From NCBI GenBank assembly GCA_025464445.1, contig JAODLY010000016.1, positions 36,888-100,887 of the forward strand: DNA of 64,000 nucleotides. The letters are read 5' to 3'. The notes beneath the pieces are model-generated. The model was not told the origin of the DNA and ran no database searches. It saw only the letters and a program-made list of their open reading frames with translations. This stretch comes from Rhodoglobus sp. GTDB taxonomy: Bacteria > Actinomycetota > Actinomycetes > Actinomycetales > Microbacteriaceae. Made by a program: the position numbers and the translations under genes. Of the stretch, positions 1-64,000 are shown one piece after another; position 1 is the stretch's first letter, and each line of letters starts with the position of its first letter.

Positions 1-881
1 CCGCTCAGGTCGATCCCCCCGAACATCGGCGCCATCCCGCGAATCGCCGCCGGATAGTCGAGGTCCGCGAGGGAGTCCTCGAGGATCCGGTGGGCGGCCT
101 CGTCCGTCTCGGCGACGATCGGGAAGGCTCCGGGGAGTATCTTGACCTGCCCGGCGTCCCGGCCCGTCTGCGCCACCTGGCGTTGGATCTGCGCGTAGAT
201 CTGCTGAGAGGCCTCGAGGCCGTCCAGCCCGGCGATGAAGATGATGTCGGCGTGGCGTGCTCCGAACGCCACGCCGGCCTCAGAGGTGCCCGCCTGCGCG
301 ATGATCGGCCGCCCCTGTGGCGTGCGGCTGATGTTCAGCGGCCCCTTGACCTGGAAGTACTTCCCGGCGAAGTCGATCGAGTGCACCTTCGAGGCATCGA
401 CCGAAAAGCCGGTGTGCCCCGATGAGGTTGCCCCCTTCCCCCAGCTCGCCCACAGTTCCTTGACGACGGTGATGAACTCCTCGGCGACGGCGTAACGCTC
501 GTCATGCTCCGGAAGTGCCTTCGGGCCGAAGTTCTCCTGGCCGAACGCCGACGTGACGGTGTTCCAACCCGCCCGTCCATGCGAAATGTGGTCAAGGCTT
601 GCGACCTGGCGGGCGAGCGTGAAGGGATCGCTGAAAGTTGACGAGATCGTGGAGATGAGTCCCGGTCGCTCGGTGAGCACCGCGAGGGCGCTGAATAGCG
701 TGATCGGCTCGAGGTTGCCGCGCGGCGCCTTGACGTCGGTCGACAGGCCGTCGGCGACGAACAGCGTGTGGAACTTCGCGGCTTCCGCCTCCCGGGCGGT
801 GATCGCGTAATCCTCGATCTCGAATCCCTCGCGGATGATCAGGCCAAGGATCAACTCTCGCTCGGTTGCCTCTGTCGTCAC
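1..881 (-). CDS. LLM-class FMN-dependent monooxygenase (NtaA/SnaA/DszA type), C-terminus cut by window edge
   Basis: The gene reads leftward and runs off the window start, so about 293 N-terminal residues are visible. The GTG start at 881 is preceded by a strong AGGAGGG ribosome binding site. The TIM-barrel luciferase-like fold is recognisable from segments such as GRAGWNTVTSAFGQENFG and RPIIAQAGTSEAGVAFGARHAD, typical of the NtaA/SnaA/DszA branch. These enzymes are two-component monooxygenases that use reduced flavin from a partner reductase to attack organosulfur compounds or aminopolycarboxylates. It is divergent from an ABC importer operon that ends in a sulfurtransferase gene. That context suggests oxidation of an imported sulfur-containing substrate, but the substrate is not determined. 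Confidence 0.88.
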   Translation of the reverse strand, partial: MTTEATERELILGLIIREGFEIEDYAITAREAEAAKFHTLFVADGLSTDVKAPRGNLEPITLFSALAVLTERPGLISTISSTFSDPFTLARQVASLDHISHGRAGWNTVTSAFGQENFGPKALPEHDERYAVAEEFITVVKELWASWGKGATSSGHTGFSVDASKVHSIDFAGKYFQVKGPLNISRTPQGRPIIAQAGTSEAGVAFGARHADIIFIAGLDGLEASQQIYAQIQRQVAQTGRDAGQVKILPGAFPIVAETDEAAHRILEDSLADLDYPAAIRGMAPMFGGIDLS

Positions 882-1113
882 GCTCGTCCCTCCTGTAGAA
901 CGCCGACTTGCTGCAGGCGCCCTCCGGACTTTACGGTCCGGGCCGCGATCGTGCGGCCCCGGGTCACGTTTCGTTACGTCCGGTGAACGCGTGTGACATG
1001 GGGCAACGCCGTGTTACCGGGGCCGCTTGCCTCGAGGTCACGTTCGGTCAGGATGGGACCTCTTCACCTGCACCGGACATCGGTGCGGGACAGGACCGAG
1101 AGGAAGAACCACA
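882..1113. promoter_or_regulatory. Divergent intergenic region between monooxygenase and ABC importer operon
   Basis: These 232 bases lie between two divergently read genes and must hold both promoters. Both genes have Shine-Dalgarno sequences (AGGAGGG on the minus strand and GAGAGGAAG before 1114), unlike the leaderless genes elsewhere in the window. I see no clear riboswitch, palindrome or RNA gene. The -10/-35 boxes cannot be assigned with confidence. Confidence 0.4.
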
Positions 1114-2745
1114 GTGTTTTCGCAACGACGTATAACCGGACTCGCCGCCGCTGGGCTCGCTATTGTGCTGCTCGCGGGCTGCGCGTCGCCCGACCTGTCG
1201 TCGTCGCTGACTTCGAGCCAGGGCACGCCCGTCAGCGGTGGAACGCTCATCTACCTCGAGCAGGGCGCTCCTGCGAGCCTCTACGCAACGCAGTCCGGCG
1301 CGTACACCAGCGGTGGTATCAACAACAACATCCTCGACCGGCTCACCTGGCAGGATCCCAAGACGCTCGAGATCACTCCCTGGATCGCAAGCTCATGGAA
1401 GGTCAACAACGACGCGACCGAATACACGTTCCATCTGCGCGATGGCGTGACCTTCTCCAACGGCACCCCGCTCGACGCGGAAGCGGTCAAGAAGGACTAT
1501 GACACCTATGGACTCGGCAATCCCGACCTCAAGCTGCCCAAGTCTGAGGTCATCAACAACTACGACCACGCGGAAGTCGTCGATCCCCTGACGATCACGT
1601 TCTTCTTCAAGGCGCCTTCGCCAGGCTTCCTGCAGGCCACCTCGACGATCAACTCGGGACTGGTCGCGCCGGAGGTGCTCGACCACAACCTCGACTATTT
1701 CGCGGTCGCTACGAACGTCATCGGCTCAGGACCGTTCACCGTCGCGAGCCAGGTCGTCGGCAAAGAGATCGACCTCGTCGCCCGCAAGGATTACGCCTGG
1801 GCACCTGAGCGCGCGGCAAACCAGGGTCGCGCCTATCTCGACGAGGTCAAGTACATCGTCGAGCCCGAAGACAGCGTGCGCATCGGGTCGCTGCTCTCCG
1901 GTCAGGCTGATGTCATCCGCACCGTGCAGGCCTACGACGAGGGGCAGGTGACTGCAGCCGGTTATGTACTGCTCGCGCCGCAGACCAAGGGCGTGAACGA
2001 TGCCGTCAACTTCCGCCCGTCCAACCCGCTCGTCAGTGATGTGCACGTGCGTCAGGCGATCGTGAAAGCTATCGACCTGCAGGAGATCCACGACACGCTG
2101 TTCTCCGACACCTACCCGATCGCGACATCCATCCTGAGCGACCTGGCAGCCGGCTATGTCGACACCTCCAAGTACTCCAAGTTCGACCTGGCCGCATCGA
2201 AGAAGCTGCTCGATGACGCTGGTTGGGCGCCCGGTGCCGACGGGATCCGGGAGAAGGACGGCCAGAAGCTGGTGCTCAAGGTCTACTACCAGAACCCGGG
2301 CGGCCAGCCTCAGACCCAGCAGACGCTCGAGCTCATCCAGCAGCAACTCAAGGCGGTCGGCGTCGGACTGGACATCCTGAGCCCCGCATCGTCGGACTAC
2401 GCCACGTTGCTCAACGACCCCCTGTCCACACCGCTCTACATAGGTGATGCGGGCCGCGCAGACCTCGATGTCATCGGCACCTACTTCGGGTTCAAGAACC
2501 GCAATGTGCTCAAGAATGAGGACCCGGAACTAGAGCGGCTGCTCGCGGTCGCCAATTCGCAGCCGGACCAGGACAAGCGGGCGAAGGCCGTGCAGGACGT
2601 GCAGGTCTACATCGCCAAGCAGGCGTATGCGATCCCGATCCTGCAGGAGCCCCAGGTCTTCGGTGCCGCACCGTACGTGAATGGCTTCACGTTCGAATCC
2701 GTCGGGCGACCGCTGTTCCAGGGAACCTGGCTGGCCAAGCACTGA
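1114..2745 (+). CDS. ABC transporter substrate-binding lipoprotein, SBP_bac_5 (peptide/nickel) family
   Basis: This 543-residue lipoprotein is the extracytoplasmic receptor of the importer encoded next. The GTG at 1114 is chosen because it follows GAGAGGAAG and gives a compact lipoprotein signal (arginines, hydrophobic core, then LLAGC with the lipidated Cys at 23). An in-frame start at 1027 would put a non-signal stretch in front. The mature protein has the family's layout, including SGGTLIYLEQGAP near the N-terminus, WKVNNDATEYTFHLRDGVTFSNG and ALAVANSQPDQDKR-like C-terminal sequence. Length is normal. The family binds oligopeptides, nickel chelates or other small organics. The neighbouring sulfurtransferase and monooxygenase hint at a sulfur compound, which is inference. 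Confidence 0.93.
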   Translation: MFSQRRITGLAAAGLAIVLLAGCASPDLSSSLTSSQGTPVSGGTLIYLEQGAPASLYATQSGAYTSGGINNNILDRLTWQDPKTLEITPWIASSWKVNNDATEYTFHLRDGVTFSNGTPLDAEAVKKDYDTYGLGNPDLKLPKSEVINNYDHAEVVDPLTITFFFKAPSPGFLQATSTINSGLVAPEVLDHNLDYFAVATNVIGSGPFTVASQVVGKEIDLVARKDYAWAPERAANQGRAYLDEVKYIVEPEDSVRIGSLLSGQADVIRTVQAYDEGQVTAAGYVLLAPQTKGVNDAVNFRPSNPLVSDVHVRQAIVKAIDLQEIHDTLFSDTYPIATSILSDLAAGYVDTSKYSKFDLAASKKLLDDAGWAPGADGIREKDGQKLVLKVYYQNPGGQPQTQQTLELIQQQLKAVGVGLDILSPASSDYATLLNDPLSTPLYIGDAGRADLDVIGTYFGFKNRNVLKNEDPELERLLAVANSQPDQDKRAKAVQDVQVYIAKQAYAIPILQEPQVFGAAPYVNGFTFESVGRPLFQGTWLAKH

Positions 2746-2753
2746 CAGCCTCT

Positions 2754-2782
2754 GGCGGCGGCGCCCTCACGGGCCCGCCGCC
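2754..2782 (+). other. Intercistronic GC-rich stem-loop after binding-protein gene
   Basis: GGCGGCG (2754-2760) pairs with CGCCGCC (2776-2782), with an inner GCCC/GGGC pairing. It sits between the binding-protein stop and the first permease start. There is no T-run, so an mRNA-stabilising or attenuating hairpin that keeps binding protein in excess is more likely than a full terminator. Confidence 0.5.
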
Positions 2783-2815
2783 CGTGGTCATCGAACACGA
2801 CGAAGGGGCGCCCGG

Positions 2816-3754
2816 ATGGGGTATCTACTGAAGAGGGCAGGGCAGGGCGCTATCGTCCTGTGGGCAGCTTTCACTGTCGCATTCATCCTGCTGCAGGCGC
2901 TGCCCGGCGATGCGATCATGAACCGGTTCCTCAACCCCGATCTCGGCCTCACCTCCGAGCAGATCAGTCAACTTCGCCAGTCGTACGGGGTGGGCGCTCC
3001 GTTGTGGCAGCAGTACTTCCACTCCGCGTGGGCGTTCCTCACAGGCGACCTGGGCAACTCGCTCGAGGACGGCACCCCGGTGCGGCTGCTCATCGAGGGC
3101 GCGCTCCCAAGCACGGCAGTGCTCGCCGCGTTCGGCCTGCTCTTCGCAATCCTCCTCGCCCTCGCGGTTGCCTTCTTGTCCGCGCTCGCGCCCTTCGCCT
3201 GGTTGCGCAACCTGCTTCAGTCGCTGCCGTCGTTGTTCATCGCGGTGCCGGTGTTCTGGCTCGGGATCATGCTCATCCAGATCTTGTCCTTTAAGCTGCG
3301 CCTCGTCTCGATCATCAACCCGGGGCCCGTGGAGGGGCTTGTGCTACCGGTCGCGACCCTGGCGATTCCACTCTCCGCCCCTCTCGCGCAGGTGCTGGTG
3401 CGCAGCATCGATGAGACGCTCCTGTCGCCATTCATCACAGTCGCCGCGGCGAAGGGCGCAAGTCGCGTGCGGCTGCTCGTGCACGAAGTCGCCCGCAACG
3501 CGGTGCTGCCCGCAGTCACGGTGGCAGGGCTGCTGTTCGGGGAACTCATCGGGTCGGCCATCGTCACCGAGACGGTCTACGGACGGGTGGGCCTGGGGCG
3601 CATCACGGAAGCGGCGGTCAAGGCACAGGACGCGCCGGTGGTCGAGGCTGTGGTGCTCATCTCGGCGATCGTATTCGTCGTCGTGAACCTTATCGTCGAC
3701 CTGCTCTATCCGCTGCTGGATGCCCGGCTGCGCACGAGGGCGGCCGCGATATGA
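2816..3754 (+). CDS. ABC transporter permease, DppB-like
   Basis: This 312-residue inner-membrane permease forms half of the importer channel. The ATG at 2816 gives the typical DppB start MGYLLKRAGQGAIVLWAAFT, with the first membrane helix at about residues 10-30, followed by LPGDAI. Further helices lie around 105-135, 145-170, 190-215, 250-275 and 285-305. The cytoplasmic EAA loop that docks the ATPase reads AAAKGASRVRLLVHEVARNA. It follows the binding-protein gene after 70 nt and overlaps the next permease by ATGA. Family assignment is firm; substrate specificity cannot be read from the sequence. Confidence 0.93.
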   Translation: MGYLLKRAGQGAIVLWAAFTVAFILLQALPGDAIMNRFLNPDLGLTSEQISQLRQSYGVGAPLWQQYFHSAWAFLTGDLGNSLEDGTPVRLLIEGALPSTAVLAAFGLLFAILLALAVAFLSALAPFAWLRNLLQSLPSLFIAVPVFWLGIMLIQILSFKLRLVSIINPGPVEGLVLPVATLAIPLSAPLAQVLVRSIDETLLSPFITVAAAKGASRVRLLVHEVARNAVLPAVTVAGLLFGELIGSAIVTETVYGRVGLGRITEAAVKAQDAPVVEAVVLISAIVFVVVNLIVDLLYPLLDARLRTRAAAI

Positions 3755-4614
3755 CCGCCCAAGCGGTGACGGTGGGCGATGAGATCAGGAGGCCCACCGC
3801 GATCGTGCGGCGGTTGCGGCGAGTGAGCCCGGCTCTCGTACTCGCCTGGCTCGCCGTGGCTGTCGTCGTGGCGTGGGCACTCGTGCCCTGGCTCTTCAGC
3901 GCCGCGGACCCCACCATTGGCGTGTCCGGCCAGCGCCTGCAGGCGCCGAGCATCCAGCACCTGTTCGGCACCGACCAGCTCGGGCGGGACGTGCTCGACC
4001 GCGTCATCTATGGATCGCGCTTCTCGCTCGTGGGTGCGCTCGTCGCCGTCGGTGTCGGCCTGGTTGCTGGCACCGCGCTCGGAGTCCTCGCCGGGACCCT
4101 CAGCCGTGCCGTCGACGATGTAATCATGCGCATCGTCGACGTACTTCTCGCGATCCCGAGTCTCCTGTTGTCGCTCAGCATCATCACCCTGCTCGGCTTC
4201 GGCACGGTCAATGTCTCGATCGCCGTCGGGATCACAAGCATCGCCATGTTCGCCCGGCTCACGCGATCCCAGGTCGTCAAGGTGCGGCACACCGACTATG
4301 TCGAGGCGGCGGTCGGCAGCGGCGGGCACTTCCTGGGAGTCCTGTGGCGGCACGTCCTGCCGAACTCGATGGGACCGGTGGTCGCGCTATCGGCGCTGCA
4401 GTTCGGCTCCGCGATTCTCCAGATCGCAACCCTCGGATTCCTGGGGTTCGGGGCGCCGCCACCCACGCCGGAGTGGGGGCTCATGGTGTCGGAGGGCAGG
4501 AACTACATCGCAACGTCCTGGTGGCTCACGACCCTGCCCGGTGCGATCGTTGTCGTGGTCGTGCTCTCTACCCATCGTGTAAGTCGCTCACTCGGACGGG
4601 AGAAACGAGGATGA
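3751..4614 (+). CDS. ABC transporter permease, DppC-like
   Basis: This second permease has 287 residues and starts within the stop of the first (ATGA). The N-terminal cytoplasmic stretch leads into a helix at about 28-50, then the DppC signature FGTDQLGRDVLDRVIYGSR. The EAA-type loop is VEAAVGSGGHFLGVLWRHVLPN, written across a helix-loop-helix near 185-210. The C-terminus ends [17 protein letters not shown] rather than the longer tail common in enterobacterial DppC. Similar short tails are usual in actinobacterial homologues, so I do not read it as a frameshift. It overlaps the ATPase gene by ATGA, implying coupled translation. Confidence 0.92.
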   Translation: MTAQAVTVGDEIRRPTAIVRRLRRVSPALVLAWLAVAVVVAWALVPWLFSAADPTIGVSGQRLQAPSIQHLFGTDQLGRDVLDRVIYGSRFSLVGALVAVGVGLVAGTALGVLAGTLSRAVDDVIMRIVDVLLAIPSLLLSLSIITLLGFGTVNVSIAVGITSIAMFARLTRSQVVKVRHTDYVEAAVGSGGHFLGVLWRHVLPNSMGPVVALSALQFGSAILQIATLGFLGFGAPPPTPEWGLMVSEGRNYIATSWWLTTLPGAIVVVVVLSTHRVSRSLGREKRG

Positions 4615-6233
4615 CCGGGAAGACGAGATCACCCGTGCTGCAGGTAAAGGGCCTCTCCGTCTCATACCTGCGTGACCACGAGGCCACGCAGGCGGTTGAC
4701 GACATCTCGTTCAGCATCGACCAGGGCCAGCTGCTGGCCCTGGTGGGCGAATCGGGCTCTGGCAAGACCACCGTCGCGCAGTCGGTGATCGGTTTGCTTC
4801 CCGGGAATGGGCGCATCGACTCAGGCGAGATCCTCCTGAATGGCGTCGACATCTCGCGATGGAACTGGCGCCGGCTGCAGACGGTGCGCGGTCGCCGCAT
4901 CGGGCTGGTTCCCCAGGACCCGGCCGCTTCGCTCAACCCTGTCCGGACGATCGGTGCGAATCTCGGTGAGGTGCTGCGAATTCACACGCGAGTGCGCGGC
5001 TCGGAGTTGCGACGGCAGGTCGTCGAGCTGTTGGCGCGCGTAGGGATAGACGACCCCGAGCGCCGCGCCCGGCAGTACCCGCATGAGCTCTCCGGCGGCA
5101 TGCGACAGCGGGTCCTCATCGCGAGCGCGATCGCCCTCCGACCGGACCTGATTATCGCTGACGAACCGACGAGCGCGCTCGACGTGACGGTTCAGAAGGT
5201 CATCCTCGACCTGCTCGACGACCTGCGGCGCGAGTACGGCACGGCCATCCTGTTCGTCACACACGACCTGGCCATCGCGGCAGAGCGCTCGACGGAGGTT
5301 GTGGTGCTCCGCGACGGCAGAGTCCAGGAGCACGCATCGACAGCGGAGGTGCTGAGCAATCCACGCACCGAATACGCGCGGACATTGCTGCGTGACGCCC
5401 CCGCGCTTGCAGGGCGAGCGGCACCCCTGCCGCCGGCCGCGGATCTCGCCGCGATCGCCCTCCGGGCCGATTCGCTTGTTCAGACGTTCGCGCTTGGCCG
5501 GAAGCGCGATGAGTTCCGCGCGGTCGACGATGTCTCCTTCGCGGTGCCAGCGGGAACCACTCACGCCCTCGTCGGGGAATCCGGATCGGGTAAGACAACC
5601 AGCGCGCGGATCGTGGTGGGGTTCCGCCGACCGACATCGGGGAGGGTGGAGATCGACGGGATCGACCTGGCCTCGCTTCGGGGTGAGGCGCTACGCCAGG
5701 CGAGGCGGACCGTCCAGCTCGTCTACCAGAATCCCTACGGTTCCCTCGACCCGCGACGCAGTGTCGAGGAGATCGTCACGGAACCCCTGCGCAACTTCGG
5801 TCTCGGCGACCGGAGGTCCCGGCTTGCGAAGGCCGGCGACCTGATCGAGCGGGTCGCGCTGCCCGCCTCCGTTCTCGGCCGACGGCCGCACGAGCTGTCC
5901 GGCGGACAGCGCCAGCGCGTCGCCATTGCGAGGGCGCTCGTGCTGGAGCCCCGAGTGGTCGTGTTCGACGAGGCAGTCTCTGCGCTGGACGTGACGGTCC
6001 AGGCACAGGTCCTGAGGCTTCTCGAGGATCTCCAGCGGGATCTCGGCCTCACCTACCTGTTCGTCTCCCACGACCTCTCGGTGGTACGGCACATCGCGCA
6101 CACGGTTTCGGTGATGCGGCGGGGCCGTGTGGTTGAAGAAGGCCCAACCGAATCGGTCTTCGGCACGCCGGTTCACGAGTACACGCGGACCCTTATCGAT
6201 GCGATTCCGCGGCCATCGGAGCGCGTCTCATGA
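4611..6233 (+). CDS. ABC transporter ATP-binding protein with two fused nucleotide-binding domains (DppD-DppF type)
   Basis: This 540-residue protein carries two complete ABC ATPase domains in one chain. The first (about 10-255) has Walker [13 protein letters not shown], signature LSGGMRQRV and Walker [13 protein letters not shown]. The second (about 285-530) has [21 protein letters not shown] and [12 protein letters not shown]. Each is followed by the H-loop (FVTHDL, FVSHDL). Fusion of the two subunits is common in actinobacterial peptide/nickel importers. The start at 4611 overlaps the upstream permease stop. It powers uptake through the 2816 and 3751 permeases. Confidence 0.94.
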
Positions 6234-6284
6234 TGGGATGGACAAGAAGGCGGCTACCAGGCGTCTCACCAATGTGGAGGGTTC

Positions 6285-7112
6285 ATGCACAACCTCATCA
6301 CCGCTGACCAACTCGCAGAGGCACTCGTGACGGATCGGCCGCCAGTGGTCCTCGACGTGCGTTGGCGCCTCGACCGGCCCGACGGGACGAACGAATTCCT
6401 GGCCGGGCACATCCCCGGTGCGACGTACGTGGACCTCGACAACGAGCTCGCCGAGCACGGGGAGCCGACGGATGGTAGGCACCCGATTCCGAGCGTTGCC
6501 CGCCTTCAGGAGAGCGCTCGCCGCTGGGGGATATCCGAGGGCGACACGGTAGTTGTCTATGACGACCTGAAGAATCTCTCGGCTGCGCGGGCGTGGTGGT
6601 TGTTGCGTTATGCAGGTGTGAACGATGTCCGATTGCTCGACGGCTCGCTGCGCGCGTGGACCCAGTCGGGGCGTGCACTGGAAACCGGTACGACCGAGCC
6701 CCGGCACGGCAATGTGGTTCTGTCCTACGGGCACCTGCGCACCGTCGAGATCGACGAGGTTGGGGCGAGCGGAACCCTGCTCGACGCGCGAGCGGGTGAG
6801 CGCTACCGAGGCGAAATCGAGCCAATCGACCCTCGCGCGGGGCACATTCCGGGTGCGGTGAGTGCTCCGACGACCGAGAACGTGGACTCAGACGGTCTCT
6901 TCCTGGGCGCCGAGGCGTTGCGTGCCCGCTTTGAGACGCTCGGGGTGTCGGCAGGAAAGGACATCGCCGTCTATTGCGGGTCGGGCGTCACCGCGGCCCA
7001 CGAGATCTTCGCTCTCACCCTCGCGGGATTCGAGCCGGCGCTGTATCCCGGATCATTCAGCCAGTGGTCGAATCATCCGGATCGTCCGGTGGTGGTAGGC
7101 GCCGAGCCCTGA
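6285..7112 (+). CDS. sseA: Sulfurtransferase with two rhodanese domains, 3-mercaptopyruvate type
   Basis: This 275-residue two-domain rhodanese starts at an ATG preceded by GTGGAGGG. The N-terminal rhodanese domain (about 5-130) lacks the catalytic Cys, as usual. The C-terminal domain carries the active loop CGSGVTA with Cys231. The CG[S/T]GVT loop is typical of 3-mercaptopyruvate sulfurtransferases, while thiosulfate enzymes usually have CRKGVT. It transfers sulfane sulfur to an acceptor in the cytoplasm. It lies 51 nt after the ABC ATPase and is probably in the same operon, which suggests the importer feeds sulfur metabolism. Confidence 0.88.
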   Translation: MHNLITADQLAEALVTDRPPVVLDVRWRLDRPDGTNEFLAGHIPGATYVDLDNELAEHGEPTDGRHPIPSVARLQESARRWGISEGDTVVVYDDLKNLSAARAWWLLRYAGVNDVRLLDGSLRAWTQSGRALETGTTEPRHGNVVLSYGHLRTVEIDEVGASGTLLDARAGERYRGEIEPIDPRAGHIPGAVSAPTTENVDSDGLFLGAEALRARFETLGVSAGKDIAVYCGSGVTAAHEIFALTLAGFEPALYPGSFSQWSNHPDRPVVVGAEP

Positions 7113-7143
7113 CCGAGGCCGTTGCCTGTAATAAGCTCCCCGC

Positions 7144-9012
7144 ATGCTTCTACGCGGACGATTTCTCCGCGGCGTTGTCGTCACCGTCGCCGCCTTCCTA
7201 TTCACTGCTGCGCCGGCCGCCGCCGGGGCTGTGACCGTGCAGGCCACCGGGCCAGCACCCGTGTCGGCGATCGGTGCCACTGGTGGGGTTGACGACTTCA
7301 CCTTCTCCTCGTTCATCGCCGACTACACGCTCGGCCGCGACGGGAGCGGGCGCTCGACCCTCGCGACGACGGAGACGCTTGTCGCGGTGTTTCCGGACAT
7401 TGACCAGAACCGGGGCATCATCCGTGCGATCCCCACCGAGTACGACGGCCACAACACCCGAATAGACGTGAAATCCGTAGTCGATGGCAACGGCAACGAC
7501 CGGCAGTTCTCGATGGGAACTGACAGCGCGTTCACCACCATCACGATCGCTGTGCCGCTGGGCCAGTTCGTTCACGGCACCCAGACCTACGTGATCGAGT
7601 ACACGCAGGTCGACGTCACGAAGTACTTCGCGGACACAGCCGACGACGAGTTCTACTGGGACACCAACGGCATCGGGTGGGACCAGCCTTTCGGCGAGAT
7701 CACCGCGCGCGTCCACATCGCCCCCGCGCTTAGTAGCGCTCTCAACGGGAAGACTGCCTGCTACTTCGGGTATGAGGGTTCCACGGACCCGTGCCCGATC
7801 ACACGCTCCGCCGATGGATTCGATGCAAGCGTTTCCGACGCCAATCCCCGGCAGAACATGACACTCGCGATCGGCTTCACGAAGGGGACCTTCGCGGGGG
7901 CACCGTTCGACCTGTTGCACTACGTGCCGCTCAATGCCGTGCTCGGCATCGGCGCGCTGCTGCTCTCGACGATCGGGGCCATCGTGTTTCGGCTGACCGC
8001 GCTGCGTGACCACCCGGGCCGTGGCACGGTTGTCGCCCAGTACGAGCCGAAGGCCGGGGTCAGTGCGTGGCTCGCCGCCAACATCGCGGGCAGGCCCAAG
8101 AAGGGGATGCCCGCGACGATCGTCGATCTGGCGGTGCGCCGCAAGCTGCGCATCCTCGAGCGACCCAAACCCTCGGGTTTCGGCAAGACCTACGGAGTGC
8201 AGGAGCTGGATGACTCCGGCCTCGAGCAGGACGCGCAGCGGGCGATGTACGTGCTCTTTTCGACCGGGTTCTTCACCGCACCGAGCCAGCAGGAGCGCTG
8301 GTTCACCTCCCGCGATATCGTGCTCGGCGGCCAGGTGAACAGCCTCGCAGCGACGGTCAAGGCCGAGGAGATCGCGCTTGGGTTGCGTCGGAAAGGCCCC
8401 GGCTGGCCGGTTGCGGTCATGGTGCTGCTGGCGATCGCTGCCTTCCTCTTCTTCCTGTGGGGAGCGATCACCTCGAACGACAACGACGGACTGGGAATAG
8501 TCTTCGGCGTGCTCGGCGCCAACCTCGTTCCCTGGCTCACGATTTTCCTGATCAGCCGCGTCTCTGGCCGGCTCCCGCTCACCGAGGCCGGCGCGGAGAT
8601 TCGGGATCACCTCAAGGGGCTCGAGCTGTACATCAGGCTCGCGGAGGCCGATCGCCTGCAGATGCTGCAGGGTGTCACGGGCGCCGAGCGGGTATCCGGC
8701 TCGGGCGGTGGCGGGGACGTCGTGAACATCTATGAGCGGCTGCTGCCGTACGCGGTGATCTTCGGGCTCGAGCACGAGTGGGCGAAGACGCTCGAGCAGT
8801 ACTACAACACCACTCCGCCTGACTGGTACAGCGGCAGCGATCTCGCGGGATTCCAGGCCGGGGCCTTCGCGGCGAGCATCGGCAGTTTCAGCTCAAGCGT
8901 GTCATCCGCGACGTCGTATTCAAGTTCCGCCGGATCGAGCGGTGGCGGCGGGTCGGGCGGCGGTGGCGGATCGGGCGGCGGCGGTGGTGGCGGTGGCGGC
9001 GGCGGGATCTAG
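7144..9012 (+). CDS. DUF2207 family membrane protein with Gly-rich tail
   Basis: This 622-residue exported membrane protein has a signal peptide (about 1-28, ending AAPAAAG) and an extracytoplasmic beta-rich DUF2207 domain to about 260. One membrane helix lies near 263-285. A cytoplasmic part includes RPKKGMPATIVDLAVRRKL, followed by a helix pair around 418-470. The last 40 residues are low complexity, Ser then Gly (SGGGG repeats). This is the standard DUF2207 layout, and the function is unknown. A TAAGCT -10 box at 7132-7137 lies 6 nt before the ATG with no ribosome binding site, so the mRNA is probably leaderless. The stop abuts a convergent gene at 9013. Confidence 0.85.
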   Translation: MLLRGRFLRGVVVTVAAFLFTAAPAAAGAVTVQATGPAPVSAIGATGGVDDFTFSSFIADYTLGRDGSGRSTLATTETLVAVFPDIDQNRGIIRAIPTEYDGHNTRIDVKSVVDGNGNDRQFSMGTDSAFTTITIAVPLGQFVHGTQTYVIEYTQVDVTKYFADTADDEFYWDTNGIGWDQPFGEITARVHIAPALSSALNGKTACYFGYEGSTDPCPITRSADGFDASVSDANPRQNMTLAIGFTKGTFAGAPFDLLHYVPLNAVLGIGALLLSTIGAIVFRLTALRDHPGRGTVVAQYEPKAGVSAWLAANIAGRPKKGMPATIVDLAVRRKLRILERPKPSGFGKTYGVQELDDSGLEQDAQRAMYVLFSTGFFTAPSQQERWFTSRDIVLGGQVNSLAATVKAEEIALGLRRKGPGWPVAVMVLLAIAAFLFFLWGAITSNDNDGLGIVFGVLGANLVPWLTIFLISRVSGRLPLTEAGAEIRDHLKGLELYIRLAEADRLQMLQGVTGAERVSGSGGGGDVVNIYERLLPYAVIFGLEHEWAKTLEQYYNTTPPDWYSGSDLAGFQAGAFAASIGSFSSSVSSATSYSSSAGSSGGGGSGGGGGSGGGGGGGGGGGI

Positions 9013-9648
9013 CTACATGTCGAGCGATTCCTGCGCCTCGAGTGGGAAGAACTCACCACCATTGCGCACGGTCGCGGCCTCGACCCTGCCATTTGCCATG
9101 TTCTTGCCGATTGCCGAGAGCACCGCCTCGTGCACGGGAAATGACCGCCGGGGCTTGATGGCCTCGACGTAGTCGATGACCTCGCCGATCTTGAGCCACG
9201 GTGCCCCGATCGGCACGGCGAGGGTGCCGACCTCGACGCCGGGGAGCGTGAACGAGTCGCCGGCGTAGTAGAACTCGTCGTCGACGAGAACCGCGACGTT
9301 ATCGACAACGGGTATCGACGAGTGGATGACGGCGTGCTTCTCCCCGAAGAACTTCAGCGAGAACGGCTCGACCTCGACCGCGTCGCCGCCCGCGACGGTC
9401 TCCATCGTGAAGTCGGCAGCGGCAGCCACGACGCCCGCCGGTGCGAAGATCCTGGCCTCCTTGTTGCGGTCCAGGATGCGGGTGAGCTGCTCGGCCGTCC
9501 AGTGGTCGGCGTGCTCGTGGGTGATCACGATCGCGACGACACCGTCGAGGTCGGTGAGCGGGGTCGTATAGGCGCCAGGATCGATGACGAGCGAGGAATC
9601 GCCCTTCGAGATGACCATGCAGGAGTGCTCGTACTTCGTCAGCTTCAT
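9013..9648 (-). CDS. Metallo-beta-lactamase-fold hydrolase
   Basis: This 211-residue cytoplasmic protein has the metal-binding signature ITHEHADHW (residues about 55-63). A later His (HAVIHSS) and Asp (YYAGDSF) complete a two-metal site. It resembles the short UPF0173/YtnP-like MBL hydrolases of unknown substrate. The start MKLTKYEHSCM at 9648 is chosen over longer frames because the fold begins there. TACGCT (minus strand of 9655-9660) also sits exactly 6 nt upstream, suggesting a leaderless start. It is divergent from the csoR-like gene, and the two promoters share about 50 bases. Confidence 0.85.
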   Translation of the reverse strand: MKLTKYEHSCMVISKGDSSLVIDPGAYTTPLTDLDGVVAIVITHEHADHWTAEQLTRILDRNKEARIFAPAGVVAAAADFTMETVAGGDAVEVEPFSLKFFGEKHAVIHSSIPVVDNVAVLVDDEFYYAGDSFTLPGVEVGTLAVPIGAPWLKIGEVIDYVEAIKPRRSFPVHEAVLSAIGKNMANGRVEAATVRNGGEFFPLEAQESLDM

Positions 9649-9670
9649 TCCGCCAGCGTATTCCTTTGAG

Positions 9671-9690
9671 ATACCCCCCGGGGGTATACT
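9671..9690 (+). promoter_or_regulatory. CsoR-type operator overlapping a leaderless promoter
   Basis: The sequence ATACCCCCCGGGGGTAT (9671-9687) is a near-perfect G/C-tract palindrome of the kind bound by CsoR/RcnR-family repressors. It runs into a perfect TATACT -10 box (9685-9690), with the ATG of the repressor gene 6 nt further on. Repressor binding would therefore block polymerase directly. The divergent hydrolase gene could be affected too. Confidence 0.85.
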
Positions 9691-9696
9691 CAATCC

Positions 9697-9978
9697 ATGA
9701 TCGCAGACCTGAAGAAACGGGCCATGCACCGCACGAAGATCCTCGAAGGACAACTGCGCGGGCTCGGGAAAATGATCGAAGACGAGGAGTATTGCGTCGA
9801 CATCATCACGCAGTCGCTCGCCATCCAGAAGTCGCTGCGCAGTCTCAACAAACTGCTCGTCGAGAACCACCTGCGCACCCATGTGACCGACATGTTCGCC
9901 GCGGGAGGCGACCAGCAGCAACAGGCCGTCGAGGAGTTGCTCAGGGTGTACGAACTCAACAACAACAGGTCGGAGTGA
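9697..9978 (+). CDS. CsoR-family metal-sensing transcriptional repressor
   Basis: This 93-residue all-helical repressor is expected to release its operator when metal binds. Core family features are LEGQLRGLGKMIEDEEYC and the helix LRSLNKLLVENHLRTH. The metal ligands visible are Cys33, His58 and His62. Copper CsoRs normally have Cys-His-Cys, so the third ligand is changed to His, giving an RcnR-like set in the two helices. Its own promoter carries a palindrome at 9671-9687. It overlaps the downstream P-type ATPase region by tight spacing (2 nt), so repressor and pump form one autoregulated operon. Copper is the likely signal but is not proven. Confidence 0.9.
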   Translation: MIADLKKRAMHRTKILEGQLRGLGKMIEDEEYCVDIITQSLAIQKSLRSLNKLLVENHLRTHVTDMFAAGGDQQQQAVEELLRVYELNNNRSE

Positions 9979-9980
9979 CG

Positions 9981-12023
9981 ATGGACCACGACACGCATAC
10001 GATGCACGATCCCGCCGAGGTTTCGACAGGCTCGACCCACGATCACCACGACGGTGACCACTCGGCGCACGATCCGGCGATCTTCCGTCGAAAATTCTGG
10101 TTGAGCCTGGCCCTCACCGTGCCGACGCTCGTGTTCTCGACCGGCCTGCAGGACATCCTGGGGTTGTCCGGCCCGCGCTTCCCGGGCAGCCAGTTCATCC
10201 CTGCGGCCTTCGGCATCGCGATCTTCGTCTATGGAGGGCTCGTCTTCCTGCGCGGCGCGATGTCCGAGCTCCGCGGGCGCCAGCCCGGGATGATGACGCT
10301 GATCTCCCTTGCGATAGTCGTCGCTCTCGGCTACAGCCTGGCCGTCACCGTCGGATTGCCGGGTATGGACTTCTGGTGGGAACTCGCGACGCTCATCACG
10401 ATCATGCTGCTCGGGCATTGGATCGAGATGTCCGCCGTCATGGGGGCGCAGGATGCCCTCGGCGAGCTCGCCAAACTGCTGCCAGACCAGGCCGACATGG
10501 TGCACGGTGACCATGTGATGACCGTCGCTGTCTCCCGCCTTGCCGTCGGTGACGTGGTGCTCGTGCGTCCCGGCGCCTCCGTGCCGGTGGATGGCGAGGT
10601 GATCGACGGGGAGTCCGACGTCGACGAGGCACTGCTCACGGGCGAGTCGGCTGCCGTGCGCAAGACCGTCGGATCTGCGGTGATCGCCGGCTCGTCGAAC
10701 GGGTCCGGGGCGCTGCGGGTTCGAGTGACGAAGACGGGGGATGCGACGGCGCTCGCGGGCATCATGAAGCTCGTCGCCGACGCACAGTCGAGCAAGTCCG
10801 GTGCGCAGCTGCTTGCCGACCGCGCGGCGGCCTGGCTGTTCTACGTCGCCCTCGGTGCCGCAGTGCTCACCCTCGTTGCGTGGCTGCTCATTCGGCCCGG
10901 CGACCCCGCCTTCGTGCTCGAGCGGGTCGTGAGCGTGCTCGTGATCGCCTGCCCGCACGCCCTCGGGCTGGCGATACCGCTCGTCTCGCAGATCTCGACG
11001 GCGATCGGGGCCCGCAACGGCATCCTCGTCAAGAACCGCATCGCCCTCGAGGATGCCCGTCGCATCGACATGGTCGTCTTCGACAAGACCGGCACCCTCA
11101 CCACGGGTTCGCAAGGCGTCGCAGCGGTTATCGGTGCCGGCGGGACGTCCGATGACGACGTGCTCGCCCTTGCGGCAGCGGTCGAGTCGAGCTCGGAGCA
11201 CCCGATCGGGCGCGCGATCGTGGGGGAGGCGGCATCCCGCGGCCTGAAGGTTTCGAAGGCGACACGGTTCGCATCGCTCGCCGGCCGCGGGGTGAAGGCA
11301 ACCGTCGGCAAGCGCCAGCTCACCATCGCGAGCGAGCGGGTGCTCACCGAGCAGGCGCTCGTGCTGACGCCGGAACTTGTGCACGCGTCCCGGGAATTTG
11401 GTGCAGGCGGGGCGACGATCGTGTACCTCATCGAGGGCGACGAAGTGCTCGGGATGCTCGCGCTCGCCGACACCGTGCGTGCTGAGTCATCCGAGGCCGT
11501 CGCCGCCCTGCTCAAGCGTGGCGTGCGCGTGGCCATGCTCACCGGCGATACGCACCAGGTGGGGGACTGGATCGCATCCCAGGTCGGCATCACCGAGGTG
11601 TTCGCCGAGGTGCTGCCCGCGCAGAAAGCCGACGTCATCGCGAAACTGCAGGCCAAAGGGCTGCGGGTGGCGATGGTCGGAGACGGCGTGAACGACGCGC
11701 CCGCCCTCGCCCGCGCAGATGTGGGTATCGCGATCGGCGCCGGCACGGATGTCGCCATCGAGTCGGCGGGCATCGTGCTGGCTTCGAGCAATCCGCGGGC
11801 TGTCGCCGCGCTCCTCACGCTCAGTCGCGCGACCTGGCGCAAGGAGCTGCAGAACCTGTTCTGGGCTACCGGTTACAACGCGATCGGCATCCCGCTGGCC
11901 GCCGGGGTCGCGTTCGGGGCGGGCATCCTGCTGCCGCCGGCGCTCGCCGCGGTGTTCATGTCCGCCTCGACGATCATCGTCGCCGCCAACGCCCAGCTGC
12001 TGAGGCTGCTCAAGTTGCGCTGA
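9981..12023 (+). CDS. copB: Copper-type P1B ATPase (CopB-like, CPH motif)
   Basis: This 680-residue heavy-metal pump starts at the ATG at 9981; an in-frame GTG two codons earlier is less likely. The N-terminus is a His-rich cytoplasmic tail (HDTHTMHD, STHDHHDGDHSAHD) in place of CxxC domains. Family motifs are TGES in the actuator, the transmembrane CPH (Cys324-Pro-His326), DKTGT with phosphorylated Asp368, the nucleotide-domain SEHPIG, and GDGVNDAPAL. CPH with a His-rich tail defines the P1B-3/CopB group, which exports copper or related ions. It is co-transcribed with the repressor at 9697. Confidence 0.92.
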   Translation: MDHDTHTMHDPAEVSTGSTHDHHDGDHSAHDPAIFRRKFWLSLALTVPTLVFSTGLQDILGLSGPRFPGSQFIPAAFGIAIFVYGGLVFLRGAMSELRGRQPGMMTLISLAIVVALGYSLAVTVGLPGMDFWWELATLITIMLLGHWIEMSAVMGAQDALGELAKLLPDQADMVHGDHVMTVAVSRLAVGDVVLVRPGASVPVDGEVIDGESDVDEALLTGESAAVRKTVGSAVIAGSSNGSGALRVRVTKTGDATALAGIMKLVADAQSSKSGAQLLADRAAAWLFYVALGAAVLTLVAWLLIRPGDPAFVLERVVSVLVIACPHALGLAIPLVSQISTAIGARNGILVKNRIALEDARRIDMVVFDKTGTLTTGSQGVAAVIGAGGTSDDDVLALAAAVESSSEHPIGRAIVGEAASRGLKVSKATRFASLAGRGVKATVGKRQLTIASERVLTEQALVLTPELVHASREFGAGGATIVYLIEGDEVLGMLALADTVRAESSEAVAALLKRGVRVAMLTGDTHQVGDWIASQVGITEVFAEVLPAQKADVIAKLQAKGLRVAMVGDGVNDAPALARADVGIAIGAGTDVAIESAGIVLASSNPRAVAALLTLSRATWRKELQNLFWATGYNAIGIPLAAGVAFGAGILLPPALAAVFMSASTIIVAANAQLLRLLKLR

Positions 12024-12262
12024 GCCCCCCCCCCCCGAAGTACTGCCTCCTTCCGAACTTCCGAACTTCCGAAATGACGGAGATTCCGGGCATCCGCCGA
12101 CAAAACCGCAGGTCAGCTAAGCGCCCGTGTCCAAATCTCCGTCATTTCGGAAGGGCAGTGCCGGCATTTCGGAAGGGCAGCGCCGTCATTTCGGAAGGGC
12201 AGCGCCGGCATTTCGGAAGGGCGGTGCGGGAGCGCCGGCCTCCGGCACGGCATACTTAGCGC
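12024..12262. repeat. Intergenic repeat patch: poly-C, 8-bp triplet repeat, 16-bp inverted repeat, four 22-bp tandem units
   Basis: This stretch contains no gene. In order it holds a run of 12 C (12025-12036) and three exact copies of CTTCCGAA (12050-12073). CCGAAATGACGGAGAT (12069-12084) has its exact inverted copy at 12135-12150. Four 22-bp tandem units follow (12139-12160, 12161-12182, 12183-12204, 12205-12226) with the core CATTTCGGAAGGGC. The 28 bases at 12131-12158 recur as reverse complement at 46081-46108. There are no spacers, so this is not CRISPR. CATACT at 12251-12256 is the probable -10 of the next gene. Confidence 0.85.
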
Positions 12263-13219
12263 GTGACGACGACGAAGCCGCTGCGCCTGGTGGTGGCGAT
12301 CAACCCGACAGCATCGTTCGGCAAGGGCAAGGATGTCGGTCCCGCCGTCGTGCAGACCCTCCGCGCGATCGGCCACGAGGTCACGAGCCTGCAGGAGCCG
12401 GACTTCGACGAACTCATGGCCAGCGGGCGCAAAGCCGTCGCGACGAAACCCGACGCGCTCGTGGTCGTGGGTGGGGACGGCATGGTCAACCTGGGCGCCA
12501 ACCTGGTCGCGGGCACGAAGGTGCCGCTGGGCATCGTGCCCTCGGGCACGGGCAATGACATGGCCAGGGGCCTGGGCATCCCGTGGGACAACACGGAGGC
12601 GGCGATCGCGACGCTCATCGAGGCGCTCGGCCGGCCGCCACTCGTTGCCGACGCGGGTCTCATCCGCTACCTCGACGAGGAGACCGGGCTGCTCGCGAGC
12701 CGCTGGTTCGCGTGCGTGCTCTCGGCGGGGTTCGACGCGATAGTCAACGAGCGGGCGAATAATATGCGGCATCCGAAGGGGCCCAGCCGCTACCTGATCG
12801 CGCTGGGGCTCGAACTGGTGAAGCTCAAGCCCATCCCGTATCGACTCGTGCTCGATGGTGTCGAGCTCGTGACGACGGGCGCGCTCATCAGCGTCGGCAA
12901 CAACATCTCGCTCGGCGGCGGAATGAAGGTCACGCCAGACGCGAAAGTCGACGACGGCCTGCTCGATGTGCTGGTCGTGCAGGCGCTCTCGCGCATCTCC
13001 TTCCTGCGTATTTTTCCGAAGGTCTTCACCGGGGACCACGTGACCGACCGGCGGGTGAGCATCCACCGCGCGAAGAACGTGCGGATCGAGTCGGATGGCG
13101 TCGTCGCCTACGCGGACGGCGAGCGCATCGCCCGCCTGCCGATCGACATCGAGGTGGTGCCGGGCGCGCTCAGGCTACTGGTGCCGGGGACCGGTCCCGC
13201 GTTCGGGCAGCCTGCCTGA
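12263..13219 (+). CDS. Diacylglycerol kinase-family lipid kinase
   Basis: This 318-residue cytoplasmic or membrane-associated kinase belongs to the DagK_cat/YegS family. The N-terminal catalytic domain shows NPTASFGKG, the nucleotide-binding GGDGMVNLGAN and GTGNDMARGLGIP. The C-terminal beta-sandwich contains SVGNNISLGGGMKVTPDAKVDDG and ends with DGERIARLPIDIEVVPGAL. Such enzymes phosphorylate diacylglycerol or related lipids, and the exact lipid is not readable. The start is GTG at 12263, 6 nt after CATACT, consistent with a leaderless mRNA. The gene stands alone between repeat DNA and a convergent lipoprotein gene. Confidence 0.9.
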   Translation: MTTTKPLRLVVAINPTASFGKGKDVGPAVVQTLRAIGHEVTSLQEPDFDELMASGRKAVATKPDALVVVGGDGMVNLGANLVAGTKVPLGIVPSGTGNDMARGLGIPWDNTEAAIATLIEALGRPPLVADAGLIRYLDEETGLLASRWFACVLSAGFDAIVNERANNMRHPKGPSRYLIALGLELVKLKPIPYRLVLDGVELVTTGALISVGNNISLGGGMKVTPDAKVDDGLLDVLVVQALSRISFLRIFPKVFTGDHVTDRRVSIHRAKNVRIESDGVVAYADGERIARLPIDIEVVPGALRLLVPGTGPAFGQPA

Positions 13220-13225
13220 CACGTC

Positions 13226-13678
13226 CTACCCCGCGATGGGTGTGTCTGTCGCCACGCACAGGTACAGCGTTACCTGCTTGCCGTCCTTGTCCGCAGTGGA
13301 AACGACGAATTGCTGCTCGGGCTTGCTTCCGGTGGGAGCTTCCGCCTTGAAAGCGTCGAAGTCGGTAGAGCACGCCGTTGACACCGCATTCTGCACCCCG
13401 CCGTCTTTGTCGATTTCGCTCGTGCCGAGCGTGCCGCTTCCGATCACGAGGTAGGCGTGATCCTTGGCGCACGGTGTCACCGTTGCGCGCGCGTTGTTCG
13501 TGCCGTCAACGAAGGTGAAGCAGTCCCCGACAAGCAGCGTCGGCGAGTCGACCTCGCTCGTGGCTGTCACGCGACCATTCGAGTCGCGGGATGGCCCGAG
13601 GAGCGAGCACGCCGAAAGGGCGACAGTCGTAGTGATGAGCGCGACGAGCGCGAGTGCTGTGCGGGTAGGCGTGCGCAT
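13226..13678 (-). CDS. Septum_form-like lipoprotein
   Basis: This 150-residue secreted lipoprotein has a signal peptide ending VALSAC with lipidated Cys24. The mature part has the pattern LLVGDCFTF, VTPCAKDHAY, STACSTDF and LYLCVATD. The paired Cys and GDCF/PC..H motifs resemble the actinobacterial Septum_form domain found in small envelope proteins. The name comes from association with septation, and a molecular role is not established. The ATG at 13678 follows AAGGGGA. The gene is convergent with the lipid kinase (6 nt gap) and divergent from tRNA-Glu. Confidence 0.75.
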   Translation of the reverse strand: MRTPTRTALALVALITTTVALSACSLLGPSRDSNGRVTATSEVDSPTLLVGDCFTFVDGTNNARATVTPCAKDHAYLVIGSGTLGTSEIDKDGGVQNAVSTACSTDFDAFKAEAPTGSKPEQQFVVSTADKDGKQVTLYLCVATDTPIAG

Positions 13679-13727
13679 GGTTCCCCTTCGATGCGTACAA
13701 GCCCCGCGATCGTCGCCCCTCGGCTGT

Positions 13728-13756
13728 TTGGACGGCGCTTGCGGGTATGGCATACT
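13728..13756 (+). promoter_or_regulatory. Promoter of tRNA-Glu
   Basis: TTGGAC (13728-13733) and CATACT (13751-13756) are separated by 17 bases, a near-consensus housekeeping promoter. Transcription would begin around 13763, about 11 nt before the tRNA. Confidence 0.7.
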
Positions 13757-13773
13757 CGTGTAGTTGTCGTGAC

Positions 13774-13849
13774 GGCCCCATCGTATAGTGGCCTAGTACG
13801 CCGCCCTCTCACGGCGGTAACACGGGTTCGAATCCCGTTGGGGTCACCA
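13774..13849 (+). tRNA. tRNA-Glu, anticodon CTC, with encoded CCA
   Basis: The cloverleaf folds fully. The acceptor stem is GGCCCCA with TGGGGTC at the 3' end, including one G-T pair at position 2-71. The anticodon stem CCGCC/GGCGG encloses the loop CTCTCAC with anticodon CTC (13807-13809), and the T arm is CGGGTTCGAATCCCG. The CCA at 13847-13849 is encoded. It decodes GAG. It stands alone, with no integrase or duplicated 3' end nearby. Confidence 0.95.
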
Positions 13850-13955
13850 ACTGATTTTTGCAGCGTGCTGTCACAGCCGAGAGGCGTTGTGGCAACGCAT
13901 CGGACTCCTGGTGCAACGGCAGCGCGAAGGCTCGTGAAATAGCTATTGTCGTGGG

Positions 13956-14282
13956 ATGTCGATCCAGGTTATCGAGCAGTCTGAGCTGAATGGGGAGTTC
14001 GAGGGGTATCTCTTCGGCTCCGAAGTGACGGTCATCCTCGAGTACGAGGAGCGCGTAGGTGCGGGCCCCCGATTGCATCAGCACCCGTACTCGGAGACGT
14101 TCGTGCTTCGCACCGGCGCTGCCCTGTTCACCGTCGGCGACGAGCGGCTCGAGGCAGCCGGCGGACAGATCCTCGTGGTCCCGGCATTCACTCCGCACAA
14201 GTTCGAGAAGATCGGCGACGGGGTACTGGAAAGCGTGCACATCCACGCCAACGACCGGTTCATCACCGAGTGGCTCGAGTGA
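13956..14282 (+). CDS. Small single-domain cupin protein
   Basis: This 108-residue protein is a single double-stranded beta-helix. The first cupin motif is RLHQHPYSETFVLRTG, with His-x-His and Glu as likely metal ligands. The second motif (VVPAFTPHKFEKIGDG) supplies the last His. Such stand-alone cupins serve as small isomerases, sensors or dioxygenase-like proteins, and this one cannot be assigned further. TATTGT at 13944-13949 lies 6 nt before the ATG, so translation is probably leaderless. Confidence 0.85.
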   Translation: MSIQVIEQSELNGEFEGYLFGSEVTVILEYEERVGAGPRLHQHPYSETFVLRTGAALFTVGDERLEAAGGQILVVPAFTPHKFEKIGDGVLESVHIHANDRFITEWLE

Positions 14283-14349
14283 TTACCCCCGGTCGAGTTC
14301 GTTCGCAGGTGTTCGACTCGGCCCGAGCGGCGATCCGATAAGCTGGCGG

Positions 14350-14458
14350 GGCGAAGGGGAGTATCCCACCTCGTTGTCCCCGTCAGTACGAGCCCCAGCG
14401 TTGCGGCTCCGGGGCAGCGGCATCCATTGATTCCACCGATGCGGGAGAGACTTTCGGG
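14350..14458 (+). promoter_or_regulatory. yybP-ykoY manganese riboswitch upstream of terC
   Basis: Conserved elements of the yybP-ykoY aptamer are visible in the right order: AAGGGGAGTA (14354-14363), CCGTCAGTACG (about 14380-14390), a GC-rich paired arm, and GGGAGAGACTTTCGGG (about 14443-14458). This class binds Mn2+ and is well known upstream of TerC, MntP and related genes, which fits the gene 33 nt downstream. The ribosome binding site CGAAGG is close, so control could be at translation initiation. Confidence 0.85.
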
Positions 14459-14490
14459 CCCAATGCTGCCCTGAACCCCGAAGGAATCCC

Positions 14491-15486
14491 ATGGAAACCG
14501 CCCTCTCCCCACTCTTCGAGGTCATCTCGCTCGCCGTGCTGGTGTTGGTGCTGGTCGCCGACCTCGTGCTCGCTTACCGCCGACCGCATGTGCCGTCGAC
14601 GCGGGAATCCGCCATCTGGGTGAGCTTCTATGTGGCGCTCGCGCTCGTCTTCGCCCTGCTCATGCTCCTGGTTGGTGGAACTGAGCATGCCGCCCAGTTC
14701 ATCGCCGGCTGGGTGACCGAGTACAGCCTGTCGATCGACAACCTTTTCGTCTTCGTCATCATCATGGCCAGGTTCTCCGTGCCCAGGAAGTACCAGCAGG
14801 AGGTGCTCATGGTCGGCGTCGTGATCGCGCTCGTTCTGCGCGGCATCTTCATCGTGCTCGGGGCGCAGCTCATCGAGAACTTCTCCTGGATCTTCTACAT
14901 CTTCGGCGCCTTCCTGCTGTTCACAGCGGTGCAGCAGGCAACAGAGAACAGCTCCGAGATGGAGGAGCGGGAGAGCGGCGTCATCCGGTTCCTGCGCAGG
15001 CGCATAGCGATCTCGAAGCATTTCGACGGCGCGAAGCTGCGCACGACCATCGATGGCAAACGGATGTTCACGCCCATCCTCATCGTCTTCATCGCGATCG
15101 GCACGACCGACCTCATATTCGCCCTCGACTCGATCCCCGCCATCTTCGGGATCACGAGCGACCCATTCATCGTGCTCACGGCGAACATCTTCGCGCTCAT
15201 GGGCCTGCGCCAGCTCTACTTCCTGTTGGGCGGGCTCATCGACAAGCTCGAGTACCTGCGCTTCGGCATCGCGTTCATCCTCGCCTTTATCGGCGTCAAA
15301 CTCGTCTTCCACGCGCTTCACGAGAACGAACTCCCGTTCCTCAACGGAGGTCACGGCTTCGAATGGGCGCCGGAGATCTCGACATGGACTTCCCTCGCAG
15401 TGATCATCGGCGCGATGGCGGTCGCCACTATCGCGAGCCTCGTCAAACTGCGCGTGGATAGGCGGAAAGCACTCAACTCTGAGTAA
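14491..15486 (+). CDS. TerC-family integral membrane protein, probable manganese exporter
   Basis: This 331-residue protein has about nine membrane helices and the TerC-family acidic motifs in the membrane. EYSLSIDNLFVFVIIMARF lies around residues 76-95 and TDLIFALDSIPAIFGIT around 205-222. A cytoplasmic loop (about 150-185) is charged. TerC/Alx/MeeY proteins export Mn2+, often to protect or metallate exported proteins. The manganese-type riboswitch in its leader supports that role here, while the old tellurium-resistance name is historical. It is single-gene and followed 46 nt later by a two-component operon. Confidence 0.9.
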   Translation: METALSPLFEVISLAVLVLVLVADLVLAYRRPHVPSTRESAIWVSFYVALALVFALLMLLVGGTEHAAQFIAGWVTEYSLSIDNLFVFVIIMARFSVPRKYQQEVLMVGVVIALVLRGIFIVLGAQLIENFSWIFYIFGAFLLFTAVQQATENSSEMEERESGVIRFLRRRIAISKHFDGAKLRTTIDGKRMFTPILIVFIAIGTTDLIFALDSIPAIFGITSDPFIVLTANIFALMGLRQLYFLLGGLIDKLEYLRFGIAFILAFIGVKLVFHALHENELPFLNGGHGFEWAPEISTWTSLAVIIGAMAVATIASLVKLRVDRRKALNSE

Positions 15487-15531
15487 CTGCTAGCCTCTGC
15501 CCAGCGTCGACTGCGCAGCGAGGAGCGTTCC

Positions 15532-16182
15532 GTGAGGTCAGTGCGGATAGGCCTCGTCGAGGACCACGAGGTGGTCGGCGTCGGCCTCGGCGAGGTGATC
15601 AGGCACCAGCAGGGCTGGGAGCTCGTGAGCGTCGTCAAATCGGTCGCCGACCTCGATCTCGATTCACGGTTCGATGTGGTGCTTCTGGACCTGCGATTGG
15701 ATGACGGCAGCTCCCCCGGCGACAACGTGCGGCTCCTTCACGCCGCCGGCGTACCCGTGCTCGCGTATACAGCGGGCGAGGATCCCGCGTTGCTGCGCGC
15801 CGCGGCGAAGGCGGGCATCCTCGGCATCGTTCGCAAGTCCGACCACGTCGAGGTGCTGCTCGAGGCGATCACGCGCGCCGCGGAGGGGGTGGCCGTCGCG
15901 ACGACCGACTGGGCCGCGGCGATCGACGGCGACGCCCAGATCGCCGATGCCCGGCTCAGCCCGCGGGAGCGGCAGGTGCTCGGGCTCTACGCGTCCGGGG
16001 AGACTGCCGCGGGGGTGGCGGAACTCATGGGTCTCTCGAAGGACACGATTTCGGACTATGTGGGCCGCATCCGCAACAAGTACGCGCTCGCCGGCCGGCC
16101 CGCCACGACAAAAGTCGACCTCCACGTCAGGGCGCGTGAGGACGGGCTCCTTCCGCGGCTCCGCGGAGGAGCCGAAGAGTGA
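15532..16182 (+). CDS. LuxR/NarL-family response regulator
   Basis: This 216-residue regulator has a receiver domain (1-120) with acidic pocket EDH at 10-12, phospho-acceptor Asp53 in VVLLDLRLDD, and a Lys in the VRKSDH segment. A LuxR helix-turn-helix follows (about 146-200), with LSPRERQVLGLYASGETAAG and a recognition helix around LSKDTISDYVGRIRNKY. The GTG start at 15532 follows AGGAG. It overlaps the sensor kinase gene by GTGA and is presumably phosphorylated by it. The target genes are not apparent. Confidence 0.9.
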   Translation: MRSVRIGLVEDHEVVGVGLGEVIRHQQGWELVSVVKSVADLDLDSRFDVVLLDLRLDDGSSPGDNVRLLHAAGVPVLAYTAGEDPALLRAAAKAGILGIVRKSDHVEVLLEAITRAAEGVAVATTDWAAAIDGDAQIADARLSPRERQVLGLYASGETAAGVAELMGLSKDTISDYVGRIRNKYALAGRPATTKVDLHVRAREDGLLPRLRGGAEE

Positions 16183-17378
16183 GGGGAGACACGGCATACG
16201 AACGGAACCTGCGCATCCTTGCCGAGGCCACCGGTCTCGGCACGATAATCTTCACCCTGCTGTCGCTCAGCGCGATCATCGAGCAGGCGCCGTACGTCAA
16301 TCCCTTCGTCTACCTGCCGCTGACCATCCTGTTCTGCGGGCTCCCCGTGATTCTCGCGCCGCTCGGCGCGTGGGGGAGCGTGCGCGCCATCCGCAACCTG
16401 GCGAGGGTGCACACCGTGCTCGCCGCCCTTCTGCTGGCCCTCTGGGCGCCCGCAACGATCGCACCGCATCTCCCTGACGACCGCGGCCCGTGGCTGCTGG
16501 GCACGCTCGCCGTGGCCGCGGCGACGGCCGTCATCGGCTGGCCATCGTGGGTAGTCGTGGCGTATGTTGTCGCCCTGTCGGCGGGGGCCGCAGTACTCAG
16601 GCACATCACCCTGGAGACGCAGGACATCGTGCTGCCCCTCCAGGACGCGGTGTCAGCACTCAGCTTCTGCCTGTTCATCGCGGCTCTGCTCATGGTGACG
16701 CTGGGGGCGGGTCGAGCACAGGATGCCGCGCTCGCCATCGCGCTAGCCGATGCTCGAAGCGCCGCAGAAGTGGAGTCGCGTGCGCGGCAGCGCGCGAGGT
16801 TCGGATCTTTCGTGCACGACGACGTGATCACCACCCTGCTCGCGGCAGCCAGGGCGACGGTGCGCAGCCCGGCGATCGGCACGAGCGCCACGCGGGCGCT
16901 GGCCCGCCTCAACCAGTTCGTGGGGGCGGGAACAAGGGACGGCAGGCTGAGTACTGCGACCTTCGAGGTGGAGTTGAGATCGGCGGCGAGTGAGATCGCA
17001 GACGGCGTGCTGTTCAGCGGGTCCCTCGACGCGTTCGCGGCGACCATCCCCGCTCCTGTGGCGCTGGCAATGACTGGCGCGCTCGGTGAGGCCATCCGCA
17101 ACAGCGTGCGGCACGCAGGGCCGGCCGGGATCGCATCCGATTCGGGGTTCGTCATGCGCCGGGTGGAGATCGGGGCGACCGAGCGCGTGATAGTCATCGA
17201 GGCGAGCGACGATGGGCAAGGCTTCGATTCGCGAAGGGTGGCCCCGGAGCGCCTGGGCATCCGCACGAGCATCCTCGGCAGGATGTCCGCCGTCGCCGGC
17301 GGCACATCCCACGTCTCCAGCGCCCCCGGCAGCGGCACCCGCGTGGTACTGAGCTGGGACGCGAGCGGCGCATCGTGA
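16179..17378 (+). CDS. Membrane sensor histidine kinase of the HisKA_3/NarX-like type
   Basis: This 399-residue kinase has about six predicted helices in its first 190 residues and little outside them, so it probably senses membrane or intramembrane signals. The dimerisation segment FGSFVHDDVITTLLAAAR puts the phospho-His at 213. The HATPase_c domain follows, with N-box GEAIRNSVRHAG, G1 box ASDDGQGFD and G2-like SAPGSGTRVVLS. The HDDV variant is typical of a subgroup of actinobacterial kinases paired with LuxR regulators. It starts at GTG overlapping the regulator's stop and overlaps the next gene too. Confidence 0.87.
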   Translation: MRGDTAYERNLRILAEATGLGTIIFTLLSLSAIIEQAPYVNPFVYLPLTILFCGLPVILAPLGAWGSVRAIRNLARVHTVLAALLLALWAPATIAPHLPDDRGPWLLGTLAVAAATAVIGWPSWVVVAYVVALSAGAAVLRHITLETQDIVLPLQDAVSALSFCLFIAALLMVTLGAGRAQDAALAIALADARSAAEVESRARQRARFGSFVHDDVITTLLAAARATVRSPAIGTSATRALARLNQFVGAGTRDGRLSTATFEVELRSAASEIADGVLFSGSLDAFAATIPAPVALAMTGALGEAIRNSVRHAGPAGIASDSGFVMRRVEIGATERVIVIEASDDGQGFDSRRVAPERLGIRTSILGRMSAVAGGTSHVSSAPGSGTRVVLSWDASGAS

Positions 17379-18376
17379 AGACCGACCCCAGTTCCCTGCT
17401 GCGGCTCGGCCACGCACCCGCACGGTTGTTCGTGGCGATGATCATCGCGTCCGTGCTCGTCTTCGCGCTGCCCACACTCGGCACTGTCAAAAGCACCTGG
17501 CCCGTGATCGTGGCGCTCGTTCTGTTCATCGTGGGCGCCCTCATCATGGCGCAGCGGCATCCCGACCCCTTCCCGCTGGGTAGGGCGTACATCGTGCTCG
17601 GCATCGCTGGCGCCATTACCGTGCTGGTCGACTGGAACCTGCCAGACACGGGCTGGGCCGGCTACGCCACCTGGAACTTCGGCGCGGTCAACTGGTTCCT
17701 GTTCTTCCTCTGCTTTCGGGGGCGCATCCCGCTCGGGTGGCTCGGCTTCTTCATGGAGTCGGCCATCACGGTGTTCTGGGCCGTCTCGGTCGGGCGCCCC
17801 TACCTCGACGGGGTGGACCTCGTTGTGCGCCATGCAGGAACCCTGCTCATGGGAACCCTGTTCAGCATCCTGCTGCGCCGTGCCGCGGCCAGGATCACCG
17901 CCCTGCAGGACGAACGGGTCGCCCAGGTGGCGAGCGAGTCGGCCGCGCTGACCGAGCTCCGCGAGCGCGAGGTGCAGGCAGCACAGCTCAATCGCGAAGC
18001 GCGGAATGAGCTCGAGGAGATCGCCGCGGGCCGCTACCTCGGGTCGCAGGAACAGCGAGGCTTCGAACTCGTCGAAGCATCATTGCGCGACACCCTGCGC
18101 GGCGGAGCCCTGAAATCCCCGGATGTCGCGGCCGCAGCCCGAGCGGCCCGGCTCAGGGGAGCAGCAGTCGTGCTCCTCGACGACCGCAACGACCCGCTCG
18201 ACGCCGAAAACACCTCGTCGGTGGAAGCCGCGGTGCTCGCCGAGCTCGGCACCCTCGTGGAGGGCAGCCTGACGGTGCGGCTGCTGCCGGCAGGCCGGGA
18301 CGTCGTCGCGACCATCGTGCGCAACGACGAAGCACGGCGGCGGATCGATATTCCGCTGGTTGGTGGCGCTTCCTAG
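17375..18376 (+). CDS. Membrane protein of unknown function in two-component operon
   Basis: I do not recognise this 333-residue protein. Five or six hydrophobic helices fill about residues 12-170. A charged stretch rich in Glu, Arg and Ala (about 170-225, likely coiled coil) and a small soluble domain to the end follow. It starts with GTG overlapping the kinase stop, so three proteins are translationally coupled. The layout (membrane sensor plus coiled coil plus C-terminal domain) resembles a kinase without its ATPase part. It could be an accessory sensor or a degenerate kinase partner, but no ATP-binding motifs are visible. Confidence 0.7.
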   Translation: MKTDPSSLLRLGHAPARLFVAMIIASVLVFALPTLGTVKSTWPVIVALVLFIVGALIMAQRHPDPFPLGRAYIVLGIAGAITVLVDWNLPDTGWAGYATWNFGAVNWFLFFLCFRGRIPLGWLGFFMESAITVFWAVSVGRPYLDGVDLVVRHAGTLLMGTLFSILLRRAAARITALQDERVAQVASESAALTELREREVQAAQLNREARNELEEIAAGRYLGSQEQRGFELVEASLRDTLRGGALKSPDVAAAARAARLRGAAVVLLDDRNDPLDAENTSSVEAAVLAELGTLVEGSLTVRLLPAGRDVVATIVRNDEARRRIDIPLVGGAS

Positions 18377-18510
18377 CCAAAGGCGCTGACAGGGGAGTTG
18401 TCCCCATGCCCGATGCGCACGCCGGTACTCGAACATTGCTACGTTATGACGGAGCCTGTGCACTTGAGCAACTCTCCGAACCTTATCCTTCGGCATCAAC
18501 AGGGAGTCCC

Positions 18511-19347
18511 ATGGGAGCGATCCGCGACTACGCGTGGGATCTTCCCTATGCCCGCGTCACATTCGAGGTAAGTTCTGCCAGCGACAAGGGGCTTGTTCGC
18601 CGAGTAAACGAGGACAGCCTTGTCGCAGTGCCACCCCTCTTCCTTGTGGCAGATGGCATGGGCGGTCATGCCTTCGGTGACCGTGCCAGCCAGGAGACCG
18701 CCCGGGTACTCGGCTCTCTGCTCCCCGGAGATGAGCCGGCCAGGGCAAGCGCCATCCTCGATGCGGTAGCAGAGGCCAACCGCGCGGTGAAAGCAATCTC
18801 GGAGGATGAGTTTGCTGGGACGACTCTCGCGGGTGTGGCACTCGTCCAGGCCGACGCGGGTCAGGCGTGTCATTGGATGGCTTTCAACATCGGGGATTCG
18901 CGGATCTACAGCTGGGACGGTGTGGTTCTTCGACAGGTAAGCGTCGACCATTCCGCCGTTCAGGAGCTTGTCGACGAGGGAGTCATCACTGCGGCGGAAG
19001 CTGCTGTGCATCCAGATCGGAACGTCATCACGAGAGCAATCGGAATCGACGGCGAGCTCGAGCCCGACGTCTGGCTCCTGCCCGCGGGAGGCACCCAGAC
19101 GTTTGTTATTTGTTCGGATGGGCTCACCAAGGAGCTTGACGATCGAGCGATCGAGGCGGTGCTCTCGTCGGTGGCAGCGGACTTGTCGCCGGCGGATCGG
19201 CTTGTCGCTGCCGCCCTCGCATCCGGAGGCGCCGACAACGTCACGGTGGTAGTCGTCGAATCGACAGTCTCACTCTCCGGCTCGGCCGAAGGATCTTCGG
19301 CGGACAAGCTACCCGCGCATCTTGAAGAAACACTTCCTCGACCCTAG
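18511..19347 (+). CDS. PP2C-family Ser/Thr protein phosphatase
   Basis: This 278-residue phosphatase contains all the metal-binding PP2C motifs: VNEDSLVAVPP, VADGMGGHAFGDRAS, NIGDSRIYSWDG, ICSDGLT and GGADNVTVVVVE. It should remove phosphate from Ser/Thr sites in the cytoplasm. The ATG at 18511 follows AGGGAG. An in-frame start at 18406 would add about 35 unconserved residues. It opens a run of same-strand genes that includes a matching Ser/Thr kinase (20588) and six FHA-domain proteins, so it most likely reverses that kinase's action. Confidence 0.93.
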   Translation: MGAIRDYAWDLPYARVTFEVSSASDKGLVRRVNEDSLVAVPPLFLVADGMGGHAFGDRASQETARVLGSLLPGDEPARASAILDAVAEANRAVKAISEDEFAGTTLAGVALVQADAGQACHWMAFNIGDSRIYSWDGVVLRQVSVDHSAVQELVDEGVITAAEAAVHPDRNVITRAIGIDGELEPDVWLLPAGGTQTFVICSDGLTKELDDRAIEAVLSSVAADLSPADRLVAAALASGGADNVTVVVVESTVSLSGSAEGSSADKLPAHLEETLPRP

Positions 19348-19355
19348 GAGCTACC

Positions 19356-20591
19356 CTGTCTGAAATCTCCTACGCCCCAGCGCCCGACGGCTGGGTGGTG
19401 CTGTGTCACGTCTCAACGGTGCTTGCGATCGACCTTCCGAAGGGGTCCGATCGGGTCGATGCGCTCTGGAAGCTGGTGCGCTCCGAAGCAGCGCCTGGCG
19501 TCCTTCTCGATGAAGTTATCCGATCCGGGTTGTCTTCCGCCCCGAATTTCGTGTTGGTCGGCGGGGGTGCGGGGTCACAGACCAGGGTGTTGGTGAGGGG
19601 TAGCGCGCTGCTGCGCGTCTCTAGCCCGACCGGTGAGCGCGAGATTAGTGGCGAAGGGGTGTCGAGTTGGATCGAACAGGTACTCGACGGGATCAGCGGC
19701 TATGAACTTCAGCTGAAGTCGATGCCGGCAGCAACGACCTTCCTTCCCCTCGAGAGTGGTGTGGTCAGGGCCGTGGCTCTCCGAGCGGGCAGCTATTCAA
19801 CCTCCGCTTCAGTTGGCCCGGCAATACAGGCGCCCGCGAAGCCAGCTGCCGCGCCCAAAGCCCAGCCCGTTGACATCTCGAAAAAGATGCCGGTCTCCGA
19901 TCTCGAGGCCACGCTGGCCGGACAGACTACGACGATCTCGGCCGAATCGCTGGCCGAACCCGTCGCGCCGAGTCCAGCAGTGGGGGCTTCCGATAGCTCG
20001 GGCTACGACCACCTTTTCGGCGAGACGGTAGTCCGGAAGGTCGAGGATGCGGCTGTGCGCGAATCCGACTCGATTGAGTCGGGCATGCTCGTCGGACCAC
20101 CCCCGCCCGCATCCGGTTCACCCGCTCCTGCCCCCCAGGACCTCGAGGGCGATCACGACGGTCACACGGTGATGGTGTCGGATATCGCGGCGCTGCGGGC
20201 CAGGCGGAAAGCGGCCCGCGCGGCGGCTCCCGCTCCGGAACCTCCGGTACCCACGCTGTACCTCGAGTTGTCGACCGGCGGTCGGGAGCAACTCGATCAG
20301 CCGCTTATCATCGGCCGGGCACCCAGTGCCTCCCGAGTGCCGGGCGGCAGGGTGCCTCGGCTGGTGAGCATGAACACGCCCAACCAGGACATCTCCCGCA
20401 CTCACGCCCAGATCACTGCGGAAGGAGGGACGGTGGTCGTCACCGACCTGCATTCCAGCAACGGGACGATGGTGACTCTTCCGGGGAAGCCAGCCCAGAA
20501 ACTCCGCCCGGGTGAGCCATCCGCTGTCATCGTCGGCACCATCATCGACCTCGGTGACGGGGCTACGCTCACCGTCTGCGAGTCGGTATGA
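19356..20591 (+). CDS. FHA-domain protein, first FHA of the secretion-like locus
   Basis: The N-terminal about 130 residues (from VVLCHVSTVLAIDLPKG) form an unrecognised domain. A long Ala/Pro-rich linker follows, then a C-terminal FHA domain with LIIGRAPSAS, DISRTHAQI and TDLHSSNGTM, the phosphothreonine-binding Arg, Ser-x-x-His and Asn positions. I place the start at CTG 19356 because TAGGAG at 19345-19350 is ideally spaced. The first standard start (GTG 19395) has no ribosome binding site. It overlaps the kinase gene by ATGA and is a likely substrate or scaffold for it. Confidence 0.82.
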   Translation: MSEISYAPAPDGWVVLCHVSTVLAIDLPKGSDRVDALWKLVRSEAAPGVLLDEVIRSGLSSAPNFVLVGGGAGSQTRVLVRGSALLRVSSPTGEREISGEGVSSWIEQVLDGISGYELQLKSMPAATTFLPLESGVVRAVALRAGSYSTSASVGPAIQAPAKPAAAPKAQPVDISKKMPVSDLEATLAGQTTTISAESLAEPVAPSPAVGASDSSGYDHLFGETVVRKVEDAAVRESDSIESGMLVGPPPPASGSPAPAPQDLEGDHDGHTVMVSDIAALRARRKAARAAAPAPEPPVPTLYLELSTGGREQLDQPLIIGRAPSASRVPGGRVPRLVSMNTPNQDISRTHAQITAEGGTVVVTDLHSSNGTMVTLPGKPAQKLRPGEPSAVIVGTIIDLGDGATLTVCESV

Positions 20592-22201
20592 ACAGGCGCA
20601 CGAGCGACCCTCCACAGCTGAAGGGATTCACGTTCTCCCAGGTGCTTGGCTCTGGTGGATTCTCCGACGTGTTCCTCTACGACCAGCAGCTTCCCAAGCG
20701 GCGGGTGGCAGTAAAGGTCCTCCTGAGTGACGGTCTGACCGCTGCCAGCCAGGAGGCGTTCATCACCGAAGCGAACGTGATGGCGCAGCTTTCGCATCCC
20801 TACATCGTCAAGATCTACCACGCTGACGTATCGGATGATGGCCGACCGTACCTCATCATGGAGTACTGCTCGGGTCAGAACCTCGCCGACCAGTACAAGC
20901 GACAGCCGCTGAGCGTGGTTGAAGCACTGCGTACGGGCATCCGGCTGTCCAGCGCGATAGCGACGGCGCACGCAGCAGGCATCCTGCATCGGGATATCAA
21001 GCCTGCAAATGTGCTGACGAACGACTACGGCTGGCCGGCACTCACTGACTTCGGCATCTCCTCGGCGTTGGAGGAGGACCTTCCGAGCCTGACCACGACC
21101 CGAGCCGCGTTGGCCGAGTCCGGCTCTACTACCGGGAGCGAGTCCGTGGGAATGTCGATCCCCTGGTCGCCGCCCGAAATGTTTGAGGACGATCCAAAAC
21201 CCGACGTTCGCTCGGACGTGTTCTCGCTTGCCGCAACCATCTACACGCTTCTCGCCGGCCGAACACCGTTCGAAGTCGGCGGCCGCTCGAACCAGTCCCT
21301 CGACCTCATCAGTCGAATTGAGCGCGGGGCCATCACCCCGATGGAACGCCAGGATGTCCCATCCTCGCTGCTCGCGGTGCTTCGGAAGGGGATGGCGACC
21401 AACCGCGAACAGCGCTTCGCGACCGCAGTCGACTTTGCCAGGGCACTGCAGCGTGTGGAACTCGAGCTGTCATACTCACCAACACCGATCGATGTTCCGA
21501 ACCTCGTGGTTCCACAGCCCGAGGCGCGCATCGACGACAATCACGCCGACGCGACGAGGGCGAGGTCGGTCACCTCCATCGCGGCGCAGGCACCCCAGGT
21601 GATCAGCGCGCCGTCGCAGAACGTGGCGCCGCCCGCGGCATCCGGAACTGCCTCTACCCTCGTCGCAGAAGCGACGGTCATTCGCGGCAAACCGTCGGCA
21701 CCAGCCGAGGCAACCCTACTGAGGGCAAAGCCCGCCGTCGCGGATACGGAGTCCGTGCAGCCCGCCAGGCGACGTCGTGGGCTGGCCGTCGGTGTGGTGG
21801 TCGGAGTCGTACTCCTTGTCGTGGCGGGGATCGTTGCGGCGTCCACCCTGGTGAGGCCGACCGGCAAAGCAGCAGAAACAACCACTTCTGAGGTGGCGAC
21901 CGACCCAAATGCGTCGGGCCCTGTCGTCTCCGACGTCATCCCGACTCCAACCCTGGTGTCGGCCGCCGAAGGCGCCGATGGAAGTTCCGTGGTGTTCACC
22001 TGGTCGAACCCGGACGGGGTCCCGAGCGACACATACGTCTGGCAACGCACCGACGGTGCAGGAGATCCGGAGAAGGTCCCAACCGACCAGTCGACGACTC
22101 AGATCGCCGGAGTCTCGCCTGGCACGAAGGTCTGCATCAGTGTTTATGTGCGCCGGGATGGCCAACTCTCCGCCGATCCGCTCGCAGCCTGCTTCCCATG
22201 A
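20588..22201 (+). CDS. Transmembrane Ser/Thr protein kinase with extracellular fibronectin III-like domain
   Basis: This 537-residue PknB-type kinase has a glycine loop LGSGGFSDVFL, catalytic Lys43 (VAVKVL), HRDIKPANV with catalytic Asp136, and DFG Asp154. The activation segment is rich in Thr/Ser. After the kinase domain (to about 275) comes an Ala/Pro/Thr-rich juxtamembrane region, one membrane helix (about 398-421) and an extracytoplasmic FN3-like domain (about 440-537) with WSNPDGVPSDTYVWQR. PASTA repeats are absent. It overlaps its neighbours on both sides. The FN3 domain could contact the giant Ig/FN3 protein encoded downstream; this is inference. Confidence 0.93.
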   Translation: MNRRTSDPPQLKGFTFSQVLGSGGFSDVFLYDQQLPKRRVAVKVLLSDGLTAASQEAFITEANVMAQLSHPYIVKIYHADVSDDGRPYLIMEYCSGQNLADQYKRQPLSVVEALRTGIRLSSAIATAHAAGILHRDIKPANVLTNDYGWPALTDFGISSALEEDLPSLTTTRAALAESGSTTGSESVGMSIPWSPPEMFEDDPKPDVRSDVFSLAATIYTLLAGRTPFEVGGRSNQSLDLISRIERGAITPMERQDVPSSLLAVLRKGMATNREQRFATAVDFARALQRVELELSYSPTPIDVPNLVVPQPEARIDDNHADATRARSVTSIAAQAPQVISAPSQNVAPPAASGTASTLVAEATVIRGKPSAPAEATLLRAKPAVADTESVQPARRRRGLAVGVVVGVVLLVVAGIVAASTLVRPTGKAAETTTSEVATDPNASGPVVSDVIPTPTLVSAAEGADGSSVVFTWSNPDGVPSDTYVWQRTDGAGDPEKVPTDQSTTQIAGVSPGTKVCISVYVRRDGQLSADPLAACFP

Positions 22202-22893
22202 AACCGCTGCGTTTGGAGTTCTGCGGTGAGTGGTACGACATCACCGAGCCGGAGGGTTTCTCGATCGGCCGCGAGTCCGACCTCGTGATCGATGACAACC
22301 CCTACCTTCATCGTCGGTTCCTGCAGATCTATCCGGACTTCGGAATGTGGTGGCTCGGCAATGTGGGTAACCTTCTCTCCGCAACGGTCACCGACGCGAC
22401 GGGGCACGTGCAGGCCTGGCTGTCGCCGGGAGCGCGGCTTCCCATCGTCTTCGAACAACTGCATGTGCTGTTCAGCGCCGGAGCCACGACGTACGACCTC
22501 ACGATCTACTCTGACGACGACTTCTACAGCTCATCTTCGGCGCTCGCTGGAATCACGGGCGCGACAACCATTGACCCGATTCCCCTCACGTCCAGCCAGC
22601 GACTTCTCATTGTCGCGCTGTCCGAAGACGTCCTGCGTCAGCGGGTGCCGGGGCGAGGGGAGATTCCGACATCGAACCAGGCCGCCGCGCGCCTCGGGTG
22701 GAACCTCACCACATTCAACCGCAAACTCGATAACGTCTGCGACAAGCTCGACAAGACGGGGGTCGCGGGGCTACGCGGGGGGCGAGGAAACCTGGCGACA
22801 AACCGCCGCGCGCGCCTCGTGGAATATGCGGTGTCTACTCGGCTGGTTAGCGTTGACGACCTCGCACTCTTGGATGGGCCAGAGCCGAGCTAG
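22198..22893 (+). CDS. FHA domain fused to a helix-turn-helix DNA-binding domain
   Basis: This 231-residue protein has an N-terminal FHA-like domain. It has FSIGRESDLVIDDNPYLHRR and a less typical second half, WWLGNVGN in place of the usual SxNG. A C-terminal segment (about 135-205) reads LTSSQRLLIVALSEDVL, then a predicted helix-turn-helix around IPTSNQAAARLGWNLTTFNR. It looks like a transcription factor steered by a phosphothreonine signal from the adjacent kinase, whose stop it overlaps. The AT-rich palindrome 130 bases downstream is a candidate target. Function is inferred from domain order only. Confidence 0.75.
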   Translation: MKPLRLEFCGEWYDITEPEGFSIGRESDLVIDDNPYLHRRFLQIYPDFGMWWLGNVGNLLSATVTDATGHVQAWLSPGARLPIVFEQLHVLFSAGATTYDLTIYSDDDFYSSSSALAGITGATTIDPIPLTSSQRLLIVALSEDVLRQRVPGRGEIPTSNQAAARLGWNLTTFNRKLDNVCDKLDKTGVAGLRGGRGNLATNRRARLVEYAVSTRLVSVDDLALLDGPEPS

Positions 22894-23107
22894 ATACATG
22901 GGGAGTGCTCCCCATCGCATTCCTGAGGTGACCTCGACAAGATAGCAACACCGTAGATGGCATTGCGGCTAGAAGCGCCCCCCTTTTTTGGGGGTCCGCT
23001 GAAGAGCAATAAGTCGCCGGCGATATTTGTGGGAAATATCCAACTGCTAAGTTCATGCCGAACCCGTCAGCCCAGAGGCGTGGTTCAGAGTTGTAGGAAG
23101 AGGAACG
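22894..23107 (+). promoter_or_regulatory. Regulatory gap before giant Ig-like gene, with hairpin and AT-rich palindrome
   Basis: These 214 bases break the otherwise overlapping gene run. Six C, six T and five G (22978-22994) can form a hairpin resembling a terminator for the upstream four genes. GATATTT (23022-23028) and AAATATC (23034-23040) form a perfect 7-bp inverted repeat 5 bases apart, conspicuously AT-rich here. It is a candidate operator and lies about 70 bases before the GTG of the next gene. Confidence 0.6.
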
Positions 23108-26100
23108 GTGACGCTGCTGGCCTGGCTTCGCGGTCGCAAGAGGACCGCGTCGGCAACTGCACTCGCAGTCCTTATCGCTGCGCCCGTGACCGTTGCGGTA
23201 CTCCATCAGGGTTTCCCAATTTCCGACGTGAACCTCGCCTCCAGAGATGTCTGGGTCACCAACGGCCATGACAATCTGACCGGTCGACTCAATATGCAGA
23301 TCGGCGAGCTGAACGCCAGCGCCTATCAGAAACTCGCCAGCAAGTCATTCGACGTGATGCAGGATGGCACCGATGTCTTCGTGTACAGCCAGGACCAGGG
23401 TCCCGACGGCAGCGGCTCGATAGAACGCGTGGACCCCGCCGATGTGACGCTGGGCCAGAAGATCACCGTTCCCCAGGGAGCCGCTGTGACCTTCGGCGGA
23501 AAAGTCATCACGATTGTGCGGCCGTCAGACGGTGCCCTTTGGGTTGTCCCTGCCACGGGGAAGCTCGAATTCGACACGAGCACGGCCAAGCCGCTGATGA
23601 AACTCGGGGCGAATGCGCAGGCGGTCGTCACGCTTGGCGGCGTTGTTTTCGCTGTTTCGGCGAAGAAGGGCGAGTTGTACCGCATCGAGGGTGTCGGAGC
23701 TGTCGCGGCTCACAAGGCCTCGGTCGCCGTGAAGGACTACACCCTCAGTGCGGTGGGGGACCGTGCCGTGATCCTCGACACGACAAACAACCAAATCATC
23801 AAGGATGACGGCGGCACTATCCCCCTGGATTCGAAGGCGCTGCGCATTCAGCAGGTCGGCCCCGACAAGGATTTCGTTGTGGTCGCTTCCGGAGACTCCC
23901 TTCTGAAGGTTTCCTTCAACGGTCAGGTCGTCTCGCTGCCCGCGAACATCACCTCCCCAGCGACTGATCCGGTTGAGGTCGCAGCACCCGTCGTGGTGGG
24001 GGACTGCATCCACGGGGCGTGGGCCGCTGCGAAGAGTCGCTACCTGGGCGCCTGCGACGGGAAGACTCCTTCGGAGCAGGACATCAATCAAGGGACAAAG
24101 GACTCGCGGCTGGAGTTCCGGGTCAACCGCGCTGTGGTCGCGCTCAACGATGTCGTAAGCGGAAACGTCTGGCTCGTGACCCAGAACATGACTCTGGTCA
24201 ACAACTGGAAAGAGGTCGCCCCACCCCGGCCGGATCAAGGCCAGGAAACCGACCAAACGGTGGTGAAGCAGACCTTCGAGGACACCTTGGCGCAGCGGAC
24301 GGAGGAGAACCACCCACCGGTCGCCAGGGACGACAATCTCGGCGTGCGTCCGGGCAAGTCGACGATCCTGTCGGTGCTCGACAATGACACAGATCCCGAC
24401 GGGGACGTGCTGACGATCTCCAGCACGACTGACACAACTGGTGCACTCCAAATCATCGACGGTGGCCAAGCCCTGCAGTTCACCTCGGACCCAGCAGCAT
24501 CAGGCACCGCGTCCTTCGGCTACACCGTTTCGGACGGTCGTCCGGGGGGAGTTGCCGAAGCCCAGGTCAACGTTGCCATCAGGCAGGCCACCGAAAACCT
24601 CGCTCCGACATCCGTGAGGCCGAGCGGTGTGGAGATCGAAGCCGGTCAGACCGTCACCTACAACGTGCTCACCGACTGGATCGACCCGGACGGCGATGTC
24701 CTCCAGGTAACTGCGGCCAGCCCGGCCACGGCTGACGTGGTCCGTTTCCGCCCCGATGGACAGATCACCTTCACGAACACGAGCACCGACCTCGGGCAGA
24801 AGGTCGTTAACGTCACGGTTTCCGACGGCACCCTTTCCACTGAGGGCCAGCTCATCGTTGACGTCAAGGCCACCGGTGAATTGAGCCCCGTCGGCACCCC
24901 CGACTTCGCATCGACCTTCGTTGGCAAGTCGGTCGCCGTGTCGGCGCTCGACAACGATCGTTCTCCTTCCGGAGCGCCCCTGACGATGGTTTCGGTCAAG
25001 GCGCTCACCGAGGGTGTCACCACCTCACTGGATCTTGACCACGGCGTCGTCACGGCGACCGCAGGAGCCGTCGGCGCGTACTACCTGGAATACACGCTCG
25101 CGGCCGGCGTGAAGACGAGCATCGGGGTCATCAGGGTGGATGTGCTCGAGGAGCCTGCCAAGCCACTCCCGCCGACCGCAGTGAAAGACACGGCCTACGT
25201 ACGCCCCAACGAGCCGACGACGCTTGCCGCTCTGGCTAACGACCAGTCACCGAGTGGCCGGGTCATCGGCATCCAGAGTGTCTCGCTCCCGCCCGAAGCT
25301 GAGCAGTTGTCCGTCGAGGTTCTCAACAGCGCTGTGCTGAGGATCACCGCACCGTCGGGTATGACCGCCGCAGTCACATTCACCTACACGATTTCCGACG
25401 GATTGAACTCCTCGACAGCGGGCGTCACGGTGGTGCCCGTTCCCGAGCTGACCAAGCACCAGGCACCGATCGCGAAGGATGACACGATCAAGGTTCGTGT
25501 CGGTGATATCGCCTCTGTTTCCGTGCTGGACAACGACTATCACCCTGACGGCGCCCGAATGCTGCTCGATCCCACGCTCGTGCAGACAAACGTGGGCGAC
25601 GACGGGCTTGCGTTCGTGACCGGCAACACGGTGCGAATCCAGGCACCCACTGTCCCGGGCCAATACTCGGTTACCTACCGCATCTACGATGCCTTCAATG
25701 AATCGGCGGTCGCGAACGTGGTGTTCACGGTGCTCGCCGACGATGCCGCCAACAACGCTGCACCTATGCCGCGACCACTCACGGCGCGCGTCTTTCAGGG
25801 CGGATCGGTGACAATCGAGGTACCCCTCAGCGGCATTGATCCTGACGGCGACTCGACAGTTTTGGTCAGCGCATCCGGGGCGGGCCACGGCGAGGTGATC
25901 GCTCAGTCGAGCACCGCGTTCACGTATCAGGCCTACAACGATGCGGCCGCGCTGGGGACGGACTCCTTCACCTACGAAGTGCGCGACTCCTTCGGCAAGA
26001 CGGCCACAGGGCAGATCCAGATCGGGGTGATCAAGCATCCCGCTACCGTCCCGTCGCCGACGGCGGTCAACGACGCCGTGAGCATTCGCCCCGGGCGTAC

Positions 26101-28399
26101 CGCGTCGATACCGGTAATGGCAAACGATTCAGACCCCAGCGGCTACCCGATCTCGATCGAGCCGAAGCTTCTCGAGGTGCAGGACGGAATCACCGCCAAA
26201 GTTGACAACAAAGCGGTGGTCGTCACCGCCGGCGATGTCGAGGGTACCTTCGTTTTCCACTACGCCATCACGAACGGCAAGGGAGGTAAGGATGATGCCT
26301 TTGTCACGGTGAAGGTATCCAAGGATGCTCCCCTGCAGCCCCCGGTCGCGATCGATCACGTGGTCGAAGTGAAGGATATCGTCGGCAAGAAGACTGTCGA
26401 CGTCAAGGTTCTCGACGGTGCGCAGAACCCGGGCGGTCTGATCAGCGACCTTGTCGTCACCGTCGAGGGGGCGAACGCGGGCTCAGCAGAGATCCTGGCC
26501 GGCGGCATTGTTCGCGTCACCCTCGGAGACAGCCGACAGGCCATCGCGTACCGCCTGACGAACAAGACCGATGACCTCAGTGCCATGGCATTCGTGGTCG
26601 TCCCCAAATACACGAGCAATCTGCCACCCGTCCTCAAGCCCGCCCTGGTCAAGGATCCGCCCGTGATCGGGCAGAACCAGACCAAGCAGTGGAAGCTCAC
26701 CGATCTGCTCGATGTCCCCTCCGGCCGCGAAGTCCGGGTCATCAATGGGTCTACCGCTACTGCGGGACGCAGCAACGGCGACCCGGTCAGCCCGGACCAG
26801 TTCACGATCCAGTACACGCCCGAGAAGGACTACCGCGGGCAGGCCCTGATCACCTTCCAGGTCACCGACGGCGACTCGGCCTCCGACACGAGCGGCAACC
26901 AGGCGACCATCCAGCTGCGTGTCGTTGTCGGCGACCCCAACTTCGAGGATGTGCCGCCGACGTTCTCTGACAGCACAGTGTCGATCCAGGCCGGCGAGGC
27001 AGCGACTTCGGTGGATCTGCGGGCGGCGAGCTCACACCCGAACCCGAGCATCCTGGCGCAACTCAGCTACTCGGATATGACCGGGCAGACGTCGGACATT
27101 CAGGGCAATATCAGCGGCTCGACCCTTTCGGTCTCGGCTCCCTTCGGCGTGCAGCCGGGCGCAACGACAACGCTTAAGTTCAACGTTGTCTACAAGGGTT
27201 TCACCGTACCTGCACAGGTTCAGGTACGTGTCGTCGCCTCGACACGTCCACCCGCCCAGGCCGTTGACGACGTCGAGCCCGAGGGCCGCGCGAGCTCCAC
27301 CTACACGATCTCCCCGCTCGACAACGACTTCAACCCATTTGCCGCCGAAGGCAAGAGCCTCAAGATCGTGAACGCCCAGTTCGAAGGCAACGACCTGGGT
27401 GCGACAATGACCTCCACCGCATCGACGGTCACAGTTCACACCGGCACAACGAAGGCCGGCACGATCAGCATCATCTACACGATTCGGGATGCCACAGATA
27501 CGGCAGCTCGTGAGGTGCAGGGTCGCATCACCGTGGTGGTGGCGAGCGCGCCGGAGCCGGTCACGTCATTCGTGCTCAGCAACCCGGGATCGCAGACAGT
27601 TACCGTGGTGTTCGACCCACCGAGTAGCAGCAACGGGGCCGTGATCACCAGCTATACGGTGCAGATCGCGGGCTCACCGGGCACGGCGTCTCGCATTGAC
27701 TGCCAACCGGGTTCTGCGTGCACATTTACCGGTCGAGACAACGGAGCCTCGCAGACCGTCACGGTTGCAGCCACGAACAAGGTCGGGACGGCGCAGTCTG
27801 GTAGCCAGTCGATCACGCCATATGGCACGCCGTCTCCGCCTACCGGGCAGGTGCTGAGCACGAACAGCGCCTATGCCACCGCCACCATCACCCCGGAGTG
27901 GTTTGCTCCTTCGGACAACGGTGGTGGTTCGATCACCTACCAGTGGAACTTCACGCAGGGCAGTGGCGCCTCCGGTTCGACCGGGGGAACGAGCGGAAGC
28001 GGTCAATCTGTCGGCCAGGGCGACTACACCTTCCAGGTTCGTGCGTGCAACCCGGGTGGATGCTCTGCGTTTGTGTCTGCGTCCAGACATATCGACGTGC
28101 CTCCGACGTGGTCGGTGAATGTAGACGCTGCCGACAGTTGCGCCCAGCAGACAAACGCCGTCCCCGGCCAGACCACGGGGTGCAAGGCGAGCAACGGCCA
28201 CACGTGGATCCCAGCAGGGACCGGCTTGACCGTCTCCTGCTATGTGAGCTGGAGCAATCTCTCCGTCGCCGGCGAGGTCCCTTCGATCTGGTACTACATC
28301 TCGACCGGGTCCTACAGCGGCTACTACGTCGCGCACCGGACCCTCGCCCCCCCGAACGACCCAAACGGCTACGTCCCCAGCGGCATGCCCGGCTGCTAG
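23108..28399 (+). CDS. Giant membrane-anchored Ig-like/FN3 repeat surface protein
   Basis: This protein has 1763 residues, with GTG start at 23108 after GAGGAAC. One N-terminal membrane helix (about 15-35) is followed by a region to about 390 with regularly spaced beta-strand segments resembling a beta-propeller. From about 402 to 1480 come eight or nine cadherin/Ig-like repeats of 90-110 residues marked by VLDNDTDPDGD, ALDNDRSPSGA, ALANDQSPSGR, VLDNDYHPDGA, VMANDSDPSGY and PLDNDFNPFAA. Two FN3 domains (about 1482-1575 and 1577-1660) and a Cys-containing C-terminal domain follow. There is no LPxTG. It is probably anchored by the N-terminal helix and spans the wall. It begins the operon for MoxR, DUF58, the TGase-like protein and EssC. 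Confidence 0.88.
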   Translation: MTLLAWLRGRKRTASATALAVLIAAPVTVAVLHQGFPISDVNLASRDVWVTNGHDNLTGRLNMQIGELNASAYQKLASKSFDVMQDGTDVFVYSQDQGPDGSGSIERVDPADVTLGQKITVPQGAAVTFGGKVITIVRPSDGALWVVPATGKLEFDTSTAKPLMKLGANAQAVVTLGGVVFAVSAKKGELYRIEGVGAVAAHKASVAVKDYTLSAVGDRAVILDTTNNQIIKDDGGTIPLDSKALRIQQVGPDKDFVVVASGDSLLKVSFNGQVVSLPANITSPATDPVEVAAPVVVGDCIHGAWAAAKSRYLGACDGKTPSEQDINQGTKDSRLEFRVNRAVVALNDVVSGNVWLVTQNMTLVNNWKEVAPPRPDQGQETDQTVVKQTFEDTLAQRTEENHPPVARDDNLGVRPGKSTILSVLDNDTDPDGDVLTISSTTDTTGALQIIDGGQALQFTSDPAASGTASFGYTVSDGRPGGVAEAQVNVAIRQATENLAPTSVRPSGVEIEAGQTVTYNVLTDWIDPDGDVLQVTAASPATADVVRFRPDGQITFTNTSTDLGQKVVNVTVSDGTLSTEGQLIVDVKATGELSPVGTPDFASTFVGKSVAVSALDNDRSPSGAPLTMVSVKALTEGVTTSLDLDHGVVTATAGAVGAYYLEYTLAAGVKTSIGVIRVDVLEEPAKPLPPTAVKDTAYVRPNEPTTLAALANDQSPSGRVIGIQSVSLPPEAEQLSVEVLNSAVLRITAPSGMTAAVTFTYTISDGLNSSTAGVTVVPVPELTKHQAPIAKDDTIKVRVGDIASVSVLDNDYHPDGARMLLDPTLVQTNVGDDGLAFVTGNTVRIQAPTVPGQYSVTYRIYDAFNESAVANVVFTVLADDAANNAAPMPRPLTARVFQGGSVTIEVPLSGIDPDGDSTVLVSASGAGHGEVIAQSSTAFTYQAYNDAAALGTDSFTYEVRDSFGKTATGQIQIGVIKHPATVPSPTAVNDAVSIRPGRTASIPVMANDSDPSGYPISIEPKLLEVQDGITAKVDNKAVVVTAGDVEGTFVFHYAITNGKGGKDDAFVTVKVSKDAPLQPPVAIDHVVEVKDIVGKKTVDVKVLDGAQNPGGLISDLVVTVEGANAGSAEILAGGIVRVTLGDSRQAIAYRLTNKTDDLSAMAFVVVPKYTSNLPPVLKPALVKDPPVIGQNQTKQWKLTDLLDVPSGREVRVINGSTATAGRSNGDPVSPDQFTIQYTPEKDYRGQALITFQVTDGDSASDTSGNQATIQLRVVVGDPNFEDVPPTFSDSTVSIQAGEAATSVDLRAASSHPNPSILAQLSYSDMTGQTSDIQGNISGSTLSVSAPFGVQPGATTTLKFNVVYKGFTVPAQVQVRVVASTRPPAQAVDDVEPEGRASSTYTISPLDNDFNPFAAEGKSLKIVNAQFEGNDLGATMTSTASTVTVHTGTTKAGTISIIYTIRDATDTAAREVQGRITVVVASAPEPVTSFVLSNPGSQTVTVVFDPPSSSNGAVITSYTVQIAGSPGTASRIDCQPGSACTFTGRDNGASQTVTVAATNKVGTAQSGSQSITPYGTPSPPTGQVLSTNSAYATATITPEWFAPSDNGGGSITYQWNFTQGSGASGSTGGTSGSGQSVGQGDYTFQVRACNPGGCSAFVSASRHIDVPPTWSVNVDAADSCAQQTNAVPGQTTGCKASNGHTWIPAGTGLTVSCYVSWSNLSVAGEVPSIWYYISTGSYSGYYVAHRTLAPPNDPNGYVPSGMPGC

Positions 28400-28413
28400 A
28401 AGGAGAAATCAAA

Positions 28414-29382
28414 ATGCCAGTAACCCAAGAACAAGCAACATGGTTCGCCGACGCGTTCGGCAAGCTGGTCGACAACGTCGACCTGGCGATCATGGGCAAG
28501 AAGCACGTCATCCGGTTGGTGGTGGCCGCCATGCTCTCCGATGGCCATGTGTTGTTGGAGGACTTCCCTGGGACGGGTAAGACCGTGCTTGCCAAAGCGT
28601 TAGCCAATACCTTGGACGGCACGCACTCGCGAATCCAGTTCACCCCAGACCTGCTTCCGTCTGACGTGACGGGCGTCACGATCTACGACCAGGGCAAGGG
28701 CAAGTTCGAGTTCCACAAGGGACCGATCTTCGCGTCTGTCGTGCTTGCCGATGAGATCAACCGTGCGTCGCCGAAAACCCAGAGCGCGCTTCTCGAGGTC
28801 ATGGAGGAAGGGGTCGTCACTGTTGATGGCGTCGGCCATTCGGTCGGCGCTCCGTTCATGGTCATCGCCACCCAGAACCCCGTAGAGCAGGCCGGAACGT
28901 ACAAGCTGCCCGAAGCGCAGCTCGACCGATTCCTCATCAAGACTTCGCTGGGGTACCCCGATCACCAGACCTCGGTGACGCTGCTGCTCGACTCCGCGAA
29001 CCGGGCACGGGCATCCAAAATCTCGCCGATCATCAAGTCCGACTCGATCGTGACGATGGCTGCCATGGCCTCCGAAGTGTTCGTCGACGCGTCGATCATG
29101 GAGTACATCAGCGAGATCGTCACCTCGACGCGTTCCAACAAGGATGTCGCGCTCGGCGTGAGCATGCGCGGCGCGCTCGCCCTCGCACGCGCGGTCAAGA
29201 CCTGGGCGATTGCCTCTGGACGCAGCTACGTCACCCCCGACGACGTGCGGGATCTCGCCGTCGCCGTACTTGCCCACCGCATTATCGTGGACCCCGAGTC
29301 GGACTTCGCGGGAGTGAAGGCCGAGGACATCGTGGAGCGCATCCTCGTCGACATCGCACCGCCGGCATACCGCGCAGCATGA
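28414..29382 (+). CDS. MoxR-family AAA+ ATPase
   Basis: This 322-residue chaperone-like ATPase has Walker A FPGTGKTVLAKALA (near 50-60), Walker B LADEINRASPKTQSALLEVMEE, sensor 1 VIATQNPVE and the C-terminal AAA_lid with SMRGALALARAVKTWA. The ATG at 28414 follows AAGGAGA. MoxR proteins usually act with DUF58/VWA partners to mature or assemble envelope or enzyme complexes. Here the DUF58 gene overlaps it directly and a TGase-like membrane gene follows, the classic MoxR-DUF58-TGase triad, embedded in a secretion-like locus. Confidence 0.93.
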   Translation: MPVTQEQATWFADAFGKLVDNVDLAIMGKKHVIRLVVAAMLSDGHVLLEDFPGTGKTVLAKALANTLDGTHSRIQFTPDLLPSDVTGVTIYDQGKGKFEFHKGPIFASVVLADEINRASPKTQSALLEVMEEGVVTVDGVGHSVGAPFMVIATQNPVEQAGTYKLPEAQLDRFLIKTSLGYPDHQTSVTLLLDSANRARASKISPIIKSDSIVTMAAMASEVFVDASIMEYISEIVTSTRSNKDVALGVSMRGALALARAVKTWAIASGRSYVTPDDVRDLAVAVLAHRIIVDPESDFAGVKAEDIVERILVDIAPPAYRAA

Positions 29383-30722
29383 CCGCGGCGACGGATGCGC
29401 CGGCGCGACCGGGTGGCTCAGGCCGCCCGGGGATTTCGCCTGCCCTCGCCTTTGCGAACCGAGCTCGTCGGGGTGTCGAGCGCGCCTGGACCTCGCTGAA
29501 GCGGGGCGCAGCTTCGGTCAACGCCATCGCCCGGCCGCTTGCGGTCCTCGTCCTGCTCCGCTTGCGGCCATACCTGGGCATCGTGTCGCCCGCCGGGTGG
29601 ATTGCCCTTGCGCTCGGTGTCGGGTCGCTCACCTCGGGTGCTGTCCTGGGCTGGCAGGAATTGACCTATGTGGGAGTCACAATCCTCGCCGCGCTTGCGG
29701 TGTGCACTGTGTTTCTGTTCGGGCGATCCACCTACGCCGTACTGATTGAGCTGAACCCGAGCCGTGTGGTGGTGGGGCAGCGGGCACTCGGTCGCCTGCT
29801 CGTCACCAACAGCGGATCGAAGGGTTTGCTTCCTGCTCGGCTCGAGCTTCCGGTCGGCAACAGCCTGGCAGAATTCGCCATCCCCTCTCTGAAACCTGCC
29901 GAAGAGCACGAGGAGTTGTTCGCGGTCCCGACGAACCATCGGGCGGTCATCGTCGCTGGTCCGGCTGTGTCCGTGCGTGGTGATCAGCTGGGGCTTCTCA
30001 GGCGGACAGTTCGCTGGGCAGACCCGGTCGACCTCTTCGTTCACCCCGTCACTGTCCCATTGGCACCCTCTGCAGCCGGCCTTGTACGCGATCTCGAAGG
30101 ATTGGTGACGAAGAAGATCACCAACAATGACATCTCCTTCCACGCGCTCCGTCCCTACCAGCCGGGCGACGACCGTCGCTATGTGCATTGGCGCACCTCG
30201 GCGCGCACCGGTCAGCTCATGGTGCGGCAATTCGAGGAGACCCGGCGGTCCCAGCTGACAATCATCCACAGCGAATACACCGGCTACTACGCCTCCGACA
30301 CTGAGTTTGAGCTGGCAGTGTCAGTCATGGCCTCAATGGCCGCGCAAGTGATTCGCGACGGCACGCAGATGAGCGTGGTGACGGAGACCCGTCGGCTGCG
30401 CACCCACAGCCCCAGTGCATTGTTGGATGACTCGTGCCGCCTTGAGATCGTTGGCAAGCGTCACTCCGGAGCTCGTGAATTCGCACGCGACGTCACTCGT
30501 CGCCTTCCACCTCCCAGTGTCTTGATCGTCGTTGCCGGATCGCTCATGACAACATCCGACTATCGCGCGATCGAGCTGCTGTTCCCGAGTGACGCGAGCA
30601 TGATCGCCTTCCACGTCGAAGAGGGCGGCCTGCCGGCCCTCAAACCTGTTTCCGGAATGCAGGTTGCCACGATCGGCCAACTATCCGACCTCCCCAAGGT
30701 TCTCCGCCGGGCAGGGGTGTGA
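29379..30722 (+). CDS. DUF58-domain membrane protein
   Basis: This 447-residue protein has two membrane helices (about 50-68 and 75-110) followed by a cytoplasmic or periplasmic beta domain. The diagnostic DUF58 segment HALRPYQPGDDRRYVHWRTS lies at about 257-276, then RTGQLMVRQFEE and a VWA-like C-terminal fold. DUF58 proteins are obligate genetic partners of MoxR ATPases, and their molecular role is not settled. The gene overlaps the MoxR stop by ATGA and the next start by one base, pointing to stoichiometric production. Confidence 0.92.
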   Translation: MTAATDAPARPGGSGRPGISPALAFANRARRGVERAWTSLKRGAASVNAIARPLAVLVLLRLRPYLGIVSPAGWIALALGVGSLTSGAVLGWQELTYVGVTILAALAVCTVFLFGRSTYAVLIELNPSRVVVGQRALGRLLVTNSGSKGLLPARLELPVGNSLAEFAIPSLKPAEEHEELFAVPTNHRAVIVAGPAVSVRGDQLGLLRRTVRWADPVDLFVHPVTVPLAPSAAGLVRDLEGLVTKKITNNDISFHALRPYQPGDDRRYVHWRTSARTGQLMVRQFEETRRSQLTIIHSEYTGYYASDTEFELAVSVMASMAAQVIRDGTQMSVVTETRRLRTHSPSALLDDSCRLEIVGKRHSGAREFARDVTRRLPPPSVLIVVAGSLMTTSDYRAIELLFPSDASMIAFHVEEGGLPALKPVSGMQVATIGQLSDLPKVLRRAGV

Positions 30723-33301
30723 TGGCCGAGGCATCCGTATCCGTCCGTTCTGGCTTGTCGCCTCGCGTATGGGTAGATATCGCGGTATTGACCGTCCTGT
30801 CGTCGATCGGCCTTCTGGGATTCGCGACGTCATTCGGTGACCTCAGCTACCTCGTTGCCGGCTTCGGTGGCCTCCTCGTCGGCACCGGATCGGCTCTCGC
30901 GGCTGCTTACTTCAAGTTCGACGCCATCCTCACCACGCTTGCCGTCGTTGTCGCCTATTTCCTCTTGGGCAGCCTTTTCGCAATGCCGGCGCAGGCGACA
31001 TTCGGATTCCTCCCTAACCTCGAGACCTTCTCCGGCCTGGCCGTCGGGGCTGTCTTCGGCTGGGCAGACATTGTCACGCTCACGACCCCTGTGGCGGCCC
31101 CCGACTACATCGGCGTACTGCCATATATCTCCACCTGGCTCGTCGGTGTCGTGAGTGCAACGTTGGTCGCTCGCTGGTTCGTGTCGCGTGGCCGTAATGC
31201 ACCAAGGTCATTCGCTGCTCTCGTAGGCCCGATTGCCATCTACGTCACGAGTGTCCTGACTGGCACCGAAGTTCCTTACTTCGCGGCCCTTCGCGGCATC
31301 GGCTTCGCCGTCATCGCCTTGGTGTGGATGTCGTGGCGCGTTTCCTCCAACCAGCAGACCATGGGCTCCACCGCATCGCGCGGGGTGCTCCGTCGCCGGA
31401 TTCTCGGTGTGGCAGGTGTCGCTCTGGCTGCAATTGTCATCGGCGGCACTCTCGGGTTCGCGACCGCTCCACCACAGTCCAGCCGATTCGTGTTGCGCGA
31501 CAACATCCAGCCGCCCTTCGACCCCCTGCAATATCCGAGCCCGCTTTCCGGATTCCGCAAATACACCAAAGACTCCTTCAAGAACCCGGATGCCGTACTC
31601 TTCACGATCACTGGACTCCCGTCCGGACAACGGGTCCGGATCGCGACGATGGATGCATATGACGGCAGGCTGTGGAACGTTACCGGCCCCGAAGTGTATG
31701 CGGATGGCTCTGGTGCTTTCGCCCTGATCGGGCACCGCACCCAATCCGCATCCCTGCTGACAAAGGGGGGTCGCGCGACCATCGACGTCAAGATCGAGGA
31801 TTACACGGGTGTGTGGCTGCCAACCGTTGGCTACGCGAACGACATCGCGTTTGATGCTTCCGCCGATCTGAGTTCGACGTCCCTGCGCTACAACGCCGAA
31901 ACCGGAATCGCCGTCGTCACCGGCGGGCTGAAGAAGGGGATGCAGTACGAAGTGCAGGCCGACACCGAGAAGGTGCCAACCGACGACGAGTTGAAGACCG
32001 TGCCCGTAGCCAACGTCGAACTTCCGGCAGTCTCCAACATTCCTGACACTATCGCCTCGAAGGCCACGCAGCTCGCTGGCGACGCTGTCACCCCCATCGA
32101 GCAACTGCGGGCGATCGAGCAAGCGTTAAGCACCGAGGGTTACCTCAGCCATGGCACTGCCTCAAACCAGCCGCCCTCGAGCGCTGGTCACGGTGCGGAT
32201 CGCATGAGGTCATTGCTCACCGCAAACCAATGGATCGGCGACGACGAGCAGTTTGCATCCGCCTTTGCGCTCATGGCTCGAAGCCTCGGATACCCAGCAC
32301 GCGTGGTGATGGGCTTCGCGCCCAAGGAGACCACCGGGGGGCCGATCGCGGTCAAAGGTGCTGACGTGAAGGCGTGGGTGGAGGTCGCTTTCGACGGAGT
32401 GGGTTGGATCCCGTTCGACCCAACCCCGCCCGAGTTCAAGGACATTCCACCGGACACGACCACCAAGCCGAAGACCGAACCTCAACCCCAGGTTCGTCAA
32501 CCCCAACGAACCGACGCCAAGCAGGATGATCTGCTCTCCCCTGTCGACCTCAAGAAGACCGACGACAAGCCCAACGGCTTCGCGATTCCGGGGTGGGTGT
32601 GGAATGTGCTTGCTGCGATCGGTATCCCTGCCGCCGTCTACTTCATACCGCTCCTCCTCATCGGATACCTCAAGCGTCGCCGCCGTGCCAAGCGCCGCAA
32701 CGCAGACAAAGCCGATCAGCGCGCTGCTGGAGCGTGGGACGAACTCGTTGACACGTATGCCGAACTTGGGTACTCCGCACCTCGCAAAGCAACCCGCCTG
32801 CAGCTGGCCCTGGATTTCGAGGGTCAATTCCGCGAGGAAGTCGCGGCCCGCCAGCTCGAGCGCGCCTCAGCTGATGTGCGCGCGGCGGCCAAGGTCGCCC
32901 GTATCGAAGCGAAGGCTGCCACTGACTCGACCTCACGCGGTACCGCGGACCGAATCACTTCGGCACTCGACGCGACGGTCGTGCGGGCGCGGGAAGTCGC
33001 GGCCTGGCGCCCGGGCGTCAACGACGACCGCGCGCCCCTTCCCGCCATCCCAGGGCTTCGCGAGTTCGCGGTCTCGGCTGACCGCGCGGTGTTCTCCGGT
33101 GCGGAGCTTGATGATCACCAGGTGGATGAACTTTGGACCGGTGCCCTCGATGCGGAGGGGGCAGCGCAGCGCTCGGTGAGCTGGTTCCGTCGCCGGCTCA
33201 GTAAGTTTCGGATCCGACCCAGTCGAGACTTAACCGATGCCCTGTCGGCCCGCCTCACCGCGGCAGTACCCACGTCTATCCGAGGAGCCTTCACCCGATG
33301 A
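30722..33301 (+). CDS. TgpA-like transglutaminase-fold membrane protein lacking catalytic Cys and His
   Basis: This 859-residue protein has about seven helices in the first 245 residues and an extracytoplasmic transglutaminase-core domain near 430-570. A further helix pair (about 620-650) and a cytoplasmic C-terminal part rich in Arg/Ala follow. The core aligns clearly (GDxEQFASAFALMARSLGYPARVVMGF, then AWVEVAFDGVGWIPFDPT). However, the active-site Cys is Asp508 and the active-site His is Lys550; only Asp566 remains. It is therefore probably a non-enzymatic, structural or binding module. It overlaps DUF58 upstream and the EssC-like gene downstream. Confidence 0.88.
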   Translation: MAEASVSVRSGLSPRVWVDIAVLTVLSSIGLLGFATSFGDLSYLVAGFGGLLVGTGSALAAAYFKFDAILTTLAVVVAYFLLGSLFAMPAQATFGFLPNLETFSGLAVGAVFGWADIVTLTTPVAAPDYIGVLPYISTWLVGVVSATLVARWFVSRGRNAPRSFAALVGPIAIYVTSVLTGTEVPYFAALRGIGFAVIALVWMSWRVSSNQQTMGSTASRGVLRRRILGVAGVALAAIVIGGTLGFATAPPQSSRFVLRDNIQPPFDPLQYPSPLSGFRKYTKDSFKNPDAVLFTITGLPSGQRVRIATMDAYDGRLWNVTGPEVYADGSGAFALIGHRTQSASLLTKGGRATIDVKIEDYTGVWLPTVGYANDIAFDASADLSSTSLRYNAETGIAVVTGGLKKGMQYEVQADTEKVPTDDELKTVPVANVELPAVSNIPDTIASKATQLAGDAVTPIEQLRAIEQALSTEGYLSHGTASNQPPSSAGHGADRMRSLLTANQWIGDDEQFASAFALMARSLGYPARVVMGFAPKETTGGPIAVKGADVKAWVEVAFDGVGWIPFDPTPPEFKDIPPDTTTKPKTEPQPQVRQPQRTDAKQDDLLSPVDLKKTDDKPNGFAIPGWVWNVLAAIGIPAAVYFIPLLLIGYLKRRRRAKRRNADKADQRAAGAWDELVDTYAELGYSAPRKATRLQLALDFEGQFREEVAARQLERASADVRAAAKVARIEAKAATDSTSRGTADRITSALDATVVRAREVAAWRPGVNDDRAPLPAIPGLREFAVSADRAVFSGAELDDHQVDELWTGALDAEGAAQRSVSWFRRRLSKFRIRPSRDLTDALSARLTAAVPTSIRGAFTR

Positions 33302-36300
33302 AGATCAAGCTGACACTGGTACGCCCCGGCAATGATGCCGTGGACCTGTCCATCACTGCCGAGCCCACAAGCTCGGTTGCGGACATCGCGCGTGAGCTGT
33401 ACAACGCCGACCCGAAGCGTACGGGCGCGCCGCATGCGAATTCCGAGGCATTGACGCTGCGCGCGCATCGCCCCGGGGACCTGAGCGGCAGTGCGGGGAC
33501 CCGGGCCATTGAGCCGACGGTTTCTCTTGCTGACTCGTCCCTGGCGAGTGGTGCCGTGGTCTCGCTGGCGCCGATTGCCGAACTGTCCAGGAACGCAAAG
33601 AATTCTGCCAGTGCAGCCGTCATAAAGGTGGAGTCCGGCGTTGATGCTGGCAAGCAATTTCCCCTGCCCCTGGGGTCGTCGACCCTCGGACGTGATTCGA
33701 GCAACCGGGTCGTACTCGCTGATCCGCTCGTATCGAAGGTGCACCTGAGGATCAACGTCACCGACTCGGCCGAGGTCATCGATTTGGGGTCAGCCAACGG
33801 CACTCTCGTTAACAGTGAGCAGGTAGACAGAGCGACGCTCGCACCAACTGACATCGTCACGCTCGGCGACACCACGCTTTCGATCGCGGTGACCGCGCAG
33901 GCCGCGGGCGATGAGGTGGCTGGCACGGTGTACTTGAACCGCTCGCCTCGCCTTGATCCACAGTATCCCGGGCGTAAGTTCAAGGCGCCGGAGGCTCCCG
34001 AGCGCCAGAAACCGCAGAAGCTCCCGTGGCTGGCGATGCTCGCGCCACTGGTCATGGGAGTCGTGCTTTACCTCCTGACTAAGAACCTGCTCTCCGTCGT
34101 CTTCGTGGCGTTGTCGCCTGTGCTGCTGCTGGGCACGTTCATCGACAACCGGATCCAGACTCGTCGCCAATGGAAGCAGGCGAAGAAGGACTTCGAGGCG
34201 ACAATCAGGTCGATCGAAACCGAGATCGTGGCAGAGCACGAGCTTGAACGAACGGGACGGTTGAACGAAGCGCCGTCGGTCCACGAGATTGTCGCAGACG
34301 GCAAGGGGCGTGGCCCACTGCTTTGGACGCGGCGCCCCGAGCACGACGCGTTCCTGCTGGCGCGACTGGGGCTCGGCCAGATGCCCAGCCGGGTCCAGAT
34401 CGAGACACCAGCCGAGCGCAGGGGCGTCGACGAGCACTGGCAGATGATCCAGTCCCTCGCGCTTCGCACAGCCCTCGTGGATGGCGTTCCGGTAAGCGAG
34501 AACCTCAGACGCAGCGGCAACCTCGGCGTCGCCGGGTCGCGCTCACTGGTGTCAGGGGTTGCCCGAAATATCGTGATCCAACTCGTCGGCCTTCATTCGC
34601 CGTCGGAGCTCGTGGTCGCAGCTGTCGCCTCGAAGTCCAGCGCGGAAACCTGGGACTGGCTCAAATGGCTGCCTCACGTCGGCTCTGCACACAGCCCTCT
34701 CGTCGCATCGCCACTGGCGATCGGCGGGCAAGGCACTGCTGCCCTGGTTTCTGAACTCGACGAATTGATCGAGAAACGAATCGCGCCGGCGCCCGGAGAC
34801 GCGACGGCCACGTTGCCTGTCATAATCCTGATCGTCGAGGACGACGCGCCGATCGAGCGCGCCCGGCTCGTCAAGCTCGCCGAACTCGGCCCGCAGGTGG
34901 GGGTGCACCTCATCTGGATCGCCCCATCGTTGGCCAGGTTACCCGCTGCCTGCCGGACCTTCCTCGAACTCACCCCGGCCTCCGGCGACGCCATCGCTGG
35001 GTTCGTTCATATCGGCTATGCAGTCCAGCCGGTGCAGTGCGATTCAGTCGACGCCGAGACCGCGCTCGCATTCGCGCGTAGTGTTGCTGCACTTGTCGAC
35101 GCCGGTGCGCGTACCGATGACTCGAGCGACTTGCCGCGCTCGGTTTCGTTGCTGCACCTCATCGGCACGGATGTCGGACAAGATTCCGAATCCGTGCTCG
35201 AGCGCTGGCAGGAGACGAATTCCGTGTTGACTGGGCCGAGGGCATCCCGATCCATCGGAAAGTCCCGCCCCAACCTGCGCGCGGTCTTTGGGCAGGGAAG
35301 CGCAGAGCCCTTCGCCCTGGATCTGCGAGCTGACGGCCCGCACGCGCTCGTCGGCGGAACGACGGGTTCAGGCAAGAGCGAGTTCCTGCAGGCATGGGTG
35401 CTCGGACTTGCAACCGCGCACTCACCGCAGCGCGTCTCCTTCCTGTTCGTGGACTACAAGGGAGGGTCGGCGTTCGCCGATTGCGTACAGCTGCCACACA
35501 CTGTCGGCCTCGTCACCGACCTGAGCCCGCACCTGGTTCGCCGCGCCCTCACCTCCCTCCGCGCCGAGCTGCAGTTCCGCGAACACCTCCTGAATCGCAA
35601 GGGCTACAAAGACCTGATCGAACTCGAGCGCAGCGGCGATCCCGAGGTGCCGCCAAGCCTGCTGATAATCGTGGATGAATTCGCCGCGCTGGTGAATGAG
35701 GTTCCCGAGTTTGTAGATGGCGTCGTGGATGTCGCGCAAAGGGGTCGCTCACTCGGACTCCACCTGGTGCTGGCCACCCAACGCCCCGCCGGGGTCATCC
35801 GCGACAATCTACGGGCAAATACCAACCTGAGGGTAGCTTTGCGAATGGCCGACGAGGATGACAGTTCCGATGTGCTCGGCACTCCGATGGCGGCAACCTT
35901 CGACCCCGCGATCCCGGGCCGAGCAGCCGCCAAGACGGGGCCGGGGCGGATCCGGTCATTCCAGTCGGGATACGCCGGCGGATGGACGAGCGATGTGCCC
36001 GAGCCCAGCGCGGTGCTCGTCGAGGAACTGAGCTTCGGCATCCCCGTGTCGTGGGATCCGCCCAAGGATTTCGCTGCAGAAGCCGCGAAGGAAGCAAAGG
36101 CACAGGGCCCAACCGACATCAAACGAATCGTTGCGACCGTGCGCAAGGCCGCCAAGGAAGCGGCGATCCCGGAACTCCGGAAGCCGTGGCTGCCGGTGCT
36201 CGCGTCGTCGTACGACTACTCCAAGCTTCCTACACGCCGTACGGACGACGAACTCGTCATTGGTGTCGTGGATGACGCACGGCGACAGTCCCAGCCGACC

Positions 36301-37734
36301 GTGTCGTACTTCCCGGACCGCGATGGCAACGTCGCGGTAATCGGAACGGGTGGATCGGGCAAGAGCACCGTGCTGCGCACCCTCGCAGTCGCGTCAGCCG
36401 TCACGGTACGCGGCGGTCCTGTGCACGTTTACGGGCTCGACTTCGCAGGCGGCGGGCTGCAGATGCTCGAGGCCCTCCCTCATGTCGGATCGATTATCAA
36501 CGGCGACGACGAAGAGCGTGTAGCGCGACTTCTGCGCTGGCTCCGCGACCTGGTGGATCAACGCGCGGTGAAGTACTCCGAAGCACGCGCCGGGAATATC
36601 GTCGAATACCGCAAGATCGCCAATGCTCCAGATGAGCCCCGCATCATGCTGCTGCTGGACGGCATGGGCGCGTTTCGCGAGGCGTACGAAGCCAGCGCGA
36701 GTTCCGCTTGGTTTTCAGTCTTCTCGCAGATCGCTACTGACGGTAGGCAGGTCGGCGTGCACGTTGTTGTCACGGGCGACCGTTCGGGAGCGATTCCCAC
36801 CTCGTTGTCCTCCTCGATCCAGCGCCGACTCGTGCTGCGTATGGCGAGCTCGGATGACTACGGGATGCTGAACGTCGCGGGGGACATCCTCAATCCGCTG
36901 TCGTCCCCCGGTCGTGGCATCCTGGACGAACTCGAGACGCAGATCGCCGTGCTCGGTGGGGACCCGAACGTCGCCGTCCAGGCGCGCGAGATCGAGAGGC
37001 TTGCCGCAGCGATGGTGAAGGCCGGGGTGACTTCTGCGCCCTCTATCGAGCGCCTCAGCGACTTCGTGCCGCTGTCCACGTTGCCCAGCACTGTTGATGG
37101 CCGCCCCACCATCGGCGTCGCCGACGACTCGCTCGCCCCGATCGCGACCGACACGACCGGTTCGTTCCTGATCGCCGGCCCTCCCGGTAGCGGTCGCACG
37201 ACTGCCCTTGCCACCATCGCCAGCGCGGTCGCCCACTCCAAACCCGAGCTGGAGCGCATACTCATCAGCCCACGCAAATCCTCCCTGTCGGGTCTGCCCC
37301 TGTGGGGGAGTTTTGCTGACGACCCCGACGCCGTGCGCGCGCTTGTCGACAAGCTGCTGAAGCAGGTTACGGCGGCGAAGGCCAAGCCCGCGACCTTCGC
37401 ACTGTTCATCGAAAACCTGACGGACTTCGTGGACTCGGAGGTCGAATCAGAACTGGAGACCCTTATCAAGGGCGCGATCAAGCTCGACAACTTCGTGGTC
37501 GCCGAGTCGGAGACCTCCACCTGGAGCGCTGCCTACAGTTTCGGCAAGCCCATGAAGTCGGGGCGGCGCGGCATCATCCTCCAGCCCGACGACGGCGACG
37601 AGGACATGCTCAAGGCGTCGTTCGGTCGCATTCGTCGTGGAACGTATCCACCCGGGCGCGGCTTCTTGGTGTCCGGAGGGCGTTCTCGCAAACTCCAGCT
37701 TGCAACAACCGAAGAAGAGGTTGGCGACCAGTGA
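33298..37734 (+). CDS. FHA-fused FtsK/SpoIIIE ATPase, EssC/EccC-like type VII secretion motor
   Basis: This protein has 1478 residues. A ubiquitin-like or FHA-like stretch at 1-95 leads to an FHA domain (about 105-190) with LPLGSSTLGRDSSNR, VSKVHLRI and DLGSANGTLV. Two helices follow near 243-285, then three FtsK-type ATPase modules. Module 1 has GGTTGSGKSEF (Lys693) and IIVDEFAAL. Module 2 has GTGGSGKSTVL (Lys1022) but LLLDGMG in place of DE. Module 3 has GPPGSGRTTAL with Arg1300 where Lys is expected. FHA plus two helices plus three modules matches Firmicute EssC more than split EccCa/Cb. It is the expected motor for the WXG100 proteins just downstream. Confidence 0.93.
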   Translation: MKIKLTLVRPGNDAVDLSITAEPTSSVADIARELYNADPKRTGAPHANSEALTLRAHRPGDLSGSAGTRAIEPTVSLADSSLASGAVVSLAPIAELSRNAKNSASAAVIKVESGVDAGKQFPLPLGSSTLGRDSSNRVVLADPLVSKVHLRINVTDSAEVIDLGSANGTLVNSEQVDRATLAPTDIVTLGDTTLSIAVTAQAAGDEVAGTVYLNRSPRLDPQYPGRKFKAPEAPERQKPQKLPWLAMLAPLVMGVVLYLLTKNLLSVVFVALSPVLLLGTFIDNRIQTRRQWKQAKKDFEATIRSIETEIVAEHELERTGRLNEAPSVHEIVADGKGRGPLLWTRRPEHDAFLLARLGLGQMPSRVQIETPAERRGVDEHWQMIQSLALRTALVDGVPVSENLRRSGNLGVAGSRSLVSGVARNIVIQLVGLHSPSELVVAAVASKSSAETWDWLKWLPHVGSAHSPLVASPLAIGGQGTAALVSELDELIEKRIAPAPGDATATLPVIILIVEDDAPIERARLVKLAELGPQVGVHLIWIAPSLARLPAACRTFLELTPASGDAIAGFVHIGYAVQPVQCDSVDAETALAFARSVAALVDAGARTDDSSDLPRSVSLLHLIGTDVGQDSESVLERWQETNSVLTGPRASRSIGKSRPNLRAVFGQGSAEPFALDLRADGPHALVGGTTGSGKSEFLQAWVLGLATAHSPQRVSFLFVDYKGGSAFADCVQLPHTVGLVTDLSPHLVRRALTSLRAELQFREHLLNRKGYKDLIELERSGDPEVPPSLLIIVDEFAALVNEVPEFVDGVVDVAQRGRSLGLHLVLATQRPAGVIRDNLRANTNLRVALRMADEDDSSDVLGTPMAATFDPAIPGRAAAKTGPGRIRSFQSGYAGGWTSDVPEPSAVLVEELSFGIPVSWDPPKDFAAEAAKEAKAQGPTDIKRIVATVRKAAKEAAIPELRKPWLPVLASSYDYSKLPTRRTDDELVIGVVDDARRQSQPTVSYFPDRDGNVAVIGTGGSGKSTVLRTLAVASAVTVRGGPVHVYGLDFAGGGLQMLEALPHVGSIINGDDEERVARLLRWLRDLVDQRAVKYSEARAGNIVEYRKIANAPDEPRIMLLLDGMGAFREAYEASASSAWFSVFSQIATDGRQVGVHVVVTGDRSGAIPTSLSSSIQRRLVLRMASSDDYGMLNVAGDILNPLSSPGRGILDELETQIAVLGGDPNVAVQAREIERLAAAMVKAGVTSAPSIERLSDFVPLSTLPSTVDGRPTIGVADDSLAPIATDTTGSFLIAGPPGSGRTTALATIASAVAHSKPELERILISPRKSSLSGLPLWGSFADDPDAVRALVDKLLKQVTAAKAKPATFALFIENLTDFVDSEVESELETLIKGAIKLDNFVVAESETSTWSAAYSFGKPMKSGRRGIILQPDDGDEDMLKASFGRIRRGTYPPGRGFLVSGGRSRKLQLATTEEEVGDQ

Positions 37735-37736
37735 TG

Positions 37737-37760
37737 GGAATGGGTACTCGTACCCATTCC
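37737..37760 (+). terminator. Perfect 11-bp inverted repeat between motor and WXG100 genes
   Basis: Two bases after the motor's stop, GGAATGGGTAC (37737-37747) and GTACCCATTCC (37750-37760) form an exact palindrome with a TC centre. As RNA it gives a stable stem with a small CTCG loop. There is no T-run, so partial termination, mRNA processing or an operator are all possible. Confidence 0.6.
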
Positions 37761-37830
37761 GCCGATTGAGCAGGACTCATAAGGTCTTGGTAATCGCCAA
37801 GGCGGAATCAATGAATAGAAGGAGAAGACA

Positions 37831-38106
37831 ATGGCTCGTTTGGGAATGGATGTCGACGCGGTCCGCGGAGTCTCCAAGCAGCTTCACACGCAGGCGGCAA
37901 GCATCGACGCGCTGATCGGCAAGATCCAGTCGATCGTTGGAGGCCTCCCGGGGGTCTGGGATGGGCCGGACGCGCAGCAGTTCGTCAATGACTGGTGGCC
38001 CGAGCACAAGAAGACACTCCAGGCCGCCAGCAGTCACATCGAGGGTCTCGCCAGGTCTGCAAGCGCCAATGCTGACGAGCAGGCGCGCGTTTCAGGCCGC
38101 TACTAG
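37831..38106 (+). CDS. WXG100-family protein (ESAT-6-like)
   Basis: This 91-residue helical hairpin has Trp-x-Gly in GVWDGPDAQQF at about 45-55. AAGGAG precedes the ATG. The sequence is closely similar to the N-terminus of the next protein (MARLGMDVD, FVNDWWPEHKKTL, AASSH), so the two probably form a heterodimer or are recent duplicates. The canonical C-terminal YxxxD/E export signal is not visible. WXG100 proteins are substrates and partners of EssC/EccC motors, one of which is encoded just upstream. Hairpins lie before and after the gene. Confidence 0.93.
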   Translation: MARLGMDVDAVRGVSKQLHTQAASIDALIGKIQSIVGGLPGVWDGPDAQQFVNDWWPEHKKTLQAASSHIEGLARSASANADEQARVSGRY

Positions 38107-38111
38107 CCGAT

Positions 38112-38138
38112 TGGGTCGCCCGCACCGCAGGCGACCCA
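38112..38138 (+). terminator. Hairpin after first WXG100 gene
   Basis: TGGGTCGCC (38112-38120) and GGCGACCCA (38130-38138) form a perfect 9-bp stem with a 9-base loop, between the two WXG100 genes. It lacks a T-run. It could stabilise or partly terminate the upstream message so that the small protein is made in excess. Confidence 0.6.
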
Positions 38139-38170
38139 CCAACCGGGGACTGAAGAGAGGGATTGAAAAC

Positions 38171-38965
38171 ATGGCTCGTTTGGGCATGGATGTTGATCAG
38201 GTGGCTGCTGCCGGCAAGGCACTCAAAGAACGTGCGGCGGAGATCGATACTCTCGTCAGCAAGCTCGACGGGATCGTGCGCTCTATCCACGGCGTTTGGG
38301 AAGGCCCCGACTCTGACCAGTTCGTCAACGACTGGTGGCCTGAACATAAGAAGACCCTTGTCGCTGCCAGCTCGCACGTCGCGGGACTCGGGCAGTCTGC
38401 GCTGAACAACGCGTCTGAGCAGCGCGACGCGAGCGGGAATTCCGGGTCCGGTGGCGGCGGCGGTTCGGGCATTCCTCCGGGTGTTGGGACATCGACGCCA
38501 TTCCAGCAGGATCCAAGCGTTCAACAACTCGCGACAAACAAGAGCGCGGTAGATGAATGGGCCCTCGGGGCAAATGGACGGGGAATCGACGTAGATCACG
38601 CGTACGGCAATCAATGCGTTGACGTGATCAACGACTATGCCGAAAAACGCTTCCCAGGTGTGAGCCATGGCGTTTCGTTGGGCGGCGGAAATGCTTACCA
38701 GATCTTTGACAACACCAACTCGCCGTACTTTGACAAGATCCCTGCGAATGGGACCCCTCAACCCGGGGACATTGTCTGCATTGGTCAATTTCCGATAAAT
38801 GGCGTGCCTGGGAATGGCCATGTAGCTGTCGTTCAAAGTGTCGAGAACGGCGTGGTTCATGTCCTGGAGCAGAACGGACTTAACCCGACCGGCGTGACCC
38901 AGCCAGGGACGGTGAAGGCCTACGAGCTTCCTTATGTCCAGGGCTACCTGCGCCCTAAGGCTTGA
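38171..38965 (+). CDS. WXG100-CHAP fusion, probable secreted peptidoglycan hydrolase
   Basis: This 264-residue protein joins a WXG100 domain (1-90, GVWEGPDSDQF) through a Gly/Ser/Pro linker (about 92-115) to a CHAP amidase domain (about 130-264). The catalytic Cys149 lies in YGNQCVDVINDYAE and the His217 in GNGHVAVVQ; LEQNG supplies the usual third polar residue. CHAP domains cut peptidoglycan amide or peptide bonds. The WXG100 part should direct export through the adjacent EssC-like motor, so this is the best candidate effector of the locus. GAAGAGAGG precedes the ATG at 38171. Confidence 0.92.
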   Translation: MARLGMDVDQVAAAGKALKERAAEIDTLVSKLDGIVRSIHGVWEGPDSDQFVNDWWPEHKKTLVAASSHVAGLGQSALNNASEQRDASGNSGSGGGGGSGIPPGVGTSTPFQQDPSVQQLATNKSAVDEWALGANGRGIDVDHAYGNQCVDVINDYAEKRFPGVSHGVSLGGGNAYQIFDNTNSPYFDKIPANGTPQPGDIVCIGQFPINGVPGNGHVAVVQSVENGVVHVLEQNGLNPTGVTQPGTVKAYELPYVQGYLRPKA

Positions 38966-39168
38966 TGAGCTGCCCTACCTGCAGCGACCCGACCAAGCCG
39001 GGAGCTACATTCTGCGGAGAATGTGGCTTCCGGCTTTCGGGCGCGGTTGCTCCCGTGTCGTACGGCTTGCTCCCGCCTCCGCTGCCGCCGGTCACGCCAT
39101 CCGCATGGACTATCTACCGGGCTGGTGTGCTTCCGGGCATCCATGATGGAAAGGGCGAGCCCGCTTAA
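38965..39168 (+). CDS. Short zinc-ribbon protein, possibly truncated
   Basis: This is a 67-residue frame whose ATG overlaps the stop of the WXG100-CHAP gene. The first 24 residues form a zinc ribbon (CPTC, then CGEC) almost the same as that opening the protein at 40836. A short Pro-rich stretch (LLPPPLPP) and an unconserved tail follow. Paralogues continue into FHA or membrane domains, and here nothing follows before the stop at 39168. It may be a genuine small protein or the remnant of a larger zinc-ribbon protein. Confidence 0.55.
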   Translation: MSCPTCSDPTKPGATFCGECGFRLSGAVAPVSYGLLPPPLPPVTPSAWTIYRAGVLPGIHDGKGEPA

Positions 39169-39169
39169 C

Positions 39170-40156
39170 ATGGCAAAGAAGCCGCACAAATACGTCAACA
39201 ACGGTGTCGCACTCGACACCGTGCTTTCGATCGCCGACTTGAAGTCCATATGTGCTCAGGCAGCTGTCGAGAGCACCGGCGACCTCTGGAACGGCACGAA
39301 CAAGATCGTTGAGAGCGAATCAGGCGACACCTGGATCCTCTATGTAGTCCAGGGCTCCCTGAGAAGCTGGGCAAAGTTCATGACCTTCACGGTCACGATG
39401 TCCACCGAAGGTGGCCGATCCACGCTCAAGACCGACATCGTCACCTACTCGACGACCCAGACCACCGTCATGTTCATCCCCGTGAGCCCCAAGAAAATGG
39501 TCGTCCGGCACGTTTACCTGCAGTTCATCAACAAGGTCGCGAACACCGTGCGGCAGGCGGACGCCTCTGCGCGCGTGGCGATAAACGAGGGCGAATGGAT
39601 GCCCGACCCGTCGCTGCCAGCGTCGACTTCGCCATTGCCCTCGGCAGTCGCCGTCGCGTCACCGGCGATCACTGAGCCGCAGCGGGAGCAGGTCGAACTC
39701 GCGGTCACCCCACCGCCACCTCCGCCCCCGCCACCCGTCACGGCCGCCCCGAGCATCCCTGACCCGAGCCCGGCGGACGAGAGTACGCAGAAGATCCAGC
39801 GCCGAGCGCGCGCTCCACGGTGGCTCGTTACTCCCCACGGAATGACGCCGATTCCCTTGGCTTCGCCGATCGTGATAGGTCGGTCGCCTTCGGATTCTGG
39901 CGACGGGAACGTTTACCTGCTCACGGTTCCGCGGAGCGAAAACACCGTCTCGAAGAGCCACGCGAGGCTCGAACTTCTAGACGGCGGGGTTGTCATTACC
40001 GATCTCGGTTCGATCAACGGCACCATCCTGGTGGGCGCCGACGACAAGCTGATCGACTGTGAACCGCACGTTGCGACAGCGATCCCAGCCGGCTACGAGA
40101 TCGAGCTTGGGGACTTCCTCGTTTCCGTCGAGCTCGAGGGAAGCGTGCAGCTGTGA
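39170..40156 (+). CDS. FHA-domain protein with unrecognised N-terminal domain
   Basis: This 328-residue protein starts at MAKKPHKYVNNG (ATG 39170, with AAAGGGCGAG upstream); in-frame ATGs at 39143 and 39146 would overlap the previous gene. Residues 1-145 form an alpha-beta domain I do not recognise (VALDTVLSIADLKSICAQAA ... SWAKFMTFTVTMS ... VVRHVYLQFINKV). A Pro-rich linker leads to an FHA domain (about 225-325) with IVIGRSPSDS, VSKSHARLELL and DLGSINGTIL. It could read phosphothreonines made by the 20588 kinase. It overlaps the next gene's start. Confidence 0.82.
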   Translation: MAKKPHKYVNNGVALDTVLSIADLKSICAQAAVESTGDLWNGTNKIVESESGDTWILYVVQGSLRSWAKFMTFTVTMSTEGGRSTLKTDIVTYSTTQTTVMFIPVSPKKMVVRHVYLQFINKVANTVRQADASARVAINEGEWMPDPSLPASTSPLPSAVAVASPAITEPQREQVELAVTPPPPPPPPPVTAAPSIPDPSPADESTQKIQRRARAPRWLVTPHGMTPIPLASPIVIGRSPSDSGDGNVYLLTVPRSENTVSKSHARLELLDGGVVITDLGSINGTILVGADDKLIDCEPHVATAIPAGYEIELGDFLVSVELEGSVQL

Positions 40157-40839
40157 AATCAGGCGGGAAGGCCCTCTTCATCGCGGGAATCGTCCCCGTC
40201 ATTGCCGTGATCATCTGGGGGCGGGCCGGCTTCTACGCAAGCTCCGTGCCTGTCATGCTGCTGCTCGCCGGCGGTGGTATCGCGTTGATGGTGGTCGGCG
40301 CCAGGATGAACAGGGGCTCGGAGCCCAACAAGGCCGTGGCATGGACTCCGTCCACCACGGAGCAGGTCGCGCCCTTGGCGCCCCTGCCGGTCATCCAGAC
40401 ATCGGAGGCGTTGTCTTCCCCGTTCGAAGCTGTGCACCCGGTGGCGAGCCAGCTTCCTGCTGAAGCCGTACCGCTGGTGCCGTGGGCTCTCGTGGGAGCG
40501 GATGGCAGCCGCTACCAGCTCGCTGCGAGAACGGTGATCGGCAGGAATCCCAATGGTGCAGACCTCGACGGCACTGAGCGCGTGATCGCCCTGGCCGATG
40601 CTGGCGCGAGCGTCTCGAAGGCCCACGCGCTGGTCACGGTTCAGGGGGAGGAGATACGTGTTCGAGACCTTGGCTCGACCAACGGCACATTTGTCGTTAA
40701 CCCCCAGGGCGTGGAGAGCGAATGCCAGCAATATCGGGACACGGTCATGGATGTCGGCAGCACCCTCGAACTCGGCGAATACTCCCTCTCACTCGTGGCA
40801 GGCACAGCGACCCTCGAAACAGGAAAGGGTGAGAGATGA
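40153..40839 (+). CDS. Membrane-anchored FHA-domain protein
   Basis: This 228-residue protein has two closely spaced helices at about 7-23 and 30-48, placing the rest on the cytoplasmic face. A Pro/Ala-rich linker and a C-terminal FHA domain (about 125-225) follow. The FHA domain has TVIGRNPNGADLDG, VSKAHALVTV and DLGSTNGTFV, all ligand-contacting positions intact. The GTG start overlaps the previous stop, and its own stop overlaps the next ATG. It would tether phosphothreonine partners to the membrane next to the kinase or motor. Confidence 0.87.
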   Translation: MKSGGKALFIAGIVPVIAVIIWGRAGFYASSVPVMLLLAGGGIALMVVGARMNRGSEPNKAVAWTPSTTEQVAPLAPLPVIQTSEALSSPFEAVHPVASQLPAEAVPLVPWALVGADGSRYQLAARTVIGRNPNGADLDGTERVIALADAGASVSKAHALVTVQGEEIRVRDLGSTNGTFVVNPQGVESECQQYRDTVMDVGSTLELGEYSLSLVAGTATLETGKGER

Positions 40840-41477
40840 CCTGCCCTACGTGCGGCAATCCGGTACGCCCCGGAGCGACCTTCTGCGGGGAGTGCGGCTC
40901 GCAGCTGCCCACTGCGGCGGCCGCTGTTATGCCACCGCCGCCCCCACCGCCACCGCCGCCTGCTCCGACCTCGGCTCCTGCTCCCGTCCTGCCGAGCGTC
41001 GAACCCCCGGCAAGAAACCCCTTCCTGATCGGCGTTCCGCCGTCTGTGACCCCCGCTCCCGCGGTCGCCACCGCGCCCGTCGCCGCCGCACCGTCGACCG
41101 ACACCGACATCGAGGCAACCAGGGTCTCGGCGCGCAGGAGTAGCCGCGCTGGCTGGACCCTCGAGCTGTCGGACGGACAACGACTACGGGTGACGACATC
41201 TGCTTTGGTTGGTCGTGGGCCCGCGGCCGACCCTCGCTGGCCCGGCGCGATCCTTGTCCAGGTCGTCGACTCCACCAAGACGGTGTCTAAGACACACGCC
41301 GTGTTCGAGGTGGTCGATGGCTCGCTTTGGGTGACCGATCTGAACTCGAGCAACGGGGTCTTCATCGAAGGTGCGGACGGCACTGAGCATGATGTGGACC
41401 CCGGAGTTCGCATTGTCGCCCCATCCGGGTCGTCTGTCCTGCTCGGCGATTTCCCCGTCAAGGTGGACAAGGGATGA
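40836..41477 (+). CDS. Zinc-ribbon, proline-rich linker, FHA-domain protein
   Basis: This 213-residue protein opens with a zinc ribbon (CPTCGNPVRPGATFCGECG). A linker with a run of ten or so prolines and an Ala/Pro stretch to about 85 follows, then an FHA domain (about 105-210). The FHA part has ALVGRGPAADP, VSKTHAVFEV and DLNSSNGVFI. There is no membrane helix. It is translationally coupled on both sides by ATGA overlaps. The ribbon is shared with the products at 38965, 41474 and 42065, suggesting a common docking element in this locus. Confidence 0.86.
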   Translation: MTCPTCGNPVRPGATFCGECGSQLPTAAAAVMPPPPPPPPPPAPTSAPAPVLPSVEPPARNPFLIGVPPSVTPAPAVATAPVAAAPSTDTDIEATRVSARRSSRAGWTLELSDGQRLRVTTSALVGRGPAADPRWPGAILVQVVDSTKTVSKTHAVFEVVDGSLWVTDLNSSNGVFIEGADGTEHDVDPGVRIVAPSGSSVLLGDFPVKVDKG

Positions 41478-42061
41478 CCGTTCAGGTTGTGTGCCAGCAG
41501 TGTGGAGCGTCAAACCTGGGCACGAAGTTCTGCGAGGAATGCGGGGCGCCTGCGGAAGGTGCCGCTCCGCCGGCATCCACGCCCGCCACAGCGCCTCTTC
41601 CTCCACCTCCGCCACCCCCATCGCTGCCGGTGACGTTGCCCCTCACTGTTGGTGCAACTCCCTCTCGGGCATTTCTGTCGGTGGCCTTTGAAGGGAAACC
41701 CCGCCCGTCCGCGCATGAATTCGCTGCACGCCCTCTTCTGACCGGGGAGTTCAACCAGCGGGCGCGCCTCGCCTTCATCTTCGCCATGTCGCTGATCGGT
41801 GTCGATGTGCTCGCCACGCTGGGTTCGTTCACCGGGTTCTACGTCCTCGCCTATCTGTCGTTCGTCAGTCCCGTGCTCATCATCCTGGGGCTCGTCTTCG
41901 GCCACATGGCGCTCGCTCAGCTTCGCTTCAGCGGGCAGCAAGGCAGAACGCAGGCGGTGGTCGCCCTCGTGGTGAGCTATGCGGGAATCGCGCTGCCGGT
42001 GATCGGCATCGTGATCCAGCTTGTGTCGGTCGCCGTGATCTCGTCCACCTACGGAGAGTGA
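41474..42061 (+). CDS. Zinc-ribbon DUF4190-like membrane protein (long paralogue)
   Basis: This 195-residue protein has an N-terminal zinc ribbon (CQQCGASNLGTKFCEECGAP) and a Pro-rich linker. A membrane part follows with three or four helices from about 95 to 195, including LVFGHMALAQLRFSGQQGR between helices. This is the pattern of DUF4190/YqhR-like small membrane proteins, whose role is unknown. It overlaps the preceding FHA gene and is followed 3 nt later by a shorter paralogue at 42065, with which it shares the ribbon and the GHMA/GHLA loop. Confidence 0.8.
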   Translation: MTVQVVCQQCGASNLGTKFCEECGAPAEGAAPPASTPATAPLPPPPPPPSLPVTLPLTVGATPSRAFLSVAFEGKPRPSAHEFAARPLLTGEFNQRARLAFIFAMSLIGVDVLATLGSFTGFYVLAYLSFVSPVLIILGLVFGHMALAQLRFSGQQGRTQAVVALVVSYAGIALPVIGIVIQLVSVAVISSTYGE

Positions 42062-42064
42062 AAG

Positions 42065-42493
42065 ATGGCTACCCAATACGCACCGACCTGCCTTGGCTGT
42101 GGCGCGGCAAATCTCGACACCAGGTACTGCGAGAACTGCGGCCGAGCCGCAGAGGTCGTTGTGCCCGCAGCCGGTGTTGTCGTTGCGTCGTCGACGCAAT
42201 CTCCTCACTATCCGAGCCCAGCTCCCGCTGGCGCCTATCCGAGAGCCGAACCGATGCTCGCCTACCCAGCCGGGGGCGGTACGAACACGCTCGCTGTGCT
42301 GTCACTGGTTTTTGCCCTGCTCGGCGGAGTGCTGCTCCCGATCATCTTTGGCCACCTGGCGAAGTCGCAGATTCGCCGCTCCGGCGAACGGGGTGACGGG
42401 CTTGCCACAGCGGGACTGGTCATTGGATATCTCTGGTTGATCGTGTTCGTGATCGTGATGATCGCGATCGCCGCCAGCGCACCACGATATTGA
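42065..42493 (+). CDS. Zinc-ribbon DUF4190-like membrane protein (short paralogue)
   Basis: This 142-residue protein has a zinc ribbon (CLGCGAANLDTRYCENCGRA), a linker rich in Pro/Ser/Ala to about 75, and two helices (about 80-97 and 118-140). The DUF4190 loop FGHLAKSQIRRSGERGDG lies between the helices. It appears to be a paralogue of the preceding protein. AAAG sits just before the ATG, which is 3 nt after the previous stop. A membrane adaptor role is a guess from context. Confidence 0.8.
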   Translation: MATQYAPTCLGCGAANLDTRYCENCGRAAEVVVPAAGVVVASSTQSPHYPSPAPAGAYPRAEPMLAYPAGGGTNTLAVLSLVFALLGGVLLPIIFGHLAKSQIRRSGERGDGLATAGLVIGYLWLIVFVIVMIAIAASAPRY

Positions 42494-42517
42494 GAGCACG
42501 ACGGCAGGGAGCACGGA

Positions 42518-43429
42518 TTGACAACTGATGCGCAGGCGCGGAAGCGCGTCGACGACCCCGGCACGCCGGCGGCAGAACTAGCCGAGCTTGCGGCAGCACA
42601 TCCCGAGCTGTCTGCGGCGATCTACCGCCATCCGAACGCTTACGACGGGCTCAGGGAATGGATTGAGACCCACCATGCGGACCGGCTGAAAGTAGGAACG
42701 CCAGCCGTCTCGCAACCAGTACCGAGTTCGTCAGCGCCTGCTGGTGACGCTCGCCCGCAGGTCTCCTGGTGGGATCGCCCGCGGTCCTCGCTGCTGACCT
42801 CGGTCGGTATCGCAGTGTTGGCCCTGGTAGTCGTCGGGGTGATCATCGGCTCCACTATCGGCCGAATAGCATCGATTGACGCCGACCGGGCGGACGTAGT
42901 CTCGATGCCAATCGATTCTCCCGCAGCAGGATCCGACCCCACGCCAGTTCCCACCCCCGAGCCATCCGCGAGTGCGGCGGCGTCGCGAATTCCATCGACC
43001 TGCACCGCACTGTTCTCCGCGGCGATCACCGCAACCATCCAGGCCGCCGGGTATCGCCAGGGAACTTCCGCCCGCTTGAACGACCCCGCCGGAACCAGCG
43101 ATGGGACGCTTGCTGGGCTGATGGCGGGCGTGCCACGGCTGGAGTGCACATGGCATCCCTCGAACACCAATACGGCTGGACTCGAGACCTCGGTGCTCGA
43201 AATAGACCCAGCCACGCTCGCGGCTGTCGCGGCTCGGCTCCAGGCACTCGGGTACGCGTCCCTGGACGAACTCGGAGGAGTCAGGTATTTCTTCGAGAAG
43301 ACCGGTTCGGATGGAGTTGCCTACGGCGAGTCGGACATGCTTCGCGACGGCCTCTGGTTTGCCACTCGCTGGGTGCAGTACGGGCCGGATGGGTACACGG
43401 CAGACATGGTCTCCCGGGTGTTCGGGTGA
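42518..43429 (+). CDS. Variant leucine-rich-repeat membrane protein (first paralogue)
   Basis: This 303-residue protein starts at TTG 42518 after CAGGGA. Residues 5-50 resemble the actinobacterial variant LRR unit (VDDPGTPAAELAELAAAHPE, then a second unit ending in REWIE). A linker leads to one membrane helix (about 92-115). An extracytoplasmic domain (about 155-303) contains two Cys (CTALFSAAI, LECTWHPSN) that could form a disulfide. The function is unknown. The next gene overlaps it and has the same layout, so they may form a pair on the membrane. Confidence 0.75.
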   Translation: MTTDAQARKRVDDPGTPAAELAELAAAHPELSAAIYRHPNAYDGLREWIETHHADRLKVGTPAVSQPVPSSSAPAGDARPQVSWWDRPRSSLLTSVGIAVLALVVVGVIIGSTIGRIASIDADRADVVSMPIDSPAAGSDPTPVPTPEPSASAAASRIPSTCTALFSAAITATIQAAGYRQGTSARLNDPAGTSDGTLAGLMAGVPRLECTWHPSNTNTAGLETSVLEIDPATLAAVAARLQALGYASLDELGGVRYFFEKTGSDGVAYGESDMLRDGLWFATRWVQYGPDGYTADMVSRVFG

Positions 43430-44520
43430 GCGCGGACGCGAACGAGCGCGCAAGGGCCGCCAACCCGAAGACACCGCTTGCCGACCTGGCTGCCCTCGCT
43501 TACGAGCACCCCGAGTTGCGCGCCGTCGTTGCGGCCAACCCTTCCACCTACGACGACCTCCTCGCCTGGCTCCGCGATCTAGATGAGCCGGAGGTCGACA
43601 GGGCGCTCAGCGCGCGGTCCAGTGCCCCGGTCGCTGCCGCCGCGGCGGTCGCCGACTCCACAGAACTGTCTCGCGTCCCATCAACGCCGGTCGCGGCGAC
43701 GACGACCGAACCGATGCCGGTGGTGGTGGCCTGGAGGAAGATCCCGCGTCTTGTCAAACTCGTATCGGCATCCGGGATCGCGGTCGTGGTCATCGTGGCG
43801 ATCGTGGCGGGGTCTTTGACTGCCGCGGCACAGCAAAGGCTCGAGCAGGCCGTCACCGACCACGATGAACTGCAGGCCGAAGCGGATGCTGGTGCCGCGG
43901 CAGCAGCTGAACCCACGGTCGCCCCGGCTCCGGTCGCGAGCTCGGCCGCCTGGAATTTCGCAAACGCGGCGGGATATTCCTTCAGGGAGGACATCACGGT
44001 CGGCACGCCCGTGCGGTTCGATGCAGACAACCCTCCCCAGCACCAATTCACTAGCGACACCATCGCGGGAACCGCATGTTCTCTCGCTAACACTGATCTG
44101 GTGATCCCTATCAAGTGGCTTACCAGCGCGACGACGAAGACGTTCGATACGAGTATCGAAATGGATATGGTCGTGTCGCCCGCCCAGTCCACCGACTACA
44201 GCGTGATGGTGGAGCAGTTCTTCAGCGATGGGACCCAGTGCAAGGCCGACAACGACCTCTCGAGGGTCGCGGTGCGCTTCACCAACCCGCTCGGCCCCGG
44301 TGTCGGTGGTTGGCAACCACTTTTCGTTGTCATCAAGGACTACTTCAGCCCCAATCGCCCCGACGGTGACCCAGGTATCCTCAGCCAGATCACGCTGCGC
44401 CCGATCTCCTCGATGTACGACAACTCCCAGTCTGGCGACTGGGTGTTTCTCGACCAGGCGCTTATCGGGTCCGACAAGGAGTCGTTGGCTCTGACATTGG
44501 CGGGCGCCACCGTTCCCTAG
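43426..44520 (+). CDS. Variant leucine-rich-repeat membrane protein (second paralogue)
   Basis: This 364-residue protein starts at GTG overlapping the previous stop. The N-terminal variant LRR (NPKTPLADLAALAYEHPELR, residues 10-30, then a second unit ending LAWLRDL) matches the preceding protein. A Thr/Ala-rich linker, one helix (about 105-130), a short coiled region (QQRLEQAVTDHDELQAEADA) and an exported domain (about 170-364) follow. This domain carries two Cys and a beta-rich look (GWQPLFVVIKDYF). It is the last gene of the secretion-like locus and is not assignable to a known function. Confidence 0.75.
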   Translation: MSADANERARAANPKTPLADLAALAYEHPELRAVVAANPSTYDDLLAWLRDLDEPEVDRALSARSSAPVAAAAAVADSTELSRVPSTPVAATTTEPMPVVVAWRKIPRLVKLVSASGIAVVVIVAIVAGSLTAAAQQRLEQAVTDHDELQAEADAGAAAAAEPTVAPAPVASSAAWNFANAAGYSFREDITVGTPVRFDADNPPQHQFTSDTIAGTACSLANTDLVIPIKWLTSATTKTFDTSIEMDMVVSPAQSTDYSVMVEQFFSDGTQCKADNDLSRVAVRFTNPLGPGVGGWQPLFVVIKDYFSPNRPDGDPGILSQITLRPISSMYDNSQSGDWVFLDQALIGSDKESLALTLAGATVP

Positions 44521-44550
44521 TCACAGGCACCGCAGTGATATCCTCGCTGT

Positions 44551-44595
44551 ATGCATTTCGATCGACTCCTTCTTCGTCGCCGCGACGAGGCCTAG
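44551..44595 (+). CDS. Leucine leader peptide upstream of leuC
   Basis: A 14-codon frame encodes MHFDRLLLRRRDEA, with three consecutive Leu codons (CTC CTT CTT) directly before the hairpin at 44580-44617. TATCCT (44539-44544) lies 6 nt before its ATG, so it would be translated from the very 5' end of the mRNA. Ribosome stalling on the Leu codons when leucyl-tRNA is scarce would change folding of the following RNA. It is too short for normal gene callers. Leu-codon leaders are known in actinobacterial leucine genes. Confidence 0.75.
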   Translation: MHFDRLLLRRRDEA

Positions 44596-44617
44596 TCACC
44601 GGCCTCCCTCGTCGCGG
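44580..44617 (+). terminator. Attenuator-like hairpin of the leucine leader
   Basis: CCGCGACGAGG (44580-44590) and CCTCGTCGCGG (44607-44617) form a perfect 11-bp stem. The left arm lies inside the leader peptide's last codons, just past the Leu triplets, so a stalled ribosome would alter it. There is no T-run after it. Control may act by termination in the actinobacterial manner or on leuC translation. Confidence 0.65.
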
Positions 44618-44664
44618 AGTCTGACGCGACCCGGCTGGGCACCCTCGATCGAAGAAAGAGCATC

Positions 44665-46146
44665 ATGACTGAACCCAGAACACTCGCAGAAAAGGTGTGG
44701 GATGCCCACCTCGTCGCCAAGGGCGATGACGGCAACCCCGACCTCATCTATATAGACCTGCACCTCGTGCACGAGGTCACCAGCCCCCAGGCCTTCGATG
44801 GCCTGCGCAAGGAGGGGCGCCGCGTCAGGCGTCCAGACCTGACTATCGCCACCGAGGATCACAACACCCCGACGCTGGCGATCGACAAGCCCATCGCCGA
44901 CCTGACCAGCAGGCTGCAGATCCAGACGTTGCGCGACAATGCCGCGGAGTTCGGCATCCGGCTGCATTCGCTCGGCGATATCGAGCAGGGCATCGTGCAC
45001 GTCGTTGGCCCGCAGCTGGGTCTCACCCAGCCCGGCATCACCGTCGTGTGCGGCGACTCGCACACCTCCACCCACGGCGCGTTCGGGGCGATGGCGTTCG
45101 GCATCGGCACGAGCGAGGTCGAACACGTGCTCGCCACGCAGACCCTGCCGCTCACGCCGTTCAAGACGATGGCCATCACCGTGGAGGGTGAACTGCGACC
45201 TGGCGTCACGGCGAAGGACATCATCCTCGCCGTCATCGCGCAGATCGGCACCAACGGCGGCCAGGGCTACGTGCTCGAATACCGCGGCAGCGCCATCCGC
45301 TCGCTCTCCATGGAGGGCAGGATGACCATCTGCAACATGTCCATCGAGGCGGGCGCCCGCGCGGGCATGGTCGCGCCGGACCAGACCACCTACGACTACC
45401 TGGAGGGACGCGCCCACGCGCCGCAGGGCAGGGACTGGGATGACGCGGTCGCCTACTGGGAGACCCTCGCGACGGACGACGACGCGGTATTCGACGCCGA
45501 GGTGTACCTCGACGCGAACACGCTTGAGCCTTTCGTGACCTGGGGGACGAACCCCGGCCAGGGCGTTTCGCTGAGCGATTCGGTACCGAATCCGGCGTCG
45601 TTCACCGACCCCAACGACCGCGCGGGCGCCGAGCGTGCCCTCGAATACATGGACCTCCGGGCGGGCACCCCGATGAAGGACATCCCGGTGGATGCCGTGT
45701 TCATGGGCTCGTGCACGAATAGCCGCATCGAAGACCTGCGGGCGTTCGCATCCATCATCAAGGGACGCAAGAAGGCGGACAACGTGCGCGTCATGGTCGT
45801 GCCAGGCTCGGCACGGGTGCGCATCGAGGCGGAGGCCGAAGGCATCGACAAGATCGTCGAGGAGTTCGGCGCCGAGTGGCGGTTCGCCGGCTGTTCGATG
45901 TGCCTCGGGATGAACCCCGACCAGCTCGCGCCGGGGGAGCGGTGTGCGTCGACGTCCAACCGCAACTTCGAGGGGCGGCAGGGCAAGGGCGGGCGCACGC
46001 ATCTCGTGTCGCCGCTCGTGGCGGCGGCCACGGCCATCCGCGGCACCCTCTCAAGCCCCTGGGACCTCGACAACAGCCCCCTGCCCTTCCGAAATGACGG
46101 AGATTTGGTCACTGCAAGCACCGAAACCCCTGATGGGAGCCGCTAG
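44665..46146 (+). CDS. leuC: 3-isopropylmalate dehydratase large subunit
   Basis: This 493-residue Fe-S isomerase subunit converts 2- to 3-isopropylmalate with LeuD in leucine synthesis. The aconitase-type cluster ligands are visible in [14 protein letters not shown] and [15 protein letters not shown]. The [20 protein letters not shown] segment is also family-typical. After the normal end ([11 protein letters not shown]) there is an extra tail of about 25 residues, of which LPFRNDGD is encoded by a 28-bp dispersed repeat (46081-46108), so the original stop may have been displaced. It is followed directly by leuD and preceded by a Leu leader. Confidence 0.96.
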
Positions 46147-46171
46147 ATGGACAAGATCTCCGTCATTTCGG
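46089..46171. repeat. Inverted repeat across the leuC-leuD junction, related to the 12.1 kb repeat
   Basis: CCGAAATGACGGAGAT (46089-46104, in the end of leuC) and its exact reverse complement (46156-46171, in codons 4-9 of leuD) enclose a 51-base loop containing the leuC stop and leuD start. The same two arms enclose a 50-base loop at 12069-12150. The flanking match extends to 28 identical bases (46081-46108 versus 12131-12158 reversed). Confidence 0.85.
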
Positions 46172-46758
46172 GCGTGGCCGTGCCGTTGGAGCGCTCCGCG
46201 GTTGACACCGACCAGATCATCCCCGCCGAGTTCCTGAAGCGGGTGACGAAGACCGGATTCGACGACGCGCTGTTCTACCGCTGGCGGCAGGACCCGGAGT
46301 TCGTGCTCAATCGAGAGCCGTACGACGCGATCCCCAGGGACGGGTCGTCGATTCTCGTCGCCGGGCCGGACTTCGGCACCGGCTCGAGCCGCGAGCACGC
46401 GGTCTGGGCGCTGCGCGATTACGGGTTCACCGCGGTGTTGAGCCCGCGTTTCGGCGACATCTTCCGGGGTAACGCCGGCAAGCAGGGCCTGCTCGCGGCA
46501 CAGCTTTCCGAGGCCGACATCGCCACGATCTGGCTCATCATCGACGCGGAGCCGGGGATCGAGGCATCCGTCGATCTCACCGCGAAAACCGTGACGATCG
46601 GCGAGTCGGTGTTCGGGTTCGAGATCGACGACTACACCCGCTGGCGGCTGCTCGAGGGCCTCGACGACATCGGTCTGACCCTGCGGGACGAACCGGCCAT
46701 CACGGAATTCGAGTCCCGGCGAGAAGCCTGGCGCCCGAAAACGCTGCCGGCCCGCTAG
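46147..46758 (+). CDS. leuD: 3-isopropylmalate dehydratase small subunit
   Basis: This 203-residue partner of LeuC contributes the swivelling domain that completes the active site. Family sequence is clear: [20 protein letters not shown] near the N-terminus, [20 protein letters not shown] in the middle, and [19 protein letters not shown] at the end. The ATG immediately follows the leuC stop. Codons 4-9 (ISVIS) fall within an arm of the dispersed inverted repeat, replacing the usual FTVHT-like residues without breaking the frame. A strong hairpin follows the stop. Confidence 0.96.
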
Positions 46759-46763
46759 TTCGA

Positions 46764-46796
46764 ATCCGGCGTTTCGCTGTCCGCGAAGCGCCGGAT
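46764..46796 (+). terminator. Terminator after leuCD
   Basis: ATCCGGCGTTTCGC (46764-46777) pairs with GCGAAGCGCCGGAT (46783-46796) as a 14-bp stem with one G-T pair and a 5-base loop, 5 bases after the leuD stop. A short CGTT follows instead of a long T-run, as is common in high-GC actinobacteria. The remaining bases to 46967 hold no visible gene and presumably carry the murA promoter. Confidence 0.8.
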
Positions 46797-46967
46797 CGTT
46801 ACCGGATCGAGCGGAAACCGGTTGGGGCCGTAGACTGTCGAGGCGGTACGCGCGGCTGGGCCAGTGCGCGTTCTGCACCGGAGACAGGCACGCCCAGCGC
46901 GGTACCCCGTGGCCAACAAGCCACCCGCCCGAGCCCCTCCGGGCCCCAAGTGATATGAGGTGAGCAG

Positions 46968-48335
46968 ATGAATTCCCTTGTCAAGGACGCCCAGAAGGCC
47001 GCCGAAAGAGTGGGATTGTTGTCGGACAAGATCGTGATCAACGGTGGCAAACCCCTTGTCGGGCGCATCGAGGTTCGCGGGGCGAAGAATCTCGCCACGA
47101 AGGCCATGGTCGCCGCGCTGCTCGCGGACAGCCCGAGCCTGCTCAAAGACGTGCCAGACATCAGCGACGTTGGCGTCGTCACCGGGATGCTCGAGGCCTA
47201 CGGCGTCTCCGTCACGAAGGCGGGCGAGGGCGAGTTGCTGCTCGACCCGAGCAACGTGCTCAAGGCCCAGTTCCACGAGATCGACGCGCTCGCCGGCTCC
47301 AGCCGCATCCCGATCCTGTTCTGCGGCCCGCTGCTGCACCGCCTCGGCGAGGCCCTCATCCCCGACCTGGGCGGATGCCGCATCGGCGACCGCCCCATCG
47401 ACTTCCACATGGATGCCCTGCGCGCGTTCGGCGCGATGGTCGACAAGAGCTACGAGGGTATTCGCCTTACAGCGCCGAACGGACTGCACGGAGCGAACAT
47501 CGAGCTGCCGTACCCGAGTGTGGGCGCGACCGAGCAGGTGCTGCTGACCGGCGTGCTCGCCGAGGGCACGACAGAGCTGCGCAATGCGGCGATCGAGCCG
47601 GAGATCATGGATCTCATCGCGATCCTGCAGAAGATGGGTGCGATCATCTCGGTCGAGCCCAACCGCGTGATCTTCATCGAGGGCGTCGAGAAGCTGCACG
47701 GCTACGAGCACCGCGCGCTCTTCGACCGCAACGAGGCCGCGAGCTGGGCATCCGCCGCTCTCGCCACCGAGGGCGACATCTTCGTCGGCGGCGCGAAGCA
47801 GCAGGAGCTCATGACGTTCCTCAACATCTTCCGCAAGGTGGGGGGCGCCTTCGACATCCACGAGGACGGCATCCGGTTCTACCACCCGGGCACGCCGCTC
47901 AAGCCTGTCGTCGTCGAGACCGACGTGCATCCCGGGTTCATGACCGACTGGCAGCAGCCGCTCATCGTCGCCCTGACCAAGGCCGAGGGCCGCTCGGTCG
48001 TGCACGAGACCGTGTACGAGAACCGGTTCGGTTTCACCGATGCCCTCATCGAGATGGGTGCCGACATCGTCGTGCACCAGGACGGGCTCGAGTCGATAAC
48101 CCGCCGCGTTCCCCGCCGCCCGCTCGAGCAGGCAGCGGTTATCACCGGTCCCACGCCGCTGCACGGCGCCGACATCGAGATCCCCGACCTGCGCGGTGGT
48201 TTCAGCCACCTCATCGCTGCGCTGACGGCAGACGGGCAGTCAACGGTGAGCAACGTGGGCATCATCAGCCGCGGCTACGAGCACTTCATCGACAAGCTGC
48301 GGATCCTGGGCGCCGACTTCGTCTACGAAGGCTAG
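46968..48335 (+). CDS. murA: UDP-N-acetylglucosamine 1-carboxyvinyltransferase
   Basis: This 455-residue enzyme catalyses the first committed step of peptidoglycan precursor synthesis in the cytoplasm, transferring enolpyruvate from PEP to UDP-GlcNAc. The inside-out alpha-beta barrel motifs are present: GAKNLATKAM near the N-terminus, the catalytic Cys137 in GGCRIGDRPIDFH, and the C-terminal DLRGGFSHLIAALTADG. The Cys (not Asp) means fosfomycin sensitivity is expected from family knowledge. The start at 46968 follows TGAGGTGAG. It has a roughly 30-residue N-terminal extension typical of actinobacterial homologues. Confidence 0.94.
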   Translation: MNSLVKDAQKAAERVGLLSDKIVINGGKPLVGRIEVRGAKNLATKAMVAALLADSPSLLKDVPDISDVGVVTGMLEAYGVSVTKAGEGELLLDPSNVLKAQFHEIDALAGSSRIPILFCGPLLHRLGEALIPDLGGCRIGDRPIDFHMDALRAFGAMVDKSYEGIRLTAPNGLHGANIELPYPSVGATEQVLLTGVLAEGTTELRNAAIEPEIMDLIAILQKMGAIISVEPNRVIFIEGVEKLHGYEHRALFDRNEAASWASAALATEGDIFVGGAKQQELMTFLNIFRKVGGAFDIHEDGIRFYHPGTPLKPVVVETDVHPGFMTDWQQPLIVALTKAEGRSVVHETVYENRFGFTDALIEMGADIVVHQDGLESITRRVPRRPLEQAAVITGPTPLHGADIEIPDLRGGFSHLIAALTADGQSTVSNVGIISRGYEHFIDKLRILGADFVYEG

Positions 48336-48343
48336 GCCGGCGA

Positions 48344-49117
48344 GTGCCGCCTGGGGCGCAGCAAGCTGCAGCGACGCCGAAGCGCAAGTCTGAGAAGACC
48401 GCAATCTTCCGCGTTTTCGGCGCCCTGCTGCTGCCGTTCATGTACTTCGTGGGCAGCTACCGGCTACACGGCACGGAGAACGTGCCCGCGGAGGGCGCGT
48501 TCGTGCTCGCCCCCAACCACTACAGCAACATCGACCCTGTCGTGATCGGCGTGGCTATGTGGAAACTTGGCAGGATGCCGCGCTACCTGGCCAAGGCGTC
48601 GCTGTTCCGCATACCGGTGCTCGGCTGGATGCTCACGAAAGCCGGCCAGGTGCCTGTGCAGCGTGCCGGTCGCTCGCGCGAAGGAGCGGATCCGCTCGCC
48701 ACAGCGAGGACCATCGCGGCGGCGGGCCATGCGGTCGTGATCTACCCTGAGGGCTCGCTCACCCGCCAGCCGGAGTCGTGGCCGATGCGGGGCAAGCAGG
48801 GCGCCGTGCGCACAGCCCTCGATGCGGGCATCCCGCTCATCCCCGCGGCGAGCTGGGGCGCCGAGAAGATCCTGCCGCGCTACGGCAGGATCAGCCTCTT
48901 CCCCCGCAAGCACGTCGACATCGTCTTCGGCGAGCCTGTCGACCTCAGCCAGTACGCCGGCAAATCGAAAGACACCAGGGCGGTGGCTGAGGCGACGGAG
49001 AAGGTCATGGTCGCGATCACCGCGCTGCTCGAGCGGCTGCGCGGCGAGAAGGCACCAGTGGAGCGCTGGGACCCGGCCGACCACGGCCAGAGCGAAACCG
49101 GGAAATTCAATGAGTAA
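48344..49117 (+). CDS. plsC: 1-acyl-sn-glycerol-3-phosphate acyltransferase (PlsC family)
   Basis: This 257-residue membrane-associated acyltransferase adds the second acyl chain in phospholipid synthesis. The catalytic HX4D lies in APNHYSNIDPVV. Further blocks are GQVPVQRAGR, YPEGSLTRQ and the C-terminal IPAASWGAEKIL. A hydrophobic helix near 25-40 anchors it. I chose GTG 48344, 8 nt after the murA stop, because the frame before it lies inside murA. The gene overlaps gpsA by 8 nt, which fits a glycerophospholipid unit (gpsA makes glycerol-3-phosphate). Confidence 0.9.
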   Translation: MPPGAQQAAATPKRKSEKTAIFRVFGALLLPFMYFVGSYRLHGTENVPAEGAFVLAPNHYSNIDPVVIGVAMWKLGRMPRYLAKASLFRIPVLGWMLTKAGQVPVQRAGRSREGADPLATARTIAAAGHAVVIYPEGSLTRQPESWPMRGKQGAVRTALDAGIPLIPAASWGAEKILPRYGRISLFPRKHVDIVFGEPVDLSQYAGKSKDTRAVAEATEKVMVAITALLERLRGEKAPVERWDPADHGQSETGKFNE

Positions 49118-50129
49118 CACAACAGTTCCGGCGCGCAGGGTTGCGGTGCTCGGCGCCGGCTCGTGGGGCACGACGTTCGCCAAAATCCTCGCCGACGGCG
49201 GCTGCGATGTCGCGCTCTGGGCGCGACGACCTGAGCTTGCGCGCGAGATCTCCCAGTCGAAGCGCAACAGCGATTACCTGCCCGGCATCAATTTGCCACG
49301 CAACCTGTGGGCGTCGCCCCGGCTGCCCGAGGTGCTCGAGGGCGCGGAGCAGGTCTACCTGTCGGTGCCGTCGCAGGCGTTGCGGGAGAACCTGCGGATC
49401 GTGCGGGAGTTGATACCATCCGACGCCCTGATCGTCTCGCTGATGAAGGGTGTGGAGAAGAGCACGGGCGCGCGGATGAGCGAGGTGATCCGCCAGGAGC
49501 TGGGGATCGACGGGGAACGGGTCGCCGTGGCATCCGGCCCGAATCTCGCGCTGGAGATCGCGAAGGAGCAGCCGACGGCCGCCGTCGTGTCGTCGGAGAG
49601 TCTCGAGACCGCAACGATCGTTGCGATGACGGCGACGAACCCGTACTTCAGGTCGTTCGTGAACACCGACGTGATCGGCACGGAGTTCGGCGGCGTGCTC
49701 AAGAACCTCATCGCCGTCGCCATCGGAATCGTCGACGGCGTCGGGTACGGCGAGAACACGAAAGCCTCGATCATCACCAGGGGTCTCGCCGAGATGACCG
49801 ATTTCGCCGTAGCGTACGGCGGCCGTGCCGAGACTCTCGCCGGGCTTGCGGGTCTCGGCGACCTCATCGCGACCTGCGAGTCGTCCCTGTCGCGCAACAA
49901 CACGGCGGGGCGGTTGCTCGGGCAGGGCTACAGCTATTCCGAGGTCATCAAGCAGATGAACCAGACGGCCGAAGGCCTCTCCTCGATCGCGCCGGTGCTC
50001 GAACTCGCCCTCGCGAAGGGGGTGGAGATGCCGATAGTGAGCCAGGTCGCCGAAGTGCTTGCCGGTACTCTGAACCCGCGGGACATCGCGCCCCATCTCA
50101 CTACCGACGACCTTCCCCAGGGAGAATAG
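49110..50129 (+). CDS. gpsA: NAD(P)-dependent glycerol-3-phosphate dehydrogenase
   Basis: This 339-residue cytoplasmic enzyme reduces dihydroxyacetone phosphate to sn-glycerol-3-phosphate for phospholipids. The Rossmann motif GAGSWGTTFA lies at residues 13-22, the catalytic Lys in GVLKNLIAVAIG, and the C-terminal helix domain shows ENTKASIITRGLAEM and GLAGLGDLIATC. The start at 49110 overlaps plsC by 8 nt, and its stop overlaps the ddl start by one base, so plsC-gpsA-ddl are probably translated together. Confidence 0.95.
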   Translation: MSNTTVPARRVAVLGAGSWGTTFAKILADGGCDVALWARRPELAREISQSKRNSDYLPGINLPRNLWASPRLPEVLEGAEQVYLSVPSQALRENLRIVRELIPSDALIVSLMKGVEKSTGARMSEVIRQELGIDGERVAVASGPNLALEIAKEQPTAAVVSSESLETATIVAMTATNPYFRSFVNTDVIGTEFGGVLKNLIAVAIGIVDGVGYGENTKASIITRGLAEMTDFAVAYGGRAETLAGLAGLGDLIATCESSLSRNNTAGRLLGQGYSYSEVIKQMNQTAEGLSSIAPVLELALAKGVEMPIVSQVAEVLAGTLNPRDIAPHLTTDDLPQGE

Positions 50130-51229
50130 TGCCGTCTCAAGCGCTGCTGACCGTGGTCCTGCTGTTCGGTGGCCGGTCGTCCGAGCACACGATCAGTTGT
50201 GCGACGGCCGGGGGAGTGCTCTCGGCGATCGATCGCTCGAAGTACCGTGTCATCCCGGTCGGCATCACGCGCGAGGGCGCGTTCACGCTTCAGGATGACG
50301 ACGCGGACCTCTTCAGGCTCAACCCGGACGCCATGCCCCTCGTGAGCGACAACGGCACGCGGGTGTCGTGGCCGGATTCGGCGCTCTCCCGCGAACTGAC
50401 CTACCGGGATGCCGCGGGCGAGAGCCACTCGCTGGGAGACGTCGACGTGGTGTTCCCCATCCTCCACGGGCCGTACGGCGAAGACGGCACCGTGCAGGGA
50501 CTGCTCGAGCTCGTCGGACTGCCTTACGTGGGCAACGGTGTGCTCGCCTCGGCCCTGGGCATGGACAAGCACTACACGAAGAGCGTGCTCGAGGCCGCGG
50601 GGGTGCAGGTGGCGCCGTGGGTGACGGTGACGCCGCACCAGTGGTCAACCGAGAGGGAGCTGTGGCATGGCAGGGCGGTTTCGCTCGGGTTGCCGCTGTT
50701 CGTCAAGCCCGCGCGCGCGGGCTCCTCCGTCGGGGTCACGAAGGTCGCCTCCCTCGACGACCTGGATGCCGCCCTCGATGTGGCATTCGCAGAAGACAGC
50801 AAGGCGCTCATCGAGTCGGCCGTGGTCGGTCGTGAGGTCGAATGCGGCGTGCTCTCCGGTCGCGGGGGCGCCCCGACGCGGGTGAGCGTGGCCGGCGAGA
50901 TCATCGTGACCGGGCGCGAGTTCTACGACTTCGAGGCGAAGTACCTCGACGACTCGGCCGCGCAGCTGGTTTGCCCGGCCGACCTGCACGAGGGTGAGCT
51001 CACCGAGATGCAACGCGTCGCGGCACGCGCCTTCGACGCGATCGGCGGTTCGGGCCTGGCCAGGGTGGACTTCTTCTTCACCGGCACAGACTTCATCGTC
51101 AACGAACTCAACACCATGCCGGGCTTCACCCCGATCTCGATGTACCCGAAATGCTGGGAGGCGAGCGGGATGACCTACCCAGAGCTCATCGATGAGCTCA
51201 TCACCCTCGGGCTTGAAGCCATCCGGTAG
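50129..51229 (+). CDS. ddl: D-alanine--D-alanine ligase
   Basis: This 366-residue ATP-grasp enzyme makes D-Ala-D-Ala for peptidoglycan. Recognisable blocks are FGGRSSEHTISCATA, LHGPYGEDGTVQGLLELVG, KPARAGSSVGVTKV, the metal-binding GLARVDFFF and NELNTMPGFTPISMYPKCW. The GTG at 50129 overlaps the gpsA stop (TAGTG) and is preceded by GGGAGA. The DDL clade cannot be split into D-Ala or D-Lac specificity with certainty by eye. With no vanHX genes nearby, ordinary D-Ala-D-Ala is assumed. Confidence 0.95.
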   Translation: MPSQALLTVVLLFGGRSSEHTISCATAGGVLSAIDRSKYRVIPVGITREGAFTLQDDDADLFRLNPDAMPLVSDNGTRVSWPDSALSRELTYRDAAGESHSLGDVDVVFPILHGPYGEDGTVQGLLELVGLPYVGNGVLASALGMDKHYTKSVLEAAGVQVAPWVTVTPHQWSTERELWHGRAVSLGLPLFVKPARAGSSVGVTKVASLDDLDAALDVAFAEDSKALIESAVVGREVECGVLSGRGGAPTRVSVAGEIIVTGREFYDFEAKYLDDSAAQLVCPADLHEGELTEMQRVAARAFDAIGGSGLARVDFFFTGTDFIVNELNTMPGFTPISMYPKCWEASGMTYPELIDELITLGLEAIR

Positions 51230-51706
51230 CTATTTCGTCGTGTCTTCTGGTGCGATACACGCTCGCTCGGGTGCGATGTTGCTCACCGCGAACGCCAGGT
51301 CGGTGAGCGCGGCCTGTCCCGATACCGTGTCGCTGTTGACGATCACTTCGACCGCGGGGTCGCGCCCGTAGGTGGTGAAGACGTAGTTCGGGGCGTCTTT
51401 GCCGTCGATGAGCCAGTCGACACCCTTGACGGTGAAGCACTGGAGTGTCGATGTCGGATTTGGCACCGGCACTCCGCAGTGCAGGATCACGCCGGTCGGG
51501 GTGCCCCACGCCGCGGTGCCCTGGGCATCGGTCTCGCGGGACTGCAGGTCCGCCACGGTCTCGGGCAGGGCGACGATGACCTGCGCGCATTTCGGGTTGA
51601 TCGCGTCATTCGCCGGCTCCAGCGCGACGATCGGCGCGCAGCCCCCGAGCACTAATGGCACCAGCAGCAGGGGCGCGATGAGGGCGGCCCGGGTCGTCGT
51701 TCGCAT
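51230..51706 (-). CDS. DUF3515 family lipoprotein
   Basis: This 158-residue lipoprotein has a signal peptide ending LVLGGC with lipidated Cys23. The mature domain has the actinobacterial DUF3515 pattern: NPKCAQVIVALPETVADL, AAWGTPTGVILHCGV and IAPERACIAPED, with four Cys likely forming disulfides outside the membrane. The function is unknown, although linkage to ddl and thiL is conserved in relatives. It converges with ddl and is divergent from thiL. TAGCCT on the minus strand lies 7 nt before its ATG, indicating a leaderless mRNA. Confidence 0.88.
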   Translation of the reverse strand: MRTTTRAALIAPLLLVPLVLGGCAPIVALEPANDAINPKCAQVIVALPETVADLQSRETDAQGTAAWGTPTGVILHCGVPVPNPTSTLQCFTVKGVDWLIDGKDAPNYVFTTYGRDPAVEVIVNSDTVSGQAALTDLAFAVSNIAPERACIAPEDTTK

Positions 51707-51713
51707 CGGGTTC

Positions 51714-51723
51714 AGGCTACCGT
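51714..51723. promoter_or_regulatory. Overlapping divergent -10 boxes of DUF3515 and thiL genes
   Basis: The minus-strand hexamer TAGCCT (51714-51719) and plus-strand TACCGT (51718-51723) overlap by two bases, each 7 nt from its start codon (51706 and 51731). Only 24 bases separate the two genes, so both mRNAs should be leaderless and polymerases would compete. Confidence 0.65.
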
Positions 51724-51730
51724 GTGAACC

Positions 51731-52699
51731 ATGACGGCAGCCCTGAGTCCCGGCCTCGGGGACACCCTCGGCAGCGTTGGCGAGCAGGGCGTGCTGGCCC
51801 GTATCTTCCCGCGGCTGCCGGCCGCGGCATCCACTGTTCTCGGGCCCGGCGACGACGCAGCGGTGATTGCGACGCCGGATGGGCGGGTCGTGATCACGAC
51901 GGACATGATGATCCACGGACCCGACTTCAGGCTCGCCTGGTCGACCGCGGCCGACCTGGGCTGGAAGGCCGCGGCGACGAACCTCGCGGATGTCGCGGCG
52001 ATGGGTGCCGTGCCGACGGCGCTCGTGGTGGCGCTCGCCGCGCCCGCCGACACGCTCGTCGGCTTCCTCGAGGAGTTCGCTGACGGGCTGCGCGAGGGCT
52101 GCGAAACCCTGGCTCCCGGCTGTGGCGTCGTCGGCGGCGACCTGTCCGTCTCCGACACGCTCACGATCGCGGTCACCGCCTTCGGCGACCTCGAGGGCCG
52201 CGAGCCCGTGCTGCGTTCGGGTGCTCGGGTCGGCGACATCGTTGCCGTCTCCGGTCGGCTCGGCGCGGCAGCAGAAGGCCTGCGCCTGCTCTTCGCGCTG
52301 GGCGCACCGGATGCCGCGACAGCAGCCCAACTGAAACTCACGCATCCCGCCCAGGTCGCCGCCCAACTCAGGCCCCACCCGCCCATCGCGGACGGCAAAG
52401 CCGCCGCGATGGCCGGCGCCACCGCGATGCTCGACCTTAGCGACGGGCTCGCGATCGACGCCCGTCGGCTGGCCGCAGCGAGTGGGGTGGCGCTCGCGCT
52501 CTCCGGTGTGACGGCCGCCGAACTCGCCGGCGGCGAGGACCACTCGCTGCTCGCGACCTTCCCGGCCGGCACGCTGCTGCCCGGTGGGTTCCGGGCGATC
52601 GGGATGGCGGTACCCGGCGAGGGGGTGCTGGTCGACGGCCGACAGGTCACCGGCGGAGGCTGGGACCCGTACTCGGGCTGGGACGGCGCCAGCGGCTAG
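51731..52699 (+). CDS. thiL: Thiamine-monophosphate kinase
   Basis: This 322-residue AIR-synthase-like kinase phosphorylates thiamine phosphate to thiamine diphosphate. Blocks seen are GDTLGSVGEQGVLARIFPRL, GPGDDAAVIATPDGRVVITTD, WKAAATNLADVAAMGA, GGDLSVSDTLTIAVTAFG and the C-terminal AMLDLSDGLAIDARRLA. The ATG lies 7 nt after TACCGT without a ribosome binding site, so a leaderless start is likely. It is monocistronic and convergent with rsmD, with about 120 bases between that show no clear structure. Confidence 0.94.
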   Translation: MTAALSPGLGDTLGSVGEQGVLARIFPRLPAAASTVLGPGDDAAVIATPDGRVVITTDMMIHGPDFRLAWSTAADLGWKAAATNLADVAAMGAVPTALVVALAAPADTLVGFLEEFADGLREGCETLAPGCGVVGGDLSVSDTLTIAVTAFGDLEGREPVLRSGARVGDIVAVSGRLGAAAEGLRLLFALGAPDAATAAQLKLTHPAQVAAQLRPHPPIADGKAAAMAGATAMLDLSDGLAIDARRLAAASGVALALSGVTAAELAGGEDHSLLATFPAGTLLPGGFRAIGMAVPGEGVLVDGRQVTGGGWDPYSGWDGASG

Positions 52700-52821
52700 C
52701 GCCTTGGGCACCGCGCAACGCGAGGTGCGGCATCTGGTCCCTCCCGTCGCCGTCGAACGTGCGATTGCCGCACCTCAGCGGGCGGGGGCCACCGGCGGGA
52801 GTGGGCCACCGGCGCCGAGCC

Positions 52822-53382
52822 TCAGGCGCTCGCGGCTAACCAGTACAGCGCGGTGTCGCCGTAGTCTTTGCGCTTCTCGAGGGCGATGCCAGCGGGCCAT
52901 TCCGGGGCGGGGGTGCGGGAGCTGCGTTCGAGCACCACGACTGCGCCGGGGGCCAGCCGTGGCGCGAGCGACTCGAGGTTGTGCACGAGCTCCGGCAGCG
53001 GCAGGTCGTACGGCGGGTCCATGAAGACCAGCTCCCAGCTGTCACGTGCGGAGCTGAGGAAGGCCTGCACGGGCTGCCCGGTCGTCACGACGATGGGCGG
53101 GGCATCCTTCGGCGCCTGCTTGAGCACCCTGGCGGCATTGTCGCGGGATGCCGCGGCGAGGCGGTCCACGAGGGTGACGTGCGCTGCACCGCGCGATGCC
53201 GCCTCGAGCCCGAGCGCGCCGGTGCCCGAGTAGAGGTCGAGCACGCGCATCCCGTCGATCGCGTTCCTTGCATCGAGCGCGGAGAATATCGCTTCGCGCA
53301 CCCTGTCGCTCGTGGGGCGGGTGCCGTAGCCGGGCACCCCGAGGGTGATGGACCCGGCGAAGCCGGCGATGATGCGTGTCAT
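52822..53382 (-). CDS. rsmD: 16S rRNA (guanine(966)-N(2))-methyltransferase
   Basis: This 186-residue SAM-dependent methyltransferase modifies G966 of 16S rRNA. Motifs are TRIIAGFAGSITL at the start, RPTSDRVREAIFSAL, the SAM-binding VLDLYSGTGALGLEAASRG and the catalytic FMDPPYDLP. The ATG is 6 nt downstream of TAGCCT (minus strand of 53389-53394), consistent with leaderless translation. In related genomes it neighbours recG and coaD, here separated from them by two inserted genes (RraA-like and a site-2 protease). Confidence 0.93.
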   Translation of the reverse strand: MTRIIAGFAGSITLGVPGYGTRPTSDRVREAIFSALDARNAIDGMRVLDLYSGTGALGLEAASRGAAHVTLVDRLAAASRDNAARVLKQAPKDAPPIVVTTGQPVQAFLSSARDSWELVFMDPPYDLPLPELVHNLESLAPRLAPGAVVVLERSSRTPAPEWPAGIALEKRKDYGDTALYWLAASA

Positions 53383-53401
53383 TGTCCGAGGCTAGCTGCG
53401 G

Positions 53402-54109
53402 TTAGACCTCGATCTCGCCCCCGACGGTGCGCAGGTGCTCGCGGAAGGTCAACCCGGGGTCCTGCGCGCGACGGGACAGGTAGCTGCCGAACTGCACCTG
53501 GTCGCGCAGGGACCTGCCCGCACGGATGCTGTCGGCCTGCGCCCCCTCTGTCGACCTGATGGTCTCGGCGTGCGCGAAGACTTCCTCCGCTCGATCGGCG
53601 GGGACGAACAGCACACCGTCCTCGTCGCCGACGACAACGTCATCACGGGTCACCGTCCACTGCCCGACGGTTGCTGCCAGCAGGGCGTCATCGGCCCGCT
53701 CGAGTGCGGCAAGCGGACCTGTCGGGATGCTGCCCAGGCTGAACAGCGGAAGCCCGATCGCGAGCATGTCGACGGTGTCCCGATGCAGGCCCCAGATGAC
53801 GATGCCGCCCATCGCGGCCCCCTGCGCCTCAAGGGTCATGAGGTCGCCGATGCAGCTCTCGTCGAGCCGACCGTCGTTGTCGGCGACGAGGATGTCGCCG
53901 GATTCCGCCCCCTCGATCGCCTCGAGAAAGACGTCGACGCTGCCGGCATGACGGGCGGGCGCCACGCGTCCGGCCAGGCGTGACCCGGGCAGGGCGGCCT
54001 GCAGCCCGGACGGCCCGCAGCGCACTGGGAGACCTGCCCGCACACAGCCGTCGGCCACGTTGGCACTCGACAGTGCGGCGAATCGGCGGGCGAGGTCGGC
54101 ATTGTCCAT
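53402..54109 (-). CDS. RraA-family protein
   Basis: This 235-residue protein has the RraA/HMG-aldolase-like fold: LSSANVADGCVRAG, GDILVADNDGRLDESCIGDL, and AQGAAMGGIVIWGLHRDT with the conserved Gly-rich and Arg-Asp positions. It is longer than E. coli RraA (about 160) and resembles dimethylmenaquinone methyltransferase-annotated or 4-hydroxy-4-methyl-2-oxoglutarate aldolase-like members. An aldolase or decarboxylase role is more likely than RNase E inhibition. TAGCGT lies 6 nt before the ATG. It is not obviously linked in function to its neighbours. Confidence 0.85.
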   Translation of the reverse strand: MDNADLARRFAALSSANVADGCVRAGLPVRCGPSGLQAALPGSRLAGRVAPARHAGSVDVFLEAIEGAESGDILVADNDGRLDESCIGDLMTLEAQGAAMGGIVIWGLHRDTVDMLAIGLPLFSLGSIPTGPLAALERADDALLAATVGQWTVTRDDVVVGDEDGVLFVPADRAEEVFAHAETIRSTEGAQADSIRAGRSLRDQVQFGSYLSRRAQDPGLTFREHLRTVGGEIEV

Positions 54110-54177
54110 GCCTCAACGCTAGCCAATCGTCGCGGTCGACCGTCGGCCAGATTTCGGTGGATTGCCGCCAGGAAGGC

Positions 54178-55005
54178 TCAGCGCCAGAACTGGAACAGGC
54201 TGTAGCCGGTGCCGACAAGGGTCCGCGGAACTCCCAGAAGCTGCAGCAGTCCGAGGATGCCATCGAAGAACGCCGCGTTCAGGGCGGGAATCCAGAGCAG
54301 CGCGAACAGGCCGATGATCGCGAAAGGGGCGATGCGGGCGGCACCGGCGAGCCAGGTGCGTGGCAGGTAGGGTTCGACGATCCCGAAGCCGTCGAGTCCG
54401 GGGACGGGCAGGATGTTGAGCACTGCGGCGGTCACCTGGAGGAAGGCGAGAAACGCGACCGCAGCCCAGAACGGGCTCGAACCCTCGCGGAAGGCGAGCG
54501 CGATGGCCAGCACGATGGCCACGCCGATGTTGGTGAGCGGACCCGCCGCCGAGACGGCGGTACGGGCGAACCGCGTGCGCAGCGCGCTCCTGTCGATGAA
54601 CACCGCGCCGCCGGGAAGGCCGATCCCGCCGAGCAGGAGGAACACCAGTGGCAGCACGATGCTGAATACCACGTGTGTGTAGCGCAGCGGGTCGAGGGTG
54701 AGGTAACCGCGGTAGACGACGGAGTGGTCGCCGTTGCGGTAGGCGACGAAGGCATGCGCGAACTCGTGCAGGCACAGGGTGACCACCCAGAAGGCCGCGA
54801 CGAAGACGAAGGCGATGACGCCGGGAGTCCCGAAACCGGTCCACAGCGCCCACCCCGAGACCGCCGTGAGGGCGACGAGGCCGAGGAAGATCGGGCTCGG
54901 ACCGCGCGGGACGCGAACCGGTGTCGGCGCCGGGCCTGCGGGGCCGGGCGGAGTGGATGCCGCGGGCCGCTGCACCCGCTCGCCGTACCGTGGCTCGTCG
55001 CTCAT
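54178..55005 (-). CDS. Site-2 protease family (M50) intramembrane metalloprotease
   Basis: This 275-residue membrane protein has helices from about 35 onward. The zinc-binding HEFAHAF (near 87-93) lies in LCLHEFAHAFVAYRNGDHS, and the third ligand lies in LPVPGLDGFGIVEPYLP. The N-terminal 30 residues are Pro-rich and cytoplasmic. Members cleave within the membrane or act as simple M50 proteins of unknown substrate. No anti-sigma factor gene is adjacent. CAGGAT lies 6 nt before the ATG, a weak leaderless-type signal. It is divergent from recG. Confidence 0.9.
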   Translation of the reverse strand: MSDEPRYGERVQRPAASTPPGPAGPAPTPVRVPRGPSPIFLGLVALTAVSGWALWTGFGTPGVIAFVFVAAFWVVTLCLHEFAHAFVAYRNGDHSVVYRGYLTLDPLRYTHVVFSIVLPLVFLLLGGIGLPGGAVFIDRSALRTRFARTAVSAAGPLTNIGVAIVLAIALAFREGSSPFWAAVAFLAFLQVTAAVLNILPVPGLDGFGIVEPYLPRTWLAGAARIAPFAIIGLFALLWIPALNAAFFDGILGLLQLLGVPRTLVGTGYSLFQFWR

Positions 55006-55058
55006 GTCGCAATCCTGTCACGCGGCAATGGCCGTAAGCCCCGGGTACCCTGATGGAC

Positions 55059-57221
55059 GTGGCATCCCCCGCTGTCCCCAACCCGCTCGACGCGAAGCTC
55101 GCAGGGCCGCTCGGCGCCCGCACGGCCGCCGCGCTCGCGAAGGGCCTCGGCCTGGACACCGTGGGCGACCTGCTGAGCCACTATCCGCGTCGCTACGCGA
55201 GGCGAGGCGAGCTCACCGCTCTCACCGAGTTGCCGATCGACGAGAACGTGACGATCGTCGCCGAGGTGCTCGAGGTGCGCAACCGCCCGATGCGGGCAAA
55301 ACGCGGGTCGATCGTCGAGGTGACGATCAGCGACGGCAAGGGTCTTCTGACGCTGACGTTCTTCAACCAGGCCTGGCGCGCGAACGAACTCAAGCCCGGC
55401 GTACGCGGCATCTTCGCGGGCAAAGTAGGCGACTATCGCGGCAGCAAGCAGCTCGCGCATCCCGACTACGAGCTGTTCGAAGCGGAGGCCGATCCGGCGA
55501 CGGCGAAGGCCTGGGCCGAACTGCCCATCCCGATCTACCCGGCAACCTCGACAGTCGCGAGCTGGCAGGTGCAGAAGGCGATCGGCGTCGTGCTCGACGC
55601 GCTGCCCCCGCTCGACGATCCGGTTCCGGATGCGGTGCGCCATGCCCGCAAGCTCCTCCCGTTTTCGAAAGCGCTCGAGCTCGTCCACCGCCCGACAGTC
55701 GACTCGGACTGGGGCGCCGCCCGCAAGGCACTGCGCTTCCAGGAGGCGTTCGTGCTGCAGGCCGCGCTGCTGCAGCAGCGCCAGCGGCTGCGCGAGACCG
55801 CCGCGACGGCGCGGGAGGCGGGCAGGCTGCTCGAGGGCTTCGATGCGGCCCTGCCGTTCACCCTGACCGGTGACCAGGTGTTCGTCGGCGGTGAGATCTC
55901 GGCTGACCTTGCGGCAGCGGTCCCGATGAATCGGCTCGTGCAGGGGGAGGTCGGCTCTGGCAAGACACTGGTTGCGCTGCGCGCGATGCTCGCGGTGGCG
56001 GAATCCGGTGGCCAGTCGGCGCTGCTAGCCCCGACGGAAGTGCTTGCGCATCAGCACCTGCGCAGCATCGTGCGCACCCTCGGCCCCGACCTCTCGGCGC
56101 GGCTGCGGCCCACACTGCTGACCGGGCAGTTGCCCGTCGCGGAGCGCAGGAAAGCGCTGCTCGCCGCTGTGTCGGGTTCGGCGAGCATCGTCGTCGGCAC
56201 CCACGCGCTGCTCGGCGACAGGGTCGAGTTCTACGACCTGGGCCTCGTCGTCGTGGACGAGCAGCACCGCTTCGGTGTCGAGCAGCGCGAGGCCCTGAGG
56301 CTCAAGGGCGCCCAGCCGCCGCACGTGCTCGTGCTCACTGCGACCCCGATCCCGCGCACCGTCGCGATGACGGTGTTCGGCGACCTCGACATCTCCTCGA
56401 TCGCCGAACTGCCGGCCGGCCGCTCCCCGATCGAGAGCTTCGTCGTGCCGCTCGCCGAGCATCCGGGTTGGGTCGGCCGAGTGTGGGAGCGGGTTTCAGA
56501 GGAGCTTGCGAAGGGTCACCAGGCATTCGTGGTCTGCCCGGCGATCGATGCGACGCAGATCGAGCCTGTCGAAATCTCGTCAGCGAAGGAGGTCTCGACG
56601 AGCCCGACCAGCGCCAACGTCACCGAGGTACTCGCCTCTCTGCAGTCCAATCCCGTGCTCGCCGGCAAACGCATCGAGCCGCTGCACGGCAGGATGCCCA
56701 GCGAGGAGAAAGACGCCGTGATGCAGCGTTTCGCACGCGGTGAGATCGACGTGCTGGTTGCCACGACGGTCATCGAGGTCGGCGTCGACGTGCCCAATGC
56801 CTCCACAATGGTGGTGCTCGACGCCGACAGGTTCGGGGTGTCCCAGCTGCACCAGTTGCGGGGGCGGGTCGGGCGCGGAGGTGTTCCGGGGCTGTGCCTT
56901 TTCGTCACGGCGGCGGAGGAGGGCACGCTGGCCCGCGAGCGGGTCGAGGCCGTGGCATCCACCCTGGATGGCTTCGAGCTGGCGAACAAGGACCTCGAGC
57001 TGCGCCAGGAGGGCGACGTGCTCGGCAGCGTGCAGTCCGGCGGCCGGTCGAGCCTCCGCCTGGTGCGCGTTGCGAAGGACGGCGATCTCATCGCGGAGGC
57101 GCGCGAACTCGCGGCGGGCGTGCTGGTGGACGACCCCACGCTGGCGAATCACCCCGCCCTGCGGGAGGCGCTGGCTCGACGGCTCGATGAGGAGTCCGAG
57201 GCCTTCCTCGCGAAGAACTGA
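55059..57221 (+). CDS. recG: ATP-dependent DNA helicase RecG
   Basis: This helicase of about 720 residues remodels stalled forks and Holliday junctions. The N-terminal wedge (OB) domain runs to about 230. The helicase core shows GEVGSGKTLVALRAM, the DExH box VVVDEQHRFGVEQRE, TATPIPRT and later LHGRMPSEEKD, TTVIEVGVDVPNA and QLRGRVGRG. I place the start at GTG 55059 because TACCCT (55046-55051) is 7 nt upstream, as in other leaderless genes here. The in-frame ATG at 55053 would lie at or before the transcription start. Confidence 0.94.
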   Translation: MASPAVPNPLDAKLAGPLGARTAAALAKGLGLDTVGDLLSHYPRRYARRGELTALTELPIDENVTIVAEVLEVRNRPMRAKRGSIVEVTISDGKGLLTLTFFNQAWRANELKPGVRGIFAGKVGDYRGSKQLAHPDYELFEAEADPATAKAWAELPIPIYPATSTVASWQVQKAIGVVLDALPPLDDPVPDAVRHARKLLPFSKALELVHRPTVDSDWGAARKALRFQEAFVLQAALLQQRQRLRETAATAREAGRLLEGFDAALPFTLTGDQVFVGGEISADLAAAVPMNRLVQGEVGSGKTLVALRAMLAVAESGGQSALLAPTEVLAHQHLRSIVRTLGPDLSARLRPTLLTGQLPVAERRKALLAAVSGSASIVVGTHALLGDRVEFYDLGLVVVDEQHRFGVEQREALRLKGAQPPHVLVLTATPIPRTVAMTVFGDLDISSIAELPAGRSPIESFVVPLAEHPGWVGRVWERVSEELAKGHQAFVVCPAIDATQIEPVEISSAKEVSTSPTSANVTEVLASLQSNPVLAGKRIEPLHGRMPSEEKDAVMQRFARGEIDVLVATTVIEVGVDVPNASTMVVLDADRFGVSQLHQLRGRVGRGGVPGLCLFVTAAEEGTLARERVEAVASTLDGFELANKDLELRQEGDVLGSVQSGGRSSLRLVRVAKDGDLIAEARELAAGVLVDDPTLANHPALREALARRLDEESEAFLAKN

Positions 57222-57297
57222 TCCCCAGCGCCCACGGCGCCAAATACAGGGACGTAACGGCAGCGGACCGGCAACCTGCGCCCGCTAGGGTAAAGCC

Positions 57298-57786
57298 ATG
57301 CACAGGATCGCGGTAGTTCCTGGGTCATTCGACCCGGTCACCCTGGGTCATCTCGACGTCATCGGTCGCGCGGCCGGCCTGTTCGACGAATTGCACGTTC
57401 TTGTCGTGCACAACCCGGCAAAGACCGCTCTTCTGCCGATCGCCCAGCGGGTCTCCCTGCTCGAGCAGGCGATCCGGGAGCAGGGGTTGCCCGACAACAT
57501 TCTTGTAACAAGCTGGAGCGTTGGGCTGCTCGTCGACTACTGCACCGAGGTCGGTGCGAGCGTGCTCGTCAAGGGCATCCGCTCGCAGGTGGATGTCGCG
57601 TACGAAACGCCGATGGCGATCGTCAACCGTGACCTGGCCGGCGTGGAAACCGTGTTTTTGCTGCCAAATCCCGCCCATGCCCACGTCTCGAGTTCCCTCG
57701 TGCGGCAGGTGTCTGCCCTCGGCGGCGACGTCAGCCCGTACGTGCCTGCAGCCGTCGCGAACTACCTTCAATCGCGGGGCGACTGA
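57298..57786 (+). CDS. coaD: Phosphopantetheine adenylyltransferase
   Basis: This 162-residue nucleotidyltransferase makes dephospho-CoA from 4'-phosphopantetheine and ATP. The HxGH-type site is in [20 protein letters not shown]. Other family segments are [21 protein letters not shown] (split here for length as [12 protein letters not shown] and [11 protein letters not shown]) and the C-terminal [24 protein letters not shown] lies 6 nt before the ATG, so the mRNA is probably leaderless. It follows recG by 76 bases. Confidence 0.95.
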
Positions 57787-57864
57787 CGCAGCCCTCCCGG
57801 TCGAGTGTCGAATGTTCATTCGCGGGTCAACCCGCCGGCGGCGCAAGAACGTAGGATTTGAAGG

Positions 57865-59070
57865 ATGACAGCGCACGCGGGCCCGACCTCTCATGGGCCG
57901 GCCGTGGTTGCGGTGATTCCCGCGAGGGGCGGATCCAAGGGCGTCATCGGAAAGAACCTGCGCAGGGTGGGTGGTGTCTCCCTCATCGCACGGGCAGTGC
58001 ATGCGGCAACCGCGGCCGCGCTCATCGACGCCGTCTACGTCACGACCGACGATCCGGCGATCGCCGCTGCAGCCCGCGCGGCGGGAGCCCAGGTCGTCGA
58101 GCGGCCCGGTGACATCTCGGGCGACACTGCCAGTTCCGAGGCGGCGGTGCTGCACGCGCTCGGCGTCATCGGTGGCGACCCCGACGTCGTCGTGTTCATC
58201 CAGGCGACTTCGCCGTTCATCGATCCCGACGATCTCGACGCCGCGATCCGGCGCGTGCTCGATAGCGAATCGGATGTCGTCTTCGCAGCCCGCGCCACCC
58301 ACGTGTTCTTGTGGCGAGACGGCGAGACCGGGGCAACCGGTGTCAACCACGATGCGTCATTCCGGCTGCGCAGGCAGGACAGCGAGCCGCAGTACCAGGA
58401 GACCGGTGCCTTCTACGTGATGCGCGCCGCCGGATTCGTCGAAGCGAAGTTCCGATTCTTCGGCCGCGTGGGCATCGGTCTCGTGCCCGACCTCACGGCG
58501 ATGGAGATCGACACCGAAGACGACCTCGCACTTGCCGGGGCGATCGCGAGCCTGTCGAACAGCGCCGAACCCATCCCGGTCGTCGCCGTGGTCACCGATT
58601 TCGACGGTGTGCATACCGACGACAGGGTGCACGTCGGGCCCGACGGCGTCGAGTTCGTAACCGCCAGCCGCTCCGACGGCATGGGGGTCGAGTTGCTCCG
58701 CAATGCGGGCATCCCGGTGCTCATCCTGTCCAAGGAGACAAACCCGGTCGTCACCGCGAGGGCAGGGAAGCTCAATGTCGAGGTGATACAGTCGCTCGAC
58801 GACAAGCGCACGGCCCTCATCGACTGGGCGGGCGCGCGCGGAGTCGACCTGGCATCCATTGCCTACCTTGGCAACGACGTCAACGACCTGCCGGCGATGG
58901 CTATCGTCGGCTGGCCGGTCGCGGTCGCAGACGCGCATCCGGCGGTGCTCGTCGCCGCGCGTGTCGTACTCACGGCGCCCGGTGGCCATGGCGCTGTACG
59001 AGAACTTGCAGACAGGGTTCTCGCCGGAGCCAACATTCCCCCACGTGCATCACAACAGGAGAAATCATGA
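57865..59070 (+). CDS. CMP-sialic-acid-type cytidylyltransferase fused to KdsC-like HAD phosphatase
   Basis: This 401-residue bifunctional protein has an N-terminal NeuA-type domain (about 1-230) with VIPARGGSKGVIGKNLRRVG for CTP binding and QYQETGAFYVMRAAGF. A C-terminal HAD domain (about 240-390) has VVTDFDGVHTDDRV, the DxD nucleophile motif, and AYLGNDVNDLPAMAI. Such fusions activate a nonulosonic acid (sialic, legionaminic or similar) as the CMP sugar and dephosphorylate its 9-phosphate precursor. TAGGAT is 7 nt upstream of the ATG. It overlaps the synthase gene by ATGA. Confidence 0.9.
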   Translation: MTAHAGPTSHGPAVVAVIPARGGSKGVIGKNLRRVGGVSLIARAVHAATAAALIDAVYVTTDDPAIAAAARAAGAQVVERPGDISGDTASSEAAVLHALGVIGGDPDVVVFIQATSPFIDPDDLDAAIRRVLDSESDVVFAARATHVFLWRDGETGATGVNHDASFRLRRQDSEPQYQETGAFYVMRAAGFVEAKFRFFGRVGIGLVPDLTAMEIDTEDDLALAGAIASLSNSAEPIPVVAVVTDFDGVHTDDRVHVGPDGVEFVTASRSDGMGVELLRNAGIPVLILSKETNPVVTARAGKLNVEVIQSLDDKRTALIDWAGARGVDLASIAYLGNDVNDLPAMAIVGWPVAVADAHPAVLVAARVVLTAPGGHGAVRELADRVLAGANIPPRASQQEKS

Positions 59071-59936
59071 CCAGCATCGGTTCACACCCCATCGGCTCCG
59101 ACCACCCCGTTTACGTGATCGCCGAGATCGGCCTCAACCACAACGGCGATGTCGAAATCGCGAAGCAGCTCATCGATGTGGCCGCGAATGCGGGCGCCCA
59201 GGCCGTCAAGTTCCAGAAGCGCACGCCCGAGATCTCCACACCCGAACACATGAAGAACACCCCGCGGGAAACACCGTGGGGCACGATGACCTACCTCGAA
59301 TACCGCTACCGCGTCGAATTCAGCCACGACCAGTACATCGAGATCGGCGACTACGCCACGCTGCGCGGGCTCGACTGGTTCGCGTCCCCCTGGGATGTGC
59401 CGTCCGTTGCGTTCCTCGAAGACCTCAACGTCGTCGCCCACAAGGTCGCCTCGGCGTCGGTCACCGACCTCGAGCTGCTCTCCGCCCTTGCGGCAACGGG
59501 CAAGCCGATAATCCTGTCCACAGGCATGTCGACCATCGAGCAGATCGATGCTGCCGTCGACATCCTCGGCACGAGCAACCTGATCGTGCTGCATGCAACC
59601 TCGACGTACCCGCTGCCGCCCGAAGAGGCGAACCTGCGGATGATCACCACTCTTGCCGACCGCTTCGCAGGGGTGCCCATCGGCTACTCGGGCCACGAGC
59701 GCGGGCTGCAGATCTCCCTCGCCGCCGTCGCGCTCGGTGCGGTAGTCGTCGAACGCCATATCACCCTTGACCGCACGATGTGGGGTTCAGACCACGCCGC
59801 CTCCCTCGAGCCGACCGGCCTCGAGCACCTCGTACGCGACATCCGCATCATCACCGAGGCTCTCGGTGATGGCGTCAAGAAGGTGTTCCCTGGCGAGCTC
59901 GCGCCGTTGGCAAAGCTTCGTCGCGTCGGCGCGTGA
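59067..59936 (+). CDS. N-acetylneuraminate synthase-like (NeuB) without SAF domain
   Basis: This 289-residue synthase condenses PEP with an N-acyl hexosamine (phosphate) to make a nonulosonic acid. The TIM barrel is complete: VIAEIGLNHNGDVEIAKQLI, AVKFQKRTPE, KVASASVTDLELL, ILSTGMSTIEQI and GYSGHERG. The usual C-terminal SAF (antifreeze-like) domain of about 60-70 residues, which caps the partner's active site in NeuB dimers, is absent; the chain ends after the barrel. AGGAGAAA precedes the ATG. It overlaps the next gene by GTGA. Confidence 0.9.
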   Translation: MTSIGSHPIGSDHPVYVIAEIGLNHNGDVEIAKQLIDVAANAGAQAVKFQKRTPEISTPEHMKNTPRETPWGTMTYLEYRYRVEFSHDQYIEIGDYATLRGLDWFASPWDVPSVAFLEDLNVVAHKVASASVTDLELLSALAATGKPIILSTGMSTIEQIDAAVDILGTSNLIVLHATSTYPLPPEEANLRMITTLADRFAGVPIGYSGHERGLQISLAAVALGAVVVERHITLDRTMWGSDHAASLEPTGLEHLVRDIRIITEALGDGVKKVFPGELAPLAKLRRVGA

Positions 59937-61198
59937 AAGTCCTGGGAGTCGCAGACTCCGACTCGTACGTCAAGTGGGGCGCCACCATGCTGGACAGGAT
60001 GCCCGCATCCTGGCAGCGCAGCCTGGCCGTCATCCGCACTCCTGCCCTGCCCAGCAGGGGCCAGCTCGCCTCGGCGTTGTCCGGCTCGCGGTTCACCGTC
60101 GCGGACACCGCGATCGTCGACCTCGCCGACCTCGCCAGGCTCGTGGCAACCGAAAAGCCGGATGTCGTGCTGCTCTCCGTGCGCGGGCCTGTCGTGCGTG
60201 TGCTTATCCGCGCGATAGTCGCGTCGAGCACAGTGCGCCCGGTGATCGTGAGCGGGCTGCCCGGCATCTCCATTCCTGAGACCCTCAAGGCTCTGTACTA
60301 CAGGTCGCAGGTCGACTACTTCCTGTTGCACAGCAAGCGCGAGATCCGCGCGTTCTCGGCGTTGGGCGAGCAACTGGGCATCGAGCAGGAGTTCGGGCTT
60401 GCCACGCTGCCGTTCCTGCTGCCGCGGCATCCCGACGCCAAACACGGCACCGACATCGTCTTCGCGCCCCAGGCGAAGGTTCCCAAGCATCTCTTTTCAC
60501 GCAAACGCATGCTCGACTGGCTGGTCGAAACCGCGCGCAACCACCCTGACCGACGAGTGGTCATCAAGCTCAGGGGTGTCGTCGGTGAGGCGCAAACCCA
60601 CGCCGAGCGCTACCCGTATGACGTGCTTCTCGCCCACCTGGATGACGCCCCGGACAATCTCGTCGTCTCGACAGGCTCGATGTCGGGGCATCTCGCGGAC
60701 GCCGGCGCGCTTGTCACAGTAAGCTCGACGGCCGCGCTGGAGGCTATCGCCGCTGGCGTTCCCGTGCTCGCCGTCGACGAGTTCGGGGTGAGCGCCCGCC
60801 TGATCAACCTCGTGTTCGAAGACAGCGGCCTGCTCGGCGGCTCGGACGCGCTCATCGCGGCGGATTTCAGGCACCCGAACGAGCACTGGCTTGACGACAA
60901 CTACTTCCATGGACCCTCCGATGAGAACTGGGTGGCCGGCATCGAGGCGGCTGTCTCGCGGCGCGCTGCGGGCGAGTTGCCGCTGCGCCCGCAGTTCCGG
61001 GGAAGCCTTGGCGGCAACCTGCGGCGCATCTGGGATCGCAAGCGGGCATTAGGCCCGTACGACAGGTCGCTTCTGGGGTACGTTGCACTCGCCGTCGGGC
61101 TGCCCCTGCGCAGCCTCGTGCGCACCTACCGCAGAGCGCGCGCCAGGGTGCGCCGCGATTCGGAGGCCAGCCCCAAGGAACTCGCCCGAGTGCCCTGA
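59933..61198 (+). CDS. DUF6716-type putative glycosyltransferase
   Basis: This 421-residue protein, starting at GTG 59933 within the synthase stop, has a GT-B-like layout. The N-terminal half has VLGVADSDSYVKWGATMLDR. The C-terminal half has GSMSGHLADAGALVTVSSTAAL, VPVLAVDEFG and a basic tail (about 380-421, many Arg). It resembles DUF6716 proteins and is reminiscent of polysialyltransferase-like families. With the CMP-sugar synthetase and NeuB-like genes upstream, I infer that it transfers a nonulosonic acid to a cell-surface acceptor. No export flippase is visible in the window. Confidence 0.75.
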   Translation: MKVLGVADSDSYVKWGATMLDRMPASWQRSLAVIRTPALPSRGQLASALSGSRFTVADTAIVDLADLARLVATEKPDVVLLSVRGPVVRVLIRAIVASSTVRPVIVSGLPGISIPETLKALYYRSQVDYFLLHSKREIRAFSALGEQLGIEQEFGLATLPFLLPRHPDAKHGTDIVFAPQAKVPKHLFSRKRMLDWLVETARNHPDRRVVIKLRGVVGEAQTHAERYPYDVLLAHLDDAPDNLVVSTGSMSGHLADAGALVTVSSTAALEAIAAGVPVLAVDEFGVSARLINLVFEDSGLLGGSDALIAADFRHPNEHWLDDNYFHGPSDENWVAGIEAAVSRRAAGELPLRPQFRGSLGGNLRRIWDRKRALGPYDRSLLGYVALAVGLPLRSLVRTYRRARARVRRDSEASPKELARVP

Positions 61199-61431
61199 AC
61201 TGCCTGCGTCGATTCCACCGGGTGTTAACCGGGTCGTCACGTGGAGGGGCTTTGCTCTGACGTCAACCGCCGTCGTGCGCGAGCGGTGGCAGGGTGTCTA
61301 CGCCAGGGCGCGCGGGCGCATCGCGGAGCGCTCAATCGCGTGAGCGAAGCCTCCGCGGCTACCGTTGTGCGGGTACCGGGCATAAAATCGGCCAAACGCG
61401 ATCGTCCAGTGACCTGAGTGGGGAGAGATTC
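61199..61431. other. Intergenic region without recognised feature
   Basis: These 233 bases separate the glycosylation operon from the Lys-rich protein gene. I see no gene, tRNA or convincing terminator. The promoter for the next gene presumably lies near its right end, where GGGGAGAGA serves as ribosome binding site. Confidence 0.4.
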
Positions 61432-61941
61432 GTGGCATCGAAGAAGGACAAGAAGTCCGATAAGAAGGCCCTGAAAAAGAAGAAGAAGCAGAAGGCGCTG
61501 CTGAAGGAACAGGCTCGAAAGGCCAGACGCGCGCAGAAGAGAAGCGACGCGCTCGTCGCGAAGGCGAAGAAGGCCGCGAAGAAGCTTGCTCGCGAGGCGA
61601 AGGAGAAGGCCAGGAAGCGAGCGCGTAAGGCTACAAAGAAGGCCGCCCAGGTTGCAAAGGCCGCCCGAAAAGCCGCCGGGTCCGCCCTCTCACCAGGCTC
61701 CGCCGCGTCGGACAAGGCGACACCATCGTCGTCAAAGTCCAAGTCCAAGTCCAAACCGAAGCCGAAGCCGGCGCAGCGGACTGTCGAGGCGCCCGCGGTC
61801 GGCTCTGCATCGAGGCCTGCCTCTGTCGAACCCTCCTCGGGGTGGACAGTCGTAGCCCTCCGCGCTCGCGCCCGTTCCTTGGCCATCCCCGGTTACTCCC
61901 AGATGACGAAGGCCCAGCTGGTGGAGCGGCTTACTTCCTGA
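61432..61941 (+). CDS. Histone H1-like lysine-rich protein with C-terminal SAP/Rho_N-like motif
   Basis: This 169-residue protein starts at GTG 61432 after GGGGAGAGA. Residues 1-85 are extraordinarily basic (DKKSDKKALKKKKKQKALLK and repeated AKKAAKK/RKRARKATKK), giving a disordered or helical histone H1-like tail. A Ser/Lys/Pro linker (about 100-120, SKSKSKSKPKPKPA) and a C-terminal 35 residues follow, with WTVVALRARARSLAIPGYSQ then a helix ending KAQLVERLTS, the pattern of SAP or Rho_N motifs that bind nucleic acid. I infer a nucleoid-associated or RNA-binding protein. Confidence 0.8.
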   Translation: MASKKDKKSDKKALKKKKKQKALLKEQARKARRAQKRSDALVAKAKKAAKKLAREAKEKARKRARKATKKAAQVAKAARKAAGSALSPGSAASDKATPSSSKSKSKSKPKPKPAQRTVEAPAVGSASRPASVEPSSGWTVVALRARARSLAIPGYSQMTKAQLVERLTS

Positions 61942-61942
61942 G

Positions 61943-62140
61943 CTAGGCGAGCGCGTATAGGCCGCGGAGCGCGTCATCCATCGACGGGAAGATTTCCGTC
62001 CTGTGGGTGTCTTCGTCGGTGAGCAGGAAACCCTCGGAGGTGCGCACCACCCGTCCGGCCAGCAGGTCGGTGATTTGATGCCTGACCAGCCAGCGACCCT
62101 GGCCGGCTTCCTCCAGGTAGAACAACTCGGCGTACGTCAT
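61943..62140 (-). CDS. Small protein of unknown function
   Basis: This 65-residue protein starts at MTYAELFYLEEAG (ATG at 62140), preceded on the minus strand by GAGGGA. An in-frame ATG at 62191 gives a longer, unconserved start. It reads GRWLVRHQITDLLAGRVVRT, then SEGFLLTDEDTHRTEIFPSM, ending LRGLYALA, probably a small beta-sheet domain. I do not recognise a named family. It converges with the Lys-rich gene (one base between stops) and is divergent from fgd. Confidence 0.65.
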   Translation of the reverse strand: MTYAELFYLEEAGQGRWLVRHQITDLLAGRVVRTSEGFLLTDEDTHRTEIFPSMDDALRGLYALA

Positions 62141-62301
62141 GTGGTCCCTCGATTGGCTTTCGAGTGCCCGCCGGCTTAGGCGGCTGTGCAATTGTCGACC
62201 TCGCCACCGGCGGCACGGACAAACAACCGGTGAAGAGTGGATGAACCCGTGGGTCGAGCCGGGGGAGCGGCCAGAGCACTCGGGAGGAGCAGAATGAACC
62301 G

Positions 62302-63303
62302 GTGACCCTCAAACTCGGATACAAGGCCTCGGCAGAGCAATTCGACCCACGAGAGCTGGTGGAGATCGCGGTCGCCGCCGAAGCTCACGGCATGGAAAGC
62401 GTCGCGGTCAGCGACCACTTCCAGCCCTGGCGGCATGAGGGTGGCCACGCGCCGTTCTCGCTCGCCTGGATGGCCGCTGTCGGCGAGCGCACGAGCACGA
62501 TCACGATAGGCACGAGCGTCATGACCCCGACGTTCCGCTACAACCCCGCGGTGATCGCCCAGGCCTTCGCGACGATGGGCGTGCTGTATCCGGGCCGCAT
62601 CATGCTCGGCGTCGGCACGGGTGAGGCGCTCAACGAGATCGCGACCGGCTGGACAGGCGAGTGGCCGGATTTCAAGGAACGCTTCGCCCGCCTGCGCGAG
62701 GCAGTCGACCTCATGCGCCAGCTCTGGTCCGGCGACCGGGTGAACTTCGAGGGTGAGTACTACTCCACTGTCGACGCCTCCATCTATGACCGCCCGGCCA
62801 CGCCCATCCCCGTGTACATCGCCGCGGGCGGTCCGGTCGTGGCGCGCTACGCCGGCCGCGCCGGCGACGGGTTCATCTGCACGTCCGGCAAAGGCATGGC
62901 CCTCTACACCGACGAGCTCATCCCGGCGGTCAAGGAGGGTGCCGAGAAGGCGGAGCGCGATTTCGCGGCCATCGACAGGATGATCGAGATCAAGCTGTCC
63001 TACGACACCGACCCGAAGGCGGCCCTCGAGAACACCCGGTTCTGGGCGCCGCTCGCCCTCTCCAAAGACCAGAAGCACGACATCACCGATCCGATCGAGA
63101 TGGAAAAGGCGGCGGATGCCCTGCCGATCGAGCAGATCGCCTCGCGCTGGATCGTCGGCGCAGATCCGGCCGCGGTGGTGGAGCAGATCAAGCAGTACAC
63201 GGACGCGGGATTCAACCACCTCGTCTTCCACGCCCCCGGCGCGGACCAGCGCCGCTTCCTCGAACTCTTCGAGAATGACCTCGCGCCGAGGCTCCGGGCA
63301 TGA
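62302..63303 (+). CDS. fgd: F420-dependent glucose-6-phosphate dehydrogenase
   Basis: This 333-residue LLM-superfamily enzyme oxidises glucose-6-phosphate and reduces cofactor F420. It matches mycobacterial Fgd1 closely over signature stretches such as [67 protein letters not shown] and [20 protein letters not shown]. His41-type, Trp44-type and Glu active-site positions lie in these blocks. GTG 62302 follows AGGAGCAGAA. It implies that this organism makes F420 and runs F420H2-dependent reductases. It overlaps the DinB-family gene. Confidence 0.93.
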
Positions 63304-63875
63304 GCGCTGGACAAGCCGACCTGCTGCGGTATCTGCGGCAGGCGCACGATGCGCTCGTGTGGAAGCTCGACGGACTCTCGGAGTATGACGTGCGCCGACC
63401 GATGACCCCGACGGGTACCAACCTGCTCGGCATCGTGAAGCACGTCGCGACTGTGCAGGCCGGGTACCTCGGCGACATCTTCGGCCGCCCGTTTCCCGAG
63501 GCGTTGCCCTGGCTCGAAGACGAGGAGCCCAACGCCGACATGTGGGCCGCTGCCGACGAGTCGCGCGCGTACATCGTCGACCTCTACGACCGCGTGATGG
63601 TTCACTCGGAGGAGACGGTGCAGGCGCTCGGGCCGGATTCGATCGGGCGGGTTCCCTGGTGGCCGGAGGATCGGAATCCGGTGACGGTGCACAGGATTCT
63701 CGTGCACATGCTCGCCGAGGTGAACCGGCACGCCGGCCACGCCGACATCATCCGGGAGCTCATCGACGGCGCGGTCGGACATCGCCCCGACAACGACAAC
63801 ATGGCCGAGGGCGACGCTGACTGGTGGGCCGGCTATCGCGACCGCCTTGAGCAGGTCGCGCACGACGCCGGTTAG
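63300..63875 (+). CDS. DinB-family protein (DUF664-like)
   Basis: This 191-residue four-helix-bundle protein of the DinB/YfiT superfamily overlaps fgd by ATGA. The three metal-binding His positions are apparent: [11 protein letters not shown] near residue 42, and [13 protein letters not shown] near 144-156. Actinobacterial members include mycothiol- or bacillithiol-dependent transferases and maleylpyruvate isomerase relatives. The exact thiol or reaction is not readable. Coupling with fgd suggests a redox or detoxification role, which is inference. Confidence 0.85.
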
Positions 63876-63925
63876 GGCTGGAGCAGACACTAGATGAGCG
63901 ACATGAGGAGCGCGTCGCGCGAACC

Positions 63926-64000
63926 CTAACCGGGCCCGGCCACCCCCACGAGGTTGCCCTCGGGATCGCGGAACTGCCCAACGACCAATTTGCCGGACGG
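63926..64000 (-). CDS. VOC-family (glyoxalase-like) protein, C-terminal fragment at window edge
   Basis: Only the last 24 codons are inside the window. They read SGKLVVGQFRDPEGNLVGVA before the stop (63926-63928). The DPEGN-LVG ending is typical of vicinal oxygen chelate family domains, where the preceding residues carry a metal ligand. The family covers glyoxalases, dioxygenases and antibiotic-resistance proteins, so the function cannot be stated. The rest of the gene lies to the right of the window. Confidence 0.7.
   Translation of the reverse strand, partial: PSGKLVVGQFRDPEGNLVGVAGPG

What the first reader, a model, noticed from the sequence alone, without database searches (positions are those of the whole stretch)
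18511..44520. A kinase/phosphatase/FHA-controlled type VII secretion-like locus with its own MoxR-DUF58-TGase and Ig-repeat modules
About 26 kb of same-strand, mostly overlapping genes combine one transmembrane Ser/Thr kinase, one PP2C phosphatase and six FHA domains, one of them inside the FtsK/SpoIIIE motor. Two WXG100 proteins, one fused to a CHAP hydrolase, are also present. These sit with a giant Ig/FN3 protein, a MoxR-DUF58-TGase-like triad, zinc-ribbon proteins and variant-LRR membrane proteins. The classical ESX parts (EccB, EccD, EccE, mycosin) are missing. Established: EssC/EccC motors export WXG100 proteins, and FHA domains bind phosphothreonine. Inference: phosphorylation gates a cell-wall-hydrolase export machine built around the Ig protein and MoxR triad instead of the ESX membrane complex.
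Basis: partly seen in the sequence, partly recalled or inferred. Interest (0 to 1): 0.93.

Follow-up and report, generated by a model that had tools for sequence, protein, structure and literature searches.

The report
Export motor joined to PFNA module
In many actinobacteria a protein-export motor of the type VII kind sits in one gene block with a kinase, phosphatase and giant surface-protein module that was described separately in gut bifidobacteria as "PFNA"; the block likely works as one phosphorylation-controlled export and cell-surface machine, and the module's so-called transglutaminase lacks its catalytic cysteine in every copy examined.

Summary
The gene set is real, with corrections: Pfam supports five of the six FHA domains, and both WXG100 domains score below curated cut-offs. 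It is a widely conserved actinobacterial block: kinase, phosphatase and FHA genes, Ig protein, MoxR, DUF58, "transglutaminase" (TG), EssC-type motor, often WXG100 genes. The Ig-MoxR-DUF58-TG half is homologous, in the same order, to the Bifidobacterium PFNA cluster; the motor half resembles, but does not belong to, T7SSd. I found no paper joining the two. New: (1) the motor carries an N-terminal ubiquitin-like domain, a part reported missing from T7SSd; (2) the TG has no catalytic cysteine: 0 of 94 family members, 0 of 19 more, 0 of 120 listed B. gallicum-type homologues, against 19 of 20 control transglutaminases; (3) kinase linker, phosphatase tail and FHA1 share a threonine motif well above shuffles and above other kinases. 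No EccB or EccD match exists in the assembly (EccD control weak). The halves separate: 31 of 64 genomes with the TG subfamily lack a strong motor, and 28 of these have no motor beside the TG. So "one machine" is likely, not shown; kinase gating of export is an untested hypothesis.

The parts
18406..19347 (+). PP2C phosphatase; C-terminal tail carries the threonine motif EETLPR (residues 307-312, about 19324-19341)
   Evidence: PP2C_2 34.4 bits; catalytic motifs kept in the family; tail motif in 27 of 54 family members
19395..20591 (+). FHA protein (FHA1), C-terminal FHA, long linker
   Evidence: FHA 36.7 bits; linker motif in 20 of 77 family linkers; the window copy itself has only a near-match, ETVVR at 210
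20588..22201 (+). Ser/Thr kinase, one TM helix (395-426), outside domain FN3-like by eye; threonine motifs EATVIR (361) and EATLLR (374) in the linker
   Evidence: Pkinase 129.9 bits; TM by hydropathy; HRD Asp in 65 of 67 and DFG Asp in 66 of 67; motif in 40 of 65 linkers
22198..22893 (+). Well-conserved accessory protein of the signalling cassette; FHA-like N-terminus by eye, possible HTH at the C-terminus (unproven)
   Evidence: 41-59% identity to 13 relatives; no significant Pfam or PDB sequence match
23108..28399 (+). Giant surface protein: N-terminal TM helix, about 350-residue domain of unknown fold, cadherin/Ig-type repeats; homologue of PFNA FN3
   Evidence: Big_9 233 bits, 7 stretches; 30% identity over 1589 aa to the B. 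gallicum PFNA protein
28414..29382 (+). MoxR AAA+ ATPase
   Evidence: AAA_3 206.6 bits; Walker motifs invariant in 54 sequences; 56% identity to the PFNA ATPase
29379..30722 (+). DUF58 membrane protein
   Evidence: DUF58 51.2 bits; PFNA homologue 33%
30719..33301 (+). Membrane pseudo-transglutaminase (TgpA-like; the Cys position is Asp509; site about 32237-32254)
   Evidence: Transglut_core 71.5 bits; no Cys in 94 family members or 19 more; 19 of 20 controls keep Cys
33298..37734 (+). EssC-type export motor: ubiquitin-like domain (residues 1-92), FHA (103-200), TM, three FtsK-type ATPase modules
   Evidence: FtsK_SpoIIIE 210 bits; EssC model 548 bits; fold of UBL and FHA
37831..38106 (+). WXG100 protein, 91 aa
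   Evidence: TIGR03930 E 7e-7, below cut-off
38171..38965 (+). WXG100 domain fused to a CHAP hydrolase
   Evidence: CHAP 45.3 bits, WXG100 23.4 bits
39170..40156 (+). FHA protein (FHA4)
   Evidence: FHA 29 bits
40153..40839 (+). FHA protein with two TM helices (FHA5)
   Evidence: FHA 37.1 bits; TM by hydropathy
40836..41477 (+). Zinc-ribbon FHA protein
   Evidence: FHA 33.2 and Zn_Ribbon_1 29.5 bits
41474..42061 (+). DUF4190 membrane protein, zinc-ribbon-like N-terminus by eye
   Evidence: DUF4190 40.5 bits
42065..42493 (+). DUF4190 membrane protein
   Evidence: DUF4190 59.7 bits
42518..43429 (+). LRV_2 membrane protein
   Evidence: LRV_2 57.3 bits
43426..44520 (+). LRV_2 membrane protein (start read by me from the frame)
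   Evidence: LRV_2 77.9 bits

Best explanation
The locus is a type VII-like export motor in one gene block with the PFNA signalling and surface module, and it likely works as a single kinase-controlled machine that would export WXG100-tagged wall enzymes through or beside a giant Ig-repeat surface protein. Shown here: the block is conserved; the motor carries a predicted ubiquitin-like domain and a phosphothreonine-type FHA domain; kinase, phosphatase and MoxR motifs are intact; the transglutaminase cysteine is not there. Inferred steps: the kinase senses the envelope outside the cell and phosphorylates the [DE]xT[VIL]xR motifs on itself, on FHA1 and on the phosphatase; the motor's FHA would dock on such a site, which would hold kinase and motor together and switch export on; PP2C would reset it. 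MoxR would remodel the DUF58 / pseudo-transglutaminase / Ig assembly, in which the transglutaminase-like domain would bind rather than cut or cross-link. The motor would export the 91-residue WXG100 protein with the WXG100-CHAP enzyme, which would trim peptidoglycan.
Confidence: 0.55

Rival explanations
1. Two neighbours, not one machine: the kinase-Ig-MoxR-DUF58-TG module is a stand-alone surface and adhesion system (as proposed for bifidobacteria), and the motor with its WXG100 proteins shares only its promoter and regulation.
For: Module without strong motor in 31 of 64 genomes, 28 of them with no motor in the stretch read around the TG; five genomes of the genus that holds B. gallicum have the module, no motor in those stretches, and best motor scores of E 1e-54 to 1e-62, taken as ordinary FtsK; strong motor without TG nearby in 17 of 41; gaps of 214 and 204 bases could split the transcript.
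Against: Four-base overlap of TG and motor genes here; TG directly before the motor in loci where the cassette is upstream; two placements of the cassette keep the same set; the motor's FHA is of the phosphothreonine type and a kinase is in the cassette.
Confidence: 0.3
2. An antibacterial delivery system: the WXG100 fusions are toxins fired at neighbouring cells and the Ig protein recognises the target.
For: WXG100-type fusions vary between genomes: CHAP here, alpha/beta-hydrolase or lipase in L034, L069, L081, PGAP1-like in L086; T7SSd loci are reported to carry Rhs and LXG-like candidates (PMC11217815, passages).
Against: The block is widely conserved; no immunity gene beside the CHAP gene was noticed, but none was searched for; only 10 fusions were scanned and 4 of 10 gave no Pfam match.
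Confidence: 0.1
3. An ordinary ESX (T7SSa) whose other membrane parts lie elsewhere in the genome.
For: The motor also matches EccCa (365 bits); the assembly has 57 contigs; EccE and EccD controls were weak.
Against: No EccB in the assembly (99.6% complete) although 6 of 40 family genomes have it; no EccD match; the motor scores higher as EssC (548 bits) and carries FHA.
Confidence: 0.03

Closest known systems
PFNA operon of Bifidobacterium (pkb2, fn3, aaa-atp, duf58, tgm, prpC, fha)
   Same: Same five core genes in the same order, homologous proteins, plus phosphatase and FHA genes; the transglutaminase lacks its cysteine in both.
   Different: Here an EssC-type motor and WXG100 genes follow directly; in the Bifidobacterium-type stretches read no motor was found beside it. 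One PFNA review has no occurrence of FtsK, WXG or secretion in its main text, and no held paper has both PFNA and type VII secretion.
T7SSd (TsdA, TsdC, TsdD, TsdH, TsdI; Garrett et al. 2024, PMC11217815; abstract, sections on identification, T7SSd/e and discussion read, passages elsewhere)
   Same: WXG100, FHA-bearing EssC-type motor, TM Ser/Thr kinase, large Ig-rich surface protein, no ESX membrane set.
   Different: The large protein is not detectably related to the candidate TsdI of T7SSd-like loci (E 2.7 and 1.5); MoxR, DUF58 and TG present; a ubiquitin-like domain is fused to the motor, whereas T7SSd is reported to have no ubiquitin-like protein.
T7SSb EssC/EssB/EsaB (Bacillota)
   Same: EssC-type motor with N-terminal FHA; ubiquitin-like partner; EssB is a pseudokinase membrane protein (PMC11217815).
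   Different: Here the kinase keeps its active site, the ubiquitin-like part is fused to the motor, and Pfam finds one FHA on it.
TgpA of Pseudomonas aeruginosa (PDB 6g49; name and organism recalled, the call says protein-glutamine gamma-glutamyltransferase)
   Same: Closest solved structure to the transglutaminase domain by sequence (E 8e-11); its gene is recalled to sit with MoxR and DUF58 genes.
   Different: Catalytic Cys absent in the family studied here.
Mycobacterial moxR1-DUF58 operon next to ripAB
   Same: MoxR plus DUF58 linked to wall-hydrolase export; likeness to PFNA already noted in print (PMC12067865, passages).
   Different: That export is reported to be through Tat; no EssC-type motor is mentioned in the passages seen.

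Membership tests
Type VII secretion system (broad) | EccC/EssC motor | tested here: met
   FtsK_SpoIIIE 210 bits, TIGR03928 548 bits though below the 778 equivalog cut-off
Type VII secretion system (broad) | WXG100 protein encoded with the motor | tested here: met
   Two, by E-value and W-x-G motif, below curated cut-offs
Type VII secretion system (broad) | Export of WXG100 proteins by the motor | not testable with these tools
   Needs experiment
T7SSa / ESX | EccB | tested here: not met
   None in G000; 6 of 40 family genomes have it
T7SSa / ESX | EccD | tested here: inconclusive
   No match in G000; control genomes rang in 2 of 14, none over cut-off
T7SSa / ESX | EccE | tested here: inconclusive
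   No hit, but the control was silent
T7SSa / ESX | Mycosin protease | not tested
   No search run
T7SSb | Separate EsaB/YukD protein | tested here: not met
   PF08817 in G000: nothing over cut-off, best E 0.05; control over cut-off in 1 of 14 genomes
T7SSb | EsaA, EssA, EssB | not tested
   No search run
T7SSd | TsdC with phosphothreonine-type FHA | tested here: met
   Residues and fold; 29% identity over about 1337 aa to T7SSd-like motors L130, L132
T7SSd | TM kinase TsdD | tested here: met
   TM kinase with intact motifs in the block
T7SSd | Large Ig protein TsdI | tested here: not met
   Window Ig profile against the large proteins of L130/L132: E 2.7 and 1.5; those loci were assigned to T7SSd by me from gene order
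T7SSd | Small one-TM protein TsdH | not tested
   No profile search; no such gene noticed in 18406-44520
PFNA cluster | Core order kinase, FN3/Ig, MoxR, DUF58, TG | tested here: met
   Same order, one extra gene between kinase and Ig
PFNA cluster | Homology of each core protein | tested here: met
   Ig, MoxR, DUF58 and TG against B. gallicum locus L171; the kinase was not in the fetched L171 stretch, a related stretch (L258) has a kinase of this profile at 471 bits before the Ig gene
Active transglutaminase | Catalytic Cys | tested here: not met
   Asp in the window; 0 of 94 family members, window included, have Cys; 0 of 19 more
MoxR-vWA-beta-propeller ternary systems | bpMoxR domain | tested here: met
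   36.6 bits, cut-off 27, but plain AAA_3 scores far higher
MoxR-vWA-beta-propeller ternary systems | beta-propeller partner | tested here: inconclusive
   N-terminal part of the Ig protein: no PDB sequence match; structure not predicted

The most novel reading that the evidence does not exclude
A distinct actinobacterial type VII secretion class whose envelope complex is PFNA: a ubiquitin-FHA-tagged EssC motor docks, through kinase-made phosphothreonines, on a MoxR-driven DUF58 / pseudo-transglutaminase / Ig-mast assembly. The PFNA operon of human gut Bifidobacterium, now read as an immune sensor, would then be the envelope half of this secretion machine left without its motor.
Probability: 0.4. 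Interest if true: 0.85.

Novelty: new variant of a known kind. Interest (0 to 1): 0.72.

Why it matters
It joins two literatures that no paper found here connects: type VII secretion variants (T7SSd) and the Bifidobacterium PFNA operon. It offers an answer to a puzzle stated in print, why an actinobacterial variant seems to lack the ubiquitin-like part: in this relative it is fused to the motor. [quoted passage not shown] And it names exact threonines on kinase and phosphatase, which makes phosphorylation control of a type VII motor directly testable in harmless laboratory actinobacteria.
Full report
What is there. The window lies in an unnamed 2.84 Mb genome of 57 contigs, 99.6% complete; the nearest motor relatives that bear names are mostly Microbacteriaceae, so I take it as that family (inference). 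From 18406 to 44520 all genes run on the + strand: PP2C, FHA1, TM kinase, a conserved 231-residue protein, Ig giant, MoxR, DUF58, transglutaminase-like protein (TG), EssC-type motor, WXG100, WXG100-CHAP, three FHA proteins, two DUF4190 membrane proteins and two LRV_2 membrane proteins. The next gene reads as leuC (my reading). A response regulator and histidine kinase precede; a profile made from the window histidine kinase matched no other of the 80 fetched loci.

Is it a unit? Profiles built from the window genes were run over these loci. Of the 80, 63 have at least 9 kb upstream; among these TG is present in 55, DUF58 in 51, FHA1 in 41, the 231-residue protein in 40, kinase in 39, PP2C in 37; 17 loci with less upstream sequence were not counted. 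For 19 further genomes of the same order, picked by me for family spread among strong motor hits, up to 20 kb was read, motor and upstream: Ig and TG both appear in 13 of 19, MoxR with TG in one more, Ig with MoxR and DUF58 in another; three have none of these and one contig ends. Two arrangements recur: cassette - Ig - MoxR - DUF58 - TG - motor, as here, and Ig - MoxR - DUF58 - TG - cassette - motor. The cassette is usually PP2C - FHA1 - kinase - 231-residue protein in both. The own genome holds a second copy on another contig, PP2C - kinase - Ig - MoxR - DUF58 - TG - FHA - motor of 930 residues; it lacks the 231-residue protein, the UBL and FHA parts of the motor, and a recognised WXG100 gene.

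But it is separable. In 149 genomes of the order, 41 have a strong motor match, 64 have this TG subfamily, 33 have both, and 24 have motor and TG within 9 kb; 31 have the TG without a strong motor. The thresholds, 985 and about 140 bits, were set by me and the places copied by hand; three of the 24 near pairs have weaker TG scores of 85-100 bits. For the 31, stretches of up to 20 kb around the TG were read: a weaker motor-profile match lies there in 3 (G060, G077, G138), none in 28.

The link to PFNA. Genomes of one family carry Ig - MoxR - DUF58 - TG - PP2C - hypothetical - FHA, the last gene turned round in three of four (L171-L174), close to the order published for PFNA (PMC6803598 introduction; PMC8430577 passages). 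One of them holds a TG identical to a Bifidobacterium gallicum protein, and every one of the 120 listed hits that bears a species or genus name is Bifidobacterium. Window against this locus: Ig 30% over 1589 residues, MoxR 56%, DUF58 33%, TG 30%, PP2C 40% over 123. In two genomes of another genus of that family a T7SSd-like set (kinase, 147-residue protein, about 1798-residue protein, motor) lies about 32 kb from PFNA. So PFNA and the window module are the same kind of thing, and in many other actinobacteria it sits beside a type VII motor. No paper in the held library has both "PFNA" and "type VII secretion"; the 2024 T7SS survey has no mention of MoxR or DUF58 in its main text, and a 2025 review likens PFNA to the mycobacterial moxR operon; the passages seen do not link it to a type VII motor.

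The transglutaminase has lost its cysteine. The nearest solved structure by sequence is 6g49, a glutamyltransferase I recall as TgpA. At the position of the catalytic cysteine, 94 family members (window included, longer than 600 residues) read D 69, E 11, S 7, G 3, Q 2, A 2, and never C; 19 more read A 8, D 6, S 4, G 1. Twenty weaker-scoring transglutaminases, taken by me from genomes of the same order, served as control: 19 of 20 have Cys and His; the exception (Q) may itself be a family member. All 120 listed homologues of the B. gallicum protein, itself included, have Ser, and none keeps the His or the Asp. Of the 94, 56 keep His and 50 keep Asp; the window has Lys and Asp. [quoted passage not shown] The likely reading is a binding domain.

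Phosphorylation. Kinase, PP2C and MoxR keep their catalytic motifs. In stretches that otherwise hardly align, the pattern [DE]xT[VIML]xR stands in 40 of 65 kinase linkers (100 shuffles: mean 1.04, maximum 3), 27 of 54 PP2C tails (200 shuffles: 0.49, maximum 3) and 20 of 77 FHA1 linkers (100 shuffles: 2.08, maximum 5). Of 26 other kinases from the loci of a 15-genome family search 2 have it. Of 53 loci with all three genes, 12 show it in three, 18 in two, 17 in one, 6 in none. The pattern was found by eye first, and relatives are not independent, so these numbers overstate the evidence; the control kinases speak against a general kinase feature. A looser pattern spreads differently, to zinc-ribbon FHA proteins and DUF58 but not PP2C.

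Cargo. WXG100 genes were recognised downstream in 30 of 68 loci with at least 1.5 kb, with profiles made from the window's two, so divergent ones may be missed. Fusions differ: CHAP here; alpha/beta-hydrolase or lipase in L034, L069 and L081, PGAP1-like in L086; of 10 scanned, 4 gave no Pfam match.

Verdict. That all parts form one export machine is likely, not shown.

Noticed in passing
L097:11972-20000 and L150:1-11003 (own genome, contig C47): Second copy of the block: PP2C, kinase, Ig protein, MoxR, DUF58, TG (Ala at the Cys position), zinc-ribbon FHA, and a 930-residue motor without UBL and FHA; no WXG100 gene recognised beside it.
   Followed up: partly
window 15532-18376: A LuxR-type response regulator (216 aa), a histidine kinase (399 aa) and a membrane protein (333 aa) with 4-base overlaps, 29 bases before the PP2C gene; the kinase and membrane protein matched no other fetched locus.
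   Followed up: partly
L001 / L098 (own genome, contig C15): A clear stand-alone WXG100 gene (67.9 bits) beside what reads as a membrane histidine kinase, on a 5.3 kb contig without a motor.
   Followed up: no
L035: A record titled Sporosarcina beigongshangi (a Bacillota genus, recalled) carries a copy of the block like those of actinobacteria; possibly contamination or mislabelling.
   Followed up: no
L171, L172, L174: Bifidobacterium-type MoxR proteins have N-terminal extensions with repeated [DE]-x-T-[VI]-L-A motifs (3, 3 and 1 copies; 5 of 8 loci have none); Pkb2 is reported to phosphorylate this MoxR.
   Followed up: partly
L034, L069, L081, L086, L037, L041: WXG100-type N-termini fused to alpha/beta-hydrolase or lipase-like domains beside the motor in other actinobacteria (Pfam for the first four; by eye for the last two).
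   Followed up: partly
window 29379-30722 and relatives: The DUF58 protein's vWA-type metal motif (recalled) appears lost across 70 sequences; no control set was run.
   Followed up: partly
L063: A Propionibacteriaceae copy of the block carries four LRV_2-type genes near the motor, like the two at the 3' end of the window.
   Followed up: no
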